A DNA stretch of 56,504 nt from Terriglobales bacterium (GTDB lineage Bacteria > Acidobacteriota > Terriglobia > Terriglobales > Acidobacteriaceae), in assembly GCA_035457425.1 (NCBI GenBank), contig DATIBR010000074.1, positions 1-56,504 of the forward strand, in the 5' to 3' direction. The position numbers and the translations under genes are program-made. Below, piece after piece: positions 1 through 56,504 of this stretch; position 1 is the stretch's first letter, and each line of letters begins with the position of its first letter. A model generated the notes under the pieces. That model was not told the origin of the DNA. It ran no database searches and was given only the letters and a program-made list of their open reading frames with translations.

Positions 1-5
1 GTATC

Positions 6-701
6 GTGAAGAGACTTCTGTTCCCCCTGCTGGCTGCCCTGGCGCTCGCCGCCGTACCGGCAAGCGCCACCACCTACTACAACGTGCAGAACATGACGGG
101 CTGGAAGTGGTGCAGCGCGTGCGCGAATGCCGGAGGCGGCGCGCTGCTCGACATGACGCAGAACGTCAGCTCGCCCTCGCTTTCGGGGAAGAGCTCGCGC
201 TTCTTCCTGGGCGGGACCACGCCCTGGTCGCACGCGCTGTATTACAAGCGGCTGTCCTCCAACTCGACCGCCACCAACTTCCGCTACACCGTGAACTACT
301 ACTACAAGAACCCCAAGGCGCCCTCCGGCATGGAGTTCTCCATGAGCCAGCGCAGGGGTTACGAGTGGTATCGCATGGACACGCAGTGCTCGTACATCAA
401 CGGGAACTGGCGGCTGTGGGACAACGGGAACGCGCACTGGGTGGACACCGCGATCGCCTGCACCCGCCCGACGGCGTACAAGTGGACCAAGGTCGTGTTC
501 GAGGGCAAGCGCTCGAGCGGGAAGATCGTGTTCGTGTCCATCACCATCAACGGCGTGAAGCACTACATCAATCGCAGTTTCTATCCCAAGAAGATGTCGA
601 CTTCGAACTCTTCGATCACGGTGCACTTCCAGCTGAACGGCGACAAGTACCAGACGGACTACAACGTCTGGGGCGACAACTTCACCGCCACGTACTGGTA
701 G
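6..701 (+). CDS. Secreted hypothetical protein
   Basis: A 231-residue protein from a GTG at the very edge of the window, so its ribosome binding site and any earlier start cannot be seen. Residues 1-21 form a clear signal peptide (Lys-Arg, a Leu/Ala core, ASA cleavage site). The mature part is rich in Tyr, Asn, Ser and Trp and looks all-beta, with four cysteines (CSAC near the N terminus, then TQC and IAC) that could form two disulfides. The spacing of aromatic strands is reminiscent of concanavalin-like or carbohydrate-binding beta-sandwiches, but I recognise no family signature. It is probably periplasmic or extracellular. It is separated from the next operon by a 199-base gap, so it is probably transcribed on its own. 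Confidence 0.75.
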   Translation: MKRLLFPLLAALALAAVPASATTYYNVQNMTGWKWCSACANAGGGALLDMTQNVSSPSLSGKSSRFFLGGTTPWSHALYYKRLSSNSTATNFRYTVNYYYKNPKAPSGMEFSMSQRRGYEWYRMDTQCSYINGNWRLWDNGNAHWVDTAIACTRPTAYKWTKVVFEGKRSSGKIVFVSITINGVKHYINRSFYPKKMSTSNSSITVHFQLNGDKYQTDYNVWGDNFTATYW

Positions 702-832
702 AGGGAGCCGTCTCAGGAGTGACACGAGGTGTCGTCCGGCAGCCACGCCGGGCGGCGCCTCGTGGTGTTTTCGCGGCCATTGTCGCGGCACCGCGGGATG
801 GCAGCGCTCCTGCACTCCAAGGCGCCGGGAGG

Positions 833-891
833 CGGAGTCGCCGAGTTTTTGCCATGCGGACGGCGGTGATTTATAGTCCGCGGCGACTCCG
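833..891 (+). promoter_or_regulatory. Sigma70-type promoter inside a 10-bp inverted repeat
   Basis: TTGCCA (849-854) and TATAGT (872-877) are separated by exactly 17 bases, a good -35/-10 pair. The pair lies between perfect inverted arms CGGAGTCGCC (833-842) and GGCGACTCCG (882-891). Transcription should start near 884, leaving a leader of about 17 bases with no visible Shine-Dalgarno before the ATG at 901. Confidence 0.6.
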
Positions 892-900
892 AACAATCGA

Positions 901-1749
901 ATGGTCGCGACGTCCAAACGACGCTGGGCCCTGACGGTCGCCGGCTGCCTGCTGGCGGCCGCAGCGGTGGCCGGCGGCGGGCTGCGCGTTCGCCGGTTGA
1001 TGTCGCAGACCGCGGAAGCCGCCGCGCCACCCGAGCGCGCAAGGGCGGCGATCCGCTGGGACGACCGCTTTGGCGACGGCACGCCGGACTTCCTGCGGCT
1101 GGAGAGCGAGAGCGACCGGCAGGCGTTCCGGCGCTGGTTCACCGACATCGCCGAGTACCAGGCGCTGCGCGCCGACGGCGGGCTACCGGCGGAGGTGAGC
1201 GACTGCTCGGCGCTCTTGCGCTACGCCTACCGCAACGCGCTGCGCAAGCACGACATCGCGTGGATGGAAGAGACGGGCCTCGGCAGGCTCGGCTCGGGCT
1301 CGATCGAGAAGTACTTCTATCCCAACACGCCGCTGGGCGCGGGGCTGTTTCGCGTGCAGCCGGGGCCGCTGCGGGCGGAGGACGCCGCGAACGGCGCCTT
1401 CGCCGAATTCGCCGACGCCTTCACGCTCAAGGAGCGGAACGCGTTCTTCGTGAGCCGCGACGCGCGCCAGGCGCGCCCCGGGGACCTGTTGTTCTATCGC
1501 CAGCTCGGGCAGCACTCGCCGTATCACTCGATGGTGTTCGTGGGACGCAGCCGGCTGATGCCGGAAGACGGCGAAGTCGTCGTGTACCACACCGGGCCGG
1601 ACGCCGCGATCAACCACGGCAGGGGCGAGATGCGCCGCGCCACGCTGGCGGAGCTGGAGCGGCATCCGGACGCGCGCTGGCGCCCGCTGCCCGGCAACCG
1701 GAATTTCCTCGGGGTCTATCGCTGGAACATCCTTCGGGAGTCCTACTGA
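901..1749 (+). CDS. DUF1175 (YfaT-like) protein
   Basis: A 282-residue exported or anchored protein: an N-terminal hydrophobic stretch (about residues 9-32) precedes the DUF1175 region. It resembles E. coli YfaT, whose gene also sits beside the alpha-2-macroglobulin gene yfaS. Visible landmarks are an [12 protein letters not shown] segment and, later, GDLLFYR followed by HSMVFVG. This is the Cys-then-His layout of NlpC/P60 or CHAP papain-like amidases, so a cell-wall hydrolase or a degenerate relative is possible (inference). The stop overlaps the ATG of the macroglobulin gene by one base (TGATG), implying translational coupling. The ATG at 901 follows a good promoter but has no clear ribosome binding site. 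Confidence 0.85.
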
Positions 1750-4700
1750 TGCGCCGCTACTTCGTTCTCGCGCTGTTGCTTGTCGCCGCGCTGCCTGCGC
1801 TCGCGCAGGTGGACGAGGCCGCCCCGAACCCGTATTTCTCGCTCTCGACCGAGCGGACGTTCGCGCCGGGCGAGAAGCCGGTCATCCGCGTCTACACGCA
1901 CGACGTGGAGGTGCTGGAGTTCCGCGTGTACCGCGTGAACGACGCGGAGCAGTTCTTCGCCAAGCTCGACAACCTGCACAGCTTCGGGCAGCAGTCGTTC
2001 GCGGGCAAAGAAGACATCGAGGAGAAGAGCTGGCTGGAGAAGTTCCACGACTGGAAGCGCGAGCTGTGGCGGGCGATCAAGGAGTTCTTCCGGCGGCAGT
2101 TCACCAGCGCGTCGCGGGCGAGGATCCGCGAGACGCAGACCACCGAGCAGAAGCGCACGAAGATCGGGCAAGCGACGTTGTTCGCGCAGGTGCCGCTGCT
2201 GAACTCGAGCCAGCTGATCGCGCGCTGGCACCAGGACGTGCCGCCGAAATATTTCTCGGACGCGCAGCAGATCCCGCTCGATTCGCTGAAGGGCGGGGTG
2301 TACGTGGTGGAGGCGACCGACGGCAAGCTGCGCGCCTACACCGTGCTGGTGGTGAGCCAGCTCGGGCTGGTGACGAAGACCGCGCCGCGGCAGATGGTGG
2401 CGTTCGCCGCCGATCGCAAGTCGGGCGAGCCGGTGAAGGACGCGACGGTGGTGATCTGGTCGAAGGAGAAGGAGCTGTACCGCGGGACGACCGACGCGCA
2501 GGGCCTGGCGGAAGCGAAGCTCACGCCGGCGGCCGACCAGTCGTTCGAGAACACGTTCGTGCTGGCGAGGCGCGGCGACGACGTCGCGGTGGTGGCGCCG
2601 TACTCCTTCAACCTGTCGAGCGACCCGTGGCGCGACTGGAGCGGGTTCATCTACACCGACCGCCCGGTCTACCGGCCGGGTCACACGGTGCACTTCAAGG
2701 CCATCGTGCGCGAGCGCCAGGGAGAGGCGTGGCGGGCGCCGCGCGGCGAGATGCAGGTGGCGATCGAAGACCCGGCGTCGAAGACCGTCTACCAGAAAAA
2801 ACTGACGCTGAATGCGATGGGCACGCTGAACGGCGAGCTCGAACTGCCTGCCGACGCGGCGCTCGGCTACTACTCGCTGAGCGTGAACACCGGCTCCGGT
2901 CCCACGATGAACGGGTCCTTTTACGTGGAGGAGTACAAGAAGCCGGAGTACGAGGTGAAGGTCACGCCCGACCAGACGCGCGTGCTGGAGGGCGACAAGA
3001 TCGGCGCGACCATCGAGGCGCGCTACTACTTCGGCGAGCCGGTGGCGGGCGCGGAAGTCACGTACGTGGTCCACACCATGCCGTACTGGTCGCCCTACAT
3101 CGACCGCTTCGAAGACGACGAGAACATGAGCTACGGGGTCGAGGGTGAAGGCGAGGGCGAGGGCGAGGGGTCCTACGAGGCGGGATACTACGGCGGCGAG
3201 CAGGTCTCGGAGCAGAAGGGAAAGCTCGACGCCGACGGCAAGCTGCGGGTGACCGTGCCGACGTCGGTGAACGCGTACAAGCAGGACGTGCGCTACCGCA
3301 TCGAGGCGCGGGTGATGGACGCCTCGAACCGCGAGATCAACGGCGCGAACTCGGTGATCGCGACCTACGGCAACTACCAGATCTCGGTGCGGGCCGACAG
3401 CTACGTCTACGAGAGGGGGCAGACGGCGCGCGTCAACGTGGTCGCGAAGGATTACGACGGCAAGCCGGTCCAGACCAAGGTCCACCTGCAGCTGGAGCGC
3501 TACTGGTACCGGTCGGGCGAGAGCGGCCGCACTCCCGACCAGGCCACCGACGTGACGACGGGCGCGGACGGCAACGCGTACGCGACCTTCCAGGTGCGCG
3601 AGACCGGCAGCTTCAACATCAAGGCCACGGCGAAGGCGGCGCAGAACCGCGAGCTGGAAGCGCACGGGTACTACTACGCGACCGGGCCGGGCGAGCAGTG
3701 GTGGGGCGGCAGCGAGCGGCAGATCAAGCTGGTCGCCGACAAGCCGCAGTACCAGCCCGGGGAGACCGCGCACATCCTGGTGATGAGCGGCATGGAGCAC
3801 GCGTACGCGCTGGTCACGACCGAGGGCCGCGACGTCCAGACGAAGAAGGTCGTGGAGCTGAGATCGGCGAGCGCCACCATCGACGTGCCGATCACGGCGG
3901 ACGCGCAACCGAACATCTTCGTGGCGGTCGCGTTCTTCAGCGAGAACAACCTTTACCAGGCGAGCCGCAACCTGAAGGTGCCGGCGGTCGACAAGCAGTT
4001 GAACATCACCGTCTCGCCGACCAAGGAGACGTTCACGCCGGGCGAGAAGTCCAGTTACGTGATCAACGTGAAGGACGCGGCGGGCAAGCCGGTGCAGGGC
4101 GAGTTCTCGATCGGCGTGGTGGACGAGGCGATCTACGCCATCCGGCCGGACCAGTCGGGCGACATGATGCAGTCGTTCTACGGCTCGGTCTACAACGCGG
4201 TGATGACCGAGTCGTCGCTCGCCTACTACTTCTACGGGCAGGCAGGAGAGCGACCGCTGCCGCTGGCCAAGCGCGGCAACTACACCCGGCGGGCGCTGGC
4301 GCAGCTCAAGCCGAACGAGGCTCTGGTCGCGCCCAAGATCCGCAAGAACTTCCCCGACACCGCGCTCTGGCAGGCCGACGTCCGGACGGACGCCCGTGGC
4401 TTCGCCATCGCCAACCTGGTGTTCCCGGATTCGCTGACGACGTGGCGCGCGACGGTGCGCGGCGTGACCAGCGACACCAAGGTGGGCAGCGCGATCAACC
4501 GCATCATCGTGCGCAAGAACGTGATGGTGCGGCTGGCGGTGCCGCGCTTCTTCCGCGACGGCGACGAGGTCACCGTCTCGGTGCTGGTGCACAACTACCT
4601 GAAGTCGGAGAAAAGCGCGCAGGTGTCGCTCGACGTCACCGGGCTCGAGGTGCTGGGCGGCTCGACGCAGACGCTGACCATCCCCAGCCGCGGCGAGGCG

Positions 4701-6446
4701 AAGGCCGACTGGCGCGTGAAGGCCGGGAAGGTCCGCAACGCAGTGCTCACGGCGAAGGCGCTGACGAACGAAGAGTCGGACGCGATGGAGCTCACGCTCC
4801 CGGTGGTGCCCTACGGCGTGAAGCTGGCGGACGCGCAGTCGGGCGCCATCACGGCGGCGACCGGCAACGCGCAGGCGAGCGTCAACTACCCGGCGCAGAC
4901 CGACCCCTCGGCGCACGCGCTCGACGTCAGCATGACGCCCTCGGTCGCGGGCTCGATCTTCGGAGCCCTCGACTACCTGACGCAGTATCCCTACGGCTGC
5001 ACCGAGCAGACGATGTCCAGCTTCCTGCCGAACATCGTGGTGTCGAAGGCGATGACGGAGCTGAAGCTCGAGGACACGATCAACACGCCCGAGCTGAAGA
5101 AGAAGATCGCCGCGGGCATGGACCGTCTCTACGACTTCCAGCATGAGGACGGCGGGTGGGGCTGGTGGAAGGACGACGAGAGCCACGTCTTCATGACGGC
5201 GTACGTGGTGAACGGGCTGGCGCAGGCGAAGGCGGCCGGCTACAACGTGCGCGAAGACGCGCTCGAGAACGGCAAGAACTGGCTGGTGCGCTCGATCGAG
5301 AAGTATCCGCGGATGCGCGCCGACCTGCACGCCTACGTGCTGTACTCCATCACCTCGACGGGGACGCGCGACCCCAAGCTGATCGAGGCGGTGTGGGACA
5401 AGCGCGACAAGATGAGCGTGCAGGGCCTGGCGTTCCTCGGGCTCGCGCTGCACGCCGCCGGCGACATGCGCGCGGCGCAGCTCGCCGACAGGGTGGAGAA
5501 GCAGGCCGTCGTGACGCAGGCGGAGGCCTACTGGGCGGCGGAGTGGGATTACCTGATGGAGTTCCGCATCGACGACTCGGCCGAGACCACGGCGTACGCG
5601 GTGCGGCTGCTCAGCCTGCTGAAGCCGCAGAGCCCGCTGCTGCCGAAGGCGGTCTTCTACCTGGTGAGCCACCGGAACGGCGGCTACTACTGGGATTCGA
5701 CGAAGCAGACGGCGATGGTCGTCTTCGGGCTGACCGAGTACCTGCGCGCGAGCAAGGAGCTCGAGGCCGACTTCAACGCGGCCGCGCTGGTCAACAGCAA
5801 GCAGGCGCTGGCCAGGCATTTCACGCGCGCGGACGTGTTCGATCCCTCGACCGGGCAGCCGCGCGCGCGGCTCACGCCCGACCAGCTCCAGCCGCAGCAG
5901 AACCAGGTGCTGTTCACCAAGAACGGCGCCGGGCGGCTCTACTGGTCGACGCGCGCGGAGTACTACTCGGTCGACAAGCGGATGTTCCAGTCGAACAAGA
6001 TCTCGCTGAACATCACGCGCGACTACTTCCGCCTGCAGCCGGCCACGGAGAAGGGCAGGATCGTCTACGACCTCGTGCCGCTGGCGGGCGAGCTGCATCC
6101 CGGCGACGTGCTCGCGGTGCGGCTCACGGTCGCGGGCTCGGAGTGGCGCTACCTGATGATCGAGGACCCCATCCCCGCGGGCGCCGAGTTTCTGCAGAAG
6201 GACAGCCTGTACGAGATCCGCAAGCGTCCCGACTGGTGGGAGAGCTGGTGGTCGCGGCGCGAGTTCCACGATGACCGCGTGGCCATCTTCCAGACGTATT
6301 TCTCCGGCGACCGGCCCGGATATTACTTCTACCTGCTGAAGGTGGTGAACCCCGGAAAGTTCCGGGTGAGCCCGGCGTCGGTGCAGCCGATGTACCAGCC
6401 GGGCGTGATCTCGACCACCGACGCGGCGACCGTGGAGGTGAAGTGA
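1749..6446 (+). CDS. Bacterial alpha-2-macroglobulin (YfaS-like)
   Basis: A 1565-residue protein with a signal peptide ([19 protein letters not shown]) and no lipobox Cys, so probably periplasmic. Bacterial alpha-2-macroglobulins trap attacking proteases by a covalent thioester and are thought to guard the periplasm together with peptidoglycan enzymes. Seen here: MG-type beta domains in the N-terminal half (a MG2-like RPVYRPGHTVHFKAI), a bait-like acidic GEGEGEGEG tract near residue 465, and the thioester motif GCTEQ with Cys1084. After it come the thioester-domain helices (GGWGWW, TAYVVNGLAQA) and a C-terminal receptor-like domain. The intact CxEQ suggests a working trap. The upstream in-frame extension to 1260 is not real, because ATG 1749 overlaps the previous stop. 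The gene overlaps the next one by one base. Confidence 0.93.
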   Translation: MRRYFVLALLLVAALPALAQVDEAAPNPYFSLSTERTFAPGEKPVIRVYTHDVEVLEFRVYRVNDAEQFFAKLDNLHSFGQQSFAGKEDIEEKSWLEKFHDWKRELWRAIKEFFRRQFTSASRARIRETQTTEQKRTKIGQATLFAQVPLLNSSQLIARWHQDVPPKYFSDAQQIPLDSLKGGVYVVEATDGKLRAYTVLVVSQLGLVTKTAPRQMVAFAADRKSGEPVKDATVVIWSKEKELYRGTTDAQGLAEAKLTPAADQSFENTFVLARRGDDVAVVAPYSFNLSSDPWRDWSGFIYTDRPVYRPGHTVHFKAIVRERQGEAWRAPRGEMQVAIEDPASKTVYQKKLTLNAMGTLNGELELPADAALGYYSLSVNTGSGPTMNGSFYVEEYKKPEYEVKVTPDQTRVLEGDKIGATIEARYYFGEPVAGAEVTYVVHTMPYWSPYIDRFEDDENMSYGVEGEGEGEGEGSYEAGYYGGEQVSEQKGKLDADGKLRVTVPTSVNAYKQDVRYRIEARVMDASNREINGANSVIATYGNYQISVRADSYVYERGQTARVNVVAKDYDGKPVQTKVHLQLERYWYRSGESGRTPDQATDVTTGADGNAYATFQVRETGSFNIKATAKAAQNRELEAHGYYYATGPGEQWWGGSERQIKLVADKPQYQPGETAHILVMSGMEHAYALVTTEGRDVQTKKVVELRSASATIDVPITADAQPNIFVAVAFFSENNLYQASRNLKVPAVDKQLNITVSPTKETFTPGEKSSYVINVKDAAGKPVQGEFSIGVVDEAIYAIRPDQSGDMMQSFYGSVYNAVMTESSLAYYFYGQAGERPLPLAKRGNYTRRALAQLKPNEALVAPKIRKNFPDTALWQADVRTDARGFAIANLVFPDSLTTWRATVRGVTSDTKVGSAINRIIVRKNVMVRLAVPRFFRDGDEVTVSVLVHNYLKSEKSAQVSLDVTGLEVLGGSTQTLTIPSRGEAKADWRVKAGKVRNAVLTAKALTNEESDAMELTLPVVPYGVKLADAQSGAITAATGNAQASVNYPAQTDPSAHALDVSMTPSVAGSIFGALDYLTQYPYGCTEQTMSSFLPNIVVSKAMTELKLEDTINTPELKKKIAAGMDRLYDFQHEDGGWGWWKDDESHVFMTAYVVNGLAQAKAAGYNVREDALENGKNWLVRSIEKYPRMRADLHAYVLYSITSTGTRDPKLIEAVWDKRDKMSVQGLAFLGLALHAAGDMRAAQLADRVEKQAVVTQAEAYWAAEWDYLMEFRIDDSAETTAYAVRLLSLLKPQSPLLPKAVFYLVSHRNGGYYWDSTKQTAMVVFGLTEYLRASKELEADFNAAALVNSKQALARHFTRADVFDPSTGQPRARLTPDQLQPQQNQVLFTKNGAGRLYWSTRAEYYSVDKRMFQSNKISLNITRDYFRLQPATEKGRIVYDLVPLAGELHPGDVLAVRLTVAGSEWRYLMIEDPIPAGAEFLQKDSLYEIRKRPDWWESWWSRREFHDDRVAIFQTYFSGDRPGYYFYLLKVVNPGKFRVSPASVQPMYQPGVISTTDAATVEVK

Positions 6447-7261
6447 TGAAGCTCGCACTGGTTGGTGATTCGCTTCGCGCCACCTTCCGGCCGCGGTCGT
6501 TGTGGCTGGCGGAGTTCCTGCTCAACCCGGTGTTCGCGCTGCTCGCGGTCGTGTGGCTGCAACTGCCGGAGACCGCCGGCGGGCTCACCCTGACGGTGCT
6601 TCTCGGGCTCGTGATCGTGGTCGGATCCCTCACGCTGGCCGGCGCGACGCTGGCGTGGTTCGTGGAGCACCACGGAGGTGGCGCGCCCACGCTGCGCGGC
6701 GCCTTCGGCAAAGGCCTGCGGCACTTCTGGCTGCTGGGGATCTGGGGACTCGTGATGCTGGTCGGGTGCCACGTGGTCGAGTGGATGGAGGGTTACCGCT
6801 ACCAGTTCCCGCAGTACGTTCGCTCGGAGCTGCCGATGTTCCTCCGCGTGCACGTGAGCGAGGCGCAACTGCTGTGGCTGTTCCTGTTCGTGCTGGGCGT
6901 GCTGTTCTGGGTCATCCTGCCGGCGCTCTGGCTGCCGCCGGCGGCGCAGCTCGCGGCCCAGGGGTTCCGTGGCTTCGGGCGCGACGGCTTCCGCGCCTGG
7001 GGCCGCTCGCTCAAGAGCTGGCAGTACTGGCTGATGGTTGCGCTGTGCGCGCTGGTGGGCGTGTGGCTGCCGATGCTGCTGATGGGCATGGCGCCCACGG
7101 AGAGCATCAACCCGCCACCACCGCCGCTCTCCACCCAGATGATGAGCCTGATCTTCCGGCTGGCGATCTCGTATGCGCTCGCGCTGTTCGGGTGGATGTG
7201 GGTGGCGTCGGCGACGGGGCGGGCCGGTACGGTGTCGTCCGCGCAAGCGGACTCGAAGTAA
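6446..7261 (+). CDS. Multi-pass membrane protein of the macroglobulin operon
   Basis: A 271-residue integral membrane protein with about six hydrophobic segments (roughly residues 20-38, 44-70, 91-108, 140-165, 190-210 and 232-252) and a Pro-rich loop (NPPPPPLS) before the last helix. I recognise no family. The ATG overlaps the macroglobulin stop as TGATG, the same coupling as the previous junction, so the three proteins are probably made together. A role in anchoring or exporting partners of the envelope macroglobulin is an inference from position alone. The in-frame GTG three bases earlier is a less likely start. Confidence 0.8.
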   Translation: MKLALVGDSLRATFRPRSLWLAEFLLNPVFALLAVVWLQLPETAGGLTLTVLLGLVIVVGSLTLAGATLAWFVEHHGGGAPTLRGAFGKGLRHFWLLGIWGLVMLVGCHVVEWMEGYRYQFPQYVRSELPMFLRVHVSEAQLLWLFLFVLGVLFWVILPALWLPPAAQLAAQGFRGFGRDGFRAWGRSLKSWQYWLMVALCALVGVWLPMLLMGMAPTESINPPPPPLSTQMMSLIFRLAISYALALFGWMWVASATGRAGTVSSAQADSK

Positions 7262-7279
7262 GAACGCGCGGGAGGACGG

Positions 7280-7295
7280 CACGACTGAAGTCGTG
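7280..7295. terminator. Hairpin with TGAA loop between convergent genes
   Basis: CACGAC-TGAA-GTCGTG forms a 6-bp stem with a TGAA tetraloop midway between two convergent genes (stops at 7261 and 7301). There is no long T run. It may act as a bidirectional terminator and has the same loop as the hairpins near 34118-34178. Confidence 0.45.
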
Positions 7296-7300
7296 GCCTG

Positions 7301-8974
7301 TTACTTGCCTTCCAGGCGGCGCAGGACGGCCGCCTTCCCCTGCTCGCGGATGAGCGCGGCGACGCGCGCGCGCGCGGCGGCGTAGGCTGCCTGCTGTTCC
7401 GCCTGGTCACGCGGCTGCGTGAGCGCGCGGTCGAGCTCGGCGTCGTTGAACTGCCGCCGTGCGGGCGGCGCGGGCGAGCCGTCGAAATAAAGCGCCAGGC
7501 CTTCGCGCAACCAGAGGGGCGCGCTCTCCACCGCGTGTTCTTCCAGGATCATGTGCAGCAGCTCGTGGCGGAGGGTGCTTTCGAGCGCGCTGCGCGCGCG
7601 CAGCGTGGCGAGCGGCTGCAGCCGGATGGTCGCGCCGCGCGTCGAAGCGGCGATCCAGCCGGGCTGGCCGGTGGTGTCGCGATAGGCGTCGAGCGTGGGG
7701 AAGACCTGAAGGCGCGGGCGTTGCGCCAGCTTCCAGCCGATGGCGGACTCGGCGTCGTGGAGCAGGCGCTCGGCGAGGTCGAGCACGGCGGCGTCGGCGG
7801 CCGTGGCGACGAGCGCGTCGAAACGCGAGCTCTTGCGCGTGAGCCACGCCACGCCCGGCGAGCCCTTGGCCACCGTCGTCCCCGGGTAATAGAAGGCGAG
7901 GATCTCGCGGTACGTCCTGCCCTGCGCGGCCATCTGCTCGGCGCCCGCCTGGCAGAGGCCGACGCCGTGCCCGGCGCCCGCGCCGGTGAAGGTGACACCG
8001 GCGGCGTCGGAGCGGAGGTCGTAGAGCTCGCTGCGGATGCGGCTCCAGCCCAGCGCGCGCCCGACGGCGAAGCGCACGGTCGAGGCGGAGACCTCCGCCG
8101 AGCCGCCGGGGCCGGAGAAGCGGAGGCGCTGCGCGCGTCCGCTGGGGCCGCGCGCGCTGACGGCGGCCGATTGCCAGCCGGCGGGCAGCTTGACGTCGGA
8201 GTCGGCGAGCGCGCGCTCGAGCTCGGCGCGCGTCAGCGTCGTCTCCCAGTGCAGCGGCACGGCGGCGCAGTAGGGATCGGGGCGCGACTTCAGGTAGGGC
8301 GCTTTGACGGTGGGCCACACCTCGCCGGCGGCGGCGAGCTTCCCGCCGCAGTGCGCGTGGTAGTAGGGCGCGGCGAGCGCGCCGGCGGACCAGAGCAGCT
8401 CGCCCGCGGTGGCTTGCGCGGCGGAGCGCGTGCGCGGGTTGTTGACGGCGAGCCGCAGGTCCTGGCAGTGCGTGGTGTCGCAGTAGTCGAAGCCGTCGGC
8501 GACGTGGCGCCCGCGGAAGCGCGCGGCGTAGGTGCGCACCGCGACCGCCATCGCCTTCATCGACTCCAGGTTCTGGAAGTTGCCGCTTTCGCCCGCCAGG
8601 ACGCCCGCGACGTAGTCCTCGAGCGACATCCTGATGACGACACGGAGCGCGTCCTGCTCGGCGGTCACTTCCAGCGGATACCCGGCGCGGAACGGCTTCT
8701 GCTGCTCGGCGCGCAGCTCGTAGCTGCCGCTGATGAACAGCCTGGGGTAGGGAACCGAGCTGCCCTGGAGGCGGAGCTGTCCGCGCTGGGCGATGAGCGC
8801 GAGCGTAGCGGCGGCGTTCTCCGGGCACTGCTCGCACGTCCTCCACTTCAGGTCCGCGCCGGAGAGCGCGAGCTTGGCCGGCGGGTGGACCGCGTACAGG
8901 CGCACGCGGACGTCGTTGCCCTGCGCCCACGCCGGGAGGGCGAGTAGTAATAAGAGGATGAGGCGACGGTTCAT
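7301..8974 (-). CDS. SpoIID/LytB-domain protein fused to HExxH peptidase-like domain
   Basis: A 557-residue secreted protein (signal peptide about residues 1-18, MNRRLILLLLLALPAWAQ). Residues about 95-390 are a SpoIID/LytB domain, a family that cleaves denuded glycan strands as a lytic transglycosylase. SLEDYVAGVLAGES carries the candidate catalytic Glu128, and CDTTHC (165-170) matches the metal-site motif of SpoIID proteins. About residues 410-530 resemble a gluzincin-type peptidase: HELLH (470-474), then PLWLREGLALYFDG with the distal Glu. The start ATG overlaps the stop of the upstream transpeptidase gene as ATGA, so the two cell-wall proteins are co-translated. The long in-frame ORF upstream of 8974 is shadow of that gene. 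Confidence 0.85.
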   Translation of the reverse strand: MNRRLILLLLLALPAWAQGNDVRVRLYAVHPPAKLALSGADLKWRTCEQCPENAAATLALIAQRGQLRLQGSSVPYPRLFISGSYELRAEQQKPFRAGYPLEVTAEQDALRVVIRMSLEDYVAGVLAGESGNFQNLESMKAMAVAVRTYAARFRGRHVADGFDYCDTTHCQDLRLAVNNPRTRSAAQATAGELLWSAGALAAPYYHAHCGGKLAAAGEVWPTVKAPYLKSRPDPYCAAVPLHWETTLTRAELERALADSDVKLPAGWQSAAVSARGPSGRAQRLRFSGPGGSAEVSASTVRFAVGRALGWSRIRSELYDLRSDAAGVTFTGAGAGHGVGLCQAGAEQMAAQGRTYREILAFYYPGTTVAKGSPGVAWLTRKSSRFDALVATAADAAVLDLAERLLHDAESAIGWKLAQRPRLQVFPTLDAYRDTTGQPGWIAASTRGATIRLQPLATLRARSALESTLRHELLHMILEEHAVESAPLWLREGLALYFDGSPAPPARRQFNDAELDRALTQPRDQAEQQAAYAAARARVAALIREQGKAAVLRRLEGK

Positions 8975-9870
8975 TGTTTCCGCGCGTCCTGGAAGTAGGC
9001 GGCGAAGACCGGTTGTGCGAGGGCGGCGGCGTCCGCGCCGCGCCCGCGCTCGAGGTACACGACGATGGCGATCTCGGGGTCGGCGGCGGGCGCCAGGCCG
9101 ACGAACCAGCCGTGTGTCGGGCCGCCGAGGCCGTCGGAAGCCGTGCCGGTCTTGCCGGCGATCTGCATCTTGTCCACGTGCGCTGCATGCGCCATGCCAA
9201 AGGCGACCGAGCGCTCCAGCCCCTGCCAGACCAGGCGCACGTTCGGGTCGTCGCGGCGGCCGGCGAGGCGGATGTAGGAGTAGAGCAGCGCGGCGGGCGT
9301 GGTGGTGACGCCCCAGTGGCCGAGCGCCTGGAGCTGGAGGCGCTCCTGCGTGTCGGCGGGGAGGAGCTGGCCGTGGCCTTCGTCGGGCGTGAGGCCGGTG
9401 TAGGTCTCGAGGCCGGCGCGTTCGAGCGCTTCGTGCAGCTCGGCCGGCGTCAGGCGGCGGGCGACCTCGGCGAAGTAGGCGTTGCAGGACCACGCGAGCG
9501 CGTCGGCGGGATCGATGGGGCCGGGCAGCTCGGGGTGGGTGCAGTCGATGCGGCGTCCGCCGACGCGGACCTGGCGCGGGCAGACGAAGAGGTCCGACGG
9601 CCTGGCCTTGCCGGTCTCGAGCAACTTGAGCAGGACGAAGGTCTTGACGGTGGAGCCGGGCGTGGCGACGCGGCGCGCGGCCGACTCGATCCGGTGCGCG
9701 GCGAGCAGCACAGGGACCTGGCCGCGCACGTCGACGACGAGGAGGGAGCCGCGCTGCGCGCGCATGGCGCGGGCGACGGCGCGCTGCAGCGGCGTGGGAG
9801 GCGGGGGCGCGGCAGCGGTGCCGGCGGAGGCGAGCACGAGAGCGCAGAGGATGGCGGAGCGGAGCTGCAC
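8971..9870 (-). CDS. Penicillin-binding transpeptidase domain protein
   Basis: About 299 residues, nearly all one transpeptidase domain. The three active-site motifs of the serine penicillin-binding fold are present: STVK (Ser73-Lys76), SCN (128-130) and KTG (240-242). There is no N-terminal PBP-dimer or glycosyltransferase region, so this is a minimal D,D-transpeptidase-like protein or a beta-lactam-sensing/OXA-like relative. The GTG at 9870 gives a proper signal peptide (QLRSAILCALVLASAG). In-frame starts further upstream (for example ATG 9954, inside the ARG boxes) would give a longer hydrophobic leader, so the start is uncertain. It is divergent from argR and coupled to the SpoIID gene through ATGA. 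Confidence 0.82.
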   Translation of the reverse strand: MQLRSAILCALVLASAGTAAAPPPPTPLQRAVARAMRAQRGSLLVVDVRGQVPVLLAAHRIESAARRVATPGSTVKTFVLLKLLETGKARPSDLFVCPRQVRVGGRRIDCTHPELPGPIDPADALAWSCNAYFAEVARRLTPAELHEALERAGLETYTGLTPDEGHGQLLPADTQERLQLQALGHWGVTTTPAALLYSYIRLAGRRDDPNVRLVWQGLERSVAFGMAHAAHVDKMQIAGKTGTASDGLGGPTHGWFVGLAPAADPEIAIVVYLERGRGADAAALAQPVFAAYFQDARKQ

Positions 9871-9937
9871 GAGCAGGAGTGTAGCGCAAAGCGCGCGCAC
9901 GCCGAACCGGCGGCGTCGCGCCACGCGAAAATAATCG

Positions 9938-9984
9938 TTGACATGCAAAAGCATAATTATGCATTCTTGTGCATAATTATTCAT
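9938..9984 (+). promoter_or_regulatory. Tandem ARG boxes over the argR promoter and start codon
   Basis: Box 1 is the perfect palindrome GCATAATTATGC (9951-9962). Box 2, TGCATAATTATTCA (9970-9983), has one mismatched pair. Their centres are 20 bases apart, the two-turn spacing at which ArgR hexamers bind paired boxes. A consensus -35 TTGACA lies at 9938-9943 with only a weak -10 (9960-9967). Box 2 runs into the argR ATG, so bound ArgR would block the promoter, and the mRNA should be leaderless or nearly so. The divergent PBP gene may share this control. Confidence 0.8.
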
Positions 9985-10429
9985 GAGCAAGGCAGCGCGA
10001 CAATCCGTGATCATGGACGTCCTGGGAGCCGGGCCGCTTCCCAACCAGGATGAGCTGCGCAAGAAGCTGCGGCACCGCGGGCTGACCGTGACGCAGGCCA
10101 CGCTCTCGCGCGACATCCACGAGATGGGGCTGGTGAAGACGCCGGAAGGCTATTCGCTGCCCGAGACGGTCCACGTAGTGGCGGAGGCGAAGCTGCCCTC
10201 GACCGCGCGCCTGGTGCGCGAGTTCGTGCGCGAGGTGCGCGAGGCGCAGAACCTGCTCGTGCTGAAGACCACGATCGGCAGCGCGCAGCCGGTGGCGGCC
10301 GCGCTCGATGCCGAGCAATCGCCCGAGTGCGTGGGCACGATCGCGGGCGACGATTCCATCCTCATCGTTTCTCCGGACCGAAAGGCGGCGAAGAAGCTGG
10401 CACACCGCATCCGGGAGATGCTCGAGTAG
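9983..10429 (+). CDS. argR: Arginine repressor
   Basis: A 148-residue ArgR. The N-terminal winged helix contains the hallmark VTQATLSRDIHEMGLVK (about residues 36-52), the recognition helix for ARG boxes. The C-terminal oligomerisation and arginine-binding domain has the expected LVLKTTIGSAQPVAAALD and GTIAGDDSILIV with the acidic pair that contacts arginine. It heads the arginine operon and should repress it, itself included, when arginine is plentiful, through the two boxes that run into its own start codon. No Shine-Dalgarno precedes ATG 9983. ATG 10013 is possible but would cut the first helix. The stop overlaps the GTG start of argC (TAGTG). Confidence 0.95.
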   Translation: MSKAARQSVIMDVLGAGPLPNQDELRKKLRHRGLTVTQATLSRDIHEMGLVKTPEGYSLPETVHVVAEAKLPSTARLVREFVREVREAQNLLVLKTTIGSAQPVAAALDAEQSPECVGTIAGDDSILIVSPDRKAAKKLAHRIREMLE

Positions 10430-11469
10430 TGGCCCGGACGATCCAGACCGCGGTGGTCGGGGCCACCGGGTACGCGGGCTTTGAGCTCGCGCGCCTGCTC
10501 GCCCGGCATCCCAGGCTTGCGCCGCCCATGCTGCTGGGCCGCGAGGACGCCGGCGCCGCGCCCGCCGACCTGGCGGAGGCCTATCCGCACGTCGCCGGCA
10601 ACGGGCAGTTGCCCATCGCGCCCTTCGACTGGAAGAAGGTCGAGGCGGCGGAGGTCGTGTTCCTGGCGACGCCGCACGAGCTCTCGCGCGAACTGGTCCC
10701 GCAGCTCATCGCGCGCGGGTTGAAGGTGGTGGACCTGTCGGGCGCGTGGCGGCTGCAGGACGACGCCCACCGCGCCGTCTACGGCTTCCACGAGAACGGC
10801 ACGGCGGCGGCGAACGCGACGCTGCAAAAGCAGGCGGTCTACGGCCTGCCGGAGCTGCACGCGAAGAAGATCGCGGGCGCCAAGCTGGTGGCGAACCCCG
10901 GCTGCTACGCCACGTCGATCATCCTGGCGCTGGCGCCGCTGGTGAAGGCAAGGCTGCTCGACCGCGAGCACGGCATCGTGTGCGACGCGAAGTCAGGCGT
11001 CTCGGGCGCGGGCAAGGCGCCCACGCACAAGACGCACTTCGTCGAGGTCGCCGACAATCTGTCCGCCTACTCCGTCTTCGGCCACCGCCACACCGGCGAG
11101 ATCCTCGAGCAGCTCGCGCTCGACGGCGGGCAGGTCACGTTCACGCCGCACCTGCTGCCGATCCCGCGCGGCATCCTGTCGACCGTGTACGTGAAGCTGG
11201 CGAAGCGGGCGAGCGAAGAGCAGGTCGAGGCCTGCTTCCGCGCGTTCTACGCGCGGAGCCCGTGGGTGCGCGTCTTCGGGACAAAGCTGCCGCAGATCCA
11301 GTACTCGCTGCGCACCAATTTCTGCGACCTCGGATTCGCGCTCGGGCCGGACGGCAAGCGGCTGGTGGTGGTCTCGTGCCTCGACAACCTGATGAAGGGC
11401 GCGGCGGGCCAGGCGGTGCAGAACCTGAACGTCATGTACGGCTGGGACGAGAAAGAGGGACTGGACTGA
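10429..11469 (+). CDS. argC: N-acetyl-gamma-glutamyl-phosphate reductase
   Basis: A 346-residue ArgC, the third enzyme of arginine synthesis, which reduces N-acetylglutamyl phosphate to its semialdehyde with NADPH. The N-terminal Rossmann motif GATGYAGFELARLLARHP is clear, and the catalytic Cys159 lies in NPGCYATS. The GHRHTGEI segment supplies conserved histidines, and SCLDNLMKGAAGQAVQN is the family's C-terminal signature. The GTG start at 10429 overlaps the argR stop by one base; the in-frame stretch from 10327 is inside argR and is not used. Length fits the short (type 1) ArgC family. Confidence 0.96.
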   Translation: MARTIQTAVVGATGYAGFELARLLARHPRLAPPMLLGREDAGAAPADLAEAYPHVAGNGQLPIAPFDWKKVEAAEVVFLATPHELSRELVPQLIARGLKVVDLSGAWRLQDDAHRAVYGFHENGTAAANATLQKQAVYGLPELHAKKIAGAKLVANPGCYATSIILALAPLVKARLLDREHGIVCDAKSGVSGAGKAPTHKTHFVEVADNLSAYSVFGHRHTGEILEQLALDGGQVTFTPHLLPIPRGILSTVYVKLAKRASEEQVEACFRAFYARSPWVRVFGTKLPQIQYSLRTNFCDLGFALGPDGKRLVVVSCLDNLMKGAAGQAVQNLNVMYGWDEKEGLD

Positions 11470-12260
11470 AGATCGTGCTCAAGGTGGGAGGGGCGGCGCT
11501 CGACGACGCGAAGCTGCGTCGGGAGTGCGCGCAGGCCATCGCGGCGGTCGCGCGGGAACACGAGGTCGCCGTGGTGCACGGCGGCGGCGCGGCGCTCACG
11601 CGGACGCTCGCCAGGCTGGGGAAGAAGAGCGAGTTCGTGGGCGGACTGCGCGTGACCGACGCCGAGACGCGCGACGCGGCGGTGATGGTGCTGGCCGGGG
11701 GCGTGAACAAGCAGCTGGTGGCGGAGCTGGCGATGCTGGGCTGCGCGGCCATCGGGCTGTGCGGCGGCGACGCGGCGATGTTCCGCGCGAAGAAGCGCGG
11801 GCCGAACGGCCACGGCGCTCCCCACGCAGACCTGGGTTTTGTCGGCGACGTCTGCAACGCGGACGCGCGCTGGATCCGCGCGCTGTGGAGCGAGCGCTGT
11901 ATCCCGGTGATCGCGAGCCTCGCGCTCGGCCACGACGGCGAGTACTACAACGTGAACGCCGACCAGATGGCGGCGGCGTGCGCGGTCGCGGTGGGCGCGG
12001 ACGCGCTGGTGTTCCTGACCGACGTGCCGGGAGTGAAAGACGCGTTCGGCATCGTGATGAAGTCGCTGAGCGTGAGCCAGATCCCGGCGCTGGTGGAGTC
12101 GCAGGTGATCGCCGGCGGCATGCTGCCGAAACTGGAAGCCTGCTCGACGGCGCTCGAACAGGGCGTGGCGCGCGTGCTGATCACGCCGGCGGCGGAGGCG
12201 GGCGCGCTCCGCGAGATCGCGTCGCTGCGCTTCGCCGCGGGCACCGAGGTGCACGCGTGA
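11466..12260 (+). CDS. argB: Acetylglutamate kinase
   Basis: About 264 residues, an amino-acid kinase fold enzyme that phosphorylates N-acetylglutamate. Visible are KVGGAALDD (phosphate-binding Lys-Gly-Gly), VVHGGGAAL, the NVNADQMAAACAVAVGADALVFLTDVPGV substrate and nucleotide region, and GGMLPKLEAC near the end. The start is unusual. No ATG fits; CTG 11466 overlaps the argC stop as CTGA, parallel to the other junctions, gives the family-typical start (M)KIVLKVGG, and lies six bases after an AGAGGGA Shine-Dalgarno. GTG 11475 is the alternative. The N terminus is short, lacking the arginine-sensing helix of feedback-inhibited kinases, so control may be mainly transcriptional (inference). Confidence 0.92.
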   Translation: MKIVLKVGGAALDDAKLRRECAQAIAAVAREHEVAVVHGGGAALTRTLARLGKKSEFVGGLRVTDAETRDAAVMVLAGGVNKQLVAELAMLGCAAIGLCGGDAAMFRAKKRGPNGHGAPHADLGFVGDVCNADARWIRALWSERCIPVIASLALGHDGEYYNVNADQMAAACAVAVGADALVFLTDVPGVKDAFGIVMKSLSVSQIPALVESQVIAGGMLPKLEACSTALEQGVARVLITPAAEAGALREIASLRFAAGTEVHA

Positions 12261-13513
12261 CGACGCTGGCGGCCATCCAGAAGAAGGAAGCGGCGGTGCT
12301 GGTGCCGCTCTACGACCGCTATCCGCTGAAGATCGCGCGAGGCGCCGGCGTCTACGTCTACGACGAGCGCGGGCGGAGGTACCTCGACTTCCTGAGCGGC
12401 ATCGGCGTGAATGCGCTGGGGTACGCGCACCCCGCGGTGCGGCGAACGATGGCGCAGCAGAGCGCGCGCGGGCTGGTCCACGTCTCCAACCTCTTTTATA
12501 CGGACTACCAGGCCGAGCTGGCCGCGCGCCTGGAGAAGCTCTCCGGGCTCGACCGCGCGTTCTTCTGCAACAGCGGCACCGAGGCGTGGGAAGCGGCGCT
12601 CAAGTTCGCGCGCGCCTACGCGCAGACGAAGGCGACGAACGGCCGCAAGCCGAAATGGCGCGTGCTCGCCATGCAGGACGCCTTCCACGGCCGCACCTTC
12701 GGCTCGGTGGCGTGCACGTGGAACGAGAAATACCGCAAGCCGTTCGCGCCGCTGCTGCCGGGCGTGGAGTTCGTGCGGTTCAACGACGTCCGCGACCTGA
12801 GGGAGAAGCTCGACGACACGGTGTGCGCGGTGGGGATCGAGGCGGTGCAGGGGGAGGGCGGCATCCGCCCGGCGACGCGGGAATTCATGCAGGCGGCGCG
12901 CAAGCTGACGAAGCAGCGCGGCGCTCTGCTCCTGTGCGACGAGATCCAGGCCGGCATCGGACGCACGGGAAAGATGTTCGCGTACCAGCACTTCGGCGTG
13001 CTGCCCGACATCGTGACGGTGGCGAAGCCGCTGGCCGCCGGGCTGCCGCTGGGCGCCGTGCTGACTTCGAATGCGGTCTCGCGCGCGCTGCACTACGGGA
13101 TGCACGGCACCACGTTCGGCGGCGGTCCGATGGCGTGCGCGGTCGCGCTCACAGTGCTCGACGTGCTCGAGAAGAACAAGCTGCTGGCGCGCAGCCGGCA
13201 GCTCGGCGACTACTTCCGCGCGCGGCTGGAGTCGCTGCGCAAGAAGCACTCCGCGGTGCGCGAGGTCCGCGTGCTCGGGCTGATGGCCGGCGTGGAGCTG
13301 GACTCACCCGACCTGGCCAAGGCCGTCGTCAAGAAGATGCTCGCACGCGGGATCATCCTGAACCGCACGCACGAGACGGCGATCCGCATGCTGCCGCCGT
13401 ACCTGATCGGCAAGCAGCACATCGAGCGCGTCGTCGCGACATTCGATTCCATCCTGACGGAGGAAGCGAAGCACCAGAAGCAACCTGCTACGAAGAGGAG
13501 TACCACTCGTTGA
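12257..13513 (+). CDS. argD: Acetylornithine aminotransferase
   Basis: A 418-residue class III PLP aminotransferase that converts N-acetylglutamate semialdehyde to N-acetylornithine with glutamate as donor. It carries NSGTEAWEAALKFAR (phosphate-binding loop), DAFHGRTFGS, LLCDEIQAGIGRTGKMFAYQHFGV (PLP-ring Asp) and VAKPLAAGLPLGA with the Schiff-base Lys257. The GTG at 12257 overlaps the argB stop as GTGA. Family members often also act on succinyl-diaminopimelate, so a second role in lysine synthesis is possible, but its place in the operon supports arginine. Confidence 0.95.
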   Translation: MTTLAAIQKKEAAVLVPLYDRYPLKIARGAGVYVYDERGRRYLDFLSGIGVNALGYAHPAVRRTMAQQSARGLVHVSNLFYTDYQAELAARLEKLSGLDRAFFCNSGTEAWEAALKFARAYAQTKATNGRKPKWRVLAMQDAFHGRTFGSVACTWNEKYRKPFAPLLPGVEFVRFNDVRDLREKLDDTVCAVGIEAVQGEGGIRPATREFMQAARKLTKQRGALLLCDEIQAGIGRTGKMFAYQHFGVLPDIVTVAKPLAAGLPLGAVLTSNAVSRALHYGMHGTTFGGGPMACAVALTVLDVLEKNKLLARSRQLGDYFRARLESLRKKHSAVREVRVLGLMAGVELDSPDLAKAVVKKMLARGIILNRTHETAIRMLPPYLIGKQHIERVVATFDSILTEEAKHQKQPATKRSTTR

Positions 13514-14524
13514 AACCACAGACCATCCGTGCCGCCAATCCGAACCCCGCGCCGCTGCCCATCGAGCAGCCGGTGTGGTGCGAGGACCTGATCTCGATCG
13601 CCGACCTGGGGCCGAGCGGCGTCCGCACCGTGCTCGACCTCACGCTGCTGCTGAAGGCGCGGCCGGCGGACTTCCGCGGCGCGCTCGCCGGCAAGCAGAT
13701 CGCGCTGTTCTTCGAGAAGCCGTCGCTGCGCACGCGCATGACGTTCGAGGCGGGCATCGACGCGCTCGGCGGCACGTCGTTCTTCTACGACCAGCGCGAC
13801 GCGCGGCTGGGCGCGCGCGAGAAGCTCTCCGACATCGCGCACAACCTGGAGCGCTGGATCGACGGCGTGGTGCTGCGGACGTTCGCGCACGCGACCATCA
13901 CGGAGATGGCGGCGAACGCGAAGATCCCGGTCATCAATGCGCTCAGCGAGCTGGAGCACCCGTGCCAGGCGCTGGCGGACTACTGCACGCTGCAGGAGAA
14001 GTTCAGCGACCTGAAGACGGTGAAGCTGGCGTACGTGGGCGACGGCAACAACGTGGCGCACTCGCTGCTGCTGGCGGCGGCGTGCACGGGCGGGAAGATC
14101 TCGGTCGCGACACCGGCGGGCTACGAGCCGCTGCCGTCGGTGGTCGACGCGGCGCGCGCGATCGCGAGCGAGACCGGCGCGGTCCTCAAGACGATGACCG
14201 ACCCGGAAGCCGCGGTCGAGGGCGCCGATGCCATCTACACCGACGTGTGGGCGAGCATGGGGCAGGAGGCGGAGAGCGAGCAGCGCAAGCGCATCTTCGA
14301 GCCCTACCGCGTGGACAAGCGCCTGATGGCGGGCGCGGCGAAGCACGCCGTGTTCATGCACTGCCTGCCGGCGCATCGCGGCGACGAGGTCACCGACGCC
14401 GTGATCGATTCCTCGCGCTCGGTCGTCTTCGACCAGGCGGAGAACCGGCTGCACGCGCAGAAAGCGGTGATGCTGATCCTGTTGGGCGGAGGCGTCACGC
14501 GCTTCTCGCCGCGGAGGAACGGAC

Positions 14525-14532
<8 letters not shown>
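13510..14532 (+). CDS. argF: Ornithine carbamoyltransferase
   Basis: A 340-residue transcarbamylase that makes citrulline from ornithine and carbamoyl phosphate. FFEKPSLRTRMTFE is the carbamoyl-phosphate loop, EHPCQALADY follows, and MHCLPAHRGDEV has the HCLP motif typical of ornithine rather than aspartate carbamoyltransferases. An acetylornithine-specific enzyme is less likely because argJ is present to remove the acetyl group. The start is TTG at 13510, overlapping the argD stop as TTGA, with a strong GAGGAG (13495-13500) nine bases upstream. It overlaps argG by eight bases. Confidence 0.95.
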
Positions 14533-15744
<1,212 letters not shown>

Positions 15745-15748
<4 letters not shown>

Positions 15749-17163
15749 GCGGCGGCGGCAAGAAGATGTGGTCGGGGCGCTTCCGCGAGCCGCTCGACGC
15801 GGAGTTCGAGCGCTGGCAGCGTTCGCTGCCGTTCGACCGCAGGCTGCTGGCGGAGGAGCTCGCGGCGAGCGGCGCGTACGCCGAGGCGCTGGCTTCGGCG
15901 GGCGTGCTCACGGGCGACGAGCTGCGGACGCTCGCCGACGGGCTGAAGAAGATCGGCGCGGCGGCGACGGCCGACCCGCACTTCCTCGACGACGACGAAG
16001 CGGAGGACATCCACGACTTCGTCGAGCGGCGCCTGGTGGAGCTGATGGGCGACACCGGCTCCAAGCTGCACAGCGGGCGCAGTCGCAACGAGCAGATCGC
16101 GACCGACTTGCGGCTGTACGTCCGCAAGCAGTGCGACACCATCGGCGACCTGCTGCTCGACCTGTGCTCCGCGCTGGTGGAGCAGGCGGAGAAGGCGCGC
16201 GAGGCCGTGATGCCGGCGTACACGCACCTGCAGCCGGCGGAGCCGGTGCTGGTCGCGCACTGGCTGCTGGCCTACGCGCAGATGTTCCTGCGCGACCACG
16301 AGCGGCTGGCCGACTGCCGGAAGCGCGTGAACCTGTCGCCGCTGGGCTCCAGCGCGATCGCCGGCGCGCCGCTCGCGCTCGACAGGAAGACCATGGCGTC
16401 GGCGCTCGGCTTCGACGCTCCCGCGGCCAACTCCATCGACGCGACCAGCGACCGCGATTTCGCGATCGAGTTCGTGCAGCACCTGGCGCTAGCGTTCACG
16501 CACCTCAGCCGCTGGGCCGAGGAGTTCATCGTGTTCGCCACGCCGGCCTACGGGTTCGTTCGGCTGCCGGAGGCGTTCTCGACCGGGTCGAGCGCGATGC
16601 CGCAGAAGCAGAACCCGGACGCACTCGAGCTCATCCGCGCGAAAGCCGCGCGCGTGCTCGGCAACGCGACCGCGCTGCTCGCGACCATGAAGGGACTGCC
16701 GCTCGCCTACAACAAGGACCTGCAGGAGACGCAGCCGCCGCTGTTCGACTCCGCCGACCAGGCGGCGCTGGCGCTGCGCACCGCCGCCGGCTTCATGCGC
16801 GCGGTCGAGTTCGACCTGGACCGCATGCGCGCCGCGGCCTCGGCCGACGGCATGAACGCGCTGGCGGCGGCGATGTACCTGGTCGCGAAGGGCGTGCCGT
16901 TCCGCAAGGCGCACGAGCGCGTGGGCCAGATGGTGCGCGCGTGTCTCGACCGGGGCAAGCAGCTCGGGGAGCTGAGCGCGGCGGAGCTGAAGGCGTTCGG
17001 CCCGGAGTTCGGCGCGGACTTCGCGGCAGCGCTGAAGCTCGACGCCGTCCTGGCGCTGCACGACGTCGCCGGCGGGACGCATCCGAAGCGCGTCGCGGAG
17101 CAGCTCGCGCAGCTCCGCAAACACATCGCCGAAGCGAGGAGGGAAGCGCATGCGTACGCGTAG
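15745..17163 (+). CDS. argH: Argininosuccinate lyase
   Basis: A 472-residue member of the fumarase/aspartase superfamily that splits argininosuccinate to arginine and fumarate. It begins with the family's MWSGRFREP segment and carries HSGRSRNEQIATDLRLY, TYTHLQPAEPVLVAHW, and the signature GSSAMPQKQNPD with the catalytic Ser loop. GTG 15745 overlaps the argG stop as GTGA, and internal ATG 15766 is a weaker choice. The 3' end overlaps the next gene, an acetyltransferase, by 14 bases, a layout reminiscent of organisms in which ArgH and an N-acetylglutamate synthase are fused as ArgH(A). Confidence 0.95.
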
Positions 17164-17668
17164 AGCGGTGCTTCCCGACGCGGAAGCCATCCACGAGCTG
17201 ATCGCGCGCTACTCGGGCGACGGCACGCTCATCCCGCGCTCGCTCAACGAGGTGTGCGAGAACGTGCGCGACTTCACCGTGGTGGTGGACCGCGGCAGGA
17301 TCGTCGGCTGCGGCGCGCTGCATCTCTACGGCCCGCACCTCACCGAGATCCGCTCCATCTGCGTGCTGCCGGAGGTGAAGGGCCGGGGCGCGGGCGCGAT
17401 GCTGGTGGACGCGCTCCTGCGCGAGGCGCGCCACCACCGCGTGGACTGCGTGTGCCTGTTCACGCGCATCCCGGAATTCTTCGCGCGCTTCGGGTTCCGC
17501 GCGGCGACGCGCGAGGAGCTGCCCGACAAGATCTACAAGGACTGCCTGAACTGCCCGCGGCTGCACGCCTGCGACGAGGTCGCGATGGTGCGCGGCGAGT
17601 TGCCGCAGCGCGCCGTGCTGGGCGAGCTGCCCATCATCCTGCCCCACCAGATCCGCCCGACCGCATGA
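17150..17668 (+). CDS. argA: N-acetylglutamate synthase (GNAT type)
   Basis: A 172-residue GNAT-fold protein. EIRSICVLPEVKGRGAGAMLV is the acetyl-CoA pyrophosphate loop (V-x-x-x-x-G-R/G-x-G). The C terminus has a Cys-rich KDCLNCPRLHAC patch and VAMVRGEL, features I recall from short ArgA-like synthases related to the acetyltransferase half of ArgH(A). It lacks the amino-acid kinase domain of classical ArgA. Context (between argH and argJ) strongly supports acetylation of glutamate, priming the cycle. The start ATG lies 14 bases inside argH, and the stop overlaps the argJ ATG as ATGA. Confidence 0.85.
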   Translation: MRTRRAVLPDAEAIHELIARYSGDGTLIPRSLNEVCENVRDFTVVVDRGRIVGCGALHLYGPHLTEIRSICVLPEVKGRGAGAMLVDALLREARHHRVDCVCLFTRIPEFFARFGFRAATREELPDKIYKDCLNCPRLHACDEVAMVRGELPQRAVLGELPIILPHQIRPTA

Positions 17669-18855
17669 GCGCGCCGCATCTGCCGCGCGGCTTTCGCTGG
17701 GCCGCGGGAAAAGCCGGCCTGAAGGCGAGCGGCAGGCCGGACCTTGCACTGGCGCTGGCCGCGGCGCCGGCGAGCGCGGCGGCGGTGTTCACGAAGAACC
17801 GCGTGGTCGCCGCGCCGGTCGTCGTCGGGCGCGAGCACCTGAAGAAGGCCGGCGGGAAGATGCGGGCCGTGCTGGTGAACTCCGGCAACGCGAACTGCGC
17901 CACCGGGCCGGTGGGCGAGCAGACATGCCGCGAAGTCTGTGGCGCGCTGGCGCGGACGCTCGGCGTGGCGACGGCGGAGGTCTTTCCGTCTTCCACGGGG
18001 ATCATCGGGGTGCCGCTGCCGGGCGGCAAGATCACGGCCGCACTGTCCGCGGTGGCGGACAGTGCGCAAGCAGACGAAGCCGCGCTGCGCGGCTTCGCGC
18101 AAGCCATCATGACCACCGACACGCGGCCGAAGCTCGCTTCGGCCGCGTGTCGCATCGGTGGCAAGAAAGTGTCGCTGGCTGGCGTGGCGAAGGGCGCGGG
18201 AATGATCCACCCCAACATGGCGACGATGCTGGCGTACGTGTTCACGGACGTGGCGGCGACGCCGGCGGAGCTGCGGCGGGCGCTGCGCGCCGCTGCGGAC
18301 CAGAGCTTCAACTGCATCTCCGTCGATGGTGACACCTCGACCAACGACACCATGCTGCTGCTGGCGAGCGGGGCGTCGGGCGCGCGGCTGGCCCGTGGCA
18401 GCAAGGCGTTCGGGGCGGCGCTGCTCGAGGTCTGCCAGTCGCTGGCGGAGCAGATCGTCACGGACGGCGAAGGCGTGAAGCACGTGGTGCGGCTGCGCAT
18501 CGAGCAGGCGCGCGACGCGGCGGAAGCCCGCCGCGTCGCGGAGACCATCGCAACCTCTTCCTTGGTGAAGACGGCGTGGGCAGGCGCCGACCCCAACTGG
18601 GGCAGGATCCTCGCCGCTGCCGGCCGCAGCGGCGTCGCGATCGACCCCGCGCGCGTGGCCATCCGCTTCGGCGGCATCGCGGTCTTCGAAAAGGGAAGGG
18701 CCGCGCCGTTCGACGCCGGCACGGCCCATCGCTATCTTTCCCAGCCGAGCTACGACGTCACAGTCGCGCTCGGCCGCGGCAAGGCGTCGCTCTCATTCCT
18801 CACCTGCGACCTTACGACCGAATACGTGCACATCAACGCCGACTATTCCACTTAG
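17665..18855 (+). CDS. argJ: Glutamate N-acetyltransferase / ornithine acetyltransferase
   Basis: A 396-residue ArgJ, which moves the acetyl group from acetylornithine to glutamate and, in some species, also uses acetyl-CoA. The precursor cleaves itself into alpha and beta chains at KGAGMIHPNMATML; Thr187 in that motif is the expected nucleophile. Other signatures are NSGNANCATG, SSTGIIG and DPNWGRILAAAGRSG. As a separate acetyltransferase is encoded just upstream, this ArgJ may be the monofunctional recycling type (inference). Its last 63 bases overlap tail-to-tail with the minus-strand VPS10 gene, and it closes the nine-gene operon. Confidence 0.95.
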   Translation: MSAPHLPRGFRWAAGKAGLKASGRPDLALALAAAPASAAAVFTKNRVVAAPVVVGREHLKKAGGKMRAVLVNSGNANCATGPVGEQTCREVCGALARTLGVATAEVFPSSTGIIGVPLPGGKITAALSAVADSAQADEAALRGFAQAIMTTDTRPKLASAACRIGGKKVSLAGVAKGAGMIHPNMATMLAYVFTDVAATPAELRRALRAAADQSFNCISVDGDTSTNDTMLLLASGASGARLARGSKAFGAALLEVCQSLAEQIVTDGEGVKHVVRLRIEQARDAAEARRVAETIATSSLVKTAWAGADPNWGRILAAAGRSGVAIDPARVAIRFGGIAVFEKGRAAPFDAGTAHRYLSQPSYDVTVALGRGKASLSFLTCDLTTEYVHINADYST

Positions 18856-21800
18856 CGGCTTCTCCACGACCTTGATCTCGGCGAGGCCGTGCGCGCGCAG
18901 CTTCTCGTTGAGCACGGCCAAGTCACTGCCGGTCACTGTTTTCCACTTTGCGATGAGGCCGGGGACCGCACCGCGCAACTGCTTCACGTTGCCGACGGCT
19001 TGCGACGTCGGCGCTGCGTCGACCTCCTGGAGCACGGTGAAGAGCTGGCCCAGACGCCCGGCGACCGTGGTGAGCGTGAGCGGCGCCGTCGTCGGCACGC
19101 CGGGACGCGGCGGGGCGCCGCCGCCCGCGACCGGCGCGAGCTGCTTCTCGAAGGCGGCGAGCGCGGCTGCCGCTGCGGGTTTGTCCGCGGCGTTCTTCTT
19201 GCGGTCGGCGAGCTGCTCGCGCAGCGCGTCGAGCGCGTCCATGACCGGCGCGAGCGTGAGCTGGTCCTGGTAGATGCCATAGGAAAGCTGGAACTGCTGC
19301 GCCAGCGCCGCGGGCGCGAGCTTCACGCGAGGGTCCATGCGCACGGTCAGCGGGCGCGAGTAGCTTTTTCCGGCGGCGGCGAGCGTGGCGGTGTACTGCC
19401 CCGGCAGCACCCACGGCGAAGTCGCATCGGGCGCGGTGTTGTAAGGCACGGCGGCGATGGGATAGTCGGGCTTGCCGGGCAGCGGCGCGTAGTGCAGGTC
19501 CCACACGAAGCGATGGAAACCGGGCTCGGCGGAAAGCGTCTGCGCCGGCCGCGGCCAGTACGGCGGGATAGCGAGCTTCGGATCGGGCGCCGGCGGCTTG
19601 TCATCACTCGAGAAGCGGCGCACGACCTTGCCGGCCGCGTCCTTGATCTCGAGCGTGACCGGACCGCTCGCATCCTTCAGCAGGTAGTCGAGCACCGCGC
19701 CATCGGGCGGGTTCTCGCCGGCGGGCGTATCGGGCGGCAGCGGCGTGTCGGTGTTCAGGTTCCAGCGCACGCGGGTCGCGACCTGCGGGGCGAACAGGTA
19801 CGCGGGCTCGGCCGCGACCTGCGGCGTGAGCTGCCGCAGCGGCGTGATGTCGTCGAGCACCCAGAAGCCGCGGCCGTGGAAGGCGACGACGAGGTCGTCG
19901 TCTTTCACGATGACGTCGCGCGCCGAGCTCGCCGGCAGGTTGTTGCGCAGCGACTGCCAGTGGTCGCCGTCGTCGAACGATACGTAGACGGTGCGCTCGG
20001 TGGAAGCGAACAGCAGCCCCTTGCGCTTGGGATCTTCGCGCACGGCGTTGGTGTTCTCGTTCGCCGGGATGCCGGCATCGATCTCCTGCCAGCTCTTGCC
20101 GCCGTCGTGGGTGCGGAAGAGGTGCGGGCGCAGGTCGTCGAGCCGCAGCGTATTGATGGCCGCGTACGCCGTGTTGCGGTCGAAGTGGCCGGCCTCGAGC
20201 AGCGACACCTTCCACCACGGCTGGAGCGCGGGCGGCGTGACGTCGCTCCAGGTCTTGCCGCCGTCGCGGGTGACGTGGATGAGGCCGTCGTCGGTGCCCG
20301 CCCAGAGCAGGTTGATGTCGAGCGGCGAGGGCGCGAGCGCGTAGATCACGCCGCGCTGCATGGGCTTGGCGGTCTCCTCGCGCAGGAACTTGCCGATGGT
20401 CGCGGGCGCCTCGTAGTTCGTGCGCGCCAGGTCGGGCGAGATGCGCTGCCAGCTGCGGCCGTAGTCCACCGTCTTCCACAGGAAGTTGCTGGCGAAGTAG
20501 AGGGTGCGCTTGTCCACCGGAGAAAAGATGACCGGCTCGGTGCGCAGCATGCGGAAGTCGGCGCTGCGGAAGAAGCGCGGCGCGATGTTCTGCGTCTGCA
20601 TGGTGCGGCGGTCGAAGCGCGAGACCTTGCCGCCGTAGACGACGTCGGGGTCGAGCGGGTCGGGCGCGACGTAGCCGTACTCCTCGACGCCGACCGGCGT
20701 CCACTCGCGGAAGGTGATCTGGCCGTAGTCGCCGCGGCTCTTGATGCACACCGAGCCCGACTCCTGCTGGCCCGCGCACAGGCGATAGGGGAAGGCGTTG
20801 TCGGCGGCCGCGTGATAGAGCTGCGCGGTCGGCTGGTTGTACCACTCGCTCCAGCTCTTGCCGCCGTTCACCGTGATGACCGTGCCCTGGTCGGCCGCGA
20901 AGATGACGATGTTCGGGTCGTTGGGATCGATCCAGAGGTTCTGGTAGTCGTCGCCGCCGGGCGCGCCGCGCACCGCCGCCCACGTCTTGCCGCCGTCGGT
21001 GGACTTCCACGAGACGATGCTGGCGGAATAGACGACGTCGGGGTCCTTGGGGTCGACGCGCAGCACCGGCAGCTCGCCGCCGCCACCGACGCGCGTGTTG
21101 GGACGCGGATCGTCGGTCGCCGGGCGCCAGGTCGCGCCCGCGTCGTCGGAGCGCATGACCTTGATGCCGGCCTTCAGCGCGACCGAGGCGTACAGCCGCG
21201 ACGTCATGCTGGGCGCGATCGCGAGGTTCGCCTGCTTCATCTCCGGCAGGCCGCCCGCGAGCTGCTGCCAGGTCGCGCCGCCGTCGGTCGACTTGTAGAT
21301 GCCGGCGCCCGAGGTGGTCGAGCCCCACGCGCCGTTCTCCCACGGGCCTTCACGCTCTTCCCAGAGCGCGGCGTAGACGACCTGCGGGTTCGCGGGATCG
21401 ATGGCGACGTCGGAGCCGCCTACGTTCTCATCCTTGCCCAGCACTTTCTGGAACGACCGGCCGCCGTCGGTCGAGCGGTAGATGCCGCGCTCTTCGTTCG
21501 GGCCGTACGGATGTCCGGCGGCCGCGACGAACAGGCGCTGCGGGTCGCGCGGGTCGACGGCGATCTGCGCGATCTGCTGCGCGTCGCGCAGGCCGAGGTG
21601 CGTCCAGGTCTTGCCCGCGTCGGTGGACTTGTACATGCCGTCGCCGATGGAGAGGTCCGGCCGGTGCAGGCCCTCGCCCGAGCCGACATAAATGATGTTC
21701 GGGTCCGAGGGTGCGACCGCCAGCGCGCCCACCGAGCCGGTCGGCTGGTCGTCGAAGATGGGCGTCCAAGTGTGGCCGTAGTCTTCGGTCTTCCAGACGC

Positions 21801-21990
21801 CGCCGTTCACCGGCGCCATATAGAAGACGTTGGGCTGCTGGGCGACGCCGGAGACGGCGCGCGTCCGGCCGCCGCGGAACGGGCCCACGTTCCGCCACTT
21901 CAGCCAGCCCAGGTCGGGGCGGAAGTCCTGTGCGGTCAACAGGGAAGCGAGAAAAAGGATGAAAAGGGCGGAAACAGCAGGCTTGCGCAT
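18793..21990 (-). CDS. VPS10/sortilin-like BNR-repeat protein
   Basis: A 1065-residue secreted protein (signal peptide about residues 1-20). Most of the chain is a beta propeller built from BNR/Asp-box repeats: STDGGKTW, STDAGKTWT, SDDAGATW and HDGGKSW recur along the first 700 residues, and the opening RNVGPFRGGRTRAVSGV and VYVGSGEGLHRPDLS are typical of the bacterial sortilin-N/VPS10 family. The last 300 residues carry an Ig-like region and a coiled segment. Such proteins are common in Acidobacteriota and Bacteroidota and are often labelled glycosyl hydrolase, but I see no catalytic residues to support that. The last 17 or so residues are read from DNA antisense to argJ, so the ancestral stop may have been lost. 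Confidence 0.85.
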   Translation of the reverse strand: MRKPAVSALFILFLASLLTAQDFRPDLGWLKWRNVGPFRGGRTRAVSGVAQQPNVFYMAPVNGGVWKTEDYGHTWTPIFDDQPTGSVGALAVAPSDPNIIYVGSGEGLHRPDLSIGDGMYKSTDAGKTWTHLGLRDAQQIAQIAVDPRDPQRLFVAAAGHPYGPNEERGIYRSTDGGRSFQKVLGKDENVGGSDVAIDPANPQVVYAALWEEREGPWENGAWGSTTSGAGIYKSTDGGATWQQLAGGLPEMKQANLAIAPSMTSRLYASVALKAGIKVMRSDDAGATWRPATDDPRPNTRVGGGGELPVLRVDPKDPDVVYSASIVSWKSTDGGKTWAAVRGAPGGDDYQNLWIDPNDPNIVIFAADQGTVITVNGGKSWSEWYNQPTAQLYHAAADNAFPYRLCAGQQESGSVCIKSRGDYGQITFREWTPVGVEEYGYVAPDPLDPDVVYGGKVSRFDRRTMQTQNIAPRFFRSADFRMLRTEPVIFSPVDKRTLYFASNFLWKTVDYGRSWQRISPDLARTNYEAPATIGKFLREETAKPMQRGVIYALAPSPLDINLLWAGTDDGLIHVTRDGGKTWSDVTPPALQPWWKVSLLEAGHFDRNTAYAAINTLRLDDLRPHLFRTHDGGKSWQEIDAGIPANENTNAVREDPKRKGLLFASTERTVYVSFDDGDHWQSLRNNLPASSARDVIVKDDDLVVAFHGRGFWVLDDITPLRQLTPQVAAEPAYLFAPQVATRVRWNLNTDTPLPPDTPAGENPPDGAVLDYLLKDASGPVTLEIKDAAGKVVRRFSSDDKPPAPDPKLAIPPYWPRPAQTLSAEPGFHRFVWDLHYAPLPGKPDYPIAAVPYNTAPDATSPWVLPGQYTATLAAAGKSYSRPLTVRMDPRVKLAPAALAQQFQLSYGIYQDQLTLAPVMDALDALREQLADRKKNAADKPAAAAALAAFEKQLAPVAGGGAPPRPGVPTTAPLTLTTVAGRLGQLFTVLQEVDAAPTSQAVGNVKQLRGAVPGLIAKWKTVTGSDLAVLNEKLRAHGLAEIKVVEKPLSGIVGVDVHVFGRKVAGEE

Positions 21991-22130
21991 GGGGCGCCTC
22001 CGGAAACGGATGAGGATACCAGCTTGGTACCGGCAGTGCCTGCCATCACTTGCGCGAAAAGGGCCGAAGCGTATGATTGTGGCCCTCCCTAGCCCCAGGC
22101 CCAGATTCTAGAGACATCCGTCTTCTTCCG

Positions 22131-22243
22131 GACGGGTGAGCGCGGAGCGAGCGCCGAACTGCGCGAGCGCAGCGCGAGGGGCGACGCAGCCGAGCTGAGT
22201 CCGCCGCGGCGGACGAGGCGAGAGCGTTGCGGCGACCCTGGAA
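22131..22243 (+). repeat. Interspersed repeat, copy A
   Basis: About 110 bases that share ordered blocks with 29984-30074: GGGTGAG, GGAGCGAGCGC, the 20-mer CGAGGGGCGACGCAGCCGAG (22175-22194 here) and the 20-mer GCGTTGCGGCGACCCTGGAA (22224-22243). It ends 13 bases before the first PPK2 start codon, so it forms part of the leader of that gene. Confidence 0.75.
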
Positions 22244-22256
22244 GGAAAGAGGCGCC

Positions 22257-23153
22257 ATGCTCGAGACCATCGACCTCAAACTCAGCCTGCCGAAGCCCGC
22301 GTACACCAAGCGCATGACGGAGCTGCAGGAGCAACTGCGCGGCCTGCAGTACGCCGCCAAGGAAGCCGAGATCCCCATCATCCTCTGCCTCGAGGGCTGG
22401 GACACGGCCGGCAAAGGGCAGACGGTGAAGAAGCTCACCGAGCGGCTCGACCCGCGGCTGTACCGCGTGTATCCCGGCACGCCGCCCTCGGAGCTGGAGC
22501 AGCGCTACCACTTCCTGTGGCGCTACCAGGTCGCGCTCCCCAACGACGGCGAGATGGCCGTCTTCGACCACTCCTGGTACGGGCGCGTGCTGGTGGAGCG
22601 TTGCGACAAGCTCTGCAAGAAGAAGGAGTGGCGCGAGGCCTACCAGCAGATCAACGAGTTCGAGCGCTGGCTGGTGGACGACGGCCAGGTCGTCCTCAAG
22701 TTCTTCCTGCACATCTCGAAGAAGGAGCAGAAGAAGCGCTTCAAGGAGGCGCTGCGCGACCCGCTGCTGCGCTGGAAGATCACCAAGGAGTACAAGCGGC
22801 ACCACAAGCAGTACGACCGCTGGGTCGAGGCCATCGAAGACATGCTGGCGAAGACCAACACGCCGGACGCACCCTGGACGGTCATCGCGGCCAACGACCT
22901 GCGCTACGCGCGCGTGAAGTTCTTCGAGACGGTGGTCACGCGCATCCGCGAGGAGCTGGAGAAGCGCAAGGCGATGCCCGCGCTGGTCTCGCGCACCGTC
23001 GCGGCCAAGGACGCGACCAAGGCCGCGCGCACCGCCGAGCACAAGCGCGACGCCGAGCTGGCGCGCGAGGAAGAGAAGAAGACGCTCGCCAAGCCGGAAG
23101 AGAAGAAGAGCACGGCCTCGGTGAAGGAAGAGACGGAGGTGGCCCATGCTTGA
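22257..23153 (+). CDS. Polyphosphate kinase 2 family protein, first of a pair
   Basis: A 298-residue PPK2-family kinase, which transfers phosphate between polyphosphate and nucleotides. EGWDTAGKGQ (Walker A) and FDHSWYGRVLVER (Walker B and following lid) are intact, as is YHFLWRYQVALP. After about residue 245 comes a charged Ala/Lys/Glu-rich tail. ATG 22257 has GGAAAGAGG just upstream, so the longer in-frame start at 22227 is less likely. The 3' end overlaps a second PPK2 gene by eight bases. Fused double-domain PPK2 enzymes usually convert AMP to ADP, so this could be the split version, but the substrate class cannot be told from sequence reading alone. Confidence 0.88.
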   Translation: MLETIDLKLSLPKPAYTKRMTELQEQLRGLQYAAKEAEIPIILCLEGWDTAGKGQTVKKLTERLDPRLYRVYPGTPPSELEQRYHFLWRYQVALPNDGEMAVFDHSWYGRVLVERCDKLCKKKEWREAYQQINEFERWLVDDGQVVLKFFLHISKKEQKKRFKEALRDPLLRWKITKEYKRHHKQYDRWVEAIEDMLAKTNTPDAPWTVIAANDLRYARVKFFETVVTRIREELEKRKAMPALVSRTVAAKDATKAARTAEHKRDAELAREEEKKTLAKPEEKKSTASVKEETEVAHA

Positions 23154-23853
23154 GCGCATCGATCCGAACAAGAAGATCACGGAAAAGCAGTACGAGGAGC
23201 AGATCGGGAAGCTCCAGGTGCGCATGCGCGAGCTGGAGTTCGAGATCTTCAAGCGCAAGGTGCCGGTGCTGTGCGTGTTCGAAGGCTGGGACGCGGCGGG
23301 CAAGGGCGGCGCCATCAAGCGCGTCACCGAGATGCTCGACCCGCGCGGGTTCACGGTGTCCGCCTACGCGGCGCCGCGCGGCGAGGAGAAGACGCACCAC
23401 TACCTCTGGCGCTTCTGGCGGAACCTGCCGCGCGCCGGGCACGTCGCGGTGTTCGACCGCAGCTATTACGGGCGCGTGCTGGTGGAGCGCGTGGAGCACT
23501 TCTGCCACGAGAGCGAGTGGCGCCGCGCCTATCGCGAGATCACCGAGTTCGAGTCGCACCAGGCGTCGTATGGCATGGTCATCTGCAAGTTCTGGCTGCA
23601 GATCTCGAAGGAAGAGCAGCTGCGGCGCTTCAAGTCGCGCGAGATCGATCCCTACCGGTCGTACAAGCTGACCGAAGAAGACTGGCGCAACCGCGCCAAG
23701 TGGGACGAGTACACCGCGGCGGTCGAAGACATGCTGCTGCACACCTCCACGCCCTACGCTCCCTGGACCGTGGTCGAAGCCAACAGCAAGTGGTTCGCGC
23801 GGGTGAAGGTGCTGAACACCGTCGTCAACGCGGTGGAGAAGCGGCTGAACTAG
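23146..23853 (+). CDS. Polyphosphate kinase 2 family protein, second of a pair
   Basis: A 235-residue single-domain PPK2. FEGWDAAGKGGAIKRV (Walker A), HHYLWRFWRNLP and FDRSYYGRVLVERVE are complete and closely resemble the C-terminal half of two-domain polyphosphate:AMP phosphotransferases. Catalytic Asp and Arg residues of the family appear present. ATG 23146 is preceded by a GGAGG-like site within the upstream gene and overlaps it by eight bases, so the two kinases should be made in a fixed ratio and may form a hetero-oligomer (inference). Confidence 0.88.
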   Translation: MLERIDPNKKITEKQYEEQIGKLQVRMRELEFEIFKRKVPVLCVFEGWDAAGKGGAIKRVTEMLDPRGFTVSAYAAPRGEEKTHHYLWRFWRNLPRAGHVAVFDRSYYGRVLVERVEHFCHESEWRRAYREITEFESHQASYGMVICKFWLQISKEEQLRRFKSREIDPYRSYKLTEEDWRNRAKWDEYTAAVEDMLLHTSTPYAPWTVVEANSKWFARVKVLNTVVNAVEKRLN

Positions 23854-23916
23854 GCGCGGAGGCGAGAGTTTTTCGGCGCGGTGTTTTGGAATCAGTGGGT
23901 TGCGGCGAAAAGTCTG

Positions 23917-24180
23917 TCATGGGGTCTGGCGGGGATCCGTGGCTTTGCGCGCGCTGAACCACGTTGCCAGAAAGATCAGGTAGGAAACCAGCGCTGCCAA
24001 GCCGAAGCCGGGACGCGCCGTCCACACCCACGCCGCCATCAGCACCCAGGTAACGGCGTGGAACCAGCGCAGCACGAATCGAACGCCCACCGACCAAGCT
24101 CGCTCGCGTTTCCATCCCGGCCACACCACCACGTAAGCGGCGGCAATCGCCAGGCACGCCAGTGCACCCATGAGCCGCAT
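23917..24180 (-). CDS. Small membrane protein
   Basis: An 87-residue protein with three likely membrane helices (about residues 3-20, 32-52 and 56-76) and a basic loop between the first two. I recognise no family. The codon pattern is compatible with a real gene, it fills the gap between the PPK2 pair and the TonB-domain gene, and no longer ORF competes. No convincing ribosome binding site is seen before ATG 24180, so confidence is moderate. Confidence 0.55.
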   Translation of the reverse strand: MRLMGALACLAIAAAYVVVWPGWKRERAWSVGVRFVLRWFHAVTWVLMAAWVWTARPGFGLAALVSYLIFLATWFSARKATDPRQTP

Positions 24181-24238
24181 GCAGGGGATGCTATAGCAGC
24201 GGGTGCGGTCCTGGGGTCTCTAAGTCCATTCAGGAGTT

Positions 24239-26002
24239 CTAGAACCCGTATGCCGACTTCTTCACCTGGAAGGGCACCTGGATGACGGCCTCGAGGTCGA
24301 CGGGCGCGCCGTTCTTGGTGGCCGGGCGGAACTTCCAGCCGAGCAGCGCCTTGACGGCGTTGAGGTCGAGCGTGTCGTCGATGCCCTGGATGACGCGCAC
24401 CTCGCCGACGCGGCCGTCGGCGTGGATGACGGCGTAGAGCAGCACGCGGCCCTCGACGCGCTGCTTCATCAGCTCCGGCGGATACGCCGGGTCGAGCTTC
24501 TGCACCGCCACCGGCGCCGTCAGCGCGGACGCGCTGCGCGTCTGGTTCAGCTCCGCGAAGCGGATGATCCACGTGCCGCTCGCCGAAGTGAGGTTCGGCA
24601 TGTTGATGGTCATGGTGTAGTACTTCTTCGGGCCGAAGGTGTAGTCGTTGATGTTGTCGGCGTCTCTCGGAGCGGTCGGACCGGTCGGGCCGATAGGACG
24701 CTCCGCGCGCGGGATGTCGGCGGGATTCGGCGGCGCCACCGCCTTCGCCATCAGGTCTTTCAGGTTCCCCGGATTCCCATTCGTGCCCGGGCCGGAGCCG
24801 CCCGAGCCCGGTCCGCCGGGCGCGCCGCCAGCGTAGTTTGCCGGGTTGTTGCCTTGCACGCCCGCACCGGGATCGTAGGGACCAGCGCCGACGTAGACGC
24901 CGCGCGGGTCGCCCGAGCCCGAGCCGGGACCGCCCTCGCCGGTGCCGGTGCCGCCGGGACCGGAGCCGCAGCACGCTTTGTCGGGCGTGCCGGCCGCGCC
25001 GGGGTGTCCCGAGGGCGTGGCGGCGAACTCGCCGCTGCGGCTGCCGCCGGGCAGCTCGACCGGACCGCTGGGCTGCGTGGGATGGATGCCGAGCGCGATG
25101 AGGCGCCCCATGGCTTGCGCGCCGGAGCCTTGCCCGAGGCTGGCGGAGGGCGCGGCGGTCTCGGCCTTGGCGGTGCCGGCGGGGTCGCCCACGGCGGTGG
25201 CGCGCTGCACGGGAACGACCAGCTCGGGATTGACCACCGTCCCGGCGGCGCCGAAGTTGATGTCGCCGACCTTGCGCTGCAAGTCATCGGCGGCGGGCGG
25301 CGGCGCGATGACCGACGACTCGGCCAGCTTGGGCAGCTTGAGGTCGGCGACGTTACGCACGGTGGAAGGCGCGGGCGCGACGACTTCGGGCGCGAGCCGC
25401 GGCATGGTGATGGCGTTGCCGCGCGCGGCGGCGGCGACCGGCACGGCCGACGGGATGGGCGTCCACACCACCACGTTGGGGATCTTCACTTCCTGCGTGA
25501 GCAGGTTGGGGTGCGCCGGGTCGATGATCGTCTGCATCCGGTTGTCGGGCTTGGGCGGCAGCGAGACGATGGGCTGCCTGGCGTACTCCGGATCGCCCTT
25601 TTCGGCCTTGGGCGCGGGGGCGCTGCCGCCATTGATGGGCGGCAGGTACTCGCTCACGTCGTAATAAGTGAGCTTGTCGCCGGGCTTCTTCTCCTGCGTG
25701 ACCTGCGGCTGGTAGATGAAGGCGAAGGTGATGACGTAGACGATGAGGGCGGTCAGCAGGTGGGCGCCGGCGGATTGCAGGAAGGGCGCCGCGGGCAAGC
25801 GCTTGTTGACGAAGACGTCGGGCCAGAAGGGCGCGGGCTTCGAGGTCAGCGAGAGCGGCGGCGGAGGCGGAAGAAAGAGGTCGCCGACGTTCTGCAGAAA
25901 GGAACCGAACCACGGGGTCCAGGGCACGAGCAGGCGCGGGGCTGCAGTGGCGGGCACGAGCGGCCTTCTGACCGGAGCACTAGACACGAAGGACTTCCAC
26001 AT
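24239..26002 (-). CDS. TonB C-terminal domain protein with Gly-rich linker
   Basis: A 587-residue inner-membrane protein. A cytoplasmic or interfacial N-terminal region (1-75) rich in Pro is followed by one membrane helix (about 82-100, LLTALIVYVITFAFIYQP), a long periplasmic Pro/Ala then Gly/Pro/Ser-rich spacer (about 210-420), and a C-terminal TonB-like domain (about 495-587: LDPAYPPELMKQRVEGRVLLYAVIHADGRV, WKFRPATKNG). TonB couples the proton-motive force to outer-membrane transporters. No exbB or exbD is nearby, and no receptor gene is in the window, so its partner is unknown. It is divergent from the gene at 26155. Confidence 0.85.
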   Translation of the reverse strand: MWKSFVSSAPVRRPLVPATAAPRLLVPWTPWFGSFLQNVGDLFLPPPPPLSLTSKPAPFWPDVFVNKRLPAAPFLQSAGAHLLTALIVYVITFAFIYQPQVTQEKKPGDKLTYYDVSEYLPPINGGSAPAPKAEKGDPEYARQPIVSLPPKPDNRMQTIIDPAHPNLLTQEVKIPNVVVWTPIPSAVPVAAAARGNAITMPRLAPEVVAPAPSTVRNVADLKLPKLAESSVIAPPPAADDLQRKVGDINFGAAGTVVNPELVVPVQRATAVGDPAGTAKAETAAPSASLGQGSGAQAMGRLIALGIHPTQPSGPVELPGGSRSGEFAATPSGHPGAAGTPDKACCGSGPGGTGTGEGGPGSGSGDPRGVYVGAGPYDPGAGVQGNNPANYAGGAPGGPGSGGSGPGTNGNPGNLKDLMAKAVAPPNPADIPRAERPIGPTGPTAPRDADNINDYTFGPKKYYTMTINMPNLTSASGTWIIRFAELNQTRSASALTAPVAVQKLDPAYPPELMKQRVEGRVLLYAVIHADGRVGEVRVIQGIDDTLDLNAVKALLGWKFRPATKNGAPVDLEAVIQVPFQVKKSAYGF

Positions 26003-26120
26003 CCTGGGGCAGAGTAGCGGGATTATACCTTAGTAAACATGCCGCCCACGGCGGCCGGCAGAATCTTTTCCTCCGCCCTCGCCGATTATGCGACTTGTGG
26101 GAGGATAGGAGTAGACATTT

Positions 26121-26141
26121 GTGATTTGTGATTGGTGATCG
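26121..26141. repeat. Tandem heptamers (3 units)
   Basis: GTGATTT, GTGATTG and GTGATCG follow one another at exact seven-base spacing in the divergent gap, just before the ribosome binding site of the gene at 26155. Three other intergenic gaps hold tandem seven-base units. Confidence 0.6.
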
Positions 26142-26154
26142 GTTCAGGAGCGGT

Positions 26155-26631
26155 ATGAGATCTCAGACGTTGCGGACGGCGCTCGTTCTCTTGTTGCTTG
26201 CGGTGATGTCGGGGGCGCAGGCGAATCCCGCTCCCAAGAGCGCCGCGCCGGATTACTCCGGCCGCTACAGCTTCCTGCAGGAAGGCGAGGACCTGCAGCT
26301 GGACATCAACGACGGCCGGGTGGACGGCTACATCTCGCGACTGGGCGACACCGACACCGACCGCGACACCATCCTGAACCACTATCTCGCGAAGGCGTCG
26401 CTCACCGGCGACAAGCTCACGTTCACCTCGAAGCCGGTGCACGCGGTGTGGTACGAGTTCAGCGGGACGATCGGGCGCGGGCCCGCCAAGAGCAGGGCGG
26501 AGGACGGCTACTACCAGATCGTGGGGACGCTGATCGAGCATCGCCAGAAGAACGGCAAGGAAGAGAGCGCGCGCCAGCGCGAGGTCACGTTCAAGCTCTT
26601 CGCCGACGAGAGCGCGCCCACGACGAAATAG
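26155..26631 (+). CDS. Small secreted hypothetical protein
   Basis: About 158 residues with a signal peptide (MRSQTLRTALVLLLLAVMSGAQA). The mature part looks like a compact beta protein (YSGRYSFLQEGEDLQLDINDGRVDGYISRLGD, WYEFSGTIGRG, YYQIVGTLIEHR), suggestive of a small lipocalin-like or calycin-type barrel, but no family is recognised. ATG 26155 has AGGAG (26146-26150) at a short distance; the in-frame ATG at 26128 would spoil the signal peptide. Periplasmic location is likely. Confidence 0.75.
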   Translation: MRSQTLRTALVLLLLAVMSGAQANPAPKSAAPDYSGRYSFLQEGEDLQLDINDGRVDGYISRLGDTDTDRDTILNHYLAKASLTGDKLTFTSKPVHAVWYEFSGTIGRGPAKSRAEDGYYQIVGTLIEHRQKNGKEESARQREVTFKLFADESAPTTK

Positions 26632-26635
26632 CAAC

Positions 26636-26710
26636 GCGTGTCATCCTGAGCGAAGCGAAGGATCTCATCACCTGAGATGCTTCGCGTCTGCGACGCTCAG
26701 CATGACACGC
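26636..26710. repeat. 75-base palindromic repeat (GTCATCCTGAGCG type)
   Basis: A long two-step hairpin. Outer arms 26636-26652 and 26694-26710 match at 16 of 17 positions; inner arms 26655-26667 and 26673-26685 match at 12 of 13, with loop TCACC. It starts five bases after the stop of the secreted protein gene and ends nine bases before the convergent stop at 26719, so it can terminate transcription from both sides. The motif GTCATCCTGAGCGAAGCGAA is, from memory, abundant in acidobacterial genomes. Confidence 0.8.
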
Positions 26711-26718
26711 ACGATCAC

Positions 26719-27411
26719 CTACGACTTGGCCTCCGGCGGGCGGGTGAACTCGACCGTCTCCTCCTGGTTGCCGAAACGGGAAGTCTGCGCGCCCGTGCTC
26801 GGAGGCGTGGTGACGCCGGCCTCGACCGGGCGGCCGCTCACGGGCGAGCCCGCTCCGAAGGTGCCGGTGGCGCGCTCCTGTCCCTTGCCTTCGAGCGCGG
26901 CCTTGAAGTCGCGCAGCGCCTGCTCGACGTACTGGTCGACGCGGTCGAAGGTCTCGAGCACGGCGCGGCCGAAGGCGCCCATCGGGGGCGCGTAGTTCAT
27001 CTGGACGTGCACGAGCGTGTTGTCGCCCAGGGGCGCGAAGTTGATGCGGCCGGTGTGCTGCGGGCCGGAGGCGGAGCGCCATCCCAGCGCCTGGTTGGGG
27101 ACGACCTGGATGAGCTCGGCGTCCCACTCGAAGGTGCGGCCGTTGATCTCGACGGCCCAGTGGGAGCGGCGGCCGAAGGGGCGCACGCGCTTCACCATCC
27201 CGATGTATTCGGGAAGATTCTCCAGCTGCGACCACGCGCGGAAGACCTCGTGGACCGGGCGGCCGATCTGCACGGTCTTCTCCAGGCGCAGGACGTCGGA
27301 GTCCCGGTTGCCGGAGCGCAGCGCGCGCGAGGTGAGCGCCGCTCCGATGCCCGCGAACATGCCGGCAGCCGCGCCGGCGCCGAATCCACCCCAGAAGTCT
27401 CGCTGCGACAT
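26719..27411 (-). CDS. SRPBCC-fold protein (polyketide cyclase/dehydrase-like)
   Basis: About 230 residues. A Gly/Ala-rich N terminus (GFGAGAAAGMFAGIGAALTSRAL) that may be a membrane-inserting helix precedes an SRPBCC (START-like) domain from about residue 35 to 180: LEKTVQIGRPVHEVFRAWSQLENLPEYI is the typical opening, with WDAELIQVVPNQALGWRS and INFAPLGDNTLVHVQMNY later. SRPBCC proteins bind hydrophobic ligands in a deep pocket; the ligand here is unknown. ATG 27411 has a GAGGAACAGG site upstream, and the 58-residue upstream extension to 27588 is judged unused. The C-terminal 45 residues are Thr/Pro/Gly-rich and probably disordered. Confidence 0.82.
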   Translation of the reverse strand: MSQRDFWGGFGAGAAAGMFAGIGAALTSRALRSGNRDSDVLRLEKTVQIGRPVHEVFRAWSQLENLPEYIGMVKRVRPFGRRSHWAVEINGRTFEWDAELIQVVPNQALGWRSASGPQHTGRINFAPLGDNTLVHVQMNYAPPMGAFGRAVLETFDRVDQYVEQALRDFKAALEGKGQERATGTFGAGSPVSGRPVEAGVTTPPSTGAQTSRFGNQEETVEFTRPPEAKS

Positions 27412-27572
27412 AGCCTGTTCCTCCGCCGAAAAATCGCTGTCCTTGGTTGGAACGGAGGCGGGAAGCGCGGGTTGCCAAATTTCGGACACGAGTGAAGGGG
27501 ATGGTGGACGGGCGCGAGCCGCGGCGAGCGGCATAGCGTTAAGCCCGCGAAAAATGCTACTCTGCGCTCTCC

Positions 27573-29246
27573 ATGGCCTCCACTCCATCCACGTCCGGGG
27601 TTGCGCCCATGCCGGGCGGCGAGAAGCCGCTCGGCTATCCGGAGCTGGTGTACTCGCAGAAGGGCGAGCAATCGAGCATCGTCTTGAAGAAGCTGCCGTT
27701 CCGGGTGGGGCGGAAGACGGAGAACGACCTGGTCATTCCGGACGCGCGCGTCTCGCGCGAGCACGCACAACTGGTGGAAGACAACGGCGACTACTACGTG
27801 GTCGACAACCAGTCGAAGCACGGCACGTTCGTGAACGGGGAGCGGATCGAAGGCCGGCGCAAGCTGGCGCGCAACGACCGCATCGAGTTTGGGATCCGGG
27901 ACGAGATCTTCGTGGTGTTCAGCCCGTCGGAGGGCCGGCACAACACGACGCGCGAGTTCCTGACGCAGCTGAGCGGGATCGAGCTGAAGAGCCACGCCGG
28001 GTCGGACCTGGAGAAGCTGACGTTCTTCCTGGACGCGGCGCGCAAGCTGAACACCAGCAACGTGCTGGAAGAGATCCTGGTGACGCTGATCGAGGCGACG
28101 CTGCGGCTGACGGGCGCGGAACGCGGGTACGTGTTCCTGCGCAACGACGACGGGACGCTGCGGCTGGCGGCGGGCCGGAACGCCAAGGGCGGCCCGCTGA
28201 GCGACGACAAGACGATCTCGAAGTCCATCATCACGGATGCGGCGCGCTCGGCTTCGGCGTTCCTGGTGAGTGACACGATGAAGACGAGCGGGATGGCGAA
28301 GCGCGAAAGCGTGATCGCGCACGACCTGCGGACGGTGATCTGCATCCCGCTGCGGCGCAAGATGGTGCACGCGGAGGCGAAGGGGAACCAGATCACGCCG
28401 GACGTGATCGGGGTCCTGTACCTGGACAGCAAGTACGCCTCGCGCGACCTCACGACGGTGGGCCAGGACATCCTGGCGGCGATCGCGACGGAAGCGGCGG
28501 CGCTGGTGGAGAACGCGCGGCTGGTGCAGGCGGAAGAGGCGGCGCGGCGCATGGAGCAGGAAATGACCATCGCCGCCGGCATCCAGCAGCGGCTGATGGC
28601 GGTGCGCATCCCGGAGCTGCCGTTCGCCAAGATCCAGGCGAAGAACGTGCCTTGCAAGGACATCGGGGGCGACTTTTTCGACCTGGTGAAGACCGACGAC
28701 GGGCTGCTGGTGGTGATCACCGACGTGTGCGGCAAGGGCATCACGGCCGCCATCATGGCTTCGATCATCCAGGGGCTGGTGTATTCGCAGGCGCTGGCCG
28801 GGGTGCCGCTGGAGCAGATCGTCAGCACCGCGAACACCTTCCTTTGCCAGAAGGAACTGGGCGAGAAGTACGCCACGCTGATGATCGGCAAGCTCTTCCC
28901 CGACGGGCGGCTGGAGTACGTGAACTGCGGACACGTGCCGCCGCTGGTGGTGAGCGGTTCGAAGATCACGAAGCTCGAGCAATCGAACCTGCCGGTCGGA
29001 CTGCTGGGCGAGGCGCAATACAAGCCGGGCTTCACGCACCTCAGCGCCGGCGACCGGCTGATCGTCGTGACCGATGGCGTGACCGAGGCAGAGAACCGCG
29101 CGGGCGAGTTCTTCGGCTACGAGCGGCTGCAGGACGTCGTGAAGACGGAGGGCCTGGACGGGATCTTCAAGGCCATCCGGGAGTACGCCGAAGGCATGCC
29201 GTTCGGCGACGATTGCACGATCTTCGAGCTGACCTACAAGAACTAA
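27573..29246 (+). CDS. FHA-GAF-PP2C (SpoIIE-type) serine phosphatase
   Basis: A 557-residue cytoplasmic signalling protein with three modules. Residues about 30-115 are an FHA domain (FRVGRKTENDLVIPDARVSREHAQLVED, KHGTFVNGERI), which binds phosphothreonine peptides. Residues about 140-315 form a GAF domain (DAARKLNTSNVLEEILVTLIEATLRLTGAERGYVFL), followed by a helical linker (EMTIAAGIQQRLM). Residues about 345-557 are a PP2C/SpoIIE phosphatase with the metal-binding DIGGDFFD, DVCGKGITAAI, TDGVTEAEN and GDDCTIFEL motifs. Such proteins (RsbU/RsbP-like) often act on anti-anti-sigma factors, but none is encoded nearby. It may pair with a Ser/Thr kinase through the FHA domain (inference). A 160-base divergent gap separates it from the SRPBCC gene. 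Confidence 0.92.
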   Translation: MASTPSTSGVAPMPGGEKPLGYPELVYSQKGEQSSIVLKKLPFRVGRKTENDLVIPDARVSREHAQLVEDNGDYYVVDNQSKHGTFVNGERIEGRRKLARNDRIEFGIRDEIFVVFSPSEGRHNTTREFLTQLSGIELKSHAGSDLEKLTFFLDAARKLNTSNVLEEILVTLIEATLRLTGAERGYVFLRNDDGTLRLAAGRNAKGGPLSDDKTISKSIITDAARSASAFLVSDTMKTSGMAKRESVIAHDLRTVICIPLRRKMVHAEAKGNQITPDVIGVLYLDSKYASRDLTTVGQDILAAIATEAAALVENARLVQAEEAARRMEQEMTIAAGIQQRLMAVRIPELPFAKIQAKNVPCKDIGGDFFDLVKTDDGLLVVITDVCGKGITAAIMASIIQGLVYSQALAGVPLEQIVSTANTFLCQKELGEKYATLMIGKLFPDGRLEYVNCGHVPPLVVSGSKITKLEQSNLPVGLLGEAQYKPGFTHLSAGDRLIVVTDGVTEAENRAGEFFGYERLQDVVKTEGLDGIFKAIREYAEGMPFGDDCTIFELTYKN

Positions 29247-29250
29247 AGGC

Positions 29251-29271
29251 AGACTTCAGACTTCAGTCTTC
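29251..29271. repeat. Tandem heptamers (3 units)
   Basis: AGACTTC, AGACTTC and AGTCTTC in tandem, beginning four bases after the phosphatase stop codon and immediately before a terminator-like stem-loop. Confidence 0.6.
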
Positions 29272-29274
29272 AGA

Positions 29275-29338
29275 AAAGCGCAACACGGATGCCGACGAAC
29301 ATCCGCGTTGCGCTTTCGGGTCTTAGGCGGCCTTTTTT
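29275..29338 (+). terminator. Stem-loop terminator after the phosphatase gene
   Basis: Arms 29275-29291 (AAAGCGCAACACGGATG) and 29300-29316 pair over 17 bases with one mismatch around an eight-base loop. A T run follows 16 bases later (29333-29338). This is likely to end transcription of the phosphatase gene, though the T run is not adjacent to the stem. Confidence 0.6.
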
Positions 29339-29577
29339 GTGCCATGGTCCACCGAAGGGGACTTTGTCGATGACGCCGCCGTAGGCGCCGGGGACGACGG
29401 CGCCGGCTTTGGAAGGGCATAAATCGAGGCGCAGCTTAGGTTTGCCGGGAGTACATGTCCGCCGCCGGAAAGGGGGCATGTCCTTAATTCCTGGGGTTTT
29501 CCGCAACCAAACCCGCCCAACGTGCATAACAATTCATCAGCACCACTTCGGCGCGGGGGTGCCAGGAAAGAGCGTGT
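29339..29577. other. Gap with no recognised gene
   Basis: Between the terminator and the next start codon I see no supported gene. Minus-strand reading frames exist (for example a segment ending HGTKKAA at 29323), but they run through the neighbouring gene and look like shadow. AGGAAAGA just before 29578 is the ribosome binding site of the next gene. Confidence 0.5.
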
Positions 29578-29979
29578 ATGGGTCACACCCCGAACTATCA
29601 GCGGGTCGAACACGAGCGGCGGCGCTTCCAGGCCGCGCTCGATGACTACTTTGCGGCTTTGGAAAACGCCTCGAGCGCCGTCCTGCCGGAAAAGAAGCGG
29701 GAATTGCTGAGCGCGTACGCGGAGTTCCGCTACCAGGTGAACGGCGGGACGCATTGCGTGCTGTGCCGCGCGCACGTGCGTCACAACATGCTGGTGGAAG
29801 TCCGGCGCGCGGACGGCAGCACGCGGCAGTTCGCCGCGCTCTGCACCCGCTGCCTGGAAGGCGAGAAGGCGAGCGCCGAGAGCGTGACGCTGCGCGTGGG
29901 TCCGGTGGAGTACGAGACGTTCCACCGCCAGCCGGGCGCGAAGGACGCTCCGCAGCGCGGCCGCACCGCCGCAGCCTGA
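29578..29979 (+). CDS. Hypothetical protein with zinc-ribbon-like cysteines
   Basis: A 133-residue soluble protein. The N-terminal half is a basic alpha-helical region (QRVEHERRRFQAALDDYFAALENA). The C-terminal half has CVLCRAHVRH and, about 35 residues on, CTRC, a CxxC...CxxC pair likely to bind zinc. I do not recognise the family. ATG 29578 is preceded by AGGAAAGA. The tail (KDAPQRGRTAAA) runs into interspersed repeat copy B. Confidence 0.65.
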   Translation: MGHTPNYQRVEHERRRFQAALDDYFAALENASSAVLPEKKRELLSAYAEFRYQVNGGTHCVLCRAHVRHNMLVEVRRADGSTRQFAALCTRCLEGEKASAESVTLRVGPVEYETFHRQPGAKDAPQRGRTAAA

Positions 29980-29983
29980 ACTG

Positions 29984-30074
29984 GCGGGTGAGACCGGAGC
30001 GAGCGCAGGTCGAGGGGCGACGCAGCCGAGGCGGGCGCGACGCGTGAGCCGACCGCGTTGCGGCGACCCTGGAA
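29984..30074 (+). repeat. Interspersed repeat, copy B
   Basis: The second copy of the repeat seen at 22131-22243, with the same block order: GGGTGAG, GGAGCGAGCGC, the identical 20-mer at 30011-30030, and the identical 20-mer GCGTTGCGGCGACCCTGGAA at 30055-30074. The material between the blocks differs. It ends 48 bases before the M28 peptidase start. Confidence 0.75.
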
Positions 30075-30093
30075 ATAATGATGTAAAGTGTCT

Positions 30094-30116
30094 GGTTCCT
30101 TACTCCGGAGGGAACC
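30094..30116 (+). promoter_or_regulatory. Leader hairpin over the ribosome binding site of the M28 gene
   Basis: GGTTCC (30094-30099) and GGAACC (30111-30116) can pair around a loop containing GGAGG (30107-30112), the likely Shine-Dalgarno for ATG 30123. The stem could limit translation. It is short, so the effect is uncertain. Confidence 0.35.
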
Positions 30117-30122
30117 TGACCG

Positions 30123-32279
30123 ATGCGCACCGCTCGCGCTCTGCTGCTGTTCTACTGCTGCCTCCCCCTGTTCGCCCAGACTCCCGCCGCGGCCCCGAAG
30201 GAGATCACCGGCTTCCGTGACGCGAGCGCGCAACACGCGCTCGACCAGAAGTTTCTCGCCGTCCCCGACCCGAAGCTGGCGGAAGAGCACCTGCGCACGC
30301 TGACGGCGAAGCCGCACCTTGCCGGCACGCCAGAGGACAAAGAGACCGCCGAGTACGTGGCGCGGAAGTTCCGCGAGGCGGGCCTGGAGACCGAGATCGT
30401 CGAGTACAAGGTGTGGCTGAACTTTCCCCGGGAGATCAGCGTGGACATGACGGGCCCCGCGGGGGTGAAGATGCACGGCCCGACGCCGGAGCGCGTCGCC
30501 GGCGACCCTTTCCAGGACGACCCGCGCGTGGTGACGGCGATGAACGGCTCGTCGCCCTCGGGCGACGTGGAAGCGGAGGTGGTGTACGCGAACTACGCGC
30601 GGCCGGAGGACTTCGCCAAGCTCAAGGAGATGGGCATCGACGTCCGCGGGAAGATCGTGATCGCGCGCTACGGCGCGAACTACCGCGGCGTGAAGGCGTA
30701 CGTGGCCGAGCGCGCGGGCGCGGCGGGCCTGATCATCTACTCCGACCCGATGGACGACGGCTACTTCAAGGGCGACGCGTACCCGAAGGGCGCGTACCGG
30801 CCGCCGAGCGCGGTGCAGCGCGGCTCGATCGAGTACCTGTTCAAGTATCCGGGCGACGTGACGACGCCGAGCCTGGCGTCGGTGCCTGACCTGCCGGCGC
30901 CGCAGCGCACGCCGCCGGAAAAGGCCGAGGCGCTGCCGAAGATCCCGACGACGCCGCTCAGCTACCAGGACGCGCAGCCCATCCTGGCGAACCTGGGGGG
31001 GCCGGCGACGCCGCGCGACTGGCAGGGCGCGCTGCCGTTCACCTACCACGTGGGCCCGGGGCCGGCGCGCGTGAAGCTGCACCTGCGATTCGACTACGCC
31101 TATCGCTCGATCTGGAACGTGATCGGCAAGGTCCGGGGCACGGAGCTGCCGGACGAATGGGTGGTCGCCGGGAATCACCGCGACGCCTGGGTCTACGGCG
31201 CGGTCGATCCGAACAGCGGCACGGCCGCGATGCTGGAGACGGTGCACGGCATCGGGGAGCTGCTGAAGTCCGGCTGGAAGCCGAGGCGGACGATCGTCTT
31301 CGGCAGCTGGGACGCGGAGGAGCAGGGCCTGATCGGCTCGACCGAGTGGGTGGAGCAGAACGAGAAGCAGCTCGCGAACGCGGTGGTGTACTTCAACACC
31401 GACTCGGCGGTGTCGGGGCCGCGGTTCAGCGCGTCGGCGGTGCCGACGCTGAAGCAGTTCACGCGCGAGGCGGCGCAGGTGGTGCCGTCGGCGAAGGGCG
31501 GCGGCTCGGTGTACGACGTCTGGAAGCAGCAGCGCGAGCAGGAAGACCGCGAGAAGAAGGAGAAGGCGGCGAATTCCGACGTCACCGGCTCGCAGGAGCG
31601 CGCCCCGAACGCCCGGTCGAAGGACGTTCCGGTGGGCGACCTGGGGTCGGGCTCCGACTACACGCCGTTCTTCCAGCACCTCGGCATCCCGTCGAACGAC
31701 ATCGGGTCGAACGGCGACTACGGCGTGTACCACTCGGTGTTCGACAACTTCGCGTGGTTCAAGAAGAACGCCGACCCGGATTTCACCATCGAGCAGCAGA
31801 TGGCGCGGGTCTTCGGCATCCAGCTGCTGCACATGGCGCAGACCGACGTGCTGCCGTTCGACTACCAGAGCTACGGCGAGGAGATCCAGCAGTACATCGA
31901 GAGCGCGGAGAAGAAGGCGGAGAAGAAGCTCGGGAAGCAGGCACCGTCGTTCACCGCGGCGCACCAGGCGGCCGAGCGCTTCACCGCGGCCGGCAAGGCC
32001 ATCGGCGCGCGGCAAAAAGACCCGAGCTCCGACACCCGGAAGCTGAATCGCACGCTGCACGACGCCGAGCGCGCGCTGCTCATCCCCGAGGGGCTGCCGA
32101 ACCGGCCGTGGTTCAAGCACGCCATCTACGCGCCGGGGGAGTTCACCGGATACGCCGCGGTCGTCATCCCGGGGGTGAACGAGGCCATCGACGCGGGCGA
32201 CGTGGGGCGGACGACCAGGCAGCTCGAGGTGCTGGCGGGGGCGCTCGACCGGGCGGCGGCGGTGCTCGAACAGCGCTAG
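30123..32279 (+). CDS. M28-family metallopeptidase (glutamate carboxypeptidase II-like)
   Basis: A 718-residue secreted protein (signal peptide to about residue 20) with the three-domain plan of glutamate carboxypeptidase II and the transferrin receptor. The PA domain occupies about 120-300 (RGKIVIARYGANYRGVKAYVAERAGAAGLIIYSDP). The zinc peptidase domain carries the ligands NHRDAW, VDPNSG, DAEEQG, FNTDSA and YHSVFDNF, and the C-terminal helical dimerisation domain covers about 590-718. All five metal ligands seem present, so it should be active in releasing C-terminal acidic residues or other peptide ends in the periplasm. The sequence before the HSVFDNF motif contains a charged insertion (EQEDREKKEKAA). 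Confidence 0.92.
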   Translation: MRTARALLLFYCCLPLFAQTPAAAPKEITGFRDASAQHALDQKFLAVPDPKLAEEHLRTLTAKPHLAGTPEDKETAEYVARKFREAGLETEIVEYKVWLNFPREISVDMTGPAGVKMHGPTPERVAGDPFQDDPRVVTAMNGSSPSGDVEAEVVYANYARPEDFAKLKEMGIDVRGKIVIARYGANYRGVKAYVAERAGAAGLIIYSDPMDDGYFKGDAYPKGAYRPPSAVQRGSIEYLFKYPGDVTTPSLASVPDLPAPQRTPPEKAEALPKIPTTPLSYQDAQPILANLGGPATPRDWQGALPFTYHVGPGPARVKLHLRFDYAYRSIWNVIGKVRGTELPDEWVVAGNHRDAWVYGAVDPNSGTAAMLETVHGIGELLKSGWKPRRTIVFGSWDAEEQGLIGSTEWVEQNEKQLANAVVYFNTDSAVSGPRFSASAVPTLKQFTREAAQVVPSAKGGGSVYDVWKQQREQEDREKKEKAANSDVTGSQERAPNARSKDVPVGDLGSGSDYTPFFQHLGIPSNDIGSNGDYGVYHSVFDNFAWFKKNADPDFTIEQQMARVFGIQLLHMAQTDVLPFDYQSYGEEIQQYIESAEKKAEKKLGKQAPSFTAAHQAAERFTAAGKAIGARQKDPSSDTRKLNRTLHDAERALLIPEGLPNRPWFKHAIYAPGEFTGYAAVVIPGVNEAIDAGDVGRTTRQLEVLAGALDRAAAVLEQR

Positions 32280-32367
32280 GGACGGGCCTGACGCGCGCTA
32301 CGCAGCGAATGTATCGGCGGCTAAGGTATTCGCAGGATTCGCCGTTTTCGGGCGAGGACTAGACTCA

Positions 32368-32577
32368 GTGGCCATGCACACGGCCATCAACAAATTCCTT
32401 TTCGCGCACGAGCGCTATCTCTCGCTCGAGCAGGCGCGCACCGAGTGCAAAGGCCCGACCGAGCGCGAGCTGATGCACATCGAGATCCTGACCGCTTACC
32501 TGGAAGTGCAGTACCGCGCCAAGGTCATCGCCGGGCTGCAGTTCGCCGACGGCATGGACTACGCGGAAGTGAACTAG
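32368..32577 (+). CDS. Small hypothetical protein (69 residues)
   Basis: A 69-residue soluble helical protein rich in Glu, Leu and Ala (ERYLSLEQARTECKG, RELMHIEILTAYLEVQYRAKVIAGLQF). No family is recognised. GTG 32368 lies nine bases after GAGGA (32354-32358), and the ATG two codons later is the alternative. The clean reading frame, the ribosome binding site and its place in a 480-base gap make it a credible gene. Confidence 0.55.
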   Translation: MAMHTAINKFLFAHERYLSLEQARTECKGPTERELMHIEILTAYLEVQYRAKVIAGLQFADGMDYAEVN

Positions 32578-32586
32578 TCGCGAGTT

Positions 32587-32600
32587 GTTCGATGTTCGAT
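32587..32600. repeat. Tandem heptamers (2 units)
   Basis: GTTCGAT twice in tandem, nine bases after a stop codon and followed by a partial third unit (GTC). The rest of the gap to 32766 shows no gene. Confidence 0.45.
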
Positions 32601-32766
32601 GTCAGGAGCCGGGGGCTTGCCCGGCGACTAGCACCTAACAACTGGCAGCCAGCGACTCCCCCCAAGCAGCCCCGCAGCTTCTACTCCGCTTCTAAGTAGC
32701 CAGCCACTGCTCCGGCCCCTGGCCGCGCCCGGAGCCTGTCGAATCCAAGACGCAAGAGGCACGTCC

Positions 32767-34113
32767 ATGCCCGTCGCACGGATCGTCACCCGTTTTGCCG
32801 AAGAGGCCGCGCCGCTGATCGGAGAGCTGCGCGCGCGCGGCTACACCATCGAGCTAGTCGATCCCGGCACGTTCCGCGTCACGCCCGCGGACCTGGAGAT
32901 CCAGCTCGACCGCCTGCGCACCCCCGAAGCGCTCCGCCACGCAGTGAAGTTCGCGGGTGAGCACGATGCCGAGGTGTTCGTCGCGGCGGGCCTGCCGCTC
33001 GACGAGGAAGCGGCGGCTGCGCTGCGCGGCGCCAGGGCGCGGCGCAATCTCCTGGCCGAAGGCTTCCAGCAATTGCTCGCGCCGTTCCGGCGGCTGGGCG
33101 CCCAGGTGCACGATTCGCGCAAGGCGCGGCGCCAGGACGTGATCGACCAGGAGCTGGCGCGCGAGGCGGAGAAGAAGCAGCGGGCCGAGCAGAAGGCGGC
33201 CGAGCGCGCGGAGCGCGCGCGACGCGAGCAGGAAGAAGCGGAGCGGCGCCGCGTGGAACGCGAAGCGATGCTGGCCCGCGAGCGCGAAGCAGCCGAGCGG
33301 CGGCAACAGGAAGAAGCCCGGCTGGCGCGCGAGCGCGAGGCGGCGAAGGCGCGGCAGCGCGAGGAAGAAGCGCGGCTGGCGGCCGAAAGGGAAGCGCAGC
33401 TGGCCGCGCGGCGGCGGGAGGAAGAAAGCGAGCGCGAGCGGCGCGAAGCGGAAGCGGCGCGCTTGTCGGCCGAGGAGCAGGAGCGGCAGCGCGTGGCGCA
33501 CGAGCTGGCGGCAGCGGAGCGCGAGCGCCGGCTGGAGGAGGAGCGCCGGCGCGCGGTCGCCGGCGCCGCGGCGCTGGTCGAGGCGCAGCGCAGGGAAGCG
33601 GAGCGGGAACGAGCGCGGCAGCGGGTCGCTGCCGCCCCAGCCGGCGTCCTGCCGGCGGTCCAAGAGCGGGCGGGCAGCCGCGCGATGAAGCGCGCCCTTG
33701 TGGCCGCGGCGGGACTCGCGGTCCTGATCACCGCGGGGTGGGGCGCGTACGAGAACCGGATGCCGGCGCAGCCGCTCAGCAACCAGCAGCAGGTGAACAG
33801 CAACCAGATCCGGCAGGACGTGCCGTTCGGCTCCGCGACCATTCGGCCGCAACAGCAACCGAAGCCGGCCGCTACGAAACCGCCAGCGCAGCCGAAGACG
33901 GCGCAGCAGAAGGCGGCGCCGGCGAGCGCGCCCAAGCCCTCGCCGAAGCGCGCGCAGCGCTATGCGGCCGACGACGTGGACATGGTCGCGGAAGACGAGA
34001 TCGTGTACCACGGCGCGCCGAAGAACTCGAAGAGCCGGGCGTCGGCGAAGCCGCAGCAGCAGCAAAATGGCGTGAAGCGGATCTCCGACCTGGCCGACGG
34101 CGAAGAGGAGTAG
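32767..34113 (+). CDS. Charged coiled-coil protein with one membrane helix
   Basis: A 448-residue protein. Residues 1-115 form a small globular domain (MPVARIVTRFAEEAAPLIGELRARGYTIELVDP...). About 120-300 is a highly charged Arg/Glu/Ala coiled coil with repeated EREAAERRQQEE-like heptads. One membrane helix follows at about 307-325 (KRALVAAAGLAVLITAGWGAY), then a Gln/Lys/Pro/Ala-rich tail (about 335-400) and a conserved-looking acidic end (VDMVAEDEIVYHG, RISDLADGEEE). It resembles TolA-like architectures in outline only, reversed in order, and the function is unknown. Confidence 0.75.
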   Translation: MPVARIVTRFAEEAAPLIGELRARGYTIELVDPGTFRVTPADLEIQLDRLRTPEALRHAVKFAGEHDAEVFVAAGLPLDEEAAAALRGARARRNLLAEGFQQLLAPFRRLGAQVHDSRKARRQDVIDQELAREAEKKQRAEQKAAERAERARREQEEAERRRVEREAMLAREREAAERRQQEEARLAREREAAKARQREEEARLAAEREAQLAARRREEESERERREAEAARLSAEEQERQRVAHELAAAERERRLEEERRRAVAGAAALVEAQRREAERERARQRVAAAPAGVLPAVQERAGSRAMKRALVAAAGLAVLITAGWGAYENRMPAQPLSNQQQVNSNQIRQDVPFGSATIRPQQQPKPAATKPPAQPKTAQQKAAPASAPKPSPKRAQRYAADDVDMVAEDEIVYHGAPKNSKSRASAKPQQQQNGVKRISDLADGEEE

Positions 34114-34117
34114 CGTC

Positions 34118-34284
34118 GCCGGCTGAAGCCGGCTCGGAGTCTGCTCTGCGACAGCTACGGCGCGTCTGAAGGCGCGCCCCTCCGAAAGAAAAGCGCCGGC
34201 GAGTCGCCGGCGCCTACCTGCAAGTGAAAGTGCAAGTCAAAGGGCGCGGGCGAGGACGCCCGCGCCACAGCCGGCGAGCCGCCG
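34118..34284. repeat. Array of five hairpins between convergent genes
   Basis: Five inverted repeats in 167 bases: GCCGGC-TGAA-GCCGGC (34118-34133); an eight-pair stem with a TGAA loop (34159-34178); GCGCCGGCG-AGT-CGCCGGCGC (34193-34213); GGCGCGGGCG-AGGA-CGCCCGCGCC (34243-34266); and CGGCG-AGC-CGCCG (34272-34284). The stems differ in sequence. It lies between the stops of the coiled-coil gene and thiC, so it should block read-through from both. Confidence 0.75.
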
Positions 34285-34287
34285 ACG

Positions 34288-35808
<1,521 letters not shown>

Positions 35809-35826
35809 TTATACGCCGCCGCCCGA

Positions 35827-35842
35827 GGTGACTTTCGTCATA
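35827..35842. promoter_or_regulatory. Candidate Crp/Fnr site between thiC and the HEAT gene
   Basis: GGTGACTTTCGTCATA matches the window's TGTGAC-N4-GTCACA operator at 10 of 12 arm positions. It sits in the divergent gap, 21 bases upstream of a TATAAT for thiC. It is weaker than the sites further right and may be chance. Confidence 0.35.
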
Positions 35843-35941
35843 CCTTGGGGTGACGCGCGGTGCCGCAGGGAAGGATCAGTTGTGGCACAATAACGCTTCT
35901 CCCCAGGAAACCAGCCCCCAGGATCGAGGTTTGTCCCCGAC

Positions 35942-38503
35942 ATGGCGATCGAGCGCAATCAACTGAAGATCCAGGGCATCAAGTACGCGCGCTCGCTGCA
36001 GATGATCATCAAGATGGTCGGGATGTTCTCCGCCGACCACAACGCGGCCCAAGGTCCGTTCCAGAACAGCTTCAACATGCTGAACGAGATCGTGAAGCAG
36101 ACCCGGCAGTTCACCATCGGGTTCGTCGACCAGCGCATCCTGATCAACAACATCCTGACGCAGGAGAAGTCGCTGAACACGCTGGAGAACGAGTTTCTCA
36201 AGCGCGGCATCGGAGCGGTGACGTTCGAGGTCGGCATGACGCTGGCGGCGTACAAGCGCGCGATCGGCGTGCTGGCCAAGCCGGCGAAGGACATCGAGGA
36301 GTTCGGCGGGTTGTCGCGCTACCTGGAAGCGAACCCGCTGGAGTTCGTGCGCGTGTTCCCCGCGAGCAAGAACCAACAGCGCACCGAGAGCGGCGACACG
36401 CTGCTCGACATGGATTCGGAATCGTTCCTGATGGCGAAGGCCTTCGCCGAGCTGCACAACCCGAACCCGGGCTTGCAGAGCCTCGACGCCTTCCTGACGC
36501 AGACCGGCATCCAGGGCGGGGGCGGAGCGGGCGGCGGAGGCGGGACCGGTGGTCCCGGCGGCGGTCCAGGTGAGGGCGGCGGCGGCGGAGGCGGCGGCTA
36601 CGCCGAGATGCTGGGCTCGAGCGGCACGGGCATCGGATACGGTTCGACCTACCAGCCAGGCGGGGGAGGCCCGGGGGGCCCTGGGCCGGGTGGCGGTGGC
36701 CCCGGCGGCGGCGAAGGTGGCGGTCCCGGCGGCGGTGGACCGGGCGGACCTGGCGGTGGCGGCGGAGGCTACGGCGGCGGAGGCTACGGAGCCGGAGGAG
36801 GCGCCTCCATCGGCGGGTCGAGCGTGGTGGTGCAGCCGCCGGCGCCGGGTGGTCCGGCGGACATCGAGAACATGGTCTCGGGCTTCTTCACCTCCAGCCT
36901 GATGGATTCCAACCAGGGTCCGCAGCAGCGCTCGTACACCGAGCTGGCGAAGATCATCAAGGAGATGCGGCCGGAGTTCGTGCTGCAGAATTTTCCGCCC
37001 GCCCGGCGCGAAGAGCTGCGCAACCTGCCGCCCGACCAGATGGCGGCGGAGATCATCGAAGACACGGCGGTGAAGTGGGCGATGGACCGGCTGGTGTCGG
37101 CGCCCTCCGGCTCGGAAGCGGTGATCGTGGAAGAGGAAGTCATCCGCGTGCTGATGCGCAGCCTGCAGACCACGCAGATGGCCGACCGGCTGGCGAAGAA
37201 GCTGGCGGAGTTCGTGAAGCAGTACTCCATCCCGCCGACGACGGTCAAGCGCATCCAGGACGAGCTCTCCTGGGTCACGCTGAAATCGAAAGAGAAGACC
37301 GCGCGGCTGCTGGCGCTCGAGAAGTTCGACGTGGGTTCGTACCGGCGACTGCTGGAGCACCTGAAGGAATTGATCAAGCAGCCGGACTTCGATTCCGCGA
37401 CCGCGCTCGGCAACCAGTACCTCGCCTTCCTCGACCAGCCCGGCAATCCGCCGCCGGAGGAGATGGGGCGGGTGCCCGAGCTGCTGCGCACCATGGCCGG
37501 CGTGCGCACCGATTTCTGGCAGAAGACGGGCGAGCGGCTGGTGCGGGCGCTGGAGAAGAAGTCGGACAGCGAATTCCTGCACCGGCAGCTCATCAACTCG
37601 CTGGTCGCGCTCACCAAGACGAGCGCGCTGTATGAAGACTTCAAGCTCATCCAGACGATCGGGACCGCGATCGAGAAGAAGGCGAGCGAGGAAGGACACG
37701 CGGCCTGCTGCGGCGCCGCGCTCAAAGAGCTGCTCACGATGCACGCGGTGGACCGCGTGGTCGAGATCTTCGTGCAGAAGAAAGACGACTTGCCGTGGAC
37801 GCGCACCGCGGCCACGCTGCTGCGCTGGTCGGGGACGCCCGCCATCAGCAAGGTCTTCCAGCAACTGGAGGACGAGCCGCAGGCGCCCGTGCGGCTGGCG
37901 CTGCTGCGGCTGATCGCGCGCATCGGCCCGGCGGCGCTGGTGCTGGCGCGCCAGCAGCTGAAGAGCGACAGGTGGTTCGTAGTCCGCAACGGCTGCAAGC
38001 TGCTGGGCGAACTCAAGGATCCCGAGCTGCTCCAGGTCATCGCGCCGGTGCTCAAGCACCCGGATCCGCGCGTGCAAAAGGCCGCCGTCACCGCGCTCAT
38101 GGACAGCCGCAACAAGGACCGCGCCGCCGTCTTCGCCACCGCGCTGCGCGAGATGGACCCGCAGGTGCTGGAAGACGTCTTCGCCGACATGCTGTTCCTG
38201 AAGGACCCGCGCTGCCAGGACGCGCTCGAGAACTTCCTCTTCGAGCACGAGCACGGCAAGGTGAAGATGCTGACCCAGGCGGTGCAGGCGCTGGCCGCCA
38301 TCCCGGGGCAGCGCACGCTCGATTCGCTGATGCGCGTGCTCTCCGACGGCAACCTGGAGAAGGCGGTGCGGCGGGCGGCGATGTATCCGCTGACGCGCAG
38401 CCCCGAGGGCGCTGCGATGGTGCAGAAGTTCGCCGAGGCCTTCCCCGACGACGAGATGGCCAAGGAAGCCAAGCGCCACGCCAAGGCCGCCGGCCACGGG
38501 TAG
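35942..38503 (+). CDS. Large HEAT-repeat protein with Gly-rich linker
   Basis: An 853-residue protein without a signal peptide. Residues 1-185 form an alpha/beta domain (IQGIKYARSLQMIIKMVGMFSADHNAAQGPFQNSFNMLNE), about 190-285 are a strongly Gly-rich linker (runs such as GGGGGGGYAE and PGGGEGGGPGGGGPGG), and the remaining 550 residues are alpha-helical with HEAT-like repeats toward the C terminus (RWSGTPAISKVFQQLEDE, DRWFVVRNGCKLLGELKDPELLQVIAPVLKHPDPRVQKAAVTAL). HEAT arrays serve as protein-binding scaffolds. No catalytic motif is seen and I do not recognise an orthologue. A cytoplasmic scaffold role is inferred. Confidence 0.82.
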   Translation: MAIERNQLKIQGIKYARSLQMIIKMVGMFSADHNAAQGPFQNSFNMLNEIVKQTRQFTIGFVDQRILINNILTQEKSLNTLENEFLKRGIGAVTFEVGMTLAAYKRAIGVLAKPAKDIEEFGGLSRYLEANPLEFVRVFPASKNQQRTESGDTLLDMDSESFLMAKAFAELHNPNPGLQSLDAFLTQTGIQGGGGAGGGGGTGGPGGGPGEGGGGGGGGYAEMLGSSGTGIGYGSTYQPGGGGPGGPGPGGGGPGGGEGGGPGGGGPGGPGGGGGGYGGGGYGAGGGASIGGSSVVVQPPAPGGPADIENMVSGFFTSSLMDSNQGPQQRSYTELAKIIKEMRPEFVLQNFPPARREELRNLPPDQMAAEIIEDTAVKWAMDRLVSAPSGSEAVIVEEEVIRVLMRSLQTTQMADRLAKKLAEFVKQYSIPPTTVKRIQDELSWVTLKSKEKTARLLALEKFDVGSYRRLLEHLKELIKQPDFDSATALGNQYLAFLDQPGNPPPEEMGRVPELLRTMAGVRTDFWQKTGERLVRALEKKSDSEFLHRQLINSLVALTKTSALYEDFKLIQTIGTAIEKKASEEGHAACCGAALKELLTMHAVDRVVEIFVQKKDDLPWTRTAATLLRWSGTPAISKVFQQLEDEPQAPVRLALLRLIARIGPAALVLARQQLKSDRWFVVRNGCKLLGELKDPELLQVIAPVLKHPDPRVQKAAVTALMDSRNKDRAAVFATALREMDPQVLEDVFADMLFLKDPRCQDALENFLFEHEHGKVKMLTQAVQALAAIPGQRTLDSLMRVLSDGNLEKAVRRAAMYPLTRSPEGAAMVQKFAEAFPDDEMAKEAKRHAKAAGHG

Positions 38504-38510
38504 AAACAGC

Positions 38511-38538
38511 GACTAGCGATTAGCGATTAGCGATCAGC
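38511..38538. repeat. Tandem heptamers (4 units)
   Basis: GACTAGC, GATTAGC, GATTAGC and GATCAGC in exact seven-base tandem, seven bases after the HEAT gene stop. This is the longest of the four heptamer runs in the window. Confidence 0.7.
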
Positions 38539-38573
38539 AACTTCCGGCCGTCACGACTCTCCGACCCGCGGGT

Positions 38574-38617
38574 TGTGACGCGCGTCACAGCCGGGGGTTC
38601 TAGCCCTTCCGTAGGAT
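38574..38617 (+). promoter_or_regulatory. Crp/Fnr operator and promoter of the ccm operon
   Basis: TGTGACGCGCGTCACA (38574-38589) is a perfect 16-bp palindrome. TAGGAT at 38612-38617 can serve as -10, and no -35 is seen. The operator centre (38581.5) is 30 bases before the -10, which places it near -41.5, the class II activator position for CRP and FNR. ccmE starts at 38683. Confidence 0.75.
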
Positions 38618-38682
38618 GGACTTATTCCGCTGCTGCGCCGGTTGAAACGAGGGGACGCAGGGGCGTAAAGTCAGGTCTGTCT

Positions 38683-39177
38683 ATGTCTTCGAACGAGCGC
38701 AGTCGCTACCTCCGGTTCGGCATCGCCACCGCGGTCATCGTGCTCTCACTCGGCTACCTCGCCTTCACCGGGGTGGAGGAGAGCAAGAGCTACTACGTGA
38801 CCATCGCGGAGCTGCGCAAGATGGGCGATGACGCCTACTCGAAGCGGCTGCGGGTGGCGGGCAACGTGGTGCCGGGATCGATCCAGCGGCAGGGCTCGAA
38901 GATCCACTTCGAACTGATCGAGCAGGAACAGAAGCTCGCGGTCATCTACTCGGGGAGCGAAGCGCCTCCGGACACGTTCGTGGACAACTCGCAGGCGCTG
39001 GCCGAGGGCGAGTTCGGGCGCGACGGCGTCTTCCACGCCAAGAAGCTGCAAGCCAAGTGCGCGTCGAAGTACGCGCCGAAAGAAGGCGAAGCCGCCGCGG
39101 CGGGCGCGATGACGACGACCCAGGCTCCGGCGACAACTTCCGCGCCCCAAGCTCCGGCAGCGAAGTCCACCAAGTAA
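38683..39177 (+). CDS. ccmE: Haem chaperone CcmE, CxxxY type
   Basis: A 164-residue membrane-anchored protein: one N-terminal helix (about 10-29), then the periplasmic OB-fold that carries haem covalently to apocytochromes. VAGNVVPGSIQRQG, FELIEQEQKLAVIYSG and ALAEGEFGRDGVFHAKKL match CcmE. Where most CcmE proteins have the haem-binding His in HxxxY, this one has Cys126 in CASKY, the CxxxY variant known from archaea and some Desulfovibrio. The tail is Ala/Thr/Pro-rich. ATG 38683 is chosen because it begins at the anchor; an in-frame start at 38575 would overlap the operator. It is the first gene of ccmEABCD. Confidence 0.9.
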   Translation: MSSNERSRYLRFGIATAVIVLSLGYLAFTGVEESKSYYVTIAELRKMGDDAYSKRLRVAGNVVPGSIQRQGSKIHFELIEQEQKLAVIYSGSEAPPDTFVDNSQALAEGEFGRDGVFHAKKLQAKCASKYAPKEGEAAAAGAMTTTQAPATTSAPQAPAAKSTK

Positions 39178-39180
39178 GTC

Positions 39181-39924
39181 TTGTCCACCACGCCCAACGC
39201 GCCGAGCGGGACGCCGCCGGCCGTCAGCCTTCAGGAAGTCACCAAGCTTTTCGGGCGCTTCGCGGCGCTGCGCGAGGTCACGGCCGAGTTTCCCGCCGGA
39301 CGCCTCTACGCGGTGCTGGGCGAGAACGGCGCGGGGAAGTCCACGCTGCTGCGCATGATGGCGGGGCTCTCGCGGCCGACGCGCGGCGAGCTGCGCGTCT
39401 TCGGCCGGGACCCGCGCGAGGCCGCCCGCCGCGGCGGGCTCGGCTACATGAGCCACTCGTCGTTCCTCTACGACGAGCTCGACTGCCAGGAGAACCTGGC
39501 GTATTTCGCCGGGCTCTATGACATCCATGACCCGCAGGTGTGGGAACGCGCCATCGCCGCCGTCGGGCTGGACCCCAAGCTGGCGCGGCGCGTGGGCGAC
39601 TACTCGCAGGGGATGCGGCAACGGCTCTCGCTGGCGCGCGCGGTGCTGCACGACCCGCAGTTGCTGCTGCTCGACGAGCCGTTCTCGAACCTCGACCTCG
39701 GCTCGGCGGCGGCGATGGCGCAGCTGCTCGGCAAGATGCGCGACCAGGGCAAGACCATCTTCGTGGTGACGCACCAGCCGGCGCACCTGGCCGAGGTCGC
39801 GGACGAATCCATCACGCTGGCGGCGGGCGCGATCACGAGCCGCGGCGTGGGCTCTCGCTCGCGGAGGCGAGACGCCTCCGCGCCGGCCGGCGTGGACGCC
39901 GGCGCTCCGGAGGCGCGGCGATGA
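39181..39924 (+). CDS. ccmA: Haem exporter ATP-binding protein CcmA
   Basis: A 247-residue ABC ATPase of the CcmAB(CD) complex, whose ATP hydrolysis frees holo-CcmE from CcmC. Walker A GENGAGKST, signature YSQGMRQRLSLARAVL, Walker B LLLLDEP and the H-loop VVTHQPAH are complete. The start is TTG three bases after the ccmE stop. The last 25 residues (after ITSRGVG) are Arg/Ala-rich and are encoded by a hairpin-rich repeat at 39861-39903, so the C terminus seems to have been extended by a REP-like insertion. It overlaps ccmB as ATGA. Confidence 0.93.
   Translation: MSTTPNAPSGTPPAVSLQEVTKLFGRFAALREVTAEFPAGRLYAVLGENGAGKSTLLRMMAGLSRPTRGELRVFGRDPREAARRGGLGYMSHSSFLYDELDCQENLAYFAGLYDIHDPQVWERAIAAVGLDPKLARRVGDYSQGMRQRLSLARAVLHDPQLLLLDEPFSNLDLGSAAAMAQLLGKMRDQGKTIFVVTHQPAHLAEVADESITLAAGAITSRGVGSRSRRRDASAPAGVDAGAPEARR
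39861..39903. repeat. REP-like hairpin pair inside the ccmA 3' end
   Basis: GCGGAGGCG-AGA-CGCCTCCGC (39861-39881, nine perfect pairs) is followed by GCCGGCG-TGGA-CGCCGGC (39886-39903, seven pairs). Size, loop style and GC-rich stems resemble the array at 34118-34284, but here the element lies in coding sequence. Confidence 0.65.
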
Positions 39925-40595
39925 GCGCGCTCGTCCACGTCACGCGCACCACGCTGGCGAAGGACATTCGCCTGGAGTGGCGTTCGAAGGATGCGCTCAA
40001 CGGCATGCTGTTCTTCGCGCTGCTGGTGGTGATCATCTTCAGCTTCGCGTTCGACCCGACGGCGGAGGAATCGCGGCAGATGGCGGGCGGGCTGATCTGG
40101 ACCGCCTTCCTGTTCGCCGCAACGGTGGCGCTCAACCAGGCGTGGGCGCGCGAGCTGCGCAACCAGGTGCTCGACGCCTACCGCATCTCGCCGGCGCCGC
40201 CGAACGCGCTGTTCCTCGGCAAGGCGCTGGGGAACTTCCTGTTCATCGCGGTGGTGGAGGCGGCGGTGGTGCCCATCTTCGTGATGTTCTACAACCTGCG
40301 CTCCATCGGCCCGCCGGTGCAGTTGCTGTGGATCTTCCTGCTGGGGACGTGGGCGCTGGTGGTGAACGGGACGTTCTTCGCGGCGCTCTCGCTCCGCACG
40401 CGCAGCCGTGAGATGATGCTGCCGCTCATCCTTTTCCCCATCAGCTTGCCGGCCATCATCGGGATGGTGACGGGCACGACCGCGGTGCTGGTGGGAGAAT
40501 CGCCCAAGCTGGCGATGAGCCTGCTGGTCGGCTACGACGTGGCGTTCACGGCCTTATGTCTGGTCTTATTTGAAACGGTTTTGCACGCGGAATGA
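39921..40595 (+). CDS. ccmB: Haem exporter permease CcmB
   Basis: A 224-residue integral membrane protein with six hydrophobic segments. It is the CcmB subunit that pairs with CcmA in the ABC-type complex releasing haem-loaded CcmE. The opening KDIRLEWRSKDALNGMLFFALLVVIIFSF, LRNQVLDAYRISPAPPNALFLGKALGNFLF and LILFPISLPAIIG are family-typical. ATG 39921 overlaps the ccmA stop. Confidence 0.93.
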   Translation: MSALVHVTRTTLAKDIRLEWRSKDALNGMLFFALLVVIIFSFAFDPTAEESRQMAGGLIWTAFLFAATVALNQAWARELRNQVLDAYRISPAPPNALFLGKALGNFLFIAVVEAAVVPIFVMFYNLRSIGPPVQLLWIFLLGTWALVVNGTFFAALSLRTRSREMMLPLILFPISLPAIIGMVTGTTAVLVGESPKLAMSLLVGYDVAFTALCLVLFETVLHAE

Positions 40596-40602
40596 TCCGA
40601 TC

Positions 40603-41355
40603 ATGAGAAGAGCCTTTCCTATCCTCGCAATCATCACGCTGGCGCTGCTGAGCTACGGCGCGTACCAGGCGCTGGGCAGCTCGCCCAATCCGCTGGAGCC
40701 GTACATCGGCAAGCCCGCGCCTTCCATCTACGTTCCGACGGCGAACACCGCCAAGGAATCCGAGCTGAGCAACGTGTTCCGCATCTTCTATTACCACGTG
40801 CCGTCGGCGTGGGTGGCGTTCCTGCTGTTCTTCACGAACTTCCTGGCGTCGATCGCGTACCTGATCAAGCGCAGGCCAGGCATCGACGCGTTCGCGCTGG
40901 CGACGGCGCAGGTGGGCGTGGTGTTCTGCACCATCGTGCTCGTGACCGGGCCGATCTGGGCGAAGCCGGTGTGGGGCATCTGGTGGACGTGGGACGCGCG
41001 GCTGACTTCGACGCTGGTGCTGTGGCTGATCTACGTGAGCTACCTGCTCTTGCGGCGCTACGCCGCCGGCGGGCAGACGCCGGTGCTGGCGGCGGCGCTG
41101 GCCATCTTCGGTTTCGTGGACGTGCCGCTGGTGTACATGTCCATCCGCTGGTTCCGGACGCAGCATCCGCAGCCGGTGCTGGGCGGCGGTGAAGGTTCGG
41201 GCATCGATCCCGCGATGCTGCACGCGCTGCTCATCAACTTCGCGGCCTTCCTGCTGTTCGGCGTCCTGCTGGTGTGGGTGCGCTACACGATGGAGCGGCT
41301 GCGGCTGGAGATCGAAGAGGCGCACGCCATGGGCGCGGTCAGGGGGACGCGATGA
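40603..41355 (+). CDS. ccmC: Haem-handling protein CcmC
   Basis: A 250-residue membrane protein of the haem-handling family. It loads haem onto CcmE through the periplasmic Trp-rich WWD loop, seen here as GPIWAKPVWGIWWTWDARLTS. The flanking axial histidines are in FYYHVPSAW and MLHALLINF. Six membrane helices are visible. ATG 40603 is chosen; TTG 40570, overlapping ccmB, would add 11 residues. The stop overlaps ccmD as ATGA. Confidence 0.93.
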   Translation: MRRAFPILAIITLALLSYGAYQALGSSPNPLEPYIGKPAPSIYVPTANTAKESELSNVFRIFYYHVPSAWVAFLLFFTNFLASIAYLIKRRPGIDAFALATAQVGVVFCTIVLVTGPIWAKPVWGIWWTWDARLTSTLVLWLIYVSYLLLRRYAAGGQTPVLAAALAIFGFVDVPLVYMSIRWFRTQHPQPVLGGGEGSGIDPAMLHALLINFAAFLLFGVLLVWVRYTMERLRLEIEEAHAMGAVRGTR

Positions 41356-41471
41356 GCTACTTGTACGCCGCGATCGTCGCGACGTGGGCCATCCACATCG
41401 TGTACCTGTTCATCCTGGTGAGCGGCATCCGCAAGCTGCGCCGGGAAGCCGACGAGCTGGAGCGCCGCTAG
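41352..41471 (+). CDS. ccmD: CcmD-like small membrane protein
   Basis: A 39-residue protein: a short N terminus (SYLYAA), one membrane helix (IVATWAIHIVYLFILVSGI) and a charged cytoplasmic tail (RKLRREADELERR). This is the size and layout of CcmD, which stabilises the CcmABC-CcmE complex. The ATG overlaps the ccmC stop. Similarity is mostly in architecture, as usual for this family; position makes the call. Confidence 0.8.
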   Translation: MSYLYAAIVATWAIHIVYLFILVSGIRKLRREADELERR

Positions 41472-42950
41472 ATGAAGCGCTTCGTCGGCGGTTTCCTGCT
41501 GGGAGCGATCGCCGGCGGGCTCGCGGTGTGGGGCTACCTGTCGCGGCCGCACCGCGCGCTGGCCACGCCGGCGGTGTGCTACTCCTGCTTCTGGCAGACG
41601 CAGAGCGCCGCGCTGCGCAAAGACCTGATCGACTTCTACCAGCAGTACCGCAGCCCGGACGAATTCGTGATGGGCGACGTGGCGTACATCCTGTGGCGGG
41701 CGAAGGACCAGCCCAACTGCGACGCCCGGGAGCGCTACCGCGCGATCGCCAGCGACGACAGCGACGGTTACCGCAAGTTCCTGGCGCGGGGCATCCTGGC
41801 GTTCAGCGGGTCGGAGTGCGGCGCGGGACGCCCGCAGGACTTCGGAGCGGCGGCGGAGCAGGCGCGCATGATCGGCCTGGCGGGGGAAGCGAAGCTGCTC
41901 GACGCGCTGGCGCAGAACAAGCCGGCGCCGGAGTTCGGCGACGTCGAGCTGCAAGGCAGCGTGCCGGCGCCGCGCGGCGCGAAGACGCTGATCCTGGGGG
42001 AGTCGCGCATCGAGGTCGCGCCCGACACGCGGCTGGGCGCGCAGGTGGACCGCGTCTCGCGCGACTGGCTGAGCTACCAGCTCAAGTGGGACATGAGCGG
42101 CGCCGCGCTGCCGCCGCAGCAGATCATCGGGTGGCACGAGGGGCGCTTCATCCGGTACATCGTGAACGCCGCGCCGGTGGAGGTGCATCCGCTGAGCGGC
42201 ACGCTGGTCGCGAAGAAGGGCGAGAAGTGGTACGCGCCCGACGAGAACGGCGTCTTCCGGTTCGAGGTGCTGCTCGACAAGGTGGAGTATCCGACGACGC
42301 ATGTCGCGGGGCAGTTCGGCCTGCTGGAGGACACGCACGGCATCTCGGCGCTGGTGAGCCAGGCGATGCGCCGCGGCATGCAGGTGGTGGTGGGCTGCGG
42401 CGACTCCGACGGCAAGGTGAAGGCGGCCTATTACCTGGCGCAGCGCGGCGTGCACGTCATCATGCCGGGCGACCGCTACGACGACGAGCTGGTCGGCTAC
42501 CAGGGCAAGGGCGTGATCCTGGGCACGGCGCCGGTGCGCGCGCAGGGCAACAAGGCCGTGATCGGCGGGCAGCCCGTGCGGTTCGCGCTGGCCGAGACCA
42601 TCGTGGTCGAAGACACCAAGGCGATCTTTCCCATCCAGTACTACGACGCAGGCGCGCGCTACTTCCGGCGGCTGGCGAAGGCCGCGCCGCTGAAGCTGGA
42701 GTTCGTGAACGTGGACGACCAGAACCAGATCGCGCGCGTCCTCGACCGCGCCGACGAACTGAGGGCCACGGCGGTCGCGGTGCGCGTGATGACGAAAGAG
42801 GAGAACGACCGGCTGGTGGCGTGGCTGAGCGTCGCGCCGCAGCGGCGCGCGATCCTGTTCCATTCCGGCCTGTACGAGTTCGCGCAGCCGCTGTTCGAGA
42901 AGTTCCCGCAACAAGTGACGTTCGGCGACCTGCGGCCGAGGTTCGAGTAG
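41472..42950 (+). CDS. Unknown membrane-anchored CxxC protein of the ccm operon
   Basis: A 492-residue protein that starts directly after the ccmD stop with no intergenic base. One N-terminal helix (about 5-23) anchors a periplasmic part that opens with VCYSCFWQTQSAALRKDLIDFYQQY, placing Cys36 and Cys39 just outside the membrane. Further on are alternating alpha/beta segments (MQVVVGCGDSDGKVKAAYYLAQRGVHVIMPGDRYDDEL) suggestive of a Rossmann-like region, and a C terminus ending in FGDLRPRFE. I do not recognise the family. The CxxC followed by an amphipathic helix recalls CcmH, the thiol reductase of cytochrome maturation, but the rest is unlike it. Context suggests a role in cytochrome c maturation (inference). 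Confidence 0.8.
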   Translation: MKRFVGGFLLGAIAGGLAVWGYLSRPHRALATPAVCYSCFWQTQSAALRKDLIDFYQQYRSPDEFVMGDVAYILWRAKDQPNCDARERYRAIASDDSDGYRKFLARGILAFSGSECGAGRPQDFGAAAEQARMIGLAGEAKLLDALAQNKPAPEFGDVELQGSVPAPRGAKTLILGESRIEVAPDTRLGAQVDRVSRDWLSYQLKWDMSGAALPPQQIIGWHEGRFIRYIVNAAPVEVHPLSGTLVAKKGEKWYAPDENGVFRFEVLLDKVEYPTTHVAGQFGLLEDTHGISALVSQAMRRGMQVVVGCGDSDGKVKAAYYLAQRGVHVIMPGDRYDDELVGYQGKGVILGTAPVRAQGNKAVIGGQPVRFALAETIVVEDTKAIFPIQYYDAGARYFRRLAKAAPLKLEFVNVDDQNQIARVLDRADELRATAVAVRVMTKEENDRLVAWLSVAPQRRAILFHSGLYEFAQPLFEKFPQQVTFGDLRPRFE

Positions 42951-42958
42951 GGGAAAGA

Positions 42959-43033
42959 ATGGCGCTGCTGCGCGAGCTGAGCGCGCTGACCAAAGCCGCG
43001 GCTGTCGCGTACAAGAGCTGGAAATCCAGCTAG
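42959..43033 (+). CDS. Possible 24-residue peptide
   Basis: A short frame (ALLRELSALTKAAAVAYKSWKSS after Met) starting eight bases after the previous stop, with AGGGG (42949-42953) at usable spacing. It is basic, with an amphipathic helical pattern. Coding is suggested only by the ribosome binding site and position, so it may be chance. Confidence 0.3.
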   Translation: MALLRELSALTKAAAVAYKSWKSS

Positions 43034-43051
43034 TTTGGCGGGTTTGGGCGG

Positions 43052-43067
43052 TGTGACACCTGACCCA
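43052..43067. promoter_or_regulatory. Upstream degenerate Crp/Fnr site
   Basis: TGTGACACCTGACCCA has a perfect left arm and a 4-of-6 right arm. It lies 32 bases (about three helical turns) before the strong site at 43084, so both would be on the same face of the DNA. Confidence 0.45.
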
Positions 43068-43083
43068 TTGGGGTATAGGGGTA

Positions 43084-43129
43084 TGTGACGCACGTCACAG
43101 AGGACCCTTGGTCGCTATGGGAGTATCAT
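43084..43129 (+). promoter_or_regulatory. Crp/Fnr operator and promoter of the regulator gene
   Basis: TGTGACGCACGTCACA (43084-43099) has seven-base perfect arms. TATCAT at 43124-43129 is a good -10 about 33 bases from the operator centre, and no -35 is seen. The regulator gene starts at 43157, so it probably controls itself. Confidence 0.7.
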
Positions 43130-43156
43130 GAAGAACTAGATAAGGAACTACTCATC

Positions 43157-43867
43157 ATGCGCTCACCGTACGGGCTCGACATCATCGAGAGCTGTATCAC
43201 CTGTCCATTCCGCGAAGACCGCCTGTTCTGCAACCTTTCCAACGCTGCCGTAAAAGAGCTGCAGGAGATCACCTCCGCGGCGGCGTATCCGAAAGGGGCG
43301 CTGTTGTTCGTGGAAGGGCAGGCGCCGCGCGGCATTTTCATCCTGTGCGGCGGCAAGGCGAAGCTTTCGACCTCGGCTTCGGACGGCAAGACGTTGATCC
43401 TGAAGATCGCGGAGCCCGGGGAGGTGCTGGGGCTGAGCGCGACGGTCTCGGGGCGGGAGTACGAGGTGACGGTCGAGCTGCTGGAGCCGGCGCAGGCGAA
43501 GTTCGTGCCGCGCGACAAGTTCCTGAACTTCCTGAAGCACCATGCGGATGCCGCTTTCCAGGTGGCGAACCAGCTCTCCAACAGCTATCACACAGCGTAC
43601 GAGGAGATCCGGTCGCTCGGGCTCTCGCGCTCGGCGACGGCGAAGCTGGCCAAGCTGCTGCTGGAGTGGTCGGCCGGGCATGACGGCAAGGAGCCGCGCA
43701 TCACCGTGACGCTGACGCACGAGGAGATGGCGCAGCTCATCGGCGCTTCGCGCGAGACGGTCACGCGCGCCTTTGCCGACCTGAAGAAGCGCAAGCTGAT
43801 CGACGTGAAGGGTTCGGCGGTCGTGCTGCGCGACAAGAACAAGCTGGAGCAGATGGTCGGTTCGTAG
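43157..43867 (+). CDS. Crp/Fnr-family regulator with N-terminal cysteine cluster
   Basis: About 236 residues. An N-terminal Cys cluster (C13-x2-C16-x8-C25, in ESCITCPFREDRLFC) precedes the cyclic-nucleotide-binding-like beta roll (YPKGALLFVEGQAPRGIFILCGG, with Cys64), the dimer helix, and a C-terminal winged helix whose recognition helix reads IGASRETVTRAFADLKKR. The Arg-Glu-x-x-x-Arg of CRP (which reads TGTGA) is matched rather than the FNR type. The cysteines could hold an Fe-S cluster as in FNR, making it an O2 or NO sensor (inference). ATG 43157 is preferred; the in-frame ATG 43085 lies in the operator. It probably governs the TGTGAC-N4-GTCACA sites around it. Confidence 0.9.
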   Translation: MRSPYGLDIIESCITCPFREDRLFCNLSNAAVKELQEITSAAAYPKGALLFVEGQAPRGIFILCGGKAKLSTSASDGKTLILKIAEPGEVLGLSATVSGREYEVTVELLEPAQAKFVPRDKFLNFLKHHADAAFQVANQLSNSYHTAYEEIRSLGLSRSATAKLAKLLLEWSAGHDGKEPRITVTLTHEEMAQLIGASRETVTRAFADLKKRKLIDVKGSAVVLRDKNKLEQMVGS

Positions 43868-43907
43868 CAGGGCACTCCTAAGCGCTTTTCCTTCAAGCAC
43901 TTCGCCG

Positions 43908-43923
43908 TGTGACACCTGTCACA
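43908..43923 (+). promoter_or_regulatory. Crp/Fnr operator upstream of the ywiC-like gene
   Basis: TGTGACACCTGTCACA has perfect six-base arms. It lies 56-71 bases before the GTG start at 43979. No convincing -10 is seen at the expected distance. Confidence 0.7.
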
Positions 43924-43978
43924 AACGGCTGTAGCCGAAATCACGGCAACAAGTCTTTCCGGCAGCGATGATGCGGGT

Positions 43979-44815
43979 GTGACTAGCAAGGTTCTAGTTG
44001 AATCTGCTCTCCCCGCGCCGGTGCGCAGCGCCGTCCTGTGGCCGCGCGAACATGGCGCGTGGGGCCTGCTGGCCGCACCTCTGGTACTGGGCACCGCGGT
44101 GGCCGCGCGTGCCGGCGGAGACCGCTGGATGGCGTGGGGCGCGATCGTGGTCGCGGCCCTGGCCGTCTTCCTGGCCCGCACGCCTCTCGATGCGCTGCTC
44201 GGCGTGGGGATCGTGCGCGCGAACGGGCCGGCGGAGGTCGCAGCGGCGCGCGCACGCCTGGCGCTCTGGGCAACGGTCGCGGCGGTCGCCGGCGGCGTGA
44301 GCCTGCTCTTCGTCTCCTACAAGATCCTGGGGCTGTTTGCCGCGATCGGCCTTGCGGGCTACGCGACGCAGTGGCTGCTGACGCGCAGCGAATCGCAGCT
44401 CGTCGTCGCCGTGGCGTTCGCGGTGGGCGCGCCGGCGGCATACGTTGGGCTATGCGGCCGCGCCGACGGCATGGCGCTCGAGCTGGCGGTGCTGGCCTCC
44501 GCGCTCACCCTGAACCAGGTCGCCTACGTCCAGGTCGAGATCGACGCATTGCGGCACGCGGGACGGCGCGCCGACCTTCGCGCCGGCTGGCTGTTCCTCA
44601 TGCTGCAGGCCGCCATACTGGCAGCGCTGCTGTGGGCGTGGCAACAGGGAGAGCTGCCGCTGCTGGCGGTGCTCGGGTTCGTGCCGCTGCTGGCGCGCGG
44701 GTTCTGGCGGTTCGCGCACACGCCCAAGCGGGTCGCGCTCAAGCGCTTGGGGTTCACGGAACTGGCGTACACCGCGATCGCAGTGGTGCTGATCGCGCTC
44801 GGAGTCTCCCTGTGA
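43979..44815 (+). CDS. YwiC-like membrane protein
   Basis: A 278-residue protein with about eight to nine membrane helices. The opening WPREHGAWGLLAAPLVLG carries the PREHGAW hallmark of the YwiC-like family. In Bacillus subtilis ywiC lies in the nitrate-respiration region beside fnr and narGHJI, which parallels its place here next to a Crp/Fnr gene and nitrogen-oxide enzymes. The molecular role is unknown. The GTG start is the best in-frame choice, with a weak ribosome binding site. A 25-codon frame (44815-44892) follows with a TGATG overlap, but there is no evidence that it codes. Confidence 0.8.
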   Translation: MTSKVLVESALPAPVRSAVLWPREHGAWGLLAAPLVLGTAVAARAGGDRWMAWGAIVVAALAVFLARTPLDALLGVGIVRANGPAEVAAARARLALWATVAAVAGGVSLLFVSYKILGLFAAIGLAGYATQWLLTRSESQLVVAVAFAVGAPAAYVGLCGRADGMALELAVLASALTLNQVAYVQVEIDALRHAGRRADLRAGWLFLMLQAAILAALLWAWQQGELPLLAVLGFVPLLARGFWRFAHTPKRVALKRLGFTELAYTAIAVVLIALGVSL

Positions 44816-44894
44816 TGGACATCACGAGCGGGGGTACGAGCGGTCACGGCGCAGGCAATACCGGGCCGATAGATTCCGGGAAGAAGGAGTGATC

Positions 44895-45626
44895 ATGACG
44901 ACGAAGACAGCGAAGACGGTAGCTGAGATCGCGCTGGAGACGCCGCGCGCCGCGAGCCTCTTCGAAGAGTTCGGGATCGACTACTGCTGCGGAGGCGAGA
45001 AGACGCTGCAGGAAGCGTGCAACGAGGCGCGGGTGGCGCTGGCCGAGGTCGAGGCCGCGCTGCAGGAAGTACGGGACGCGCGCGAGAGCGCGGAGGCCCG
45101 GGACTGGAGCGCGGAATCGCTGGCGCAGCTGGTGGCGCACATCGTGAATTTCCACCACCAATACGTGCGGCGCGCGCTGCCGCGCATCGAGCAATTGCTG
45201 GGCAGCGTGTTGAGCGCGCACGGGCAGAAACATCACGACCTGGCGAAGGTGCAGCGGCACTTCCACGTGCTGGCGGACGAGATGGTGCGCCACATGATGA
45301 AGGAAGAGCAGGTGCTCTTTCCGTACATCATCCGGATGGAAGACGCGGCGGCGGGTGGCGAGGCGGTGGCGGCGCCGACTTTCGGCACGGTGAAGAACCC
45401 GATCCGGATGATGCGGTCCGAACACGACTCGATCGGGCTCGAGCTGCGGGAGATCCGCAAGCTGAGCAAGGATTACGACACGCCCAAGGAGCAATGCAAT
45501 TCGTTCCGGGCGCTGTACAACGCGCTGGAGGAATTCGAGCGCGAGCGCAACCAGCACATCCACCTGGAGAACGAGATCCTGTTCCCGCGGGCGGAAGCGC
45601 TGGAAGCGCGGGCCGGCAGGCAATAA
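44895..45626 (+). CDS. ric: Iron-sulfur cluster repair di-iron protein RIC (ScdA/YtfE)
   Basis: A 243-residue protein with the DUF542 N-terminal domain (LETPRAASLFEEFGIDYCCGGEKTL, with the CCGG motif) and a C-terminal hemerythrin-like di-iron domain: HIVNFHHQYVRRALPRI, FHVLADEMVRHMMKEEQVLFPYI, SEHDSIGLELREI and HIHLENEILFPRAEAL supply the His and Glu ligands. RIC repairs Fe-S clusters damaged by NO or peroxide. The placement before nitrite and NO reductase genes fits NO defence. ATG 44895 has AAGGAG (44884-44889) upstream. The next gene follows after ten bases. Confidence 0.93.
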   Translation: MTTKTAKTVAEIALETPRAASLFEEFGIDYCCGGEKTLQEACNEARVALAEVEAALQEVRDARESAEARDWSAESLAQLVAHIVNFHHQYVRRALPRIEQLLGSVLSAHGQKHHDLAKVQRHFHVLADEMVRHMMKEEQVLFPYIIRMEDAAAGGEAVAAPTFGTVKNPIRMMRSEHDSIGLELREIRKLSKDYDTPKEQCNSFRALYNALEEFERERNQHIHLENEILFPRAEALEARAGRQ

Positions 45627-45636
45627 GGGGGAAGGT

Positions 45637-46716
45637 ATGAGACGGGAACTGAAGCAGGAATTCGCGGAGCGTCCGCTGGTGGTGATCTGGGAGATGACGC
45701 AGGCGTGCGACCTGAAATGCGCGCACTGCCGCGCGAGCGCGCAGCCGTTGCGCTCGGCGCTGGAGCTCTCGACCGCGGAAGGCTTCCACCTGGTGGACCA
45801 GGTGGCGGAGATGGGGGTGCCGATCTTCGTGCTGACCGGGGGCGATCCGCTGAAGCGCTCGGACCTGTTCGCGATCACGCAGTACGCGGCGCAGAAGGGC
45901 GTGAAGACGTCGCTGACGCCGAGCGCGACGCCGCTGCTGACGCGCGACTCGATCCGCAAGCTGAAGGAATCGGGGCTGGCGCGGCTGGCGCTCTCGCTCG
46001 ACGGCGCGACGCCGGAGCTGCACGACGGCATCCGTGGCGTGCCGGGTTCGTTCGCCAAGACGCTGGAGTGCGCGAAGTGGGCGCGCGAGGTGCACCTGCC
46101 GCTGCAGATCAACACCACCGTCTCGCGGCGCAACTTCCACCAACTGGAGGAGATGGCGAAGCTGCTGGAAGAGCAGAAGATCGTGCTGTGGAGCATGTTC
46201 TTCCTGGTGCCGGTGGGGCGCGGCCAGGCCTTCGACCTGCTCTCGCCGGAGGAGACCGAAGCGGTGTTCGGGCGGATGTACGAGATGTCGAAGCGGGTGC
46301 CGTTCCGCATCAAGACGACCGAAGCGCCGCACTACCGGCGCTTCCTGATGCAGCAGAAGGCGGCCGCGGCGGGCGGCGAGGAGAAGCTGCCGGAGATGCT
46401 GGCGCACGCGCAGACCGGGGTGAGCGACGGCAAGGGGTTCATGTTCATCAGCCACACCGGGCAGGTGTTCCCGTCGGGCTTCCTGCCTCTGCCGGCGGGC
46501 AACATCCTGTGGGAGCCGCTGGGGCAGATCTACCGCAAGTCGCCGCTGTTCATGGCGCTGCGGGATCCGGAGCAGCTGAAAGGGAAGTGCCACGACTGCG
46601 AGTTCCGCGAGCTGTGCGGTGGATCGCGCGCGCGGGCCTACGCCTTCACCGGCGACCCGCTGAGCGAGGAGCCCTGCTGCGCGTTCACGCCGCAGGCGAG
46701 CGCGGCTGCCGACTAA
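45637..46716 (+). CDS. Radical SAM/SPASM protein (NirJ/AhbC-D-like, TIGR04053 type)
   Basis: A 359-residue radical SAM protein. The SAM cluster motif is CDLKCAHC (residues about 24-31), followed by LTGGDPLKR. The C terminus carries a SPASM-like auxiliary-cluster pattern (CHDCEFRELCGG, with GDPLSEEPCC). It belongs to the group that includes NirJ and AhbC/AhbD, which modify the side chains of siroheme-derived haems, and to the uncharacterised TIGR04053 family. Being next to RIC and nirK rather than haem genes, its substrate is open: haem synthesis or repair, or peptide modification. It ends in a clear terminator. Confidence 0.85.
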   Translation: MRRELKQEFAERPLVVIWEMTQACDLKCAHCRASAQPLRSALELSTAEGFHLVDQVAEMGVPIFVLTGGDPLKRSDLFAITQYAAQKGVKTSLTPSATPLLTRDSIRKLKESGLARLALSLDGATPELHDGIRGVPGSFAKTLECAKWAREVHLPLQINTTVSRRNFHQLEEMAKLLEEQKIVLWSMFFLVPVGRGQAFDLLSPEETEAVFGRMYEMSKRVPFRIKTTEAPHYRRFLMQQKAAAAGGEEKLPEMLAHAQTGVSDGKGFMFISHTGQVFPSGFLPLPAGNILWEPLGQIYRKSPLFMALRDPEQLKGKCHDCEFRELCGGSRARAYAFTGDPLSEEPCCAFTPQASAAAD

Positions 46717-46741
46717 GGCCTGGCGACAGGCGGAGGCATGA

Positions 46742-46763
46742 GGACCGGGAAATCTCCCGGTCC
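46742..46763 (+). terminator. Intrinsic terminator after the radical SAM gene
   Basis: GGACCGGGA (46742-46750), loop AATC and TCCCGGTCC (46755-46763) form nine perfect pairs, followed by TTCGCCTTTTA. It separates the RIC-SAM unit from nirK. Confidence 0.75.
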
Positions 46764-46810
46764 TTCGCCTTTTAGGGCGAACACAGAGCGAAGCAGAAAA
46801 TCTTGCCGTG

Positions 46811-46853
46811 GCGGACTTAAGTCACAGCCTATCGTCTCACGACCTTTCATGAT
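46811..46853 (+). promoter_or_regulatory. Weak Crp/Fnr site and -10 before nirK
   Basis: GCGGACTTAAGTCACA (46811-46826) has a perfect right arm and a 3-of-6 left arm. CATGAT at 46848-46853 lies 29.5 bases from its centre, the class II spacing seen at stronger sites. Confidence 0.45.
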
Positions 46854-46877
46854 GAAGGTGTCATGGAGGGTACGACG

Positions 46878-48761
46878 ATGGAGCGTATTCATAGATCCAG
46901 GCTGGTAGTGACGGCGGCCGCGATGCTGCTGCTGAGCGTGGCGGCGGTGGGACAGCAAACGCACGAGATGCCGGCGGCGAAGAGCGGAGCGGCCGTCAAC
47001 ATCGTGCGCGACCCGGCGGAGGTGCCGCCGCCGGTCGGCGATCGCGCTCCGGCGACGGTCAGGATCCAGCTCGTTTCGAAGGAAGTGGTGGGCACGCTGG
47101 ATGCGCAGGCGGGCACCACGTTCCGTTACTGGACGTTCAACGGCAAGGTGCCGGGGCCGATGATCCGCGTGCGGGAGGGCGACACCATCGAGGTGAGCCT
47201 GCGCAACGAGCCGGGCAGCGCGATGGTCCACTCCATCGACTTTCACGCCGCGATGGGACCGGGCGGCGGCGCGGCCCTGACGCAGGTGACCCCGGGGCAG
47301 GAGAAGACGTTCACTTTCGTGGCGGCGACTCCCGGGCTCTATGTGTACCACTGCGGCACGCCGATGATCGGCGACCACATCGCCAACGGCATGTACGGGC
47401 TGATCCTGGTGGAGCCGGCGGGCGGGCTGCCGAAGGTCGACCACGAATACTACGTCATGCAGGGGGAGATCTACACCGCAGGACCGAAGGGGAAGAGCGG
47501 ACTGCAGGCCTTCAGCGAAGCGAAGCTGCTGGCGGAGCAGCCCGACTATGTAGTGTTCAACGGCGCGGTCGACTCGCTCACCGGCAAGTACACACTGAAG
47601 TCGAAGACGGGCGAGACGGTGCGGCTGCTGTTCGGCAATGCCGGCCCCAACCTGACGTCGTCGTTCCACGTGGTGGGGCACATCTTCAGCAAAGATTACG
47701 TGCTGGGCGGGCTCGAATCGCCGCCCGTGACCGGCATCCAGACCATCAGCGCGCCGGCGGGCGGGGCCACCCTGGTCGAGATGGTGACCAACATGCCGGG
47801 CAAGTACCCCTTCATGGACCATGCGATGGCGCGCATGCCGAAGGGGTTGATGGGGATGCTGGCGGTCGAGGGTGTGGCTGTGGCGGATTACATGCATCCG
47901 GGGCCGGCGCCGGTGACGGCGGCTGCGGGCCCGGCGCCGCAAGCGATGATCGTGGCGCAGGACGACGCCGTGCCGGCGACGCAGAGTGCGGGCACCGGCG
48001 TCCTCGCCATGCTGCCGCACGACGAGGCGCCGGAGAGCGGGACGGCCGCGACGACGGAGCCGGCCGCGAAGCCGGTGGCGACGGTGCGCACGAATGAGCT
48101 TAGCGGCTGTCTGCACCTGGCGCCGGGTACTCGGCAATTGCGGCTCACGGCGTTCCGCTCCGGCACGAGCTACGACTTGGAGCCGCGGGCAGGCCTGCTG
48201 AGCGAACACCCGCTCCTGTTCGCCGACAACCTGAACACCCTGGTGCAGGTGAATGGCCGCTTCGAACCGGCGCAGGGAAAACGGCGCTTCGCGGTAGAGG
48301 CGGTGACGCCGCTGGCACCGACCTGCCACCCGCAGGGCTCGCTCGCGGCGTTGCGGCGGGCGGCGCAGGCGAAGATGGTGCGGACTGCGGTCGAGGGAGC
48401 GCGCGGCAGGGTGGGCGCGACGGTCAACATGAGCGAGATGGCGTTCCTTCAGCGCCAGGTGACGATCGAGGCGGGGCAGAGCGTGCTGTGGCGGAACACT
48501 TCGCAGGTCACGCACGATGTCGTGACCAACGTGGCTCGGGTGGCGATTGCGGCGCACGTGCGCACCCCGAACGGCGCCGCGATGTTCGACTCGGGCCACA
48601 TCCAGCCGGGCGCGAACTACCAGCGCACTTTTAACGTGCCGGGCATTTATAAGTACGTCTGCACGCTGCATGAGACCGGCGGGATGATCGGAGTGGTGAT
48701 CGTGAAGCCGGCGCCGGGAAGGACCGAGCCGGCGGTCATGACGGCCGCAGCGGGCAAGTAG
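46878..48761 (+). CDS. nirK: Copper nitrite reductase with OB-like and cupredoxin extensions
   Basis: About 627 residues, periplasmic (signal peptide 1-26). Residues about 55-345 form the two-cupredoxin NirK core that reduces nitrite to NO. Type 1 copper ligands are His118, Cys159, His167 and Met172; type 2 ligands are His123, His158 and His315 (MDH); catalytic Asp121 and His268 (VGH) are in place. About residues 400-490 form an extra domain (SGCLHLAPGTRQLRLTAF, VNGRF) of OB/DUF5818 style. About residues 530-610 are a plastocyanin-like cupredoxin (VTHDVV, YVCTLHETGGMIG) with a full His-Cys-His-Met set, likely an electron donor. ATG 46878 is preferred over 46863 because GGAGGG lies seven bases upstream. 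Confidence 0.9.
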   Translation: MERIHRSRLVVTAAAMLLLSVAAVGQQTHEMPAAKSGAAVNIVRDPAEVPPPVGDRAPATVRIQLVSKEVVGTLDAQAGTTFRYWTFNGKVPGPMIRVREGDTIEVSLRNEPGSAMVHSIDFHAAMGPGGGAALTQVTPGQEKTFTFVAATPGLYVYHCGTPMIGDHIANGMYGLILVEPAGGLPKVDHEYYVMQGEIYTAGPKGKSGLQAFSEAKLLAEQPDYVVFNGAVDSLTGKYTLKSKTGETVRLLFGNAGPNLTSSFHVVGHIFSKDYVLGGLESPPVTGIQTISAPAGGATLVEMVTNMPGKYPFMDHAMARMPKGLMGMLAVEGVAVADYMHPGPAPVTAAAGPAPQAMIVAQDDAVPATQSAGTGVLAMLPHDEAPESGTAATTEPAAKPVATVRTNELSGCLHLAPGTRQLRLTAFRSGTSYDLEPRAGLLSEHPLLFADNLNTLVQVNGRFEPAQGKRRFAVEAVTPLAPTCHPQGSLAALRRAAQAKMVRTAVEGARGRVGATVNMSEMAFLQRQVTIEAGQSVLWRNTSQVTHDVVTNVARVAIAAHVRTPNGAAMFDSGHIQPGANYQRTFNVPGIYKYVCTLHETGGMIGVVIVKPAPGRTEPAVMTAAAGK

Positions 48762-48883
48762 GCGGACGCGGGCACGAAGGGGGCATCGCGCGGCGGCCTT
48801 CTTGCGGCCGGCAGAACAACATTCGGGCGCTCCGGCGGCTCCAACCCCGGTGGTTGGCAAACTGGAAGGCCTGCGGCGCGCGG

Positions 48884-48927
48884 GACGCCTGCCTTAGAGG
48901 CGTCATGCCGGCCGGGCGATAGATAAT
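48884..48927 (+). promoter_or_regulatory. Inverted repeat and -10 before the NO reductase gene
   Basis: GACGCCT-N7-AGGCGTC (48884-48904) is a perfect 7-7-7 inverted repeat, and GATAAT lies at 48922-48927. The repeat centre falls near -40, an activator position. The sequence is unrelated to the TGTGAC operator, so another regulator or a hairpin is possible. Confidence 0.45.
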
Positions 48928-48955
48928 GGACGGCTGAGATAAAGGAGAGGCAAGC

Positions 48956-51241
48956 ATGTCATACAAGGGGCTGTGGATCGCGTTGGCGGTGGTGATCATC
49001 GCGTCGTTCGCGATCCTGGGAGGTGCGGGGTACAAGGCGCTGAACGCGGCGCCGCCGCTGCCGCGGCAGGTGGCGGCGGAGGACGGGCGCGTGCTGTTCG
49101 AGGGCGCCACCATCCAGAACGGCCAGGGCGTGTGGCAGGCGATGGGCGGGCAGGAAGTCGGGTCGATCTGGGGACACGGCGCCTACGTCGCCCCGGACTG
49201 GACGGCCGACTACCTGCATCGCGAGTCGGTGCTGATGCTCGACGACTGGGCGCAGCAAGCGGGCGCGGCGAACTTTGCGGCGCTGGGTGGAGAGCAGCAG
49301 GGAGCGCTCAAGGCTCGCCTCCAGCGCGTGATGCGCAGCAACACCTACGACCCCGCCTCGGGACGGATCGTCATCGCGAAGGAGCGCGCCGCCGCCTTCG
49401 AGAGACTCGCCGCCTACTACGGCGACGTGTTCGCGAACGGGCGCAACGAATACGCCATCCCGAAAGGGGCGGTGACCGACCCCACGAAGCTGCGCGAGAT
49501 GACGGCGTTCTTCTGGTGGACGGCGTGGGCGTCGTCGACGAACCGGCCGGACCTGGGGGTGAGCTACACCAACAACTGGCCGCACGAGCCGCTGGTGGGG
49601 AACACGCCGACCGGGAGCAACATCGTGTGGAGCGTGATCAGCTTCGTGCTGCTGCTGGCGGGAGTGGGCGGGATGGTGTGGTACTTCGGCTGGCGGGCCG
49701 AGGCGCCGGAGCACGTGGCGCCCGCCACGCATGATCCGTTCCTCGACCTGCAGGCCACGCCGTCGCAGCGCGCCACGACGAAGTACTTCTTCGTGGTCGC
49801 GGCGCTCATCGTGGTGCAGGTGCTGCTGGGGGCCATCACCGCGCACTACGGCGTGGAGGGCTCGGGCTTCTACGGGATCCCGCTCGACCGCTGGCTGCCG
49901 TATTCGGTCGCGCGCACCTGGCACCTGCAACTCGGCCTGTTCTGGATCGCGACCTCATGGCTGGCCACCGGGCTGTTCGTGGCGCCGGCCATCAGCGGCA
50001 AGGAGCCGAAGGGGCAGCGCCTGGGCGTGAACATCCTGTTCGGCGCGGTGCTGCTGGTCGTGGTGGGGTCGCTGACGGGCGAGTGGCTGAGCATCCAGAA
50101 CAAGCTGGGCGGGCTGAACTGGTTCTGGTTCGGCACGCAAGGGTACGAGTACGTGGACCTCGGCCGCTTCTGGCAGATCGCGCTGTTCGGCGGGCTGTGC
50201 TTCTGGCTGTGGCTGATGTGGCGCGGGCTGCGGCCGGCGCTGCAGCGGAAGGACGAAAGCCATTCGCTGCTGCTGTTATTCACCATCGCGTCGATCGCGA
50301 TCCCGCTGTTCTACGGCGCGGGCCTGATGTACGGGCAAAAGACCAGCCTGGTGACGGCAGAGTACTGGCGCTGGTGGGTCGTCCATCTCTGGGTGGAGGG
50401 CTTCTTCGAGGTCTTCGCCACGGTGGTGATCGCGTTCCTGTTCACGCGGCTGGGATTGCTGGCGGTGCGGTCGGCGACGCGCGCCGTGCTGTTCTCCACC
50501 GTCATCTTCCTCTCCGGCGGGATCGTCGGCACCTTCCATCACCTGTACTTCACCGGGGTGCCCGATTACGTGCTGGCGCTGGGCTCGGTGTTCTCGGCGC
50601 TGGAAGTGGTACCGCTGGTGCTGATCGGCTTCGAGGCGTGGGAGAACATTCGCCTCGCGCGCACCGGCGAGCGCGACGCGCGCTGGGTGCGCGCGTATCG
50701 CTGGCCGATCTACTTTTTCGTCGGCGTGGCGTTCTGGAACTTCGTGGGCGCCGGGCTGTTCGGCTTCTTCATCAACCCGCCCATCGCGCTCTACTACATG
50801 CAGGGGCTGAACACGACGCCGGTCCACGGCCATACCGCGCTGTTCGGCGTGTATGGCTTGCTGGGGATCGGGCTCATGCTGTTCTGCCTGCGCGCGCTGC
50901 GTCCGCGGGAGATGTGGAAGTCGGGGGCGCTGACAGTGGCATTCTGGGGCATCAACATCGGCCTGATGGCCATGGTGGCGCTCAGCCTGCTGCCCATCGG
51001 GCTGATGCAGGCGTGGGCGTCGGTGGAATTCGGCACGTGGTACGCGCGCTCGGCGGAGTTCATGCAGACCGGCGTGATGAACCGCCTGCGCTGGATGCGC
51101 ATGTTCGGCGACACCATCTTCGCGGTCGGCGCGCTGGCGCTGGGATGGTTCGTCCTGGGCCTGCTGACCGGGCATTCGCACACCGGGAAGCGGCCGTCGG
51201 TGCTGGAGTACGAGAAGGGCAAGGCAGACGCCGCGGACTGA
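48956..51241 (+). CDS. norZ: Quinol-dependent nitric oxide reductase (qNor)
   Basis: A 761-residue single-subunit NO reductase that turns two NO into N2O with electrons from quinol. The N-terminal region (one helix, then a periplasmic cytochrome c-like fold without CxxCH) is the qNor extension. The catalytic NorB core follows with about 13 helices. WHLQLGLFWIATSW, HLWVEGFFEVFATV, GTFHHLYFTG and VHGHTALFGVYG carry the histidines for haem b, haem b3 and non-haem FeB, with the characteristic glutamates. ATG 48956 has AAAGGAGAGG upstream. It sits after nirK but has its own promoter features, and probably serves both denitrification and NO detoxification. Confidence 0.94.
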   Translation: MSYKGLWIALAVVIIASFAILGGAGYKALNAAPPLPRQVAAEDGRVLFEGATIQNGQGVWQAMGGQEVGSIWGHGAYVAPDWTADYLHRESVLMLDDWAQQAGAANFAALGGEQQGALKARLQRVMRSNTYDPASGRIVIAKERAAAFERLAAYYGDVFANGRNEYAIPKGAVTDPTKLREMTAFFWWTAWASSTNRPDLGVSYTNNWPHEPLVGNTPTGSNIVWSVISFVLLLAGVGGMVWYFGWRAEAPEHVAPATHDPFLDLQATPSQRATTKYFFVVAALIVVQVLLGAITAHYGVEGSGFYGIPLDRWLPYSVARTWHLQLGLFWIATSWLATGLFVAPAISGKEPKGQRLGVNILFGAVLLVVVGSLTGEWLSIQNKLGGLNWFWFGTQGYEYVDLGRFWQIALFGGLCFWLWLMWRGLRPALQRKDESHSLLLLFTIASIAIPLFYGAGLMYGQKTSLVTAEYWRWWVVHLWVEGFFEVFATVVIAFLFTRLGLLAVRSATRAVLFSTVIFLSGGIVGTFHHLYFTGVPDYVLALGSVFSALEVVPLVLIGFEAWENIRLARTGERDARWVRAYRWPIYFFVGVAFWNFVGAGLFGFFINPPIALYYMQGLNTTPVHGHTALFGVYGLLGIGLMLFCLRALRPREMWKSGALTVAFWGINIGLMAMVALSLLPIGLMQAWASVEFGTWYARSAEFMQTGVMNRLRWMRMFGDTIFAVGALALGWFVLGLLTGHSHTGKRPSVLEYEKGKADAAD

Positions 51242-51287
51242 GCAAGAAGGAAGAGACAATCTCGGCGGCTGGACGCGAACATCCTTC

Positions 51288-51331
51288 GGTGACGCGCGTC
51301 ACAGCCGCCTTTCTGTTGTTCCGGCTAGCAT
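51288..51331 (+). promoter_or_regulatory. Crp/Fnr operator and promoter of the decahaem operon
   Basis: GGTGACGCGCGTCACA (51288-51303) contains the same core as the ccm operator with one arm mismatch. TAGCAT (51326-51331) starts 30.5 bases from the centre, exactly the geometry at ccmE. The next gene starts at 51509, giving a leader of about 170 bases. Confidence 0.7.
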
Positions 51332-51351
51332 GCGAAATCTTCGGGCGGGGG

Positions 51352-51376
51352 TCCTTTCGGGAAACGCACGAAAGGA
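51352..51376 (+). other. Leader stem-loop of the decahaem operon
   Basis: TCCTTTCG (51352-51359) and CGAAAGGA (51369-51376) pair perfectly around a nine-base loop within the long leader. A second palindrome, GCGTAC-G-GTACGC, is at 51455-51467. No known riboswitch was recognised. Confidence 0.45.
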
Positions 51377-51508
51377 TCTGAAGGAGTCGTTAAGAACGGC
51401 AACGCAGTTGTGATAAGTTGCAACAACGCCATTTCGCGACACGCAAGCCAGGCAGCGTACGGTACGCAATCCGGCCCCTAACCACAAACGAGCGAGATAG
51501 GGGGACAA

Positions 51509-52474
51509 ATGGCAGCACGGTCTATCCGTCTTCTTCTCCTGCTGTTCCTTTGCGCTTTGCTGGCAGTGGCGTTTGCCGCTGCGCAGAACGCGACCGGCAC
51601 CGCGCCCGCGGCCAAGCCCAAGGCCGAAGAGGTGCGGGGCGCCGAACCCAGCCGCAGCACGAACGCGGAGGACTACGTCGGCACCGATACCTGCAAGGGG
51701 TGCCACGAAGCCGAGTTCAACAGCTACGATCACGGCCCGCACTGGCAGACGGAGAAGAACTCCAAGGGCCTGGGCTGGCAGGGCTGCGAGTCCTGCCACG
51801 GTCCGGGGAAAGCGCACGTGGAGGGCGGCGGCGACAAGACGAAGATCGTCCGCTTTCCGGACCTGAGCGCGGAAAAGGCCAGTCGCGTCTGCCTGGATTG
51901 TCACGAGCGCGGCGAGGACCACACCAACTTCCAGCGCTCCGTGCACCTGACGAACGGCGTGGGCTGCACCAGTTGCCACTCCGTGCACAAGCCGAAGACG
52001 CCGGAGAAGCTGCTGCTCGCCAAGCAGCCGACGCTCTGCTACAGCTGCCACCTGGAGATCAAGCCGGACTTTTCCAAGCCGTTCCACCATCGGGTGAACG
52101 AAGGGCTGGTCGGTTGCACCGACTGCCACAACCCGCACGGCGGGTTCCTGACCAAGCAACTGCGAGCCACGGCGGCACAGGACCAGGTCTGCTTCAAGTG
52201 CCACTCGGAGAAGGCGGGGCCGTTCGTGTTCGAGCACGCACCGCTGAAGACCGAAGGCTGCGTGGCGTGCCACACGCCGCACGGCTCGTCGAACCCGCGG
52301 CTGCTGAAGCGCGCCAACGTGAACCTGCTCTGCCTGGAGTGCCATACCCTCACGGTGGACTCGATCGCGCCAGCCATCCCGAGCTTCCACAACCAGGCGC
52401 AGAAGTACCAGGCATGCACGATGTGCCACACCCAGATCCACGGGTCGAACTTCGACCATATCTTCTTCCGTTAG
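51509..52474 (+). CDS. Decahaem c-type cytochrome (DmsE/MtrA-like)
   Basis: A 321-residue periplasmic protein (signal peptide to about residue 24) with ten CxxCH motifs: CKGCH, CESCH, CLDCH, CTSCH, CYSCH, CTDCH, CFKCH, CVACH, CLECH and CTMCH. Length, haem count and the following MtrB-like barrel gene match the DmsE/MtrA family of Shewanella, in which the decahaem wire sits inside an outer-membrane porin and passes electrons across the outer membrane. The paired surface reductase (MtrC, OmcA or DmsAB) is not in the window. The start ATG has a good AGGGGGAC site. Confidence 0.93.
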   Translation: MAARSIRLLLLLFLCALLAVAFAAAQNATGTAPAAKPKAEEVRGAEPSRSTNAEDYVGTDTCKGCHEAEFNSYDHGPHWQTEKNSKGLGWQGCESCHGPGKAHVEGGGDKTKIVRFPDLSAEKASRVCLDCHERGEDHTNFQRSVHLTNGVGCTSCHSVHKPKTPEKLLLAKQPTLCYSCHLEIKPDFSKPFHHRVNEGLVGCTDCHNPHGGFLTKQLRATAAQDQVCFKCHSEKAGPFVFEHAPLKTEGCVACHTPHGSSNPRLLKRANVNLLCLECHTLTVDSIAPAIPSFHNQAQKYQACTMCHTQIHGSNFDHIFFR

Positions 52475-52486
52475 AAAGGAGCGGTC

Positions 52487-54874
52487 ATGCACACGCGCAG
52501 AGAGAGCACGATGAAGTGGACGCTCCTGGCGGGATGCCTTCTCCTGCTGGTCGCGAGCACGGCGCAGGCGCAGTTCCTGCCGGCGCCGGCGCCGCCGCCG
52601 GAGAGCGAGAAGGGCGAGGTCAAGGACGGCTACCAGATCCACCAGTCCATCGAATTCGGCGGCTACATCTCCGATTTCGACGGCAACGAGTCGCTGTGGG
52701 ACACGTTCGTGAACCAGCACACCGGACCGCGGCTGCTCGGTTTCACGCTCGACATGCACTCGGTCGACCACTCCAACCTGCTGTTCGACGAGCTGCACAG
52801 CGCCAGCTTCGGCTACGGCGGCGATCCCAACAACTGGACGCGGCTGCGCGTCAGCAAGTCGCGGATCTACGACTTCAGCGCGAGCTTCCGCCGCAACCGG
52901 AACTACTGGGATTACAACCTGCTGGCGAATCCGCTGAACCCGCCCACCTCGGTGCCGAACGACCCGGTGGAGGTGTCGCCGCACCGCTTCCAGGTGGTGC
53001 GCCGCATGACGGACCTGAACCTGACCATCCTGCCGCAGTCGAAGATACGGTTCCGCCTGGGCTATTCGCGTAACGTGAGCGAGGGGCCGTCGAACTGGAC
53101 GATCCACGAGGGCACCGAGACCGTGCTCGACCAGTTCTGGCGCAACGGGCTGGATACCTATCGCGCGGGCGTGGACTTCCAGTTCATCCCGCGGACGACC
53201 TTCAGCTACGACCAGTTCTGGAGCTTCTACAAGGGCGACATCTACTGGGTCGACACCAACCACCAGTTCGAGTTGAGTCCGGGCGTTGCGAGCGACCTGG
53301 GCATCGTGTTCAACACGGGCGCGAACCAGCCCTGCGCGCCGCCGGTGATCGTGGGAGGCTTCACCGCTCCGGCCTGCAACCAGTACCTGGACTACGCGCG
53401 CTTCCAGAAGCCGCGCGGCGAGTATCCGGTGGAGCAGTTCAGCTTCCAAAGCAATTACTGGAAGCCGGTGGACCTGTCAGGGCGCTTCTCGTACAGCAGC
53501 TCGGATGGCGATGTGCCGTTCGACAGCGGAGCGGGCTGGGGTGAGTTCTACGACGGGTTCACTTCGCGGTCGCGCACGCGCATCCAGACCACCACCGGCC
53601 CGACGAGGGCGCGACGGGTGAACGCCAACGCCGATCTCGGCCTCACCTGGCATATCACCGACAAGCTCAACTTCGTCGACAGCTTCCGCTGGACCAACTT
53701 CCGCATCCCCGGCAACTGGCAGGAGCTGCAGTCCACGCTGTTTGCGGCGAATGCCGCCACCACGCCGAACACGTTCGATCCGCTGACCTGCCCGGGCGTG
53801 CCGGCGACCTGCCCGCAGCACAACGCCAATTCCGGAGCGGATGTGATCGTCGCCGACCGCAACCGCTTCCTCGGCCAGCAGATCACGATGAACACGGTGG
53901 AGCTCGAGTATGCGCCGTGGCGGCAGTTCGGCGGCTCGCTCGGCTATCGCTACCGGCATCGCGACATCGACGTGCGCGAGTTCGACCTCTACACGCTCAC
54001 GTTCTTCCCGACGCTGCCCAACCGCGGCGCCTGCGCCGGGCAGCCGTTGAATCCTGACGGCTCGTGCTCCGTGCTCACGTTCAACGGGACCGGCGCCACG
54101 AACGTGGTCCCCAGCTTCACCGGGCTCGAGCCGGAGAGCGAAAAGACCGAGATCAACGAGCACTCGCTGCTGTTCGGGCTGTGGTTCCGGCCGGCCCGTT
54201 CGTTCACCGCGCGCTACGACATGGAGTGGATGTACGCCGACAACGTGTTCACCCGCATCAGCCCGCGGCAGCTGCAGCAGGTTCGCCTGCGCGTGAACTG
54301 GGAACCGGCGCAGTGGGCGAACGTCTCGGCGTCGATCAACATCCGGGAGAACCGCAACAACGTGGAGACGGTCGAGAACAAGCAGCACAACCACGCCTAC
54401 AACCTGGGCGTGACGGTGATGCCGCGCGATGCCTGGAGCCTCGACTTCGGCTACAGCTACCAGGACATCTTCTCGGCCACCAACATCTGCTTCGTGGCCA
54501 CCCCGGTGCCGCCCGGGACACTCACCTGCGGCGCGCCCTTCCTCGAGGACGTGTCGTTCTACAGCCAGAAGGTGCAGTTCTTCTCCTTCGGCGCGATGTG
54601 GCGGCCTATCAAGCGCGTGACGACGCAGGTCGGGTATACCGGCACGTTCGCGCGCGGCGATACGCTGATCCTGAATCCGATCGCGCCGCTCGGCCCGCTC
54701 GACTACCGCTACCACCTGCCGGTCGCCGGCATCCGCGTGGAACTGGCGCCGCGGTGGAGCGTGGCAGGCGGCTGGAATTACTACGGCTACAACGAGAAGG
54801 GCGAGGTCGGACCGACGGTGCCGCGCGATTTCAAGGGGAACGTCGGCACACTCGGGGTCCGGTACGCGTTCTAG
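52487..54874 (+). CDS. MtrB/PioB-family outer-membrane beta barrel
   Basis: A 795-residue protein with a signal peptide (KWTLLAGCLLLLVASTAQAQ from about residue 10). The mature chain is a continuous series of amphipathic strands rich in Tyr, Trp, Arg and Asn, ending LGVRYAF with a C-terminal Phe as in outer-membrane barrels. Repeated motifs such as FRLGYSRN, GYRYRHRDIDVREFDLYT and LDFGYSYQD fit the MtrB/PioB family that sheathes a decahaem cytochrome. The N-terminal CxxC of Shewanella MtrB is not seen. It lies 12 bases after the decahaem gene with AAAGGAG before ATG 52487; ATG 52511 is an alternative start. Confidence 0.9.
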   Translation: MHTRRESTMKWTLLAGCLLLLVASTAQAQFLPAPAPPPESEKGEVKDGYQIHQSIEFGGYISDFDGNESLWDTFVNQHTGPRLLGFTLDMHSVDHSNLLFDELHSASFGYGGDPNNWTRLRVSKSRIYDFSASFRRNRNYWDYNLLANPLNPPTSVPNDPVEVSPHRFQVVRRMTDLNLTILPQSKIRFRLGYSRNVSEGPSNWTIHEGTETVLDQFWRNGLDTYRAGVDFQFIPRTTFSYDQFWSFYKGDIYWVDTNHQFELSPGVASDLGIVFNTGANQPCAPPVIVGGFTAPACNQYLDYARFQKPRGEYPVEQFSFQSNYWKPVDLSGRFSYSSSDGDVPFDSGAGWGEFYDGFTSRSRTRIQTTTGPTRARRVNANADLGLTWHITDKLNFVDSFRWTNFRIPGNWQELQSTLFAANAATTPNTFDPLTCPGVPATCPQHNANSGADVIVADRNRFLGQQITMNTVELEYAPWRQFGGSLGYRYRHRDIDVREFDLYTLTFFPTLPNRGACAGQPLNPDGSCSVLTFNGTGATNVVPSFTGLEPESEKTEINEHSLLFGLWFRPARSFTARYDMEWMYADNVFTRISPRQLQQVRLRVNWEPAQWANVSASINIRENRNNVETVENKQHNHAYNLGVTVMPRDAWSLDFGYSYQDIFSATNICFVATPVPPGTLTCGAPFLEDVSFYSQKVQFFSFGAMWRPIKRVTTQVGYTGTFARGDTLILNPIAPLGPLDYRYHLPVAGIRVELAPRWSVAGGWNYYGYNEKGEVGPTVPRDFKGNVGTLGVRYAF

Positions 54875-54967
54875 CCAGACGAGCGGCAGGGGTCGAGCTG
54901 TTGAAACCTCCAACGCTCGAACGCTGAGAAATGCATCAATCACTGTGTAATCAACAACTTGCAATGG

Positions 54968-54982
54968 TGTGACGCCGCCACA
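54968..54982. promoter_or_regulatory. Degenerate Crp/Fnr half-tandem site
   Basis: TGTGACGCCGCCACA has a perfect left arm and a shortened spacer. Its centre is about 21 bases (two turns) before the strong operator at 54989. Confidence 0.35.
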
Positions 54983-54988
54983 ATCTGG

Positions 54989-55004
54989 TGTGACGGCCGT
55001 CACA
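54989..55004 (+). promoter_or_regulatory. Crp/Fnr operator before the cytochrome c-Rieske-b genes
   Basis: TGTGACGGCCGTCACA is a perfect 16-bp palindrome 74 bases before the cytochrome c ATG at 55078. No clear -10 at class II distance; TACAAC (55039-55044) would suit a class I layout. Confidence 0.72.
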
Positions 55005-55077
55005 TGGCGGGCGGAGCGCAGGCCGCAAACTGTTCTTGTACAACGGCGTCCGAGACGCCTTTCCTAGGAGGAACGAC

Positions 55078-55398
55078 ATGAAACGCATTCTTAGCCTGGC
55101 AATCGCGCTGGGACTGATCCTGATGGTGGCTTCTCCGGTAGCTTCGGCCGCCGACGCGGCAGGTGACTACAAGGCGAAGTGCCAGATGTGCCATGGCCCC
55201 GACGGCAAAGGGACGCCGGTCGGCACGAAGATGGGCGCGCACGACTTCCACGGCGCCGATGTGCAGAAGATGGCCGACGGCGAACTGGCGAGCGTGATCG
55301 AGAACGGCAAGAACAAGATGCCGGCGTACAAGGGCAAGCTGACCGCCGACCAGATCAAGGCGCTCGCGGCCTACGTGAAGGAACTCGGGAAGAAGTAG
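55078..55398 (+). CDS. Small monohaem cytochrome c
   Basis: A 106-residue periplasmic protein (signal peptide to about residue 24, ASAAD). CQMCHGPDGKGTPVG is the haem site, KNKMPAYKGKLT supplies the axial Met, and LAAYVKELGKK the last helix: a class I c6/c555-like cytochrome. AGGAGG precedes ATG 55078. It is immediately followed, without a gap, by the Rieske gene, so it is likely the electron acceptor or a subunit of the bc-type complex. Confidence 0.92.
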   Translation: MKRILSLAIALGLILMVASPVASAADAAGDYKAKCQMCHGPDGKGTPVGTKMGAHDFHGADVQKMADGELASVIENGKNKMPAYKGKLTADQIKALAAYVKELGKK

Positions 55399-55866
55399 AT
55401 GGCGACGGAGGCCAACGCGCCCCACGAATCGCCCCCGGCACGCCGCACGTTCCTGCAGCTTTTGCTGGGCGCGGGACTGCTGGGGTCGTTGGCCTCGTTC
55501 TTTTATCCGGTCCTGCAGTACCTCATCCCGCCGGCGGCAGCCGACCTGGGCTCCGACGAGGTGGTGGCGGGCAAGGTGGGCGAACTGAAGCTGAACGCGG
55601 GGAAGATCTTCCGCTTCGGCTCGCGCCCGGGACTGATCGTGCGCAACGCGCAGGGCGAGTACAACGCGCTGTCAGCGACCTGCACGCACCTGGACTGCAT
55701 CGTGCAGTACCGCAGCGACATGCAGCGCATCTGGTGCGCGTGCCACAACGGCGTCTACGACCTGAGCGGGAAGAACGTGTCGGGTCCGCCGCCGCGGCCG
55801 CTCGAGGCCTACGACGTGCACGTGCGCGGCGACGAGATCTACGTCAGCCGGCGCAAGGGAGCGTGA
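55399..55866 (+). CDS. Rieske iron-sulfur protein
   Basis: A 155-residue protein: a Tat-like N terminus ([18 protein letters not shown]) with a membrane helix, then the Rieske domain with CTHLDC and CACHNG boxes that bind the 2Fe-2S cluster (Cys and His from each, plus the disulfide pair). It passes electrons from quinol to cytochrome c in bc1/b6f complexes. ATG 55399 is directly after the previous stop. The gene for cytochrome b follows after one base. Confidence 0.94.
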
Positions 55867-55867
55867 G

Positions 55868-56504
55868 ATGATCGCGCGCGCGCGCCAGTGGCTGGAAGAA
55901 CGCGTCGGCCTCAGCCAGATCAACGACTTCCTGGCGCACAAGACCGTCCCCGTCCACAAGCTGTCGTACTGGTACTTCCTGGGCGGCATCACGCTGTTCC
56001 TGTTCATGGTGCAGGTCGCGACCGGCATGCTGCTGCTGCTGTACTACCGGCCGACCTCGAACGAAGCCTTCGAGAGCGTGCAGTACATCGTGACGCAGGT
56101 GCGCTTCGGGTGGCTGGTGCGGTCCATCCATTCGTGGTCGGCGAACCTGATGGTGCTGACGGCGATGGCGCACATGTTCAGCGTGCTGTTCCTGGGCGCG
56201 CATCGCAAGCCGCGCGAGCTGACCTGGGTGTCGGGGATGGTCCTGCTGTTCCTGGTGCTGGGCTTCGGCTTCAGCGGCTACCTGCTGCCGTGGAACACGC
56301 TGGCGTACTTCGCGACCAAGGTGGGCACCGACATGGTGAAGCAGGTGCCGGTGATCGGGAAGCCGATGATGATCTTCCTGCGCGGCGGCGAAGAGGTGTC
56401 GGGTGCGACGCTCACGCGCTTCTTCGGATTCCACGTGGCCGTCCTGCCCGGCATCACCACGCTCATTCTGGCCCTGCATCTTCTGCTCGTGCAGCGCTTC
56501 GGGA
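55868..56504 (+). CDS. Cytochrome b (b6-type N-terminal half), partial
   Basis: Open reading frame running off the right edge; 212 complete codons are visible. Four membrane helices carry the two haem-binding pairs: His88 and His102 (HX13H) and His189 and His204 (HX14H). The HX14H spacing of the second pair is that of cytochrome b6 rather than mitochondrial-type cytochrome b (HX13H). GYLLPW is the conserved b-type loop. No haem c-i Cys of true b6 is seen. Together with the Rieske protein it forms the core of a quinol-oxidising complex. It is not possible to tell whether subunit IV is fused or separate. Confidence 0.9.

Follow-up and report, generated by a model that had tools for sequence, protein, structure and literature searches.

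A Crp/Fnr-type palindrome as the probable operator of a genome-wide respiratory regulon in a Terriglobales bacterium

Our analysis indicates that a genome-wide respiratory regulon probably has the palindrome TGTGAC-N4-GTCACA as its operator and is controlled by a Crp/Fnr-family protein, encoded at 43157-43867 of the 56,504-nt stretch analyzed here (the window). The source genome is that of a Terriglobales bacterium (3.14 Mb, 192 contigs). The computed basis consists of site enrichment, intergenic placement, conservation before orthologues, co-occurrence with the regulator, an autoregulatory footprint and the geometry of -10 hexamers. We infer direct binding, the direction of control, a cysteine-bound cluster and its signal.

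Palindromes and genes in the window

A pattern search of the window revealed exact copies of TGTGAC-N4-GTCACA at 38574, 43084, 43908 and 54989, and a copy with one mismatch at 51288. An earlier note on this DNA had described near-perfect palindromes at these five positions, and the description was accurate: all five are intergenic, located 5′ of ccmE, the Crp/Fnr regulator, the ywiC-like gene, the decahaem cytochrome and cytochrome c, respectively. Base composition predicts 0.0017 exact matches in the window. With up to two mismatches allowed, the window contained seven matches, while shuffled sequences averaged 1.57 and never exceeded 5. The sites, to which no strand is assigned, and the genes beside them are as follows.

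38574-38589, no strand: predicted operator TGTGACGCGCGTCACA, 5′ of ccmE; -10-like TAGGAT at 38612-38617, its centre 33 bp from the site centre
38683-39177, + strand: ccmE (start codon taken from the sequence), first gene of ccmE-ccmA-ccmB-ccmC (38683-41355); Pfam CcmE, ABC_tran, CcmB and Cytochrom_C_asm
43052-43067, no strand: weaker copy with two mismatches, 32 bp upstream of the perfect 43084 site in the regulator promoter
43084-43099, no strand: predicted operator TGTGACGCACGTCACA, 5′ of the regulator gene (putative autoregulation); TATCAT at 43124-43129, 35 bp from the site centre
43157-43867, + strand: Crp/Fnr-family regulator with Cys13, Cys16, Cys25 and Cys64; recognition helix R199-E200-T-V-T-R204
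43908-43923, no strand: predicted operator TGTGACACCTGTCACA, between the regulator and the ywiC-like gene
43979-46716, + strand: ywiC-like gene, RIC/YtfE-type Fe-S repair protein (44889-45626) and TIGR04053 radical SAM protein (45637-46716)
46811-46826, no strand: GCGGACTTAAGTCACA, before nirK; three mismatches, chance level; CATGAT 32 bp downstream of the centre
46863-51241, + strand: Cu nitrite reductase gene nirK (46863-48761) and quinol-type NO reductase gene norZ (48956-51241)
51288-51303, no strand: predicted operator GGTGACGCGCGTCACA, one mismatch, 5′ of the decahaem gene; -10-like TAGCAT at 51326-51331, 33 bp from the site centre
51509-54874, + strand: DmsE/MtrA-type decahaem cytochrome (51509-52474) and outer-membrane beta-barrel (52487-54874), a predicted electron conduit
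54989-55004, no strand: predicted operator TGTGACGGCCGTCACA, 5′ of the cytochrome c-Rieske-cytochrome b genes
55078-56503, + strand: class I cytochrome c, Rieske protein (55399-55866) and cytochrome b6-like gene (55868 to the window end)

Weaker copies had also been proposed at 43052, 46811, 54968 and 35827, of which we retain the first. The 43052 copy is plausible as the second half of a tandem pair with 43084, solely because it adjoins that perfect site in a promoter whose counterparts in homologues have paired sites too. The other three are unsupported. About 16 matches of the quality of 46811 are expected in the window by chance; 35827, with two mismatches in the thiC gap (35755-35941), is likewise at chance level; and 54968 reads TGTGAC-N3-GCCACA, which falls outside three mismatches of the operator. 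Rfam found no riboswitch in the gap 5′ of thiC and no RNA elements in 30000-56504.

The proposal that genes for cytochrome maturation, an outer-membrane conduit and a bc-type complex belong to the regulon is supported, with predicted operators at 38574, 51288 and 54989 preceding them. The decahaem protein contains ten CXXCH motifs and scores 270.7 bits against TIGR03508 (cut-off 192.2). The 795-residue barrel protein matched no MtrB sequence model. The reading of the two genes as an outer-membrane electron conduit, which depends on a structural model of moderate quality (pLDDT 63), nevertheless appears to hold because the predicted barrel finds MtrB (6r2q) as its best PDB match, first by five orders of magnitude (TM 0.66). 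Upstream, between ccmC and the regulator, 41472-42950 encodes a 492-residue protein without a Pfam or NCBIfam match and without CXXCH.

The ywiC-like, RIC/YtfE-type and radical SAM genes probably form an operon behind the 43908 operator. Their order is kept in the same-genus genome G001, where near-exact sites lie before the regulator and between the regulator and ywiC and the flanking DNA has diverged. The RIC protein scores above its NCBIfam cut-off, and the position of this Fe-S repair gene supports part of the idea that the regulon covers NO handling. The remaining part fares less well, as nirK and norZ lack a strong operator of their own in the window. NirK is above the NCBIfam cut-off for Cu nitrite reductase, and norZ has both Pfam NO-reductase domains. 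NirK also bears an extra C-terminal plastocyanin-like (cupredoxin) domain. AT-centred GTGAC-N4-GTC variants (e.g., GTGAC-TTAA-GTC) occur 5′ of several nirK/norZ orthologues (L264, L266, L267 and L279), the 46811-46826 sequence of the window being grouped with them, and norZ of G005 has a tandem operator. Some of these orthologues also lie near another Crp/Fnr paralogue, so the genes of NO reduction may be under separate control, with the AT-centred variants possibly serving as the operator of an NO-responsive regulator.

Distribution of the sites and promoter geometry

Across the whole genome, we counted 12 exact sites, compared to 0 for a reversed control pattern and ~0.09 expected from base composition. 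Allowing one mismatch gave 31 sites, compared to 3 for the control. Five of the 31 are in the 38574-55004 cluster, for which the chance expectation is 0.16. Of the examined sequence, 86% is coding, yet 0/31 sites lie within called genes. Thus, with the shuffle counts for the window, the sites are not as frequent in coding or shuffled DNA as they are in gaps. The reversed-pattern control, composition and intergenic placement together rule out a chance origin of the palindromes. No match to TGTGAT-N4-ATCACA, a possible second site class, was detected in the window genome.

Outside the window, genes of cytochrome maturation (ccmF and ccmH) and haem synthesis (hemE-hemH, and hemA with a CcsA/HemX-like gene) have exact sites before them, as do a hemerythrin-PFOR pair, genes for NfnAB-type flavoprotein subunits and a YifB-type gene. 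A haem-copper oxidase and a multihaem cytochrome have sites with one mismatch, as do an Rrf2 regulator with cytochrome c and a 2-hydroxyglutaryl-CoA dehydratase adjoining an Fe-S redox subunit. For some sites, the gene that follows (YifB, TonB-type proteins) has no evident link to redox metabolism.

We compared genomes of the family, grouping downstream genes by similarity and taking exact sites in relatives and sites with ≤1 mismatch in the window genome. The operator precedes the hemX-hemA operon in six genomes (the window genome among them), the Rrf2 gene in five, and an AhbD/NirJ-like radical SAM gene in four. It precedes NfnA, multihaem cytochromes, cytochrome c-Rieske genes, YifB and the regulator in three genomes each, and hemerythrin-PFOR and ccmE in two each. 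The site before cytochrome c is also found in relatives G003 and G006. The exact operators before YifB-type Mg-chelatase-like genes in three genomes (G000:C179:7583, L104 and L122) were unexpected yet conserved.

Since sites for haem synthesis, ccm, cytochrome, oxidase, PFOR and NfnAB genes are spread across the genome, the regulon is genome-wide and not one island. The earlier note had tied its sites together as a single regulon within a respiratory island; the single regulon is supported, while the island is too small a scope for the genome-wide set. One regulon is the best-supported reading of the operator set: the operator is over-represented, strictly intergenic and placed as for an activator, it recurs before orthologous genes of respiration, and it accompanies the Crp/Fnr gene from genome to genome.

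The placement relative to promoters was consistent. TATAAT-like hexamers are concentrated 32-33 bp downstream of the site centre: in the window genome, 13 of 35 oriented sites have one at 31-33 bp, compared to ~1.5 in shuffles. Relatives, counted independently, have hexamers at the same distance at 10 of 23 oriented sites (again ~1.5 in shuffles). A CRP or FNR dimer centred at -41.5 occupies the class II activator position, which places the -10 element at such a distance. Within the window, the ccmE and decahaem sites match this spacing, the TATCAT of the regulator site lies 3 bp further on, and 43908 and 54989 have no clear -10 at the expected distance. As the hexamers lie where class II geometry puts them, activation by the operator-bound regulator is the best reading of the promoter sequences. 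Separate sigma-70 and terminator scans gave no excess over shuffles.

The protein that would bind the operator

The regulator has the CRP/FNR fold, with a sensor beta-roll and a winged helix-turn-helix (HTH). In its recognition helix, R199 and E200 are invariant across all homologues aligned. These residues are the counterparts of those in a published rule, in which R180 reads G3 and E181 reads A6 of TGTGA sites (PMC1274295).

We examined the upstream regions of 80 regulator homologues (L132-L211), mostly MAGs labelled Acidobacteria or Terriglobia, without assuming a motif. In a count of inverted repeats, GTGAT-N4-ATCAC (26 loci) and TGTGA-N6-TCACA (23 loci) ranked first and second, while shuffles gave ≤3. 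A site with ≤2 mismatches was found 5′ of 45 of the 80 homologues, compared to 0.9 expected, such that counterparts of the 43084 operator are present at the regulator's own promoter in relatives. In 34 of the 80 promoters, two sites are exactly 22 bp apart, forming a phased tandem. Other spacings cluster at 48-49 and 70-71 bp; the spacing in the window is 32 bp instead.

Site numbers also follow the regulator across genomes. In a survey of 299 class genomes, the 80 with a close homologue (E ≤ 1e-60) contained 236 sites versus 4 for the control, the 53 with a distant homologue contained 51 versus 5, and the 165 without a homologue contained 25 versus 11; the comparison ignores shared ancestry and is inflated by it. 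The pattern also holds within one family, as in the window's own family a site is present in 22/22 genomes with a close homologue and in 1/17 without. Together, these data suggest that the 43157-43867 protein binds the operator directly.

A competing candidate for the main binder, or for a protein sharing the sites, is a Crp/Fnr paralogue that lacks cysteine ligands (G000 contig C181, 18386-19279; L129:4387-5280). It is 34-35% identical to the window regulator and has a near-identical recognition helix with the same R-E-x3-R residues, and its contig also carries the near-exact site before the 2-hydroxyglutaryl-CoA dehydratase gene. However, site numbers across genomes follow the close homologue of the window regulator. 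Moreover, its own 400 bp upstream contain no site within three mismatches, whereas homologues of the window protein have such sites. Because its upstream region is without an operator, we regard the paralogue as a minor rival that is unlikely to be the main binder or to share the sites.

The form of the operator raises a second candidate, as TGTGA-N6-TCACA is the classic CRP operator. The best structural and sequence matches of the regulator are cAMP-binding CRP and GlxR proteins, which would fit control by a cAMP-responsive CRP. Yet when aligned to MtbCRP, the regulator is missing the GE and R-T-S cAMP-contact motifs; it scores 55 bits against the NCBIfam CRP model (cut-off 266), and the content of the regulon is respiratory, not catabolic. 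With the pocket motifs missing, we rejected cAMP-CRP as the binder and consider its control of the sites very improbable.

We also considered the NADH sensor Rex, which has a similar half-site within its published operator TTGTGAA-W4-TTCACAA (PMC2883068) and in other phyla regulates genes of respiration and haem synthesis, hemA and cyd for example. The Rex DNA-binding domain (PF06971) is absent from the window assembly, of which a few per cent is missing, and was found in 1 of 41 genomes searched. In addition, nearly all sites have C rather than A at position 6, although the site search itself required C there. Rex was therefore rejected as the binder in the window genome, its gene being absent, and the chance that it owns the sites is negligible. 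The 43157-43867 protein remains our preferred candidate.

The predicted sensor and its relation to known systems

The four cysteines of the regulator are arranged as C13-X2-C16-X8-C25 plus C64, the last in the beta-roll, and were found in 125 of 129 complete homologues, including proteins without a DNA-binding domain. Residue 13 aligns with position 20 of the NCBIfam FNR model, the first cluster cysteine (a ligand) of E. coli FNR. The score against this model, 41 bits, is below the cut-off of 228. The regulator has no C-terminal cysteines and no cysteine at the FNR C122 position. In the AlphaFold model, residues 1-21 have pLDDT <50 and the three-cysteine N-terminus is mostly <50, such that the N-terminus is not resolved.

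Directly 3′ of the regulator, 31 of 80 loci encode a protein of ~165 residues that has the regulator's four cysteines and a cyclic-nucleotide-type sensor domain but lacks an HTH (for example, L153:6801-7301, L149:5665-6165 and L111:9568-10068, with ~28 other regulator loci). This companion ends in a basic tail and is often followed by MtrA/MtrB-like genes; it is absent from the window genome. That the four cysteines are kept in ~31 companions lacking a DNA-binding domain argues that they constitute one sensing unit.

We propose that the four invariant cysteines bear an iron-sulphur cluster sensitive to oxygen and possibly to NO, and that the protein is probably an FNR-like low-oxygen activator of the iron-sulphur type with CRP-like DNA specificity. 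Another explanation, which we hold to be possible though the less favored, is that the same cysteines sense NO, act as a thiol-redox switch or hold some other metal site. The Fe-S repair gene behind an operator, the nearby nirK and norZ, and a cysteine spacing unlike that of FNR are all consistent with this explanation. Nonetheless, the window shows no convincing operator before nirK or norZ, and the whole target set fits a low-oxygen switch better than NO detoxification.

In our model, a dimer of the regulator would bind TGTGAC-N4-GTCACA through its CRP-type recognition helix. At many promoters, this dimer would sit in place of the -35 element, ~41.5 bp before the transcription start, and recruit RNA polymerase as a class II activator; it would also bind its own promoter. 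The predicted targets are genes for haem synthesis, c-type cytochrome maturation, multihaem and bc-type cytochromes, the MtrAB-like conduit, the oxidase, PFOR and NfnAB. If the four cysteines carry an oxygen-labile (or NO-labile) cluster, as is probable, loss of oxygen would consequently switch the regulon on.

More tentatively, the main anaerobic switch of the Acidobacteriota may be a separate FNR lineage whose cluster site is made of three N-terminal cysteines and Cys64 and whose DNA specificity is CRP-like. In many species, the co-encoded HTH-less companion could pair with and titrate the regulator, tuning conduits for extracellular electron transfer. Acidobacteria occur in abundance in soils everywhere (PMC5900883), and our results suggest how this large, little-studied group turns on haem, cytochromes and an outer-membrane conduit when oxygen is short. 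Now that a predicted operator, its candidate regulator, the targets and the promoter geometry are specified, acidobacterial switching of haem, cytochromes and electron export can be tested directly. What is distinctive is the joining of CRP-type DNA specificity to an FNR-like but rearranged cysteine sensor, together with a recurrent sensor-only companion. We found no description of such a regulon in Acidobacteriota in the open-licence literature searched, and the main text of a 2018 comparative genome study of Acidobacteria does not mention Fnr.

Among known systems, FNR of E. coli and Aliivibrio fischeri resembles the window regulator in its fold, in the alignment of the first N-terminal cysteine to position 20, in global control of respiration and in a -10 geometry as for class II activation. 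E. coli FNR uses C20, C23, C29 and C122 as ligands and recognizes TTGAT-N4-ATCAA. The window regulator differs in that the third cysteine follows after X8 rather than X5, the fourth is at 64 in the beta-roll rather than near C122, and a CRP-type helix is paired with TGTGA half-sites, not TTGAT. CRP shares the TGTGA-N6-TCACA operator, but the window regulator is without the residues that contact cAMP.

HcpR/HcpR1 of Desulfovibrio is similar in its TGTGA-N6-TCACA operator, in its R-E-x3-R helix and in acting on its own gene (PMC1274295, PMC5701242). The FNR-type cysteine motif is missing from HcpR proteins (PMC1274295), whose role is in nitrosative stress, with hcp and frdX under their control, whereas the window regulator has four invariant cysteines and a predicted haem/cytochrome regulon. 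Fnr of Bacillus subtilis and B. cereus is FNR-type and is reported to be orthologous to a regulator with a CRP-like motif (PMC1274295); it holds its cluster by C-terminal cysteines (PMC3520743), while the cysteines here are N-terminal, with one in the beta-roll. The conduit, in turn, resembles Shewanella MtrAB (6r2q) in its DmsE/MtrA-type decahaem protein, above cut-off, and in a modelled barrel with MtrB as best PDB match. It differs in 11% identity, the lack of an MtrB model match and the absence of an MtrC-type surface cytochrome from the window.

Judged by sequence, the regulator is outside FNR (cysteine pattern, operator and score), CRP (cAMP motifs and score), HcpR (cysteines) and Bacillus Fnr (ligands). 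By analogy, it would work like FNR and read DNA like CRP, HcpR and, reportedly, the Bacillus Fnr group.
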